Source of the DNA: a virus
Reading direction: 5' to 3' (one strand)
IMG/VR virus record: IMGVR_UViG_3300047558_000095
Span: 1 to 30,126 of that record
Length of the DNA stretch: 30,126 nt
Each line of letters begins with the position of its first letter. Within the stretch, counting starts at the first letter, position 1. Under the pieces are notes generated by a model. The model was not told where the DNA came from, did no database searches, and was given only the letters and a program-made list of their open reading frames with translations. Below, in pieces: positions 1 to 30,126 of the stretch. Both the position numbers and the translations under genes were made by a program.

Positions 1-1
1 C

Positions 2-874
2 ATTGTTATTGATGCTGGCACTGAAAACATTATCACTGATGCTAGTGGTATTGCTGTTCAGGGTACACTAGCACTCAACCAAACAACTGCTGATATCTGG
101 ACTATCCTACAGAACACAGATCGCAACTTAACTATTCGTTGGATTGGTGCTAGTATCACTTATGGTGAAGTTGATCAAACTCTTGCCTCTACTGGTATCA
201 CTTATGTTATCCAGCCAAGTGGCGAAGAAGTGTTGATGCCAGCAACTAACCAATCAACAGACAACACTACAACTGGTGTAGTCGCTTGGAAGGATACTAT
301 TACACTTACTACATTCAACACCACTACAAAGGATATCATTGTTCCAACAGAAACACTCAACGGTGAAGTTGTTCGTTCTTACAATGCTATCTACTTCTTC
401 CTAGCATGGCGTAACTGGGTCTTAGCAGATACTACCCGTCTACGTTTTGGTCAGGCAGTGTATGGCGAACACCAACTACGTCCTGCTGGCGCTGTTGATA
501 ACTCTTATATGCTACGTCCTGGTGTTTACTTCAATGATACATGGGCACTAAATGTGCCAGCTAACCGCAACACTAACGACATTGTTCGCTTAGAAGCCTC
601 TAACTTAGGTCGCCTAGACCCAACCTCTAACAGCGGTCTAATCTATCGTTCACCAATGTTGAACGGTGCTTCATCAATGGCTGAAGTTGTTATTCAGGGA
701 GCGGCAACCACCGCAATTCAGAACACTTACAACACCGCCTTAAACAACAGTCGTTCGTTAGAAAGTGTAAAGAACGCACTAGGTTGGTTAGCATCAAACG
801 GCAAGTTGATTGGTTTGAAGCCAATGCCAGATGCGTTTGATAAGACTAACGATTACAAAGGCAACGTTGAATAA
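2..874 (+). CDS. Probable virion structural protein, 3' part
   Basis: The reading frame is open from base 2, so the start lies outside the window and about 290 residues are visible; the first in-window ATG (230) is internal. The protein is rich in Thr, Asn, Ala and Val with short beta-prone stretches and no membrane segment, as is common in phage tail appendage or capsid-associated proteins. I recognise no family. Its C-terminus (RSLESVKNALGWLASNGKL and after) looks helical. Its stop TAA overlaps the ATG of the next small gene (taATG), so it is in an operon with the three genes that follow. Calling it structural rests on composition and on the tail-fibre genes at the other end of the window, which would be adjacent if the genome were circular or permuted. 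That link is inference. Confidence 0.5.
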   Translation: MVIDAGTENIITDASGIAVQGTLALNQTTADIWTILQNTDRNLTIRWIGASITYGEVDQTLASTGITYVIQPSGEEVLMPATNQSTDNTTTGVVAWKDTITLTTFNTTTKDIIVPTETLNGEVVRSYNAIYFFLAWRNWVLADTTRLRFGQAVYGEHQLRPAGAVDNSYMLRPGVYFNDTWALNVPANRNTNDIVRLEASNLGRLDPTSNSGLIYRSPMLNGASSMAEVVIQGAATTAIQNTYNTALNNSRSLESVKNALGWLASNGKLIGLKPMPDAFDKTNDYKGNVE

Positions 875-1035
875 TGACCCAGCAAGAACTTATCCATAAA
901 ATGGCTACTGGTGAAATTGATATGAAGGAAATACTGGACGATCTTCAGATGACCTACCAAGAATATTTGACCAAACGTCATGAATTGCTAGAACGATGCT
1001 GGCAAATACAACGAGAAAAGAGACAACAATGTTAG
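874..1035 (+). CDS. Small hypothetical protein, 53 aa
   Basis: A 53-codon frame starts at the ATG that overlaps the preceding stop codon (taATG) and ends with a TAG. The product (begins MTQQELIHKMATGEIDMKE) is charged and probably all helical, with a basic C-terminus rich in Arg, Gln and Lys. It overlaps the next gene by 7 bases, so translation is probably coupled on both sides. No family is recognised. The tight packing and the absence of another frame covering this stretch support a real gene. Confidence 0.55.
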   Translation: MTQQELIHKMATGEIDMKEILDDLQMTYQEYLTKRHELLERCWQIQREKRQQC

Positions 1036-1241
1036 AAACCCTAGTTACATTCGTTAAATCACTACCACTATGGTTGGTACATGTGGTAGAGGTTATGATC
1101 GTTGGTGTCTTATTCTCAGCGGCATGTCTATTCTTGTTTGGTCTGTTCGTTGGTATTCGCATCATTGGTCGCAGAGCAAACAAGATTGAGGAAATATCAT
1201 TCTTTCCACCAAAGATTACATTTAAGGTAGATGATGAGTGA
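1029..1241 (+). CDS. Small single-span membrane protein, 70 aa
   Basis: The start is placed at ATG 1029 (MLETLVTFVKSLPLW) rather than ATG 996, because 1029 keeps a short overlap with the upstream stop. Residues about 10-42 form one or two closely spaced hydrophobic stretches (LWLVHVVEVMIVGVLFSAACLFLFGLFVGI), followed by a basic segment IIGRRANK and a polar tail. This fits an inner-membrane protein with the tail in the cytoplasm. It could be a second holin-like or antiholin protein, or a superinfection-related membrane protein, but it lies 7 kb from the recognisable holin. Function unknown. Confidence 0.6.
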   Translation: MLETLVTFVKSLPLWLVHVVEVMIVGVLFSAACLFLFGLFVGIRIIGRRANKIEEISFFPPKITFKVDDE

Positions 1242-1503
1242 AGAAGTAAAAAAGAAGCCGCCTCCAAATCATGGGCGGCAACTTCGTCGTGTGTTTGAGA
1301 TTGATGAGTTGGATGTAACATCCCAGAGAACTATGTCGCCCGAACTGCGTGAAAAACTACAGGCGGCTAAAGAGATAGTATTAGACCGTTGGCTCAATGC
1401 TCGTCTTGTAAAGAATAAGCCAACATCATACACATGGACTAAGAATGGTTGGCGAGTAAATAAGCCTAATAGTGCTTACAGTAAGCGCACTGACCGAGAA
1501 TAA
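1231..1503 (+). CDS. Basic small hypothetical protein, 90 aa
   Basis: Two in-frame ATGs lie at 1231 and 1234 within the 3' end of the upstream membrane protein gene (overlap 8-11 bases). The protein is strongly basic at both ends (EEVKKKPPPNHGRQLRR; SAYSKRTDRE), with a helical middle containing PELREKLQAAKEIVLDRWLNARL. The charge pattern would suit nucleic-acid binding, but no family is recognised. It is the last gene before a strong rho-independent terminator at 1567-1598 and so closes the operon that enters from the left edge. Confidence 0.6.
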   Translation: MMSEEVKKKPPPNHGRQLRRVFEIDELDVTSQRTMSPELREKLQAAKEIVLDRWLNARLVKNKPTSYTWTKNGWRVNKPNSAYSKRTDRE

Positions 1504-1566
1504 AAGATAATAAGACACAGCGAGTTATGTTACTGCTTTTTTGAGCCACCTGTAAGAGTGGACTTG

Positions 1567-1598
1567 GGGGCACTGTCTTCGGTAGTGCCCCTTTTTTT
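1567..1598 (+). terminator. Rho-independent terminator
   Basis: GGGGCACT (1567-1574) pairs perfectly with AGTGCCCC (1584-1591) around a 9-base loop containing TCTTCGG, and is followed by seven T (1592-1598). It ends the operon that enters the window from the left. Confidence 0.93.
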
Positions 1599-1618
1599 AG
1601 GTAATAGGGAGCACACCA

Positions 1619-1771
1619 ATGCTAAATGTGTCCCACATACCAACGAATGACCCCGTGTCATTCGTAGTCCCAAGTCACGACAGGATCAGCATTTTCTATG
1701 ACTACGGACTGATGATATTTACTCGTAGTATAAAAGAAGAAAAGGTAACATTATGTTACCTTTTCTATTGA
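1619..1771 (+). CDS. Possible small protein, 50 aa
   Basis: An ATG preceded by GGGAG at a good distance (gggagcacaccaATG) opens a 50-codon frame (MLNVSHIPTNDPVSFVVPSH...). It reads through the 11-bp hairpin at 1740-1764, so its last ten residues are encoded by the terminator stem, which is unusual. Upstream is a strong terminator with no obvious promoter, so expression would need read-through. The Shine-Dalgarno is the main support; the gene could be a remnant. Confidence 0.35.
   Translation: MLNVSHIPTNDPVSFVVPSHDRISIFYDYGLMIFTRSIKEEKVTLCYLFY
1740..1764. terminator. Bidirectional terminator hairpin
   Basis: An 11-bp perfect stem (AAAAGGTAACA at 1740-1750, complement at 1754-1764) with a 3-base loop. 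It lies between + and minus genes that converge. On the minus strand the stem is followed by a pyrimidine-rich tail (CTTCTTTTAT); on the + strand the stem itself ends in TTTT. It probably ends the minus-strand cassette and any read-through from the left operon. Confidence 0.75.
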
Positions 1772-1836
1772 GAATCTAGCCCCATGCCAGATTTCTATCG
1801 CTCTAACCGCGCCTAAGTGGGCATCTTTATATGCGA

Positions 1837-2055
1837 TTACGGCTGATTTGGTTGTTCTTGCTTGTCGGCTTTGAGATATTGAATCAGGAAGTATAACCCA
1901 ACAACTACGAGTAATGCTGGTCCGATACCAGCTGAAGATGGCGGAGGTGTTGGAGCACATACTACGTTAGGTCCAACTGGTCTACAGGTAAGCGATTGAG
2001 CACTAGCGTGGGTTATGGTGAACGCTAGGATTGTGGCGGCGATTAGAGATTTCAT
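1837..2055 (-). CDS. Small exported membrane protein with signal peptide, 72 aa
   Basis: Residues 1-19 are a classical Sec signal peptide (MKSLIAATILAFTITHASA) with a probable signal peptidase I site after ASA. A short periplasmic loop follows with two Cys about ten residues apart (CRPVGPNVVC) that could form a disulfide, then a Pro-rich stretch (PTPPPSS), one hydrophobic span near 44-59 (ALLVVVGLYFLIQYL) and a polar C-terminus. There is no convincing lipobox, which argues against an outer-membrane spanin. A GGAG lies 9 bases before the ATG, inside a triple inverted repeat (2059-2097) that may control it. The start overlaps the stop of the upstream minus gene (ATGA). Envelope-located proteins like this in moron cassettes often alter superinfection or the host surface; that role is only inferred. 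Confidence 0.72.
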   Translation of the reverse strand: MKSLIAATILAFTITHASAQSLTCRPVGPNVVCAPTPPPSSAGIGPALLVVVGLYFLIQYLKADKQEQPNQP

Positions 2056-2402
2056 TTTATTTCTCCAACTGTACAGTTGGAGAAATTCTCCAACTGTTTT
2101 TCAACTAACCGATTTCTTAGTCTAATCATATCTTCATAGCAACACATATTATATCTATTATCATTGCTTATAGTAATTGAACCATCATCATTCATTTCTT
2201 CCCAGAATAACACATATGGATCACTATTCATATCTTCCCAATAATCTGGGTCAAGTCTACCAACATATTTTTCGAAGATTTCTTCAAATCCCGCAATCCA
2301 TTCATTTGCTAATTCAATAATTCTATCGGCGTGTTGTTGCGGCGCTAACAAGAATAATAGGTATTCCTGTTTAATTTCTTGGCATTCACGTATAGATTTC
2401 AT
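2052..2402 (-). CDS. Acidic hypothetical protein, 116 aa
   Basis: The start at 2402 (MKSIRECQEIKQEYLL) is chosen over the upstream ATG at 2462 because AAGGA lies 7 bases before it and the predicted transcript start is near 2463. The protein is soluble, acidic and probably helical at both ends, with Trp/Asp/Glu-rich stretches (DPDYWEDMNSDPYVLFWEEM). No family is recognised. Codons are more A/T-ended than in the structural genes, hinting at separate origin. It is the first gene of the minus-strand pair and overlaps the second by 4 bases, so translation of its end runs through the triple repeat that covers the next ribosome binding site. Confidence 0.68.
   Translation of the reverse strand: MKSIRECQEIKQEYLLFLLAPQQHADRIIELANEWIAGFEEIFEKYVGRLDPDYWEDMNSDPYVLFWEEMNDDGSITISNDNRYNMCCYEDMIRLRNRLVEKQLENFSNCTVGEIK
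2059..2097 (-). promoter_or_regulatory. Triple 12-bp repeat covering a ribosome binding site
   Basis: TTCTCCAACTGT occurs directly at 2061-2072, inverted at 2073-2084 and directly again at 2086-2097. Bases 2059-2086 form a 28-bp perfect palindrome, and 2073-2097 form a second palindrome with a one-base centre sharing the middle arm. In the minus-strand mRNA the order is SD-like arm, anti-SD arm, SD arm, then ATAAA-ATG of the 72-aa gene. Pairing of arms 2 and 3 would hide the GGAG; pairing of arms 1 and 2 would free it. It could instead be a DNA operator with three half-sites. The repeat also encodes the C-terminus of the upstream gene. Confidence 0.7.
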
Positions 2403-2468
2403 TTTACATCCTTTGGATCTTAGAACAAGCACTATTGCGAGTTCATATGAGTAGTGTATCACATCTTT

Positions 2469-2476
2469 TATTTATC
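2469..2476 (-). promoter_or_regulatory. Late-promoter-like motif GATAAATA (minus strand)
   Basis: The only minus-strand copy I found of the motif. It is correctly oriented for the two minus-strand genes; with T4-like geometry +1 is near 2463, giving a leader of about 60 bases. It lies 15 bases from the divergent + copy at 2492. Confidence 0.65.
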
Positions 2477-2491
2477 GTCAAGTGTTTCGGT

Positions 2492-2499
2492 AATAAATA
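2492..2499 (+). promoter_or_regulatory. Late-promoter-like motif AATAAATA
   Basis: Exactly five bases (TATCC) separate the motif from ATG 2505. If +1 is six bases after the motif, as in T4 late promoters, transcription starts on the A of the start codon. Divergent from the motif at 2469-2476. Confidence 0.65.
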
Positions 2500-2504
2500 T
2501 ATCC

Positions 2505-2822
2505 ATGAACGCAAATACTTACGACATTCTAGCAAATATCGCTAAAACAGACCCCGAAACTGCCAACTACTGGCGCCTAGTTGACTTAGTTGAACTCCAA
2601 CACTTGGAACTTTACGCGGATATGCTATCACGCACTAAGGCAGTTCCAGGTGGCGATTGGGTCAAACTCTGTGGCATCTTACACGACTGGAAAACTTACA
2701 GGGACCTGACAGACAAGCAAAGACGCTGGTTAGTGGTCACGGTGGCTAACCACTTAGATGCTATCGTCAAATACGAGCTGGACTTACACAGCGAAATGGT
2801 CAACAGAACTGGTTTCTTTTGA
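2505..2822 (+). CDS. Hypothetical protein, 105 aa, putatively leaderless
   Basis: The start at 2505 (MNANTYDILANIAKTDPE) is preferred over ATG 2454 because the stretch 2454-2504 contains two oppositely directed promoter-like motifs. No Shine-Dalgarno precedes 2505, and the NATAAATA motif ends five bases before it, so the mRNA may be leaderless. The protein looks fully helical, with Leu-rich amphipathic segments (LVDLVELQHLELYADML; KQRRWLVVTVANHLDAIVKYELDL). No family is recognised. It is followed by a -35/-10-like promoter for the polymerase-like gene region. Confidence 0.65.
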   Translation: MNANTYDILANIAKTDPETANYWRLVDLVELQHLELYADMLSRTKAVPGGDWVKLCGILHDWKTYRDLTDKQRRWLVVTVANHLDAIVKYELDLHSEMVNRTGFF

Positions 2823-2825
2823 CTA

Positions 2826-2859
2826 TTGACTTTCTGGCACCTTTGTGTTAGAATAAATA
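2826..2859 (+). promoter_or_regulatory. Overlapping sigma70-like and late-like promoters
   Basis: TTGACT (2826-2831) and TAGAAT (2849-2854) are separated by exactly 17 bases, a good host sigma70 promoter. AATAAATA (2852-2859) overlaps the -10 box. The region could be read by host polymerase early and by a late-specific polymerase later. Predicted starts are about 2861-2865, leaving a 112-116 base leader before the gene at 2977. Confidence 0.68.
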
Positions 2860-2899
2860 CTATGTCAGCAATGACATTCACTATGTCCTTAGTAGAATC

Positions 2900-2940
2900 G
2901 AAATGGGGAGAGTCGAGGCTCCCCATTTCACCCACCTCGA
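2900..2940 (+). promoter_or_regulatory. Leader RNA hairpin with possible pseudoknot
   Basis: An 11-bp perfect stem (2900-2910 with 2919-2929; core AAATGGGGAG/CTCCCCATTT) closes an 8-base loop. Six loop bases, TCGAGG (2913-2918), are complementary to CCTCGA (2935-2940), so an H-type pseudoknot or an alternative hairpin can form. The 5-base connector 2930-2934 is short for crossing 11 bp, so partial melting or alternative pairing is likely. No T-run follows, so it is not a plain terminator. It lies in the leader of the polymerase-like gene. Confidence 0.6.
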
Positions 2941-2976
2941 TCGGGTTATCTACTACGACACAAACTAAGGCAACTA

Positions 2977-4395
2977 ATGAGAAAACCAAATGGGTATCAA
3001 CCCAACTTAAACTATCCAAAAACAGTAAAAAAGATTAAAGAAGCAGTTGGCTTCGTCACAATGATGTTACCATCAAGCGGTAAGCCACGGCAACTAGCAA
3101 AGACAGCGATTGACCAACGACTAGGCAGATCGTCCAATGACTTAGGTCGCTGGCTCCGTTCTAAATTACTTGTAGATGTATCTATCGACTGGTCATGGAG
3201 AGGCACCCAAGGCACAGAAGTAAAACACTACAAACTGAATAAGCGGGGACTTGAAGAAGTTCTCAACATCTTACATAACAAACAACACAAGCCCGACACA
3301 CCAACGACAACCCAGATTGTCCACGATGAGTGCCGAGACCAGTTCTGTCATGCCAATCTACCAATGAATGAGTTCATTGATTGTAACTTCCAACTAGAAT
3401 ACAAATCGGAACGCAGATACTCACCATTTCAGAACATCAATAAAAGTGAACGAGCAAGACTATTCAATAGACATGGCTTTACCTACGACTACGATATTGA
3501 CGCAGCCGCACCTACCTTACTGCTCCAATACGCTAGAATGAATGGCTTCCACAAGCCAACACCGCACTACGACCAGTTACTGAACGACAAGCATAAGGTT
3601 AGACAGTATATCTCTAAGATATTAGAAATCCCACTTGATAGCGCAAAACAACTAATAAATGCCCTCATCAATGGTGCTAAGATAGGCGCCGACAATCAGT
3701 ATCGCACATATTCCACTTTTGACTTATTGAATAGAGATAGAGCCCGTGTTCAAATGGCAACAGGTCGTGATCCTAGCCTACCATTCGACAAATACTTAGT
3801 TGGACTAAGATTGGAGATTTCGCTCATGTGGTCGCATATCTCCTCACTTAACCTACATGAAGTCAACTATGATAGTGCTGGTAGACGAAAAGCCATGTCA
3901 CCTAAGCAGAAAGCAACACTCTATCGTCAACTAGAGACACAGGTAGGTGATGTAGTAGCCAACTATCTAAAGCAAGACTTCATTCAAAACCCAATGTTCC
4001 CCATCCATGATGGATTCATGACCAAATACCAGGTAGACACCACAGAACTAAGTCAATACATCAAGCGCCATACTGGTTTTGAAGTCAAGTTCACCCAGCA
4101 ACTCCTAACTCAGTTACAGAACAGTCACTGCGTGACTGGTTCAGTAAATGAAGAAGATACTTCCGCTATCGCTCCAGTATCCTTTTCTTCATTTACTACT
4201 AAGCACCTCAATAACATAGACGTATTAACGCCATCTCATGGGCTCCCATCATCTACTCACTATACATACAACAACTTTTCTAATAACCACAAAGTATTGA
4301 CAGAACCAGATAAAACTACTAAAATACAAGAACTAATGACCATCTTACTAACGAAAAGAAAACAATATGGCACTAACAAAAGAACACCTAGATAA
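2977..4395 (+). CDS. Putative family-A-like (Pol I / T7 RNAP fold) polymerase, 472 aa
   Basis: ATG 2977 is preceded by AAGG at a normal distance. Residues about 38-100 look like a winged helix-turn-helix (LAKTAIDQRLGRSSNDLGRW ... KHYKLNKRGLEEV). Three later segments match the order and spacing of family-A polymerase motifs: motif A-like YDYDIDAAAPTLLLQYA (170-186, Asp173 and Asp175); motif B / O-helix-like KQLINALING (224-233), with Lys and Gly ten positions apart as in KRSVMTLAYG of T7 RNA polymerase, though the usual Tyr is Asn232; and motif C-like FPIHDGFMTK (341-350) with His344-Asp345. The protein is much shorter than T7 RNA polymerase (about 880 aa) or Pol I and has no evident exonuclease domain. 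The C-terminal 90 residues are Ser/Thr/Asn-rich. DNA polymerase, RNA polymerase or primer/replication-initiator activity cannot be told apart here. It overlaps the next gene by 29 bases. Confidence 0.6.
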   Translation: MRKPNGYQPNLNYPKTVKKIKEAVGFVTMMLPSSGKPRQLAKTAIDQRLGRSSNDLGRWLRSKLLVDVSIDWSWRGTQGTEVKHYKLNKRGLEEVLNILHNKQHKPDTPTTTQIVHDECRDQFCHANLPMNEFIDCNFQLEYKSERRYSPFQNINKSERARLFNRHGFTYDYDIDAAAPTLLLQYARMNGFHKPTPHYDQLLNDKHKVRQYISKILEIPLDSAKQLINALINGAKIGADNQYRTYSTFDLLNRDRARVQMATGRDPSLPFDKYLVGLRLEISLMWSHISSLNLHEVNYDSAGRRKAMSPKQKATLYRQLETQVGDVVANYLKQDFIQNPMFPIHDGFMTKYQVDTTELSQYIKRHTGFEVKFTQQLLTQLQNSHCVTGSVNEEDTSAIAPVSFSSFTTKHLNNIDVLTPSHGLPSSTHYTYNNFSNNHKVLTEPDKTTKIQELMTILLTKRKQYGTNKRTPR

Positions 4396-4693
4396 ATTTG
4401 AAAACACCATTATTCAGATGGAGAATACTATCGACGAAGCCAATAAAGTAAAAGCAGAAATAGAAAAGCTCAAACACGAATTGGCTAAAATAAACAGAAA
4501 GCGTGATAAGTTAGAAGAACTAGCCAAAGAACTAGGTGAAGTTGAACATATTTGGTTAAATGTTCCTTTTGAAGAAAGACACGTTGCTAAGATGGTATTC
4601 AAATGTAGTTGGTGCGCCATGAGAAAGCAATGGGGTATTGACTTATACAGATTCTATGTGTCGTCAAAAGCAATACCTAAACACTGGTTATAA
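4367..4693 (+). CDS. Coiled-coil protein with C-terminal Cys pair, 108 aa
   Basis: Residues about 5-57 form a continuous charged coiled coil (KFENTIIQMENTIDEANKVK ... KINRKRDKLEELAKELGEVE). The C-terminal part has a CSWC motif, followed by MRKQWGIDLYRFYV, that could be half of a metal site. It starts 29 bases inside the polymerase-like gene and has only a weak AAAGAAAA upstream, suggesting coupled translation. Oligomerisation or partner binding is likely; function unknown. Its 5' coding region shares a 17-base stretch with the gene at 5077. Confidence 0.7.
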   Translation: MALTKEHLDKFENTIIQMENTIDEANKVKAEIEKLKHELAKINRKRDKLEELAKELGEVEHIWLNVPFEERHVAKMVFKCSWCAMRKQWGIDLYRFYVSSKAIPKHWL

Positions 4694-4703
4694 GAGGTAA
4701 TCA

Positions 4704-5027
4704 ATGAAAGCAGTCAATAAACTGACAATACCACACAAAGGCCATGAAGTAGTAGTGAAACGAGCCAATCCCAATTCACCGCATTACGGCTTCTATCAAT
4801 GTATTACCTGTAATAAGTTCGTCACTTGGATAGACAAACGCACATATATGATAGAAAAGAATCAACAAAAGCTGGAGAACGTAATGTGGTTTGGTAAGCA
4901 TCAGGGAGAACCACTATCCCAACTACCACAAGAATACTTAGAATGGGCAATACTCAACATAAATGGCACTAAGTCAGAACTAAGACGATTAGATGAAGAA
5001 TACCTAAGAAGACAATCCAATCCATAA
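4704..5027 (+). CDS. DUF3820-like protein with Cys knuckle, 107 aa
   Basis: AGAGGT precedes ATG 4704. Residues 33-36 are CITC, with a His-rich N-terminus (IPHKGHEVVV), which could form a small zinc site. Residues about 62-82 read WFGKHQGEPLSQLPQEYLEW, the short motif typical of DUF3820 and the C-terminus of exodeoxyribonuclease X-type proteins (usual form FGKxKGxPLxxxPxxYLxW). In phages this module accompanies DNA processing proteins. Its position after the polymerase-like gene fits a nucleic-acid role, but no catalytic domain is present. Confidence 0.65.
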   Translation: MKAVNKLTIPHKGHEVVVKRANPNSPHYGFYQCITCNKFVTWIDKRTYMIEKNQQKLENVMWFGKHQGEPLSQLPQEYLEWAILNINGTKSELRRLDEEYLRRQSNP

Positions 5028-5049
5028 CCACCCCTTTTTGAGATAGATA

Positions 5050-5057
5050 GATAAATA
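5050..5057 (+). promoter_or_regulatory. Late-promoter-like motif GATAAATA
   Basis: It follows a short GATA repeat. Predicted +1 near 5063 gives a 14-base leader that consists almost only of the Shine-Dalgarno AAGGAG for the gene at 5077. Confidence 0.65.
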
Positions 5058-5076
5058 ATAGTGAAGGAGAGCACTA

Positions 5077-5424
5077 ATGCCCCACACTATTGAACTAACA
5101 AAAGAACACCAGGAGATACTGATAGAAGCACTACTTCTATCATTAGTTGACAAAGAAGATAATGTCCTTAAAGACCCCAGTAAGATCGACCTAGTCAGAG
5201 AGCAATACAGCGATGCCGCTCAGAAACTACTTAAACCAGTCAAGTGCGGAATGAAATCAAAGAATATCTTTTCATGGATTCAAGACCAAATTAATCACTC
5301 ACCCAACATTCGTGGTATGGAAGTAGCACAACGAGCACTCATTATATGCCAGGCAGCCGCCACTGACAGATACGACATATTCACAAGACCCCATAATTTA
5401 TTAGGTTTCGCTGAGATACGATAA
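5077..5424 (+). CDS. Hypothetical helical protein, 115 aa
   Basis: A strong Shine-Dalgarno (GAAGGAGAGCACTA-ATG) and an upstream promoter-like motif define the start. The protein looks helical, with an acidic first half and a Cys/Lys-containing middle (KLLKPVKCGMKSKNIFSWI). Its beginning, ELTKEHQE, resembles LTKEHLD of the gene at 4367, and the two share a 17-base stretch. No family is recognised. Its stop codon TAA lies inside the next GATAAATA motif at 5420. Confidence 0.68.
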   Translation: MPHTIELTKEHQEILIEALLLSLVDKEDNVLKDPSKIDLVREQYSDAAQKLLKPVKCGMKSKNIFSWIQDQINHSPNIRGMEVAQRALIICQAAATDRYDIFTRPHNLLGFAEIR

Positions 5425-5427
5425 ATA
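5420..5427 (+). promoter_or_regulatory. Late-promoter-like motif GATAAATA over a stop codon
   Basis: The TAA of the upstream gene is bases 3-5 of the motif. Predicted +1 is near 5433. Downstream there is no substantial gene until a terminator at 5615-5654. Confidence 0.6.
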
Positions 5428-5568
5428 ACTATGAATATCTCCTATAGATTTCAAAGTCCCTGTGACGTTAAATGTGGGCATCCCTGTAGTTTGATGGCAT
5501 AATCATAAGTTTATCAGTCCGTGACAAGACCCTTAAACTGTCAAAGCTAATTCAGCTTTTCCTATTTT

Positions 5569-5576
5569 AATAAATA
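5569..5576 (+). promoter_or_regulatory. Late-promoter-like motif AATAAATA
   Basis: Predicted +1 near 5582, only about 33 bases before a strong terminator stem, so it would produce an RNA of about 73 bases unless read through. Confidence 0.5.
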
Positions 5577-5614
5577 TGTAAAAAGTAAAGATGCCCTGTT
5601 TCATGGTAGAAACT

Positions 5615-5654
5615 GAAAACCCTCTAGATTAAAGCCCTAGGGGGTTTTCTTTTT
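5615..5654 (+). terminator. Rho-independent terminator
   Basis: GAAAACCCTCTAG (5615-5627) pairs with CTAGGGGGTTTTC (5637-5649) over 13 bp with one G-T wobble, a 9-base loop and a run of five T (5650-5654). It separates the small RNA stretch from the operon starting at 5701. Confidence 0.9.
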
Positions 5655-5669
5655 GTTGTGTCTATCAGG

Positions 5670-5677
5670 GATAAATA
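5670..5677 (+). promoter_or_regulatory. Late-promoter-like motif GATAAATA
   Basis: It lies 15 bases after the terminator and 23 before ATG 5701. Predicted +1 near 5683 gives an 18-base leader with GAAAG as ribosome binding site. It would drive the small-gene run from 5701. Confidence 0.65.
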
Positions 5678-5700
5678 AGTAACACAACAAGTGAAAGACT

Positions 5701-6030
5701 ATGAACAAACAACCTAAACTTGATACCGAAACCCTACTCACCCTAGCACTACAACGGCTAAAGATCACCAGAAAAAAGTGGGAAGCACAGTGTGCTAAGT
5801 CAGTCAATCTATCTACAGCTACCTATCTCCGAACTGACCGAAAAACTTTCAAGCAAATCTGTCCCACGACAGGCGAACCCAGATATCGTGATGAGTTAGT
5901 ATATGAAACACGCACTCATTTCATCAAAACAACCCAACATGGCAGAGTGATTGATATCGAGACTAAGCCACAGTCAATTATCAATAAACCACGAGTGATC
6001 GTCAAAAAGAAACGCACATACACAAAATGA
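5701..6030 (+). CDS. Basic hypothetical protein, 109 aa
   Basis: First gene after a terminator and promoter-like motif. The protein is very basic, ending in IVKKKRTYTK, with a helical N-terminal third containing LLTLALQRLKITRKKWEAQC that could be a small helix-turn-helix. A beta-prone segment with PTTGEPRYRDELVYETRTHF follows. DNA or RNA binding is plausible from charge alone. It overlaps the next gene by 4 bases (ATGA). Confidence 0.65.
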   Translation: MNKQPKLDTETLLTLALQRLKITRKKWEAQCAKSVNLSTATYLRTDRKTFKQICPTTGEPRYRDELVYETRTHFIKTTQHGRVIDIETKPQSIINKPRVIVKKKRTYTK

Positions 6031-6404
6031 AGAAACCAAGTCAAAAACTAAACAGTCGCAGATTCTATCGTGAAGTAGATGGCAGAATAGAACGAACAAC
6101 AGCACTGGAAGGCGAACCTGACCCCGATATGAGTCAGGGCTGGGTGCGTGGTCTAGGTCCTATTCATACTCAAGAATCTAGAGAGAAGTCATCCCGTCGA
6201 TTCCGTGGTGTGCCAAAGACACCACAACAATTAGAACTAATGCGCAAAGCAAAGCTAGGTGTTCCTAAGTCACCCGAACATCGTGCCGCAATGTCTCAAG
6301 CACACCGTGATAGAACCGAAAAACTTCATAAGATCATGGCAGAACACGGTGTTCGCTGGGGAGTAGCGTGTGATATTCTGAAACAACAAGGTGGCGGGAA
6401 ATGA
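6027..6404 (+). CDS. Protein with NUMOD3-like DNA-binding repeats, 125 aa
   Basis: Residues about 58-95 contain two copies of a short repeat, RGVPKTPQQLELMRKAK and LGVPKSPEHRAAMSQAH, of the NUMOD3 type (GxxxSxEhxxxmxxA), a helix module that binds DNA in many homing endonucleases. No GIY-YIG or HNH nuclease domain is present. The C-terminus (HGVRWGVACDILKQQGGGK) may be a further small helix module. It may be a freestanding DNA-binding protein derived from a homing endonuclease. It overlaps both neighbours by 4 bases, unlike a recent insertion. Confidence 0.6.
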   Translation: MKKPSQKLNSRRFYREVDGRIERTTALEGEPDPDMSQGWVRGLGPIHTQESREKSSRRFRGVPKTPQQLELMRKAKLGVPKSPEHRAAMSQAHRDRTEKLHKIMAEHGVRWGVACDILKQQGGGK

Positions 6405-6703
6405 ACCAAATATCTAAAGATACTAGACGATTACAACATCGCTATGGACACAATGTAACCACCTCTACCAGAGTAGCACGTAGATATGAACCGGTTCAAC
6501 TCACTGGCTATTCCTATGCTGGTGACTTTGAACTAAAGCATCAGATAGAACCTATGGTCAATGTTGAACAAGCGGAATCTGATTATGGCAGAATGATGGA
6601 TGATCTTGAAGAATTCCAACTTATGCGCCAGTTCTTTCGTGAGAATCCCGAACAATGGCACAACTTCGATATGTGGAAAACAATGGACTTGCTTCGTCGC
6701 TAA
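6401..6703 (+). CDS. Hypothetical protein, 100 aa
   Basis: Basic N-terminus (DTRRLQHRYGHNVTTSTRVARRYEP) followed by an acidic helical C-terminal half (YGRMMDDLEEFQLMRQFF). No family recognised. The ATG overlaps the stop of the upstream gene (ATGA). It ends just before an AATAAATA motif that marks a new transcription unit. Confidence 0.65.
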   Translation: MNQISKDTRRLQHRYGHNVTTSTRVARRYEPVQLTGYSYAGDFELKHQIEPMVNVEQAESDYGRMMDDLEEFQLMRQFFRENPEQWHNFDMWKTMDLLRR

Positions 6704-6706
6704 GCG

Positions 6707-6714
6707 AATAAATA
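6707..6714 (+). promoter_or_regulatory. Late-promoter-like motif AATAAATA
   Basis: It follows the stop of the upstream gene by three bases and precedes ATG 6719 by four bases, so the predicted +1 (6720) falls within one base of the start codon. No Shine-Dalgarno is present. Confidence 0.62.
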
Positions 6715-6718
6715 CTAC

Positions 6719-6892
6719 ATGACGGATGATGTTCAACTATCACCTAGAGCACAAGCCATGTTTGACTGGATCAAAGAGCAAGATGCTCTATCAGTAGAAC
6801 GCTTACGCAAACAGATGCTGGACATCAATCAGCATTACAACGAGTTATACAGGAAATACGATGAGAACACCGGAAGACCAGCAGGAGATTGA
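6719..6892 (+). CDS. Small helical protein, 57 aa, putatively leaderless
   Basis: Begins MTDDVQLSPRAQAMFDWIKE and continues as a charged helix (SVERLRKQMLDINQHYNELY). No Shine-Dalgarno lies before the ATG, only the AATAAATA motif four bases upstream. It overlaps the next gene by 32 bases, where an AGGA within its coding sequence serves as ribosome binding site for ATG 6861. Unknown function. Confidence 0.58.
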   Translation: MTDDVQLSPRAQAMFDWIKEQDALSVERLRKQMLDINQHYNELYRKYDENTGRPAGD

Positions 6893-7040
6893 TACTGAGA
6901 TTTCAACTGTCATTCAGAACGGTTATTACTATTACGAAGTAGACGGTCGCCAATTTGTATCACGCAAGGATGCTGAGCATCATGTAGTCAAGCAGATTGC
7001 CCTAAAGTATCGTGAACAACGCAGAGAGGATAACAAATAA
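6861..7040 (+). CDS. Small hypothetical protein, 59 aa
   Basis: ATG 6861 follows AGGAAATACG inside the preceding gene. The product has an acidic N-terminus, an aromatic beta-like centre (NGYYYYEVDGRQFVSRKDAE) and a basic C-terminal helix (IALKYREQRREDNK). Unknown family. The stop TAA overlaps the next ATG (taATG). Confidence 0.6.
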   Translation: MRTPEDQQEIDTEISTVIQNGYYYYEVDGRQFVSRKDAEHHVVKQIALKYREQRREDNK

Positions 7041-7195
7041 TGCCAGTTCAAAAAGTAATGAAAGATGGCCGAGTTCAATACAGATGGGGAACCCACGGGC
7101 ACTTATACCCAACTAAAGCTCAAGCAGAAGCACAAGGTGCCGCTATTAGAGCAAGTCAATATGCCGAACAAAAAAAGAAAGACGCAAACAAATGA
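7040..7195 (+). CDS. Conserved small phage protein with RWGxHG motif, 51 aa
   Basis: The product contains RVQYRWGTHGHLYPT followed by KAQAEAQGAAIRAS. This WG-x-H/S-G-x-x-Y plus K-A-x-x-Q-G-x-A-I pattern recurs in short phage proteins coded near terminase, portal or protease genes, and as a small domain in some head proteins; I know of no established function. It is linked to its neighbours by taATG and ATGA overlaps. Confidence 0.62.
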   Translation: MPVQKVMKDGRVQYRWGTHGHLYPTKAQAEAQGAAIRASQYAEQKKKDANK

Positions 7196-7383
7196 ATGAA
7201 TCAAAACTAGTCAAAGCCAGCGATGGCACGGTATGGGCACCACTACAACCAATTTACTTAGAGATTGAAGAGAAACTGCTACTGGAGGATGTTCCAGAAT
7301 CAGTTCAGGAACAACTACGAACGGTGCTGACATTCTTATCATGCCTAATCATTGAAGGTGAACTACAGGAAGCTCAACAATGA
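7192..7383 (+). CDS. Small acidic protein, 63 aa
   Basis: The ATG overlaps the stop of the 51-aa gene and its own stop overlaps the next ATG. The product has a short start (MNESKLVKASDGTVWAPLQP) and an amphipathic helical remainder rich in Glu and Leu (EIEEKLLLEDVPESVQEQL). No family recognised. Confidence 0.6.
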   Translation: MNESKLVKASDGTVWAPLQPIYLEIEEKLLLEDVPESVQEQLRTVLTFLSCLIIEGELQEAQQ

Positions 7384-7742
7384 GAACTCTGGTCCAACGC
7401 GGAGATACTCAAAACATCAAAGTATTCGACAAGATGGTAATGGAGTTATGTCCCTATTTGACACCTCTAGAGATTGATAAGACTGTTGGCTTCATGGATC
7501 GTATTCAAGGTAGCAAATGGGATATCAACCCAACTGAGAGTGATTCAATTACTCAACTAAAACTCATCTTGGGTGGTGACAGATATCAGGAAGTCAAAAT
7601 GATGTGGGCAAAAGACAATCAACATATCATCCGCGACATTGAAGACGCTAAGACTAAGTTCATTCATAAAGCAACCCAGCAAGTATTTGATGGACTTGAC
7701 CCAGAAGATGACCCTAACGACTACATTGAATTGAAATGCTAA
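7380..7742 (+). CDS. Hypothetical protein, 120 aa
   Basis: Mixed alpha protein with acidic C-terminus (FDGLDPEDDPNDYIELKC). No family is recognised. Translation is probably coupled at both ends, with a 4-base overlap upstream and 7 bases downstream. Its neighbours (HK97 gp10-like protein, holin, terminase) suggest morphogenesis, but nothing in the sequence itself shows this. Confidence 0.62.
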   Translation: MRTLVQRGDTQNIKVFDKMVMELCPYLTPLEIDKTVGFMDRIQGSKWDINPTESDSITQLKLILGGDRYQEVKMMWAKDNQHIIRDIEDAKTKFIHKATQQVFDGLDPEDDPNDYIELKC

Positions 7743-8047
7743 GAATAACAGTATCAAAAGACCATGGTAGAGCAGGTGTTCAAGCGACACGCTCACTAGC
7801 ACGTGGACTTCTACGCATCCTACAGCGTAACACACCTAAAGATACTGGTGAACTTAGTGCTGGTTGGTATATTGATTATGTAGGTAGCGGTGGATTCGCC
7901 CTACAAGATGATGTTTACTATGGCTACTGGGTAAACAATGGAAATACTCGTGGATTAAGACCACGTAGATTCGTAGAGCGTAGTATTCAGCAATATCGCA
8001 GTCAATTACGCGGATACTCAGTTGATATAGAAATGGAAGAAGAATAA
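7736..8047 (+). CDS. HK97 gp10-like head-tail / tail completion protein, 103 aa
   Basis: Residues 32-43 read NTPKDTGELSAG, the hallmark of HK97 gp10-like proteins (TPxDTGxLxxSW). The later VYYGYWVNNGNTRGLRPRRFVERSI matches the usual Y-x-x-(V/W)-x-x-G ... RPF/RRF-x-x-(A/S) tail. Such proteins join head and tail or complete the tail. Usually the gene lies between the connector and tail terminator genes; here it lies in front of holin and terminase. A second, divergent gp10-like gene is at 18462. The C-terminus ends in an acidic EMEEE. Confidence 0.68.
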   Translation: MLRITVSKDHGRAGVQATRSLARGLLRILQRNTPKDTGELSAGWYIDYVGSGGFALQDDVYYGYWVNNGNTRGLRPRRFVERSIQQYRSQLRGYSVDIEMEEE

Positions 8048-8051
8048 TAAT

Positions 8052-8534
8052 ATGGCAACACTACTACCACAGAAGGGCGACAACGTTCAGCCACTTGCTA
8101 AGTGTGATGAAACATGGGCTAAATTAGCGAATGATAAAAGCGTGACTGATATACCACAAGGTAGCGCATTTGGATCAGCACCACCACAACAACGCATTGT
8201 CACTCAGGCAGAGGTTCAGGGGGAATTGATTAAGTCAAGTGGAGGCGCAATGAATGAAGGTTCTACTAATCTTATTGAGAATACCAACACAGACTGGATC
8301 AATAACAAATGGCGTCCAGCTATGGGTTGGGCATATATGGTTATGTGTATATGTGACTTTACTGTATTTCCTATCCTGTGGAGTTTGTTACAGACACTCT
8401 CACACGGAACGGTGGCTTCACAATGGCAACCACTTACAGTTCAAGGTGGCGGCTTAGTTCATATAGCATTCGGTGCTTGTATCGGTGTAGCAGCGTATGG
8501 TCGTAGTCAAGAAAAGATAGCAGGTAAACAATGA
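8052..8534 (+). CDS. Holin (GTA/3TM-type holin), 160 aa
   Basis: The N-terminal half is polar. The conserved core begins at about residue 86 with WRPAMGWAYMVMCICDFTVF and continues to PILWSLLQ, then a second hydrophobic segment GGGLVHIAFGACIGVAAYGR ending in SQEK. This WRP-x-x-G start and the LVHIAFGAxIGVAAYGRxQEK end are typical of the holin family found in gene transfer agents and many siphoviruses. Holins form inner-membrane lesions that release the endolysin, here coded at 12403. The start has only a weak ribosome binding site. The 3' end overlaps a homing-type endonuclease by 4 bases. Confidence 0.82.
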   Translation: MATLLPQKGDNVQPLAKCDETWAKLANDKSVTDIPQGSAFGSAPPQQRIVTQAEVQGELIKSSGGAMNEGSTNLIENTNTDWINNKWRPAMGWAYMVMCICDFTVFPILWSLLQTLSHGTVASQWQPLTVQGGGLVHIAFGACIGVAAYGRSQEKIAGKQ

Positions 8535-8983
8535 TTACACAAAGTGAATTAAAACAGATTCTTCACTATGATGAGTCTACAGGAATTTTTAGATGGCTTA
8601 TTAAACCTTCCATCAATACTAACATTGGCGATATTGCTGGTGGACTTAATGGTGAAGGTTATGTTCATATAAAGATAAAAGGCACCAAATATAAAGCCCA
8701 TAGATTAGCTTGGTTGTATGTTCACGGCACGCATCCTGTTAACGTTATTGATCATATTAATAGAGTCAAAAATGACAATAGACTTGTTAACTTACGTGAT
8801 GTAACTAAAAGAGAAAACTGTTTAAATCAATATACAACAGGCATAAAATTTCATAAACGAATGAACAAATGGCAAGCGGTATATTCTTCACTAAATGGCA
8901 GAAAACATTTAGGAACGTTTGATAATATTATCGATGCTAGAGCCGCACATCTTAGAGAAAAAAGAAGTCAAGAAAAGGCATAA
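8531..8983 (+). CDS. HNH homing-type endonuclease with AP2 domain, 150 aa
   Basis: Order of parts: N-terminal LHYDESTGIFRW (9-22), HRLAWLYVHG (57-66), the HNH_3 core IDHINRVKNDNRLVNLRDVT (73-92) with His75, Asn77 and Asn87, and a C-terminal AP2-like DNA-binding domain with WQAVYSSLNGRKHLGTFDN (114-132). This is the common layout of freestanding phage HNH-AP2 endonucleases, which cut intronless target sites and spread themselves. Codons are more A/T-rich than in neighbouring structural genes. It sits between holin and small terminase without breaking either and overlaps the holin stop by 4 bases. Confidence 0.9.
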   Translation: MITQSELKQILHYDESTGIFRWLIKPSINTNIGDIAGGLNGEGYVHIKIKGTKYKAHRLAWLYVHGTHPVNVIDHINRVKNDNRLVNLRDVTKRENCLNQYTTGIKFHKRMNKWQAVYSSLNGRKHLGTFDNIIDARAAHLREKRSQEKA

Positions 8984-8984
8984 C

Positions 8985-9356
8985 ATGACAGAAGAAACAA
9001 AAACAGAAATAATCAAACCAAAGCGCAAACCCTATAGCGTGAAATCACCATCACGTGGTGGTGCCCGTAAAGGCGCTGGACGTAAGAAGGGTGGCACCAA
9101 CAAAGTTCAGTATACAGATTTACTTGACGAACTACAAAAGGCAACAGGCAAACCATACGCTGAGTTAGTCGCCAATGAAATCGTCAAGGCAATCGCCGCT
9201 AATGATACCCGTCTAACAAAAGACTATCTTGAAATGATTGGCAAGAAAGCTATCGCTGATAAGGCAGAGATGGACGTTACTAGTGGTGGTGAAACTCTCA
9301 AGGCGGCATTTCAATTTGTTTCAGCAGAGTTACCAGAGTGGAATAATCTAAAGTAA
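8985..9356 (+). CDS. terS: Terminase small subunit (putative), 123 aa
   Basis: The start is placed at ATG 8985 (MTEETKTEIIKPKRKPY), after AAAAGG, one base after the stop of the HNH gene; the upstream ATG 8919 would lie inside that gene. A basic Gly-rich segment SRGGARKGAGRKKGG (residues about 22-36) is typical of small terminase and DNA-binding phage proteins. A helical region follows (DLLDELQKATGKPYAELVAN ... KDYLEMIGKKAIADKAE). Position directly before the large subunit with a taATG overlap supports the call. It would recognise phage DNA and recruit TerL. Confidence 0.78.
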   Translation: MTEETKTEIIKPKRKPYSVKSPSRGGARKGAGRKKGGTNKVQYTDLLDELQKATGKPYAELVANEIVKAIAANDTRLTKDYLEMIGKKAIADKAEMDVTSGGETLKAAFQFVSAELPEWNNLK

Positions 9357-10795
9357 TGACCGTCAAGACGTTGAAACTTTATGGTGAGCAAACCACGATC
9401 ATGAAAGACTGGTTAGAAACTGAAAAGAACGTTATGAGTATCGTTCCTGTTGGTAGTGGTAAGACGTTTCTTGCTACTATTGCCCTACCAATCTTTGCTA
9501 GTGATGAGCGCTTTCATAAAAATAAGGACGTTATCTATTCGGCTCCTACTCGTGAGATGATCAAAACGTTAATCTGGGATCAGTTGAAAGCAAGTTGTAG
9601 AGATAATTTTGGCATACAAGAAAAGGATATCAACAATAGCGACATGACTATTAGATTTCCAGCTGGCAACTATATCAGATGTAAATCAGCAGAGCAGGGT
9701 TTGAATCTTCGTGGTATTAACGCCTCGGTGTGGTGCGCAGACGAAGCCGCCCTGTATTCTCAGGAAGTTTTACAAGAGATAACGGTGCGACTACGTCCAA
9801 AAGTAGGCTCACCAGATACACAAGGTCGCATGATTGTTATCTCTACGCCTAACGGTGCTAATGCTCTCTACACACTCTACAACACTGCTCTCCAAATGCC
9901 TGATCGTTGGATTGTTCGTCATCTAACATACGAACAAATGCGCAGCGGTAATCGTGACTTCATTGAGCAACAACGCAAGATACTATCACCACTCAAGTTC
10001 GCAAAAGATTATCAGTGTGTATGGGAATCTGTTGAAGATAAGTTCTTCATGGCGTGGAATAGAACCATGTGCGTTGAAGAAGTAAAAGATAACGGTGGTG
10101 ATCTTTACACATTTCATGACTTCAACATGAAGAGGATGGGCGCTGTTGTCGCTCAAGTAAAAAACCCAGGAAAATTAGATGGAACAATCGAAGTTCTCAG
10201 TGTTTATGCGATACCTAATTGTTCAACTGAAGGAATCGCTCAAGCTATTCGTCGTGACTACCCCAAACGTAATATCTACTCTATTATTGACGCTAGTGGC
10301 GCTCACAATAACAGGTCTACTACCTCACCTTTTGGCGTTACTGATAGAACTTTATTAGAGAAATACGGTTTCACTATTGTTACTTCTAAAAAGAGTAACC
10401 CACTAGTGCGTGATACCGACAACTCATCAAACGCATTTATTGCTCGTGGTGGATTGCGTGTAGCATCAACTGAGTCATTGCTCTTAGAAGCCCTAGATAA
10501 CTATCATTATGAAGACGCCTCACGAATCAAACTGGTAAAATACAGCGAACAACAATTCGCACATATTGACTCACTTGGAGATTGCCTTCGCTACGGTATC
10601 AATCACCTATTCCCTATCACACACAATACTTCACCAGTGCCAGATTATCAGGTAGCAGACCCAGGCGCTTATCGTCGCCCAGGTAGCGAATATCTCAAAG
10701 AATCCCCACTATACCCAGGTGGTCCAACATGGGAAGAACTGCTCAATGACGATCACAATAATGGCGCAATGAGCGATAGTGTCGCTTGGGACTAA
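9356..10795 (+). CDS. terL: Terminase large subunit, 479 aa
   Basis: The ATPase domain shows Walker A PVGSGKT (31-37), Walker B SVWCADE (124-130, Asp129/Glu130) and the coupling motif STPNG (163-167). The C-terminal RNase H-like nuclease shows FHDFN with Asp255, IIDASG with Asp312, and a late acidic HIDSLGD. It drives DNA packaging and cuts concatemers. The unusual Walker A lacks the common G/A-x-x-GxGKS/T lead Gly, reading P-V-G-S-G-K-T. The length is typical. The start overlaps the small subunit stop (taATG). Confidence 0.95.
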   Translation: MTVKTLKLYGEQTTIMKDWLETEKNVMSIVPVGSGKTFLATIALPIFASDERFHKNKDVIYSAPTREMIKTLIWDQLKASCRDNFGIQEKDINNSDMTIRFPAGNYIRCKSAEQGLNLRGINASVWCADEAALYSQEVLQEITVRLRPKVGSPDTQGRMIVISTPNGANALYTLYNTALQMPDRWIVRHLTYEQMRSGNRDFIEQQRKILSPLKFAKDYQCVWESVEDKFFMAWNRTMCVEEVKDNGGDLYTFHDFNMKRMGAVVAQVKNPGKLDGTIEVLSVYAIPNCSTEGIAQAIRRDYPKRNIYSIIDASGAHNNRSTTSPFGVTDRTLLEKYGFTIVTSKKSNPLVRDTDNSSNAFIARGGLRVASTESLLLEALDNYHYEDASRIKLVKYSEQQFAHIDSLGDCLRYGINHLFPITHNTSPVPDYQVADPGAYRRPGSEYLKESPLYPGGPTWEELLNDDHNNGAMSDSVAWD

Positions 10796-10799
10796 ACAA

Positions 10800-10807
10800 G
10801 ATAAATA
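10800..10807 (+). promoter_or_regulatory. Late-promoter-like motif GATAAATA
   Basis: It lies between terminase and portal genes. Predicted +1 near 10813 gives a 13-base leader that starts with CAAGGA, the ribosome binding site for the portal gene. Confidence 0.65.
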
Positions 10808-10825
10808 TATAACAAGGAATAATAG

Positions 10826-12406
10826 ATGCGAGTAAGCACCCTACTAAACAAGAATAGCCTGTATAAAGCTATCGAATATACAATGAATGATTACCAGTTG
10901 GCATTTTTGGCTAATGAGGTATTCAAGCGATCATGTCGTCGTAAGCGTCCTAGTGAAGATGCCGCTATCTACGCTGACCTTATTCAGCATACAGCAGTTA
11001 TGCCTATCTGTCGCTATATTGTTGATACCATCAACGATGTGGTATTTGAGCCTGGAACCCAGCGTAAGATGAACTTTGCTTACCCTGATGGCACACTACT
11101 AAACCCTGAGTCACAGGATTGGAGCGAACTATTCCAACTAGACGCTGACTTGACTAACACATCACTTGATGGTGTTATGGAAAACATTGGCGATATTACT
11201 TCTATCTACGGTCATTGCTGGGTATTTGTTGATATGCCAGAAGCACAAGTAGGCTACGAGTCATCACTGCGTCCGTATGTTATTCCAGTATCACCACTCA
11301 ATGTATGGGATTGGGAAATGACCTCAGTTCGCGGTGTTCAAATCCCTGAATATGTAAAAGTGTTAGAGCGTGAAGAATCGGATTGTTACTACTTCAAGTG
11401 TTACTATCTCGGCACTAAGACGCAACCATCATACTGGGAATCGTATGAAGTAGAGAAAGATGCGAATGCCGAAGCAGACCTACTACCAACAGCAACAGGC
11501 ACATTCCCACTAGGTATGTCTATTCCCGGTTTCATCGCATACACTAAGCGTGACCCACGTAGTATTGAGTTAGGTATCTCTGATATTGATATGGCAGTTG
11601 GCGTTCAGAAAGAAGTTTATAAGCTAGAAGCAGAGGCTTATTCTAGTATTCAATTTGCCCGCACACTCATTCGTGCTGATGCTGGTATCAAAGTGCCAGC
11701 GCAAGCAGGTAGTATTGTTCGTGCTACTCAAGGTCAGATTGAAGCAATCAACATTGACCAGCAAGATGTAATGACTATCATTGATAAGCAGAATAGTCTA
11801 CTAGAGAACTTACAGAACCTAACAGGTATGGGTGGCTTATCTACTAGTAGTAAGCAAGTTCAGAGTGGTGTCTCAATCATTCAAGAGCGCAAAGCCCTAC
11901 ATCGTATGGCAAAAGCAAAGTCTCGTCTAATGGAAGTAGCAGAAGAACAAATCTGGACATTTGCTTGTCGCTTCATGGGTGTTCGTTGGGCTGGTGAAGT
12001 CAATTACAACAAAGATTACGAACAGGGTGATACTGAATACCGTATCGCATTGATGGAGAAAGCAAAAGCACTTGCTGGCGATAACCCTGTTATTCAAGGT
12101 ATGATCGTCAAGCAACTAGTTGAGATGATGGCTGAACCTACTGATATCAGAGACTATGTAGAAGCCGCTAAGCAAGTAAGTAATCCTGTTACCACTGCTT
12201 TCGTTGACGAAGAAGAACCAGATGAAGTTTACTCTCGTGATATCGGCGATCAAACGCCACTAGACGATGAAGAAGATGAAGATAGCAAGACAGATATGGA
12301 AGATAATGCCGCTGAGAGTAACGGTTCAATCACATACACTGGTCAAAGCTATACAACACAAGGTGCTATTGCCGCACAATTAGGCTTCACAGGCGGCGGT
12401 AGATGA
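10826..12406 (+). CDS. Portal protein, 526 aa
   Basis: It directly follows the large terminase. The protein has the portal pattern: an N-terminal helical region (ICRYIVDTINDVVF), a central part with DVMTIIDKQNSLLENLQNLTG, and a long helix with QVQSGVSIIQERKALHRMAK and AEEQIWTFACRFMG. The C-terminus is acidic (DDEEDEDSKTDMEDN) and then Gly/Thr-rich. The portal dodecamer forms the DNA channel at one capsid vertex and docks the terminase. AAGGAA precedes the ATG. The next gene, an endolysin, overlaps by 4 bases. Confidence 0.88.
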   Translation: MRVSTLLNKNSLYKAIEYTMNDYQLAFLANEVFKRSCRRKRPSEDAAIYADLIQHTAVMPICRYIVDTINDVVFEPGTQRKMNFAYPDGTLLNPESQDWSELFQLDADLTNTSLDGVMENIGDITSIYGHCWVFVDMPEAQVGYESSLRPYVIPVSPLNVWDWEMTSVRGVQIPEYVKVLEREESDCYYFKCYYLGTKTQPSYWESYEVEKDANAEADLLPTATGTFPLGMSIPGFIAYTKRDPRSIELGISDIDMAVGVQKEVYKLEAEAYSSIQFARTLIRADAGIKVPAQAGSIVRATQGQIEAINIDQQDVMTIIDKQNSLLENLQNLTGMGGLSTSSKQVQSGVSIIQERKALHRMAKAKSRLMEVAEEQIWTFACRFMGVRWAGEVNYNKDYEQGDTEYRIALMEKAKALAGDNPVIQGMIVKQLVEMMAEPTDIRDYVEAAKQVSNPVTTAFVDEEEPDEVYSRDIGDQTPLDDEEDEDSKTDMEDNAAESNGSITYTGQSYTTQGAIAAQLGFTGGGR

Positions 12407-13017
12407 TAACATTAGAACTGTTACAGAAGTTATGCCCTAAGACTAAGCGCCCAGTCTTAGAGCAATACGTAGAACCACTCATCGAAGTGGCAGAGTATTA
12501 TGAGATGAACACACCCGAACGCATTGCTGGCTTTATCGCTCAGTGTGCTCATGAGAGTGGTGGCTTTACTGCTACGGAAGAGAATCTAAACTACTCGGCT
12601 AAGGGATTGAACACTACATTCAAGAAGTATTTCCCTACGCTAGAGTCAGCCCTACCATACGAGCGTAAGCCTGAGCGGATTGCTAATCGTGTTTATGCTA
12701 ATCGCATGGGCAATGGTGATGAGGCATCGGGTGATGGGTTTCGTTATCGTGGTCGTGGATTGATTCAACTCACTGGCAAGAATAACTATGAGAGATTTGC
12801 TAAAGACTTAGGCATCACCGTCGAAGAGTGCGCTCAATATCTATCTACACCTGGAGGCGCTGTCTCTAGTGCTGGTTGGTTCTTTGACCAGAATAACTTA
12901 TTGGCACTATGCGATAAGGAAGATATGCTAATGCTAACTAAGCGTATCAACGGCGGAGTTTTGGGATTACAAGATCGCTTAGAACACTATCATAAACTTG
13001 TAGAACTATTGAGTTAG
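12403..13017 (+). CDS. Endolysin, GH19 chitinase-like lysozyme, 204 aa
   Basis: Characteristic GH19 segments are FIAQCAHESGGFTATEENLNY (44-63; candidate catalytic Glu51 and Glu59/60) and FRYRGRGLIQLTGKNNYERF. The enzyme would cleave the peptidoglycan glycan chain. There is no signal peptide or binding domain, so release depends on the holin at 8052. The unusual point is location: it lies between portal and scaffold, where many phages code a head maturation protease or minor head protein, and it overlaps the portal stop by 4 bases. Length is typical for single-domain GH19 phage endolysins. Confidence 0.93.
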   Translation: MITLELLQKLCPKTKRPVLEQYVEPLIEVAEYYEMNTPERIAGFIAQCAHESGGFTATEENLNYSAKGLNTTFKKYFPTLESALPYERKPERIANRVYANRMGNGDEASGDGFRYRGRGLIQLTGKNNYERFAKDLGITVEECAQYLSTPGGAVSSAGWFFDQNNLLALCDKEDMLMLTKRINGGVLGLQDRLEHYHKLVELLS

Positions 13018-13019
13018 AT

Positions 13020-13027
13020 GATAAATA
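13020..13027 (+). promoter_or_regulatory. Late-promoter-like motif GATAAATA
   Basis: It begins two bases after the endolysin stop. Exactly five bases (GTTTC) separate it from ATG 13033, as at 2492, so predicted +1 is the A of the start codon of the homing endonuclease. Confidence 0.6.
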
Positions 13028-13032
13028 GTTTC

Positions 13033-13659
13033 ATGAATTATATGAAACATTACACCAACTTAGTAACAACAAGACAACAAATGAATAGAGTGAAAAGCGA
13101 TACAGAATATTTTGAAAGTCATCACATCATTCCTAGATGGCTGAACGGCGATGATAGCAAAAGTAATCTGGTTTTACTCACATCTCATGAACATTATCTT
13201 GCTCATCTTTTGTTATGGAAACATTACAGAACTAGGTCAAGTGCTTTAGCATTTCATAGACTTACATTCAGTATTACTAAAAAACATCAAAGAAACTTTA
13301 CTGATTTTCAACGAGCAATGGCGACAAAAGCATTCTCATACTCACAGACAGGAACTAATAATCCTCAATATGGCAAACCAAGTTGGCAAAGTGGTAAGCC
13401 GAGTGTGAATAAAGGTAAGAAACTTGCGTCAAGACCACACATGACTGGTGATAATAACCCATCTAGACGAGATGACGTTAGAGCATCTATTAGCACAAGT
13501 TTGAAGGGTAAAACAAAAACAAAAGAGCATATTGATAAGTTAGTAGCGATTGCTAAAGCAAAACCCAAACTTACTTGTGTTCACTGTAATAAGAGTGTTG
13601 ACTATAGAAACATTGTCAGATGGCATGGTGATAATTGTAAACTATATCTAAAAGAGTAA
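13033..13659 (+). CDS. HNH homing-type endonuclease with NUMOD3 repeats, 208 aa
   Basis: An upstream in-frame ATG at 13018 overlaps the promoter-like motif, so the start is placed at 13033 (MNYMKHYTNLVTTRQ); 13042 is also possible. The HNH core is FESHHIIPRWLNGDDSKSNL then VLLTSHEHYLAHLLL (His30/31, Asn45, His52-58). NUMOD3-like segments follow (GTNNPQYGKPSWQSGKPSVN; SISTSLKGKTKTKEH). A C-terminal Cys-rich motif CVHCNKSVDYRNIVRWHGDN plus Cys forms a probable zinc knuckle. No Shine-Dalgarno is present. It lies between endolysin and scaffold genes and is more A/T-rich than both, as expected for a mobile freestanding endonuclease. Confidence 0.88.
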   Translation: MNYMKHYTNLVTTRQQMNRVKSDTEYFESHHIIPRWLNGDDSKSNLVLLTSHEHYLAHLLLWKHYRTRSSALAFHRLTFSITKKHQRNFTDFQRAMATKAFSYSQTGTNNPQYGKPSWQSGKPSVNKGKKLASRPHMTGDNNPSRRDDVRASISTSLKGKTKTKEHIDKLVAIAKAKPKLTCVHCNKSVDYRNIVRWHGDNCKLYLKE

Positions 13660-13665
13660 TAAATA
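13658..13665 (+). promoter_or_regulatory. Late-promoter-like motif AATAAATA
   Basis: It overlaps the stop TAA of the HNH gene (13657-13659). Predicted +1 near 13671 is exactly the first base of a 12-bp stem, so the scaffold mRNA would begin with a hairpin. Confidence 0.65.
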
Positions 13666-13670
13666 CTTAT

Positions 13671-13733
13671 TGAGAATGGAGCGAAGTATAGCAGATTGGC
13701 TGTTGTGCTTCAAAATAGTCTGCTCCATTCTCA
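13671..13733 (+). promoter_or_regulatory. 5'-terminal stem-loop of scaffold mRNA leader
   Basis: TGAGAATGGAGC (13671-13682) pairs perfectly with GCTCCATTCTCA (13722-13733) around a 39-base loop. An alternative pairing, AGCAGA with TCTGCT, competes at the top of the stem; GAAG (13683-13686) with CTTC (13708-13711) may add inner structure. It starts at the predicted +1 and ends 36 bases before ATG 13769. Likely roles are mRNA stability or translation control. Confidence 0.6.
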
Positions 13734-13768
13734 CTTTTCGTTGGCAACGTTATAGCCGGAGAGAAAAC

Positions 13769-14560
13769 ATGGATGAAAATCTAGACAATGGTCAAGTAGA
13801 CCAACAAGCAGGGCAACAAACTGGTGGAGGTCAAACACAAGATCAACAAGTAAACCCTGCCGCAATTAGAAAGTCAACACAACAGGCAACTCTAAAAGCA
13901 CTAAGCAACGCTACAGGTATGGAATTCCAGTCAATGGATGACCTAATCTCAACAGTCGCTCGTTTATCACAACAAGCACAAGTAGCACAGCAACCTAAGG
14001 CTCAACCTCAAGGTGAAACAGAAGAGCAGAAGCAAAAGCGCATTACTGCTAACGATCTCCAAGATCAACTACAAGTAATGAAGCAACAGTTTGAGCAACA
14101 ACAAGCGGCACTCAAACAAAAAGAACTTGATGGTAGTATTCGCAACGCAATGAGCGACTTATTTGACCCCGCATTTAGTGACTACACTATTAGTGAAATC
14201 AAGCGTCAACTCGTCGAACAAGATGGTGATTGGATCGTAGTTGATAGTAAGAATCGTCAACGCTATTCAACAGAAACAGGCGCACCGTTCACAGTCAAAG
14301 AATTGATTGATGAGATGGGCAAGAACAACCCTAAACTACTACGTCAAGTAGCACAATCATCTGGTGGTAGTGGATTACGCCCACGTGGTGGTATGTTTGA
14401 TGGTATGCCTGGTGACGGTGAAAATGTCCCTGATTACACTAAAGACCCAGCCGCATTTGAACAATGGGCAAGTCGTAAAGGCTTAACTAAAAACAGCGGT
14501 CTAAAATCTCTAGGAGTGCGTGTTCAGAACAGTTACCCTGGTAAAATATTCGGTCAGTAA
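13769..14560 (+). CDS. Scaffolding protein (putative), 263 aa
   Basis: The start at 13769 (MDENLDNGQVDQQAGQQ) follows GGAG; an earlier in-frame ATG at 13670 would place the leader stem in coding sequence and give an unlikely N-terminus. The protein is very Gln-rich, with a disordered N-terminus, a coiled-coil middle (ANDLQDQLQVMKQQFEQQQA), a compact acidic region (FDPAFSDYTISEIKRQL) and a basic C-terminus (SLGVRVQNSYPGKIFGQ). This composition and the place directly before the major capsid gene are typical of scaffolds that guide procapsid assembly. No protease domain is visible. Confidence 0.82.
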   Translation: MDENLDNGQVDQQAGQQTGGGQTQDQQVNPAAIRKSTQQATLKALSNATGMEFQSMDDLISTVARLSQQAQVAQQPKAQPQGETEEQKQKRITANDLQDQLQVMKQQFEQQQAALKQKELDGSIRNAMSDLFDPAFSDYTISEIKRQLVEQDGDWIVVDSKNRQRYSTETGAPFTVKELIDEMGKNNPKLLRQVAQSSGGSGLRPRGGMFDGMPGDGENVPDYTKDPAAFEQWASRKGLTKNSGLKSLGVRVQNSYPGKIFGQ

Positions 14561-14571
14561 AGCCGTTATTG

Positions 14572-14595
14572 TAGAAGACTATTTTTAGTCTTCTA
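14572..14595 (+). terminator. Perfect hairpin after scaffold gene
   Basis: TAGAAGACTA (14572-14581) pairs perfectly with TAGTCTTCTA (14586-14595) with a TTTT loop. No T-run follows, so it may be an inefficient terminator or a 3'-end stabiliser. It abuts the promoter-like motif at 14597. Confidence 0.6.
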
Positions 14596-14596
14596 T

Positions 14597-14604
14597 GATA
14601 AATA
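14597..14604 (+). promoter_or_regulatory. Late-promoter-like motif GATAAATA inside a palindrome
   Basis: The motif lies in the 19-bp palindrome 14595-14613 (ATGATAAA, TAC, TTTATCAT). Predicted +1 near 14610 gives a 138-base leader for the major capsid gene. The palindrome could bind a dimeric regulator at the capsid promoter. Confidence 0.65.
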
Positions 14605-14609
14605 CTTTA

Positions 14610-14747
14610 TCATTCGGTGACTCCGCATCGTCAAACTCGGTAGCTCCGTTATAGCTAAACAAAGAGAACTGTTCTATAGGTGGAGTCACCATAGAATTTA
14701 GAGTAGTGTAAAGAAACTACTCGCCATACATTTTAAGGAAAATTATC
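14610..14747 (+). promoter_or_regulatory. Structured leader RNA of the major capsid gene
   Basis: The leader is closed by GGTGACTCC (14616-14624) and GGAGTCACC (14682-14690), extendable by a G-T and a C-G pair to 11 bp. Inside lie TAGCT/AGCTA (14641-14645 with 14653-14657) and the short palindrome AGAACTGTTCT. After it, GAGTAGT (14701-14707) pairs with ACTACTC (14716-14722). The Shine-Dalgarno AAGGA follows unpaired. There is no open frame of note. It resembles a multi-branched regulatory or stabilising 5' UTR; I recognise no riboswitch class. Confidence 0.6.
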
Positions 14748-15737
14748 ATGGCATATGTATTAGGTGGCGCGGCCGGCGAAGGCAACGCATTTGAAAAAGC
14801 AATTTCTGGTTTCTGTCTACGTGCTGTTCACTCAGCAAGTGGCTTAGTTGACGCAACTCGCATTGCGACAATCTCTCAAGGTCAAACTTATGTAATTCCT
14901 AAGTTTGCTCCAATCTCCTACCAGGATTATGATCCTTCCGGCACTGGTGGTGATATCACTGGTGACGCTAGTGAGCAAACTCCTTCTATCGAACAATCTA
15001 CAATCACTGCTACACCAGCTGTGGCTGCTACCTCTTTCGATAAGTTCTTGGCTGAGACTGCCGCGTTTGATCTAGCATCAAGTATCGGCGCTGAACTAGG
15101 TGAATCTTTCGCTGAGAAAGTTGACCAACGTGTTGCTAAGGCATTCACTTCATTCAAGGCTACTCCAGGTAACACAAACTACGCAACCTCTGCTGACGGC
15201 TTCACACGCCCATCCGCTCTAGGCGCTATGGAACTACGTGCTGTTGGCGCTAGTGGTGGTACTGCTACTGCTGGCTTCACCGCTACTACTGTAAGTGAAA
15301 TGATTCGTAACGTTCGTTCAGTATGGACTAACGCTGGTCTAAGTGGCACACCTGTTGTTGTTCTAGACACACAAAAGTCACAAAGTCGTCTACTTGGCGA
15401 ACTAACTGGCGGCGCTGTAAACAACAACGTCTCTAACCTAGGTAACGAATTGCTACAAAACGGCAACATCCAGAACCTATACGGCGTTCGTGTCTTATTC
15501 ACACGTTTCCTACCAACAGTATCTCGTGCTATCGCTGGCGGCAGTGCTGAGAACGTTCTTGTAGGTGCTTACTTCGGTGATAACTCAATCTACACAGTCA
15601 TGAAGAGTGGTTTAGACATTCAAATGGGCCAGAAGCCTTACGGCTTATCTATGTGGCTAAGTGGCACTGGTTACTTCGGTAGTGGTGTAGCTGACGGTCG
15701 TCGTGGCGGCGCTATCAACATTGAGATCACAGCCTAA
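14748..15737 (+). CDS. Major capsid protein, 329 aa
   Basis: Position after the scaffold and before connector genes, the leader with a strong AAGGA, and composition support the call. The protein is Ala/Gly/Thr-rich, with the pattern of an HK97-fold coat protein of the non-cleaved, scaffold-dependent kind: an N-terminal segment (GLVDATRIATISQGQTYVIP), a long helix-like stretch (DLASSIGAELGESFAEKVDQ), a DTQKSQSRLL middle and a C-terminal beta region (IYTVMKSGLDIQMGQKPYGL). No cleavable N-terminal delta domain is obvious, which agrees with the lack of a protease gene. Codons are the most regular in the window (GGT/GGC, CTA, GCT), as expected for a highly expressed gene. Confidence 0.88.
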   Translation: MAYVLGGAAGEGNAFEKAISGFCLRAVHSASGLVDATRIATISQGQTYVIPKFAPISYQDYDPSGTGGDITGDASEQTPSIEQSTITATPAVAATSFDKFLAETAAFDLASSIGAELGESFAEKVDQRVAKAFTSFKATPGNTNYATSADGFTRPSALGAMELRAVGASGGTATAGFTATTVSEMIRNVRSVWTNAGLSGTPVVVLDTQKSQSRLLGELTGGAVNNNVSNLGNELLQNGNIQNLYGVRVLFTRFLPTVSRAIAGGSAENVLVGAYFGDNSIYTVMKSGLDIQMGQKPYGLSMWLSGTGYFGSGVADGRRGGAINIEITA

Positions 15738-15746
15738 TATTCGAAC

Positions 15747-15770
15747 AGAGAGTGAGTAACATCACTCTCT
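15747..15770 (+). terminator. Hairpin after the major capsid gene
   Basis: AGAGAGTG (15747-15754) pairs perfectly with CACTCTCT (15763-15770) with an 8-base loop. No T-run follows, so partial termination or mRNA 3'-end protection is more likely than strong termination. Confidence 0.6.
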
Positions 15771-15808
15771 ATCGTATGATTTAAATAAAGAAAAGTAAAT
15801 CAAAATAA

Positions 15809-16246
15809 ATGTATACTTCACTTACACCAAGACAAAAATACATCAATCACAAAGCGACTGCTAAGCGTAGAGGAATTTCTTTTAATCTTACATTCGACGA
15901 GTGGATGAGTATTTGGTCTGAAAGTGGAATGTGGGATTTACGTGGAGTTGGTAAAGGCAAATACTGTATGAGTAGGATCGGTGATACTGGAAACTACGAA
16001 TTAGGCAATGTCTTTATTCAAGAGTTCGGTAAAAATATATCTGATGCGCAGAGTGGTAAAATCAGAACTGAAATTGAGCGTGAACAAATTTCTAAAGCGT
16101 TAATTGGAAGAACATTTTCAAAAGAAACAATAGAAAAAAAGAGACAAGCTCAATTAGGTAAGAAACATACCAAAGAGAGTATTCAGAAAAGAATTGAAAC
16201 ATTTAAAAGAACTATTCAATCACGTAAACAAGGAGAAATACTTTGA
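15809..16246 (+). CDS. NUMOD3-containing homing-endonuclease-like protein, 145 aa
   Basis: The N-terminal part (LTPRQKYINHKATAKRRGIS ... FDEWMSIWSESGMWDLRG) and YCMSRIGDTGNYELGNVFIQ resemble phage homing-endonuclease-like proteins, where the GDxGxYxxxNV segment is common. The C-terminal half has NUMOD3-type repeats: ISKALIGRTFSKETIEKKRQ and LGKKHTKESIQKRIE. No HNH, GIY-YIG or VSR catalytic set is clear, so activity is uncertain. It is more A/T-rich than its neighbours and lies between capsid and connector genes. Its last codons contain the AAGGAG ribosome binding site of the next gene, and the stop overlaps that gene's TTG start. Confidence 0.75.
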   Translation: MYTSLTPRQKYINHKATAKRRGISFNLTFDEWMSIWSESGMWDLRGVGKGKYCMSRIGDTGNYELGNVFIQEFGKNISDAQSGKIRTEIEREQISKALIGRTFSKETIEKKRQAQLGKKHTKESIQKRIETFKRTIQSRKQGEIL

Positions 16247-16761
16247 GCATAGCCTACACCAGAATTAGTGGAGCAACTGTAGATGATGTTATCTTCTACG
16301 ATCCAGCTGCCGAGCGCAGAGCCGCTTCCCTAAATGTTAACTGGGATACTTATTTTGAGATCGCATCACAAGAACTACTTCAAATGATGGAGTTCGGATG
16401 GTGGCCAAAATATGTTCAGCAAACGTTTGGTGCGTGGTATTTTAAGAATGATGAACAGGGTCGAATGGTAACTGCCTTCAATCCCTCTAAGCTAGTTAAA
16501 ACATCACAAATCTTACAGCGCCTAGATACATTCAAAGCAGTCGAGGAGTTTTATCGCTCACTTGTAACTGATGTCAGCAACGTAAACGAAGTTGACGCCA
16601 AGAATTACGAGTTTGCTAAGAAACGATTTGATGATGAATGGGAGAAAGCAATCTCTCTTAGTAACTTCTATGACTTGAATAGTGATGGAGTTATTGCTAA
16701 ACTAGAAGAGAACATGATGGCAGATCAGCATTTCTTTAATGGCGATCAAAGGTATTTCTAA
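16243..16761 (+). CDS. Head-tail connector / adaptor protein (putative), 172 aa
   Basis: The start is the TTG at 16243, seven bases after AGGAG (16231-16235); no ATG lies nearby. The protein is helical and aromatic (TYFEIASQELLQMMEFGWWP; FYRSLVTDVSNVNEVDAKNY), with a plausible helical-bundle adaptor fold. Position directly after the major capsid gene and before a tail-terminator-like gene is where the adaptor that docks on the portal is usually coded. Assignment is by context more than by motif. Its stop overlaps the next ATG. Confidence 0.6.
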   Translation: MSIAYTRISGATVDDVIFYDPAAERRAASLNVNWDTYFEIASQELLQMMEFGWWPKYVQQTFGAWYFKNDEQGRMVTAFNPSKLVKTSQILQRLDTFKAVEEFYRSLVTDVSNVNEVDAKNYEFAKKRFDDEWEKAISLSNFYDLNSDGVIAKLEENMMADQHFFNGDQRYF

Positions 16762-17159
16762 TGGCGCGTCCACTTGTAACTAGTCAACAAATCACTGATT
16801 ACCTCAAAGGTAAAGTCAGCGGTGTTGAGTTCTTTGATGAATTCCCAACAGACATGAAAAATGTTCGTCACGGTGTTTATATCAATGACCCTGCTACTAG
16901 TGATCGCACACCATATCGTCTCGGTATTCAGGATGAATCACACATTTACACTTGTGTAGATGCGATGAGAATCTTAGTAGTTACCTTTCAGGGTGACAAT
17001 CGCAGAGATGAAGTCATTGATGCCATCACTGGTATCGTCGGTGACAATGAATTACTAGATGGTTACCACGAACGTGATTTCACAATGGAACAAGAATACT
17101 TGAACCGCGCAGAATATAGAACATACGACTTCGAATTTAAACGGATTGAATTTCAATAA
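16761..17159 (+). CDS. Tail terminator-like protein, 132 aa
   Basis: Starts at ATG 16761 overlapping the connector stop. The alpha/beta pattern, with an N-terminal helix (LVTSQQITDYLKGK), beta strands through MRILVVTFQGD, a helix with DEVIDAITGIVGDNELLDGY and a C-terminal strand YDFEFKRIEFQ, fits lambda gpU / tail terminator proteins, which cap the tail tube and join it to the head. Position just before the tail tube gene supports this. No diagnostic motif was identified. Confidence 0.6.
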   Translation: MARPLVTSQQITDYLKGKVSGVEFFDEFPTDMKNVRHGVYINDPATSDRTPYRLGIQDESHIYTCVDAMRILVVTFQGDNRRDEVIDAITGIVGDNELLDGYHERDFTMEQEYLNRAEYRTYDFEFKRIEFQ

Positions 17160-17183
17160 TAGCCACTACACAAGGAGAAAACA

Positions 17184-17660
17184 ATGGCACGCATTACAAC
17201 AAACACAACTGGTACCCAACCAGTCATCGTAATCAAGACAGCAGTATCAGGCGATGCTGGTCTAACACTCCCGTTCATTCAGGACTTGACCATCACCAAC
17301 TCAACTGGTGTTTATAGTTACACAACCTTCACTGATATTGACACACGCAAGTTGTCTACACCAGCTGACAACGAAATCTCTACTAACATCGTTATTGATG
17401 ACGTAGCATATTTCGGTGACGCCGCTGAGACTGCTGGCACAGCCGCTAACGTAGGCATCGGTAAGCTATCAACTGACAAAGTTGCTATCACTTTCGAAAT
17501 CTTCTGGGCAGGTCAAACTTCTGGCACAACTGATCGTGTTACTTCTGGCAGTGGTTTCATTGCTAGTCTAGCACCAACAACTTCACCAGATGCTCCAGTA
17601 TGGGTTACACCATTGACCATCGCTGTTGATGGCACAATGACTACAACTACAACTGGTTAA
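17184..17660 (+). CDS. Major tail tube protein, 158 aa
   Basis: A strong ribosome binding site (AAGGAGAAAACA-ATG) and a highly regular codon pattern suggest high expression. The protein is Thr/Ala/Gly-rich and beta-prone (VIVIKTAVSGDAGLTLPFIQ; LSTDKVAITFEIFWAGQTSG), with a Thr-rich C-terminus. Place after the tail terminator, and before a terminator and the chaperone genes, is classical for the tube subunit. A strong terminator directly follows, so tube protein can be made in excess over downstream tail proteins. Confidence 0.82.
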   Translation: MARITTNTTGTQPVIVIKTAVSGDAGLTLPFIQDLTITNSTGVYSYTTFTDIDTRKLSTPADNEISTNIVIDDVAYFGDAAETAGTAANVGIGKLSTDKVAITFEIFWAGQTSGTTDRVTSGSGFIASLAPTTSPDAPVWVTPLTIAVDGTMTTTTTG

Positions 17661-17683
17661 TCTTCGCAGGGATGGGAAGATCA

Positions 17684-17715
17684 GGCGGGTTACCCACAAG
17701 GTAGTCCGCCTTTTT
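17684..17715 (+). terminator. Rho-independent terminator after tail tube gene
   Basis: GGCGGGTTACC (17684-17694) pairs with GGTAGTCCGCC (17700-17710) over 11 bp with two G-T wobbles, loop CACAA, then five T. A weaker ATCTTC/GAAGAT hairpin (17660-17681) precedes it. Confidence 0.9.
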
Positions 17716-17722
17716 AATAAGT

Positions 17723-17730
17723 GATAAATA
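17723..17730 (+). promoter_or_regulatory. Late-promoter-like motif GATAAATA overlapping an ATG
   Basis: Its last A is the first base of ATG 17730. Predicted +1 near 17736 is inside that gene, so the motif would serve the chaperone genes from 17921 rather than the 64-aa gene it touches. Confidence 0.58.
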
Positions 17731-17924
17731 TGAATAAGCAAACAAAAGAATGGCTCAAAGATGAAGATGAGATTCTCAATTCATTACTAGCCGATGAAGC
17801 AAAAGCAAAGGCTATGCTTGTTGATATGGAGAATACGCTCCGTCAACTAAAGGCCAAATCATCATTCAGACTCGCTCTAATCAACAGTCTGCGTGAAAGT
17901 AAATCAACCAAGGAAAACAAATGA
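17730..17924 (+). CDS. Small charged helical protein, 64 aa
   Basis: ATG 17730 is preferred over the in-frame GTG 17721, since the latter lies within the promoter-like motif. No Shine-Dalgarno precedes it. The product is one long charged helix (KEWLKDEDEILNSLLADEAK ... MENTLRQLKAKSSFRLALIN), possibly a coiled coil. It overlaps the chaperone gene by 4 bases (ATGA). It may be read mainly from messages that pass the terminator at 17684. Function unknown. Confidence 0.55.
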   Translation: MNKQTKEWLKDEDEILNSLLADEAKAKAMLVDMENTLRQLKAKSSFRLALINSLRESKSTKENK

Positions 17925-18217
17925 AACTAAGTCAACTAACCGCTAAACCACAACTTGTCGAATTCACAATCGACGATAAAGAAACCGTAGAGAAATACGG
18001 TGAAGCAATCACATTTCATAGTTATGATCGTCAGCCTCTAGATGTATTCATGCGTCTAGCTAGTGCTACAGATGGCAAGACCACTGATATCATTTCTATC
18101 GTCAAAGACCTTATCTTAGATGATAAAGGCAACCCAATTATCTCCGGTGAAAATATGCTACCAACTGATGTGTTGATGAAGGCAATCGCTATCATCACTC
18201 AAAAGTTGGGGGGCTAA
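17921..18217 (+). CDS. Tail assembly chaperone G-like, 98 aa
   Basis: AAGGAAAACAA precedes the ATG. The product has the small tail chaperone pattern (EFTIDDKETVEKYGEAITFH; LDVFMRLASATDGKTTDIIS) and lies before the tape measure, as lambda G does. It ends KLGG at a G GGG GGC slippery site, where a -1 shift makes the longer GT product. G-type chaperones coat the tape measure during tube assembly and are not kept in the virion. Confidence 0.82.
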   Translation: MKLSQLTAKPQLVEFTIDDKETVEKYGEAITFHSYDRQPLDVFMRLASATDGKTTDIISIVKDLILDDKGNPIISGENMLPTDVLMKAIAIITQKLGG

Positions 18218-18462
18218 CCGGGCAAGCACTAGTAGAGGGCAGTAGGGAACTATCAATGATACTAACACTAGACACACTTGGTGAACGATATGGTAGACTC
18301 CCTAGTGAGGTGCTTGCTCAAGGGTCAACTCTCGATATCTTTATCATGGATGCCGCTCTGACCTATCGTGATTATCAGCAGAAGAAGTCACAAAATCAGT
18401 ATGCTGACCAGCACACTACAAGTGAACTCAAAGATATTATGGCAAAAGCGAGAAAGAAGTAA
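17921..18462 (+). CDS. GT-type tail assembly chaperone by -1 frameshift, 180 aa
   Basis: Shifting -1 at 18208-18214 joins the 98-aa G-like protein to the downstream frame (LTGQALVEGSRELSMILTLD...), giving about 180 residues. The T part contains LGERYGRLPSEVLAQG and MDAALTYRDYQQKK, which has the Y-G-x-x-P-S-E-V signature of T domains. ATG 18256 is in the T frame but has no good Shine-Dalgarno, so separate translation is unlikely. In lambda the GT product links the tape measure to tail tube subunits. The next gene overlaps by one base. Confidence 0.85.
18208..18214 (+). other. Programmed -1 ribosomal frameshift site G GGG GGC
   Basis: Zero-frame codons are TTG GGG GGC TAA. The heptamer G GGG GGC fits X XXY YYZ and allows re-pairing one base back as GGG GGG, after which the frame runs CTA ACC GGG CAA and on into the downstream frame without a stop. 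The zero-frame stop lies directly after the site. Confidence 0.82.
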
Positions 18463-18767
18463 TGGCAAAATATGTTGATATCAAAGTGAATCTTAACTTT
18501 GAACCTAAGCGTCAAGTTTTGAAGAACCAAATCAAAAAGGTAGAACAGTTGCCACAAAAGGCGGCTGACTACTATAAATCAATCACGCCTATTGATACCG
18601 GAAACGCTCGTAAGAATACAAAGTTGGAGGGTGATAAAACTATACACGCTGATTACGCTTATGCTCAACGATTAGATCAAGGGTGGAGTAAACAAGCGCC
18701 TAAAGGCATGACTAAACCTACTGAACAGTGGCTCAAGGGTCAATTCAAAAAGATATTCAAGAAATAA
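18462..18767 (+). CDS. Second HK97 gp10-like protein, 101 aa
   Basis: Residues about 41-47 read TPIDTGN and continue ARKNTKLEG, then ADYAYAQRLDQGWSKQAPKG and a C-terminal PTEQWLKGQFKKIFKK. This matches the HK97 gp10 pattern of TPxDTG, YAxxxExG and a conserved end. The protein is basic. It lies between the GT chaperone and the tape measure, an unusual place, and differs strongly from the gp10-like gene at 7736. One may be the neck protein and the other a tail-side factor; which is which cannot be read from sequence. Confidence 0.65.
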   Translation: MAKYVDIKVNLNFEPKRQVLKNQIKKVEQLPQKAADYYKSITPIDTGNARKNTKLEGDKTIHADYAYAQRLDQGWSKQAPKGMTKPTEQWLKGQFKKIFKK

Positions 18768-18776
18768 GGATACAAG

Positions 18777-21734
18777 ATGGCAGATATTCAACTCACCGCT
18801 GATGGATCACAAGCATTAGCAACACTAAAGAAGATTCAAGACAGTGTTGATAAGCTGGGTGGCGAATTCAAAAAGTTCGCTGGTGATGCTAGTAAGAGTT
18901 TAGATAGTGTAAAGAAAAATACAGAAAATTTATCCAATGCTACGGCGATGTTAGGTAAAGCAGTTGGCGCACTAGGCATGGCTGGTATCATTAAGAATTT
19001 TGGTGATTACTCTAAGGAAGTTGTAAACGCAAATAAAGCTACTGGTGTTGCTATTTCCACTATTGATAACTTTGCTAAAGCAGTTGGTAAAGCTGGCGGA
19101 GATAGTAGTCGTGCTGTCGGTGATGTTATTGACTTTACGGCCTCTCTTAAAGAAGCTAATGATGGTAGTGTAGGTGCTCAAGCAGAATTAGAGAGAATGG
19201 GAATTACCCTAAAAGATTTAGGTACTCTTTCAAATGAAGATATTTTTAAGAAAACTATTAATGGATTAGCTGGAATAGGAGATGCCAGTGATCGTAACGC
19301 ACTTGCTCTAAAATACTTTGGTAGAAATTTCAAAGATATTGACTTTAAGACTGTTGCCGCAACATTTGGTCAAAGTCAGGCTAGTGGTAAAGATAATAGT
19401 CAGAGTATTCAGAGAATGGCTGATGCTATGGATTCACTGAATATCATGTTTAGCTCAATAAAAGCTGGAATTTTAGAGGCATTTGATCCAGTCATCAAAG
19501 TATTCAAATTTTTAACTGAAAATGTTAAAGGATTCACAGACACATTAAAAGAAATGGCTAAACTAGCTACTTTAGCTGGTCTAGCATTCTTATGGATTGA
19601 TAAAGTTAGTGGTAAATTTAATAATCTTGCCGCTAATCTTGATATTAACAAGCAACTTACATCCCTAAAAAATAAGACTGCTGAATATGAAGCGTTGATA
19701 ACCAAAATGGGATCTATTCCAGAGAGTAGCCCATTATCTAAAAAAATGGATGATCTAGATGCTGGGTGGGAACGTGCTAAAGCTAAAGAAGATGCGTTCA
19801 TAGCAAAGCACAAAGAAACTATTCAGGCTAATGAGAAATTATCAGCATCATTTACTGCTATGAAGCAAGTCGTTACTTCTCCATTTACTGGTTTAGCATC
19901 GTCATTAGATGGTGTTAAGAATGGTATTGGTACCGCTGTAAATGGATTTAGTGAAGCTAATAAAGCTGGCGAAGCTAACGCTAGAGTAATGTCAAAATTA
20001 GATAACTTCCATATGAAATTTGCTGGCACTGTAATGGATAGTGCGCAATCAATGAAGTTTGCTAGAATTCAAAGTGGATTATACGCAACTGCTAATTTCT
20101 ATGCTACTAAATCAGCAAATACGTTAGCTTTAGCGATTAATGGTGTTAAAGTTGCGGCTGCTTCTACTATCGCGGTGTTAGGAAATATGATTGCTATATT
20201 TGGCATTTTATATACTGCCGCTGAAGCATTGAATTGGCTCATTAATAAAATATTTGATGTTGATGTATTAAAGAATGTCTCGGAATGGTTTGATGAAGTA
20301 ACTGGCGCAGCCGAAAGAGCTAGAAAAAAACAAAAAGAAGTAGATGATGCCGCTAAAGATAAGGCAGAAGAAGAAAAAAGAATAGTCGTCAATAAATTAT
20401 GGGCAGAGACTAATGCGGCGATCAACGAGAATATTAGATCATATGCTCAACAAAATCAAATGAATAATGAGCAATTAGCTCACAGTATCAAAATGATTGG
20501 ACTATCTGAAGATCGTATACAAACAGAAACAGAATCATTTAATTTACAGCAAGAATATAAAAAGAAGATTCAAGATTCTAATAATGAAATAGCAAAGCAG
20601 TTTGATCTATTGAAGGGATTGAAGCCCGGAACAGAAGATTACAAACGCGCAAATGCTGAGATTGATAAACAACGTCAAATTCAGGGCGGTGTAACAAAAG
20701 AATATGAAAAACAAGCGGCAACATTGCCAAAGTTACAAGCAGATAGAACAATAGCAGTAGCTAAAGAGCGTGATCGCCAACATATTCTTGAAGAAATCAC
20801 TAAGCAGATGGAGCGACAAGCGACCCTAGGCGATCAACTACGTGGTGCTAACGACAAGATGGTTGATATTAACTTCCAAGAGAGTCTTCGAGGTAAGTCT
20901 CCACTAGAGAAGCAAATGATGACTATCAAAGAAGATGCTCGTAAAGCCGCTCTCGAAGCAGGTAGAGCATTTGCCGCTGGTTTTGAAGATAGTGGTGATG
21001 GTCTAACACCTGAAAAGGCTAATGAGTTAAAAGTTGGCTTAGACAAAATTGCTAAGAGTTACAAGGCTATTGCTGACGAACAAGTTAAGAACTTGAAAAT
21101 TTCACGCACGTGGCAAGCAGGATGGGATGAAGCGTTTAACGCATACGCTGACAGTGCCACAAACGCCGCTAAGATGGCTGGTGATGCTTTCAACGCTGTT
21201 ACTAACAGTATGAATCAAGCTATTGACAATTTCGTAATGACTGGCAAGTTCAGTTTCAAAGATATGGCAACAAGCATTATTCAAGACCTAATCAAGATTG
21301 AACTCAAAGCACAAGCAATGGATATCTGGAAGATGATGCGTGGTGGCTCATCCAGTGGTGGTGGGTCTGTTATTGGGACTCTATGGGATTGGGGTAAAAG
21401 TATACTTGGTTTTGCTAATGGCGGAGAACCACCTGTTGGTGTTCCAAGTCTAGTTGGTGAAAATGGTCCTGAGTTGTTTATTCCTAAATCTGCTGGCACC
21501 GTAATACCTAATGGTGGTGGTGGCAAATCATTTGATTTAGGAACTACAGCAAAAATGTCAGCTCCAAGGCCATCACCATCAGTTACAAGAGTTACCAATA
21601 ACTCAACACAGAATACATATGTAACGAATAGCATATCTGCTGTTGATGCTCAGAGTGTTGCTCAATTATTAATGAGTAATAAGAATACGATCTTTGGTAT
21701 CGTTCAACAAGCACAAAAAGGACTACCTAGATGA
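18777..21734 (+). CDS. Tail tape measure protein, 985 aa
   Basis: The long helical protein begins MADIQLTADGSQALATLKKI and has coiled-coil stretches, a hydrophobic segment near VAAASTIAVLGNMIAIFGIL and another at LATLAGLAFLWI. The C-terminal part contains DMATSIIQDLIKIELKAQAM and VGENGPELFIPKSAGTV, both typical of tape measure C-termini. AAGGA precedes the ATG. In this class about 0.15 nm of tail per residue suggests a tail near 150 nm, taking the usual rule. No lysozyme or peptidase domain is seen. The 3' end overlaps the next gene by 4 bases. Confidence 0.93.
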   Translation: MADIQLTADGSQALATLKKIQDSVDKLGGEFKKFAGDASKSLDSVKKNTENLSNATAMLGKAVGALGMAGIIKNFGDYSKEVVNANKATGVAISTIDNFAKAVGKAGGDSSRAVGDVIDFTASLKEANDGSVGAQAELERMGITLKDLGTLSNEDIFKKTINGLAGIGDASDRNALALKYFGRNFKDIDFKTVAATFGQSQASGKDNSQSIQRMADAMDSLNIMFSSIKAGILEAFDPVIKVFKFLTENVKGFTDTLKEMAKLATLAGLAFLWIDKVSGKFNNLAANLDINKQLTSLKNKTAEYEALITKMGSIPESSPLSKKMDDLDAGWERAKAKEDAFIAKHKETIQANEKLSASFTAMKQVVTSPFTGLASSLDGVKNGIGTAVNGFSEANKAGEANARVMSKLDNFHMKFAGTVMDSAQSMKFARIQSGLYATANFYATKSANTLALAINGVKVAAASTIAVLGNMIAIFGILYTAAEALNWLINKIFDVDVLKNVSEWFDEVTGAAERARKKQKEVDDAAKDKAEEEKRIVVNKLWAETNAAINENIRSYAQQNQMNNEQLAHSIKMIGLSEDRIQTETESFNLQQEYKKKIQDSNNEIAKQFDLLKGLKPGTEDYKRANAEIDKQRQIQGGVTKEYEKQAATLPKLQADRTIAVAKERDRQHILEEITKQMERQATLGDQLRGANDKMVDINFQESLRGKSPLEKQMMTIKEDARKAALEAGRAFAAGFEDSGDGLTPEKANELKVGLDKIAKSYKAIADEQVKNLKISRTWQAGWDEAFNAYADSATNAAKMAGDAFNAVTNSMNQAIDNFVMTGKFSFKDMATSIIQDLIKIELKAQAMDIWKMMRGGSSSGGGSVIGTLWDWGKSILGFANGGEPPVGVPSLVGENGPELFIPKSAGTVIPNGGGGKSFDLGTTAKMSAPRPSPSVTRVTNNSTQNTYVTNSISAVDAQSVAQLLMSNKNTIFGIVQQAQKGLPR

Positions 21735-22411
21735 GTTTACAAACAGTTTTCAATAAGGCAAGCGCCATTACTATCAATCGTCGCAAAATGGTTGGTATTC
21801 AGTATACTCGCAGTCAAATACCTAAGACTAGTCTAACACCGACTAAGAATCCTTGGCGCTTCACTATCACTCTTCCGGGTATGGCTTGGAATACTGCTCG
21901 TCCATTGATTGAAGTATTAGATAGTTTAGACAGATATCTACCTGAAACAATTCAGGTTGGGCAAAATTCTAACTTTGCTTGGCTCTATGCGTATCAAGGT
22001 GCTATGAGTTTGTTCGAACGCAGTAGTTTGTTGATTTCATCATTCAATGGTAATCAGATGACACTTACTAACTTACCATCGTTGGCTAGTAGTGCCGTTC
22101 TATTTGCTCGTGGCGATTTTATTCAGGTTCAAGGTCATCCATTCCCATTTACTGTAGTAAATGATGTGTTACGTGGAACAGACTCCACAGTTACATTAAC
22201 AACTCATCGTCCGAATATTCTTACTGATAATGTTACTGGACTTGGTATAGTTGCTGGCGCAGATTGCCAAATCAGAGTATTCTGCCCTGATCTTCCGACA
22301 TACAATTTAAAACCAGGCGCACAATCTGTTGTTAATGGAAAGCTAGTTAACAATGCTATCGTAGAATGGGACGCCGGTCTAACATTTTATGAATATTTGG
22401 GAGATGCGTAA
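21731..22411 (+). CDS. Distal tail / tail tip protein (putative), 226 aa
   Basis: Its place directly after the tape measure is that of the distal tail or hub N-terminal protein in siphoviruses. The protein is beta-rich with a conserved-looking core NPWRFTITLPGMAWNTARPL and later GDFIQVQGHPFPFTVVNDVL, and no membrane or signal segment. No definite family motif is recognised. It overlaps both neighbours by a few bases, indicating coordinated expression of tip components. Confidence 0.62.
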   Translation: MSLQTVFNKASAITINRRKMVGIQYTRSQIPKTSLTPTKNPWRFTITLPGMAWNTARPLIEVLDSLDRYLPETIQVGQNSNFAWLYAYQGAMSLFERSSLLISSFNGNQMTLTNLPSLASSAVLFARGDFIQVQGHPFPFTVVNDVLRGTDSTVTLTTHRPNILTDNVTGLGIVAGADCQIRVFCPDLPTYNLKPGAQSVVNGKLVNNAIVEWDAGLTFYEYLGDA

Positions 22412-23067
22412 TGTCTAGCTATATCGCGGAAGTAAATGGTTCTAGAGTAATTGATGCTGAGTTCATCAAGATGGTTGTTACCTACACGAATGGCACAACA
22501 ACTACTCAACGAACTTTCAGATTTAGTAACAGTTATCGTCAAGAAACTATTGAAGGCGAATTGTATGATGATTTGGGCGCTCTAATGAGCGTTGGTAACT
22601 ATCAACGTAGTATCGCACCTACAACTTATGATACTAGCATTGGTGTTACTGGTCTAGACCCAAACTATTTGTTTATGGTTGCTGGCGCTCCACTAACATC
22701 ACCTATGGCTGTAAAGAATCAACCTGATATCCCTATTGGTTATTGGCCTATGTTGAAGGGTAGTTTGATACAGATTCGCAGAGGTTTTTACAATGATAAC
22801 TATCAGTTGACTACGGCATTATTGCGATATAGTGGTATCGTCACCAGTTTCAATATTAAAGAAGAACGAGATGGTGGACCAGATGCCAAAACTGATAACT
22901 ATACTATCGTGATTCAGTGTAGTGCTCTTAGTAGAGTTCTACAGAATAGATTGAGCGGTAGATCAACTAACAGCAAAAGTTGGAAACAGTATAATCCTAA
23001 CGATACTAGTATGGATAGAGTAACCGCTCTCGAAACAAAAGCATTTGATTTTGGTAAGGATGTATAA
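22411..23067 (+). CDS. Tail tip protein, DUF2163-like (putative), 218 aa
   Basis: The middle part (FMVAGAPLTSPM; GSLIQIRRGFYNDNYQL; RYSGIVTSFNIKEERDG) and C-terminus (IVIQCSALSRVLQNRLSGRS ... DTSMDRVTALETKAFDFGKD) resemble phage tail tip proteins in which a beta domain is followed by a conserved stretch ending in D-x-x-F. In these phages the protein sits between the distal tail protein and the J-like protein. Start and stop both overlap neighbours by one base. Confidence 0.62.
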   Translation: MSSYIAEVNGSRVIDAEFIKMVVTYTNGTTTTQRTFRFSNSYRQETIEGELYDDLGALMSVGNYQRSIAPTTYDTSIGVTGLDPNYLFMVAGAPLTSPMAVKNQPDIPIGYWPMLKGSLIQIRRGFYNDNYQLTTALLRYSGIVTSFNIKEERDGGPDAKTDNYTIVIQCSALSRVLQNRLSGRSTNSKSWKQYNPNDTSMDRVTALETKAFDFGKDV

Positions 23068-26000
23068 TGAGCTGGTTTGATGATGAAGAAGACAGTGGAG
23101 ACAGCTGGTACGATTCTGGCGATGGCGGAGGAGATTCTGGCGGCGGCTTCTTTGAATCTGTAGGGTCATTTTTTAGTGATGCCGCATCCGCTGTTGGGGA
23201 CTTTGTAGGCGCGGCAGTTCAAAAGGTGGAAGATGTTGCTAGTAGTGTAATTAATACAGTAAAAGACTTTCCATTACCTAGTTTAGCCAACGTCAGTGAT
23301 GTAGCCAGTAAGAGTGGATTAGTAGATGGTTTGATTAACGCCGGCCTTAAATTTGCTGGCACTGCTGTTGTCAGTTATCTTGTAACAAAAGCAGTTACGC
23401 CTAGCCAACCAGAATCTAACACCCCAACTCCAACTCCAAACCCAGGTACACATATTACCTTACAGCCAGCATCTAGAAACACTTTATCTATTGTATATGG
23501 TTTAAGTTGGACTGGAACTACGGTCGTTGATGCCATGATTAGCGCAGATAATAAGACAATGTGGTATGTTATGGCAGTGTGTGAAGCCCCAGAAACTACC
23601 AATGCCTTTGGTGGCGGGTCTTTATCATTTGAAGGAATAAAATGGGGTGATTATATTCTCAATATGAGCGGCACAACTGTCACAAGTTGGACAGATAGTG
23701 CTGGGAATACTGATACTAAACCTAATGGACTTATTGATATATGGACGTATGGTAAAGGCAGTTCTAATCCATTGAACAGCACTAGTAATGCTTGGGATGT
23801 TCTGAGCGATAGTGCTATTCCTGCTAATTTAAGATGGTCATCATCCGATTCAATGAGTGGATGTTGCTTTATTGTGATGAGAGTAAAATATGACCAAACT
23901 GCCGGTATTACTGGAATGCCATCTAGTATAAGATGCCATATTAGAAATACTATTCATAGTCCAGGCTCCGTAATCTATGATTATCTAAGTAATACTCGTT
24001 ATGGATGTTCTGTATCAGATGATAACATTGATATTGTAAGTTTACAAGACTTAGATGATTATTCTTCACAAACAATCAGCTATACTGATAGTCAAGGCAA
24101 TCCTGCTACTAGCATCCGTTATAGCATCGATGGTGTTCTACAAGTTACTAAAGATAATTACACTAATTTAAATACACTATGCGCAGCCGCCGATAGTTGG
24201 TTACAGTGGAAAGAAGCAACTGGTAAATGGGGTGTTGTAATCAACAAGGCATACAATCAGGGTGCTGGTTCTCAAACTGCTCAATCATTAGCACAGCTAT
24301 TTGCTATCAACGATGATAACGTCATGGGCGGCATTGACTTTACTCCTACAGATTTGAATTCTAATTTCAATAACATTGAGGCAACGTATTATGATTTGAA
24401 TTTAGACAACCAGCAGTCTTCTGTTTTCTTAAATTTAAACAGCGCTATCGTTAATCCTAACGAACCAATGGCACCATTTAAACTAGATTTGCCTTATTGT
24501 AATACTTACTTTAGAGCACAATATATCGCTGAGAGAAAACTCTTACAAAATCGTGAAGATTTAGTTACACAAGTTACCTTAGATTTCAGTGGTCTTCAAG
24601 TAGATGCTGGTGATCTTGTTCGTGTTACTAATGACAAATACAAATGGGTCGATAAAGTATTCAGAGTAACTCAAGTAACAGAAGCAAAGAATGAAGATAT
24701 AATTACTGTTCAACTCAATTTGATGGAATACAATCATCAGATTTATGAGAATATTGATCTACAAGATTTTGTGCCAGAGAGCGATAGTGGCTTGTCTAAT
24801 CCGGCAGCGATAGAGCCTCCATCAAGTTTATTCATTGAATATCCAACTTCAACAAATGGTACGACAAACACTATGGTAGTTGGCGCAACAGTTCCAGCTC
24901 AAGGTATTGTTACTAGTATGGATTTTTATAGTGGAACTAATCCTGACCCTATTACTCACTCCTTATATAAAGCACTGACTAGTGATAATGGAACAAACTG
25001 GAGCGCGGGTGATATTGCCCGTCTGACAGTGAACAGTTTGTTGCCTAATAGTGTTTCTATTGTTGGCATTACTAAGGCAGTGAACGCAGTTGTAAGCACT
25101 AGTGTAGCACACGGTTTGGCTAATGGTGATATCGTATATCTAGACAATGTTGGTGGTATGACTAACATTAACGGACAGAAGTCTCCGGTGTCTGTTATTT
25201 CTCCTACATCGTTTGCGTTAAACAATATCAACAGTGTTCTATATAACACATACACCAGTGGAGGCAAAGTTCAGCGCCCAGTATTCTTCTCTGTTAAAGC
25301 GACAACTACTACGGGTCCATCTTCTGGTGGTGCTGGTATCAGCAGTGCTCCATCTACAGTGGCAAAAGCAACTTGGGCTGGTAGTGGCGTTACTCCATCA
25401 GGTATTAATAGTAGTAGTATCACTAATAACGCTGTCTCAGAAACTGTCAGTGTTGTGATTGCTAATAACCCTGAGAATCCTATTCAGTATGGTGTTTACT
25501 TAGACCCTACAGATAACTCTGGTGCTCATGATATTACTTACAGAACTATCTATGGATTCTCCCCAATCGATAGAACAACAGACCCAGATCCGTCTACTCC
25601 TATTATTGACTTTGTTGAGATTTATTCTTCACAAACAGTGCCAAATTTTATAGCAAACATTGGTGACTTATCGTATCCTGATCCTGCTGTTACTGACCCA
25701 GCTAACGGTTATTTCAATGTGATTCCTTTCCTTATCACTAATGGTATGACATTAAATACAGGAGACAAATATAGTATTGATGCTACGTTTAGTGCCGTTC
25801 AGCATTGGCTAACAGATAGCACTACTACAGTAGTAGGTTATGAGTTGGCTATTTTTGAACAATTACCAGGAACAAGTGCGTGGATTAAGAAGTTTCAGAT
25901 TTATGATGAAGGGACAAACATCATCACAAGTAACCCGACTGCTCCATATATTCAGAAAGATGGTTACTTTCCAGTTATTGCTACTATTAGTGGTTTAGAT

Positions 26001-26150
26001 TTCACTGTGACTACTGCTAGTGGATTATATAAATGGGCTGTTGGCGTCAGTTATACTTTAGCTGGCGGCACAGGAAACCCTTCTTACAATACCCCAAATC
26101 AAATGAACCTCTACAACAGTAACATCAAAGTAACGAGACTAAGAAAATGA
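23067..26150 (+). CDS. J-like tail tip / host specificity protein, 1027 aa
   Basis: The N-terminus is low-complexity Asp/Ser/Gly-rich (DDEEDSGDSWYDSGDGGGDS), followed by an amphipathic Ala/Val region, then a Pro/Thr linker (PESNTPTPTPNPG). From about residue 128 a tail-tip core begins (LQPASRNTLSIVYGLSW), with RYGCSVSDDNIDIVSLQDLD and VDAGDLVRVTNDKYKWVDKV typical of lambda J-like proteins. The C-terminal half is beta-rich, likely fibronectin-like or carbohydrate-facing domains, with repeated Thr/Ser/Gly linkers. It would form the tail tip and contact the receptor. It is the second longest gene here. Confidence 0.85.
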   Translation: MSWFDDEEDSGDSWYDSGDGGGDSGGGFFESVGSFFSDAASAVGDFVGAAVQKVEDVASSVINTVKDFPLPSLANVSDVASKSGLVDGLINAGLKFAGTAVVSYLVTKAVTPSQPESNTPTPTPNPGTHITLQPASRNTLSIVYGLSWTGTTVVDAMISADNKTMWYVMAVCEAPETTNAFGGGSLSFEGIKWGDYILNMSGTTVTSWTDSAGNTDTKPNGLIDIWTYGKGSSNPLNSTSNAWDVLSDSAIPANLRWSSSDSMSGCCFIVMRVKYDQTAGITGMPSSIRCHIRNTIHSPGSVIYDYLSNTRYGCSVSDDNIDIVSLQDLDDYSSQTISYTDSQGNPATSIRYSIDGVLQVTKDNYTNLNTLCAAADSWLQWKEATGKWGVVINKAYNQGAGSQTAQSLAQLFAINDDNVMGGIDFTPTDLNSNFNNIEATYYDLNLDNQQSSVFLNLNSAIVNPNEPMAPFKLDLPYCNTYFRAQYIAERKLLQNREDLVTQVTLDFSGLQVDAGDLVRVTNDKYKWVDKVFRVTQVTEAKNEDIITVQLNLMEYNHQIYENIDLQDFVPESDSGLSNPAAIEPPSSLFIEYPTSTNGTTNTMVVGATVPAQGIVTSMDFYSGTNPDPITHSLYKALTSDNGTNWSAGDIARLTVNSLLPNSVSIVGITKAVNAVVSTSVAHGLANGDIVYLDNVGGMTNINGQKSPVSVISPTSFALNNINSVLYNTYTSGGKVQRPVFFSVKATTTTGPSSGGAGISSAPSTVAKATWAGSGVTPSGINSSSITNNAVSETVSVVIANNPENPIQYGVYLDPTDNSGAHDITYRTIYGFSPIDRTTDPDPSTPIIDFVEIYSSQTVPNFIANIGDLSYPDPAVTDPANGYFNVIPFLITNGMTLNTGDKYSIDATFSAVQHWLTDSTTTVVGYELAIFEQLPGTSAWIKKFQIYDEGTNIITSNPTAPYIQKDGYFPVIATISGLDFTVTTASGLYKWAVGVSYTLAGGTGNPSYNTPNQMNLYNSNIKVTRLRK

Positions 26151-26578
26151 TTATCACATATTACGACCCAATAACTGGACAGATTCTCTCAGTGGCAGAT
26201 GCTCAAAACGAGCACGATATCCTAGTAGGAGAAGCATATGCGGAAGGTAGATACGATGGTGCTACCTGTTATATTGATACTGAGTCCAAGCTTCCAGTTC
26301 TATTCCCAAAAAAGCCAATCAATACTCGTCATAAATACAGTTTTGATTGGGTATCTAAAGAGTGGAAAGTAGACATTGCTCTTACCGAAAGAATGGTTCG
26401 GCAGATGCGTGATAGACTATTTCAACCATTAGATAAAATGAATCCAATCTGGTATGATTGTTTGAGTGAGGAACAAAAACAACAACTGAAGGATTATCGT
26501 AAATCGTTGCTAGATATTACAAAACAACCTGACTATCCGCTAGATGTAACATTCCCAGCAATCCCCAATTTTTTATAA
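26147..26578 (+). CDS. Tail fibre assembly chaperone-like protein, 143 aa
   Basis: The N-terminal part is beta-rich (MIITYYDPITGQILSVADAQ). The C-terminal part, MRDRLFQPLDKMNPIWYD then LSEEQKQQLKDYRKSLLDI and a proline-rich end, matches the common RDxLLxxxD...LxxEQxxxWxxYRxxLRDI pattern of Phage_tail_APC / tail fibre assembly proteins. Such proteins assist folding or attachment of fibres, and fibre genes follow. It overlaps the J-like gene by 4 bases. The next promoter-like motif overlaps its stop. Confidence 0.83.
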   Translation: MIITYYDPITGQILSVADAQNEHDILVGEAYAEGRYDGATCYIDTESKLPVLFPKKPINTRHKYSFDWVSKEWKVDIALTERMVRQMRDRLFQPLDKMNPIWYDCLSEEQKQQLKDYRKSLLDITKQPDYPLDVTFPAIPNFL

Positions 26579-26581
26579 ATA
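26574..26581 (+). promoter_or_regulatory. Late-promoter-like motif TATAAATA over a stop codon
   Basis: The only copy with the full T4 late consensus octamer. It contains the stop TAA (26576-26578) of the fibre chaperone gene and lies six bases before ATG 26588, so predicted +1 is 26587. No Shine-Dalgarno is present. Confidence 0.68.
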
Positions 26582-26587
26582 TATAAT

Positions 26588-27085
26588 ATGTCCCTACTTC
26601 TTAATGGTTCAAAAACTCTAACAATCGCCGGAACAGAGCTTCAGTGTGTGGAAATTTACACTGGTGAAGCCTATACTATGCCGTTGTTCTTTAAAACATC
26701 TAACAATGTTCCTATTGACTGTACCGGCTGGAGTATGTCTGCTACAGCAAAATATTATCAAGGTAACATTATCTATCCAACGACCAAGACTGTTACCGTT
26801 TCCAACCTGCTAAAAATTACCCCTCAACCATCAAGCGGTGCTGGAACCTATGCCGCATCTTTGGCAGCAGTTTTTACTAATGCCGCTAACGGTGAAGGAT
26901 ATCTTTATATTCCATCTAATTTAGCTGATGGCAGTGGTTCACCAACGTCAACACCCTTACCAGACTTAACAGACACTATTTCGTATCTAGTAATCGTCAC
27001 AGTGACTGTGACTAGAACAGATAGTCAAAGCGGATTGATTGATATCAACCGTGAGCCTATAGGCTTTATTATGAGATATCAATAA
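26588..27085 (+). CDS. Upper baseplate / fibre-associated protein (putative), 165 aa
   Basis: The sequence YTMPLFFKTSNNVPIDCTGW followed by SMSATAKYY resembles the N-terminal beta domain of BppU-like and other fibre-attachment proteins (polar start, then a D-x-T/C-G-(W/Y) turn). The rest is Ser/Thr/Val-rich beta. No Shine-Dalgarno precedes the ATG, and the promoter-like motif ends six bases before it, so this message may be leaderless. Its stop overlaps the next fibre gene (taATG). Confidence 0.6.
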   Translation: MSLLLNGSKTLTIAGTELQCVEIYTGEAYTMPLFFKTSNNVPIDCTGWSMSATAKYYQGNIIYPTTKTVTVSNLLKITPQPSSGAGTYAASLAAVFTNAANGEGYLYIPSNLADGSGSPTSTPLPDLTDTISYLVIVTVTVTRTDSQSGLIDINREPIGFIMRYQ

Positions 27086-28029
27086 TGTCTGATATCAGTT
27101 CTACCTTTACCATTCAGCAGAACAAGATTACAGTCAGTATTGCTGATAATAATGTTAGTTTCAATCCAGAAACTATCAAACTTAACTTGTTTACTAACGG
27201 TCCGTATAGTTCTAATATACCTGCCGCTGGTAATACTGGAGAACTTCAATTTAATAGTGGAGGTTATCTAGCCCCTATCACTACGATAACATACGATAGC
27301 TCTACTCATGTTGCTAATCTAGGAACTACACAAAACATTTCTATCATTGGTGGAACTGATGGTCAAGTTTTAAAGACAGATGGATTTGGTAATCTAAGTT
27401 GGACAAACTATGTTGCTAATGCTGGCTATACTCCATTGTCTAATCATAGTAGTTTCAGTGATTTAGCTACAAGTGCTAACACAGCGAACTATGCCACAAG
27501 AGCAGGTACTTCTGGTAGCGCTAATATATCATACGGACTGAATGCCCCGCTCGGTAATATTACTATTGGTGGAGGTAGTAACGGGCAATATCTACAAACT
27601 AATGGTAATGGTGTTATGTCGTGGGCTGATGTTAACGTTGTTACTGCTTTAGCTAATCTTACTGACGCTAATATTGTATCACCAGTGGATGGACAGTTAC
27701 TATCATACGATGCCGCATCTAGTAAGTGGATTGCTAGTTTCCCAGGTAGTGTTACCGGCGTCACAAAGATTGTCGCTGGCACTGGCGTTACACTATCACC
27801 TACTAGCGGTGTAGGAACAGTAACTATTACAGCAAGCGGCGGCGGCAGTGGTGGGGGTAACTACCCTACTGGCGGCGGCACTGATAAGATATTCTGGGAA
27901 AACGATGCCACTATTACGACTAACTACACTGTTGCCACTGGTAAAAACTCAATGAGTATTGGTCCTGTAGCGATAGCAACAGGTGTAACAGTAACTATCT
28001 CTCCAGGCTCTGTCTGGGCAATCATATAA
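27085..28029 (+). CDS. Tail fibre protein with GGT-GQVL repeats, 314 aa
   Basis: The N-terminal domain (SSTFTIQQNKITVSIADNNV) is followed by GNTGELQFNSGG and two copies of a 21-residue module (IIGGTDGQVLKTDGFG..LSWT at 27343-27405 and IGGGSNGQYLQTNGNG..MSWA at 27565-27627) that recurs in the next gene. A Gly-rich hinge (ASGGGSGGGNYPTGGG) precedes a short C-terminal beta domain ending SPGSVWAII. Such modules form trimeric beta-structured fibre shafts. No enzymatic domain is seen. Confidence 0.82.
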   Translation: MSDISSTFTIQQNKITVSIADNNVSFNPETIKLNLFTNGPYSSNIPAAGNTGELQFNSGGYLAPITTITYDSSTHVANLGTTQNISIIGGTDGQVLKTDGFGNLSWTNYVANAGYTPLSNHSSFSDLATSANTANYATRAGTSGSANISYGLNAPLGNITIGGGSNGQYLQTNGNGVMSWADVNVVTALANLTDANIVSPVDGQLLSYDAASSKWIASFPGSVTGVTKIVAGTGVTLSPTSGVGTVTITASGGGSGGGNYPTGGGTDKIFWENDATITTNYTVATGKNSMSIGPVAIATGVTVTISPGSVWAII

Positions 28030-28919
28030 AAGGAAACAAATAAATGTCTACATTAAAAGTGACAACTCTCTCAACGCCAGACGGAAGCTACTCGGTAGAT
28101 ATCTCTGATATTGCTACTAGTTCTACAATCAACTTAGCTGGTCCTAATACCGCAGTTCAATTCAATGATGCTGGCGCTCTAGGCGGCGAAGCTGAGTTTA
28201 GTTACGATAAAACTACAAACACGCTGTCTGTTGCTAACTTGTCAGTAAGCGGTAGCATGAATGGCACTGCCGTTAGTTCTTTAAATGCTGCCACAGCTAA
28301 TTTAGCCAACATTGCTAACGTAGCACACGGTCTCGACGCTACATTAGCGAATGTTTCAATCACTGGTGGCACTAGTGGTCAAGTTCTAAAGACAGATGGC
28401 AGTGGTGTGTTATCTTGGACAACTGTTGATACAGATAAAATCACCAGTGGTAGTAGCAACATCTTAGTTGATGGTAGTAATGCCAACATCACAGCAACTA
28501 CCCTAAATGTAAGTGGAGATACCGTCATCGCTGGTAACCTAACAGTCAATGGCACTACAACAACTGTAAACTCAACAACCCTATCTACAAACGACAAGAA
28601 CATCGTTTTAGCGAATAACGCAACAACTAGAGCGCAAGCAGATGGTGCTGGTATCACAATCAATGGTGCTAGTGCTACTATGTTGTATAACAATGCGGCT
28701 AACACCATTAACTTCTCACATACTCTAGGTGCTAACATTACAGGTAGTGCCGGAACTGTTACTAACGGTACACAAGCAAATATTACTACTCTAGGCAATC
28801 TAAGCTCATTGAGAGTTCTAGGTGTTACTAATCTAGGCGATGTTGGTAACGTTTCTATCACTGGTGGTACTAGCGGTCAATACTTAAAGACAAACGGTAG
28901 TGGTGTCCTCTCTTGGGGT
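27343..28919 (+). repeat. Four dispersed 21-residue fibre modules in two genes
   Basis: Units at 27343-27405, 27565-27627, 28359-28421 and 28857-28919 encode I-x-G-G-x-x-G-Q-x-L-x-T-x-G-x-G-x-x-S-W. They are shared by two adjacent genes and probably arose by duplication, giving short homologous stretches for recombination. Confidence 0.8.
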
Positions 28920-29864
28920 AGCGTTGGTGCTGTTACTAGTGTAGGCTTAACTGCTGGCGCTGGTATGTCAGTTAGTGGTGGTCCAATCACCAGCGCTGGT
29001 AGTATTACTGTTGTTAACACTGGTGTCCTATCAGTAAATGCTGGCAATGGTATCGCTGTATCTACGGCTACTGGTAATCCTGTAATCAGTGCTAACTTAG
29101 CGGCTGGTAGTGGTATTACTGTTACTCAACCCGCGACAGCTGGGCAAGCAGTTACTGTTGGTGCTAACGTTGCTAGTATTGTTGCTGGTAATGGTGTTCA
29201 AGTTACTAATGCTAGTGGTGCTTGGACTGTAAAGGCTAACGTTGCTAGTGTTGTAGCAGGCAACGGTGTTAGTGTTACTAGCAATGCGGCTGGTGTATTC
29301 ACTGTTGTTGGTAATGTTGCTGGTATTGTAGGCACTGGCGGAACAACCGTAACTAGTAATGCTGCTGGTGTGTTTACTATTAATAGTAGTGTTCCTATTA
29401 CTGGAGTTAATGCCGGAAGTGGTATAAGTGTTAGTACTGCTGGTGGAGTATCAACAGTTAGCGTTGGTACATTTACATTTGCTAAAGAAGCAGTTGCTGT
29501 TGTTAGTTCTCAACCGCCAGCATCAACTGTTAATATTGATGCCCTATCACAATCAATCGTTTACTATTCTAACGATGCGGTAAATAATGTCACACTAAAT
29601 ATCAGAGGCAATAGTACATCAACTCTAGATTCAGTTATGTCTGTTGGCGAAACAGCAACTGTTACTTTCATCCTAACTAATGGAAGTTCATTTACAGCAG
29701 TAGCAAATGCGTTTAAGATAGATGGCACAACAGTAACTCCAAAATGGGCAGGTGGTCAAACACCAACTGCCAGTGCTAGTTCATTATTGTCTGTTAGTTT
29801 AACTATGATCAAAACTGCGGCTGCTACATTCACAGTGTTAGGTTCTTTTACAGGATTCTTCTAA
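28044..29864 (+). CDS. Long repeat-rich tail fibre protein, 606 aa
   Basis: AAAAGGA precedes the ATG. The N-terminus has AVQFNDAGALGGEAEFSYD, a common fibre module. Two copies of the 21-residue GGTSGQVLKTDGSG module lie at 28359-28421 and 28857-28919, then four tandem units of about 24-25 residues (VAGNGVSVTSNAAGVFTV type) at 29166-29462, then a compact C-terminal domain (from KEAVAVVSSQPPAS to VLGSFTGFF) that is probably a trimerisation or cap domain. Composition is Ala/Gly/Ser/Thr/Val/Asn-rich. It is probably a receptor-binding or side fibre. The next gene overlaps the stop by one base. Confidence 0.85.
   Translation: MSTLKVTTLSTPDGSYSVDISDIATSSTINLAGPNTAVQFNDAGALGGEAEFSYDKTTNTLSVANLSVSGSMNGTAVSSLNAATANLANIANVAHGLDATLANVSITGGTSGQVLKTDGSGVLSWTTVDTDKITSGSSNILVDGSNANITATTLNVSGDTVIAGNLTVNGTTTTVNSTTLSTNDKNIVLANNATTRAQADGAGITINGASATMLYNNAANTINFSHTLGANITGSAGTVTNGTQANITTLGNLSSLRVLGVTNLGDVGNVSITGGTSGQYLKTNGSGVLSWGSVGAVTSVGLTAGAGMSVSGGPITSAGSITVVNTGVLSVNAGNGIAVSTATGNPVISANLAAGSGITVTQPATAGQAVTVGANVASIVAGNGVQVTNASGAWTVKANVASVVAGNGVSVTSNAAGVFTVVGNVAGIVGTGGTTVTSNAAGVFTINSSVPITGVNAGSGISVSTAGGVSTVSVGTFTFAKEAVAVVSSQPPASTVNIDALSQSIVYYSNDAVNNVTLNIRGNSTSTLDSVMSVGETATVTFILTNGSSFTAVANAFKIDGTTVTPKWAGGQTPTASASSLLSVSLTMIKTAAATFTVLGSFTGFF
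29166..29462 (+). repeat. Four tandem units of 72-75 bp in fibre gene
   Basis: Units start at 29166, 29238, 29313 and 29388 and encode the pattern V-A-x-(I/V)-V-A-G-N-G-V-x-V-T-x-x-x-x-G-x-x-T. The fourth unit is the most diverged. Likely a beta-helical shaft. Confidence 0.75.
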
Positions 29865-30126
29865 TGGCTTTATTTTCTACTTTTAATGGTTTAAGCGTTA
29901 AAAACTGGGGGACAAAAACACCTCCAGTGTTTACGCCTATCCCAAGTGATGGTGGTATTTTTATTACTAGTATTAAATTTATACCATTATCTCCTACTGG
30001 AAATGGGACAGTAATAAATCATGGAGCAAATAGTAATCTATTGATTGACTGGGGAGATAATACTTGCCAATACAATGAAGATGAAAATTTCAATGGACAG
30101 ATTAGCACATCACATACCTACGCTAA
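29864..30126 (+). CDS. Partial protein with PKD-like segment, 5' part
   Basis: ATG 29864 overlaps the stop of the fibre gene (taATG), and the frame is open to the window end, so 87 residues are visible and the 3' end lies outside. It begins MALFSTFNGLSVKNWGTKTP. The stretch LLIDWGDNT...STSHTYA has the W-G-D-G/N ... H-x-Y pattern of PKD-type beta-sandwich domains. A further fibre or adhesion protein is likely from context. Confidence 0.6.
   Translation, partial: MALFSTFNGLSVKNWGTKTPPVFTPIPSDGGIFITSIKFIPLSPTGNGTVINHGANSNLLIDWGDNTCQYNEDENFNGQISTSHTYA

Follow-up and report, generated by a model that had tools for sequence, protein, structure and literature searches.

The window analyzed here, a linear IMG/VR virus record of 30,126 bases, carries the heptamer ATAAATA on the coding strand at the boundaries of its genes, and these boxes are very probably T4-type late promoters. 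They are probably read by the host RNA polymerase together with a gp55-family phage sigma factor, with the early genes transcribed through the host sigma-70. The genes of the window are of siphovirus type (Table 1), with the first and last cut off at the contig ends, and the family that shares the motif consists of small, long-tailed phages represented by metagenomic sequences only. The nearest relatives, all of them contigs (38-45 kb), in several cases break off in the tail-fiber region, suggesting that several kb, probably containing tail-fiber genes, are absent from the window. An in-frame junction of the window ends, which might have indicated a complete circular genome, would arise by chance in one case in three and was not used. 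In the place of the primase block of the relatives, the window holds unrelated genes (2505-5424). The capsid protein had no relative among named phages or, when used to search for a host, in 84,980 species genomes.

Position, strand, and geometry of the box

ATAAATA occurs 14 times on the plus strand and once on the minus strand, and every copy listed in a preliminary description of this DNA, made from the letters alone, is present: 13 plus-strand copies at gene boundaries, one plus-strand copy within a gene, and one minus-strand copy. That description used octamer coordinates, and the heptamer starts one base further on. The base preceding the 13 plus-strand boundary copies is G in seven, A in five, and T in one; it is C at the in-gene copy (26331) and G at the minus-strand copy. 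The statement that some copies reuse the stop codon of the upstream gene and others follow a terminator or hairpin holds for three copies (5421, 13659, and 26575) and for three that lie past or touch such a structure (5671, 14598, and 17724), respectively. The minus-strand copy does precede the minus-strand genes, as described, but it also sits within the spacer of a sigma-70-like promoter.

Table 1. Motif copies, sigma-70-like promoters, and landmark genes in the window.
Feature	Position	Strand	Remark
ATAAATA	2469..2475	-	5′ of minus-strand genes, within spacer of sigma-70-like promoter (2481-2453)
ATAAATA	2493..2499	+	ATG (2505) is sixth base past motif, the predicted +1 (leaderless)
Putative overlapping early/late promoter	2826..2859	+	TTGACT-17-TAGAAT (2826-2854) with ATAAATA at 2853-2859
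Sigma-70-like promoter TTGACA-17-TAAAAT	4297..4325	+	5′ of gene 4367 (early block)
ATAAATA	5051..5057	+	5′ of gene 5077, with strong Shine-Dalgarno AAGGAG between
ATAAATA	5421..5427	+	Overlaps stop codon of gene 5077-5424
ATAAATA	5570..5576	+	Inside 5425-5700 intergenic region
ATAAATA	5671..5677	+	Past terminator-like hairpin (5631-5648); gene 5701 next
ATAAATA	6708..6714	+	Ahead of gene 6719
Terminase large subunit	9356-10795		
ATAAATA	10801..10807	+	Gap between terminase large subunit and portal; Shine-Dalgarno next; kept in relatives
Portal	10826-12406		
ATAAATA	13021..13027	+	ATG of HNH gene (13033) at predicted +1
ATAAATA	13659..13665	+	5′ of scaffold-like gene; overlaps upstream stop codon; strong 5′ hairpin from predicted +1 (13671)
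ATAAATA	14598..14604	+	Overlaps or touches hairpin (14566-14601); about 145 nt 5′ of major capsid protein gene (14748)
Major capsid protein gene	14748-15737		
ATAAATA	17724..17730	+	Directly past terminator (17683-17711); conserved ATG (17730) overlaps motif
Tape measure	18777-21734		
ATAAATA, in-gene copy	26331..26337	+	Preceded by C; probably not a promoter
TATAAATA	26575..26581	+	Overlaps stop codon of gene 26147-26578; gene 26588 next

The total excess of ATAAATA in the window is modest (15 copies against 8.9 in shuffles), and position is the extreme feature: 13 of the 14 plus-strand copies fall in a gene-boundary zone of 2,422 nt, defined as intergenic nucleotides or those at most 8 nt from a gene end, where ATAAATA is the commonest 7-mer. 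First-order Markov sequences of this zone are expected to hold 1.25 copies, with 7 as the largest number in 2,000, and second-order sequences 1.6 copies, with 8 as the largest. Because a few gene starts in the window were set with the motif partly in view, this test is slightly favorable, and the independent test is provided by relatives, none of which was used in finding the motif. Across 86 relative loci fetched by terminase or capsid protein, some of them overlapping, ATAAATA occurs 276 times on the strand of the capsid gene and 20 times on the opposite strand; the remaining 20 words made of five A and two T show strand ratios from about 1:1 to 5:1 in the same loci. The gene-upstream regions of 15 related genomes contain 80 sense and 6 antisense copies, with approximately 16 expected. 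The earlier claim that chance or A-rich gaps would not suffice is borne out by the Markov controls and the permuted words, and the scan of relatives proposed as its check found the strands clearly unequal in both sets. Both the core heptamer and its location on the coding strand 5′ of genes more often than by chance agree with a T4-type late promoter.

The geometry of the boxes, judged by the missing -35 element, the start codons, and the placement, also appears to fit such a promoter. No -35 element was found among aligned copies from the close and distant clades. G or A is preferred ahead of the box in the close clade, and in the distant relatives the box is extended to roughly GnATAAATACATTA. 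Offsets to the start codon, taken for each copy as the first ATG opening at least 50 codons, have two modes. In the close clade, 18 of 66 copies fall at -1 to 6 and a further group at 15-24, with the interval 7-9 empty. The distant clade shows a sharp peak at the sixth base past the motif (nine copies), none at 7-11, and a second group at 16-20 with a Shine-Dalgarno sequence. The T4 late box spans -13 to -6, and the T at -13 of the T4 consensus TATAAATA varies in relatives (PMC1524935). By this spacing, the sixth base past the motif is the predicted +1, and genes with ATG at that base would be leaderless.

The terminators directly before 5671 and 17724 and the hairpin at 14598 are as expected if transcription restarts at these sites. 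At the 13659 copy, the hairpin that begins at the predicted +1 has a z of -5.9; a structured leader 3′ of the motif was rejected as a general feature, being confined to the close clade, with a mean z of -0.7 overall. The conserved ATG at 17730 and its orthologues lie 0-3 nt past the box, upstream of the predicted +1, and so could not be translated from that transcript; they are unexplained by the model and count against a T4-type reading.

gp55 in close relatives and the early/late layout

The first lead to a candidate reader of the box was one weak PF04542 match in a close relative, G003 (IMGVR_UViG_3300047560_001508). The G003 protein, of 265 aa, matches PHROG 12791, annotated as "sigma factor for late transcription," at 2e-58 and PHROG 234, annotated as "late sigma transcription factor," at 8e-26, and it matches T4 gp55 by BLASTP at 1e-10. 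A protein of a second close relative, G002, is 54% identical to the G003 gp55 and is matched by the same profiles, and a profile of the G002, G003, and jumbo-phage members matches T4 gp55 in PDB 7d7c at 1.1e-10, so that PHROG 12791, PHROG 234, and PDB 7d7c all place these proteins in the gp55 family over the sigma region. The alignment stops before the C-terminal extension of T4 gp55, as it does in other members of the jumbo subfamily; the G002 and G003 proteins lack this extension, which is not common to the whole gp55 family. In T4 gp55, the extension carries a clamp-binding motif.

Each gp55 gene is located 5′ of the primase block, on a contig bearing terminase and portal genes as well; in a set of 136 gp55 sequences, the G002 and G003 proteins group as a separate clade, with support of 0.99. 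Chimeric assembly is unlikely given the terminase and portal genes on the same contigs, the different samples of origin, and the separate gp55 clade. The portal tree has G003 and G002 as the two deepest lineages within the clade that also holds G005, G001, and the window, which makes gp55 ancestral to this clade; in the terminase tree, G005 has a different position, and support within the clade is weak. The ancestral reader of the box in this clade is probably a gp55-family sigma factor, and the window phage presumably has, or once had, a gp55 of its own. In G001, G004, and G005, one end of the contig falls within the endonuclease or primase next after gp55, or a little ahead of it, and the absence of gp55 from these contigs is therefore uninformative.

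The gp55 gene of G003 starts at 6986, 15 nt behind a sigma-70 promoter, TTGACT-17-TATACT (6943-6971), and the early block of this genome, on the minus strand, has 11 good sigma-70 sites against 2.3 expected. ATAAATA and sigma-70 sites occupy largely separate parts of the G003 genome. Among close-clade boxes, 5 of 78 overlap a sigma-70 promoter against 0.5 expected, including the one at 2826-2859 in the window, and at least four genomes have such an overlap. RB49 and S-PM2 have been described as having early promoters that overlap late ones (PMC2984593). The motif also stands ahead of genes in the early/middle block and not of virion genes alone; given this and the overlaps with sigma-70 promoters, "late" is only part of the picture.

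In the proposed mechanism, the host sigma-70 holoenzyme would transcribe the early genes, among them, in the relatives, the gp55 gene. The host RNA polymerase, now with the gp55-family sigma factor, would then be steered to boxes at the remaining early or middle, packaging, head, and tail genes, often just 3′ of a terminator that closes the upstream transcript. ATAAATA would serve as a single -10 box without a -35 element, and the predicted transcription start is the sixth base past the motif. A fraction of the genes would have their ATG at this predicted start and be leaderless, most others would have a short leader with a Shine-Dalgarno sequence, and some early-block genes whose box overlaps a sigma-70 promoter may be served in both phases.

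Candidate readers where gp55 was not detected

In the window, an incomplete 30-kb contig, no gp55 was found by PHROG profiles, by HMM searches with all filters off, or by profile-profile comparison, and more than 30 distant relatives that share the motif likewise yielded none. These include G013, which starts and stops inside its terminase gene at adjacent codons and thus looks complete at 34,417 bases; it has the box ahead of its genes on both strands and neither gp55 nor a recognized replication gene. The gp45 clamp profile PF02916 gave nothing above the cut-off in 17 genomes, and an apparent T4 sliding clamp in G013 (PF02916, 7.8e-5) was rejected as a match to the tail-tube gene; the lack of a gp45 match by this profile counts against the proposed mechanism. 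The T4-type late promoter named in the preliminary description is well supported by motif, orientation, geometry, the early/late layout, and gp55 in two close relatives, and is qualified by the partial sense of "late" and the lack of a detected gp55 in the window and the distant relatives. The late transcription factor that it implied fares similarly, a gp55-family protein having been located by profile searches in G002 and G003 but not in the window or the distant relatives sharing the motif. It is rather doubtful that many members have no gp55 yet use T4-type late promoters, a situation that would need an unrelated, converged factor or a co-infecting T4-type or jumbo phage as the source of gp55 in trans.

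Another phage-encoded factor, whether an over-diverged sigma, an unrelated activator, or a polymerase, could read the promoter in the window and in the distant relatives without gp55. The outcome of all three kinds of gp55 search speaks for such a factor, as do flanks that differ between clades (G.ATAAATAC in 36% of distant-clade copies against 5% in the close clade) and an early 472-aa protein of the window (2977-4395) in which short polymerase-like motifs can be seen by eye and which shows weak alignment to a family of 517-610 aa proteins in four distant relatives. It is nevertheless unlikely, as no candidate gene is conserved across the distant clade, the polymerase-like family is present in only 4 of 10, G013 is without a large early protein, and gp55 is the factor ancestral to the close clade. 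Two individual candidates were rejected. The 472-aa protein, as a motif-reading phage polymerase, yielded a useless structural model (pLDDT 36) and had no PDB sequence match, and no relative turned up for it in viral contigs; G013 has no member of its possible family. A 120-aa protein found throughout the family (7380-7742), considered as a gp33-like or sigma-like factor, gave a confident model (pLDDT 84) with no PDB fold match.

Host factors are always present, and several copies overlap good sigma-70 promoters, so that host sigma-70 or another host sigma might read ATAAATA as a variant -10 box. This is very unlikely, as most copies are without a -35 element, the overlap is limited to the five close-clade copies noted above, the sigma-70-like sites of the window are no commoner than in shuffles, and the two kinds of site are largely segregated in G003. 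There is also a slim chance that the members without gp55 are late-transcription parasites using gp55 in trans from a co-infecting T4-type or jumbo phage, as a complete-looking genome such as G013 (34.4 kb), with the motif before its genes and without gp55 or a recognizable replication gene, might suggest; there is no sign of co-infection, the distant-clade flanks are unlike those of T4, CBB, and 156 large-phage gp55 loci, and the members carry a complete virion gene set and some consensus sigma-70 promoters. Finally, a translation-start or A-rich leader signal in place of a promoter would accord with the many copies at most 6 nt from a start codon, but is hardly credible when many others lie 14-60 nt upstream behind a Shine-Dalgarno sequence or well beyond 100 nt 5′ of the capsid gene, some lie directly past terminators, and other A+T-rich words have no such bias.

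Relation to known late transcription systems

T4, RB49, KVP40, and the cyanomyoviruses likewise have a TATAAATA/NATAAATA box without a -35 element 5′ of virion genes and a gp55-family sigma factor, in a late transcription system that also involves gp33 and gp45. Compared with this group, the phages described here are small (contigs of 30-45 kb) and have siphovirus-type tail genes; their gp55 belongs to another subfamily and lacks the C-terminal extension seen in T4, there is no gp45 match (PF02916), and part of the family is without gp55. At the first base of the box, G or A is preferred here, against T in T4, a difference that counts against a T4-type reading. The nearest named relatives of the G002 and G003 gp55, at 33-37% identity over near full length, are the long gp55 proteins (PHROG 12791) of the jumbo myophages CBB, GAP32, 121Q, PA5oct, Atu_ph07, and Phosso, with genomes of 280-490 kb, and the small-phage gp55 forms a separate clade. 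CBB has ATAAATA ahead of structural genes, and gp33 and gp45 were not detected in it (PMC5259590), making CBB an independent pairing of this gp55 subfamily with the motif.

To date, gp55-type late transcription has been described from T4-type and jumbo myophages. An even sample of 60 gp55 matches across 1,745 named phage records lay entirely in genomes of at least 142 kb, with none in a small named phage, and the literature searched, the coverage of which was incomplete, yielded no paper on a small siphophage with gp55 or the gp55 promoter. Among smaller non-myophages, the podophages phiEco32 and SU10 likewise have a sigma factor of their own, of the ECF type, for middle and late promoters (PMC4281155), but both that sigma factor and its motif (tAATGTATAtA) are unrelated to those considered here.

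What is new here is probable T4-type late transcription outside large myophages. Virion genes of uncultured phages can be placed under a named promoter, and the relatives without gp55 raise a directly testable question as to which factor reads the box. The promoter and a deep-branching gp55 clade in phages of approximately 40 kb, with no gp45 match, suggest a minimal version of the system in which the sigma factor is separated from the replication apparatus of T4.

Sequence elements around the scaffold/capsid operon

Ahead of the scaffold/capsid operon, the window and its relatives share a conserved element, TCGGTGRCTCCG, which lies ~10-30 nt 3′ of ATAAATA, the motif read as a T4-type late promoter box, and occurs in variants such as TCGTTTATTACG. 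All 41 copies of this element type are on the + strand, with none on the - strand, and 36 of them have an ATAAATA within 150 nt. A strong hairpin (z -5.9) also precedes the scaffold-like gene, its 5′ end coinciding with the predicted first transcribed base, and the start of the inserted HNH-type endonuclease gene bears its own ATAAATA.

Window coordinates of the features discussed
Feature	Position	Setting
Early gene, 472-aa protein	2977-4395	
Other homing-type genes (NUMOD3)	6027-6404	
120-aa protein gene	7380-7742	
HNH-type endonuclease gene	13018-13659	Inserted between endolysin and scaffold genes
Hairpin	13671-13733	Ahead of scaffold-like gene
TCGGTGRCTCCG-type element	14614-14625 and 14637-14648	In relatives, ahead of the scaffold/capsid genes
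Capsid protein gene	14748-15737	

An orphan early protein and a 120-aa protein family

The orphan 472-aa early protein, whose gene stands where the sister phages have their primase block, aligns weakly with a family of 517-610 aa from four distant relatives, and its YDYDIDAA and IHDGF stretches are possible polymerase-like motifs. The 120-aa protein belongs to a family present in 14 of the 17 genomes compared; Pfam and PHROG searches with the member from G013, a distant relative, returned no matches, and the confidently predicted fold (pLDDT 84) had no match in the PDB.

Genome content and phage family

The 34.4-kb phage genome G013 (L122 and L117) is apparently complete and encodes virion genes, with no recognizable DNA polymerase, primase, or sigma factor. 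The capsid protein of the window has no relatives among named phages or among bacterial and archaeal genomes sampled at one per species, and its >160 relatives are in IMG/VR: this is an uncultured phage family.
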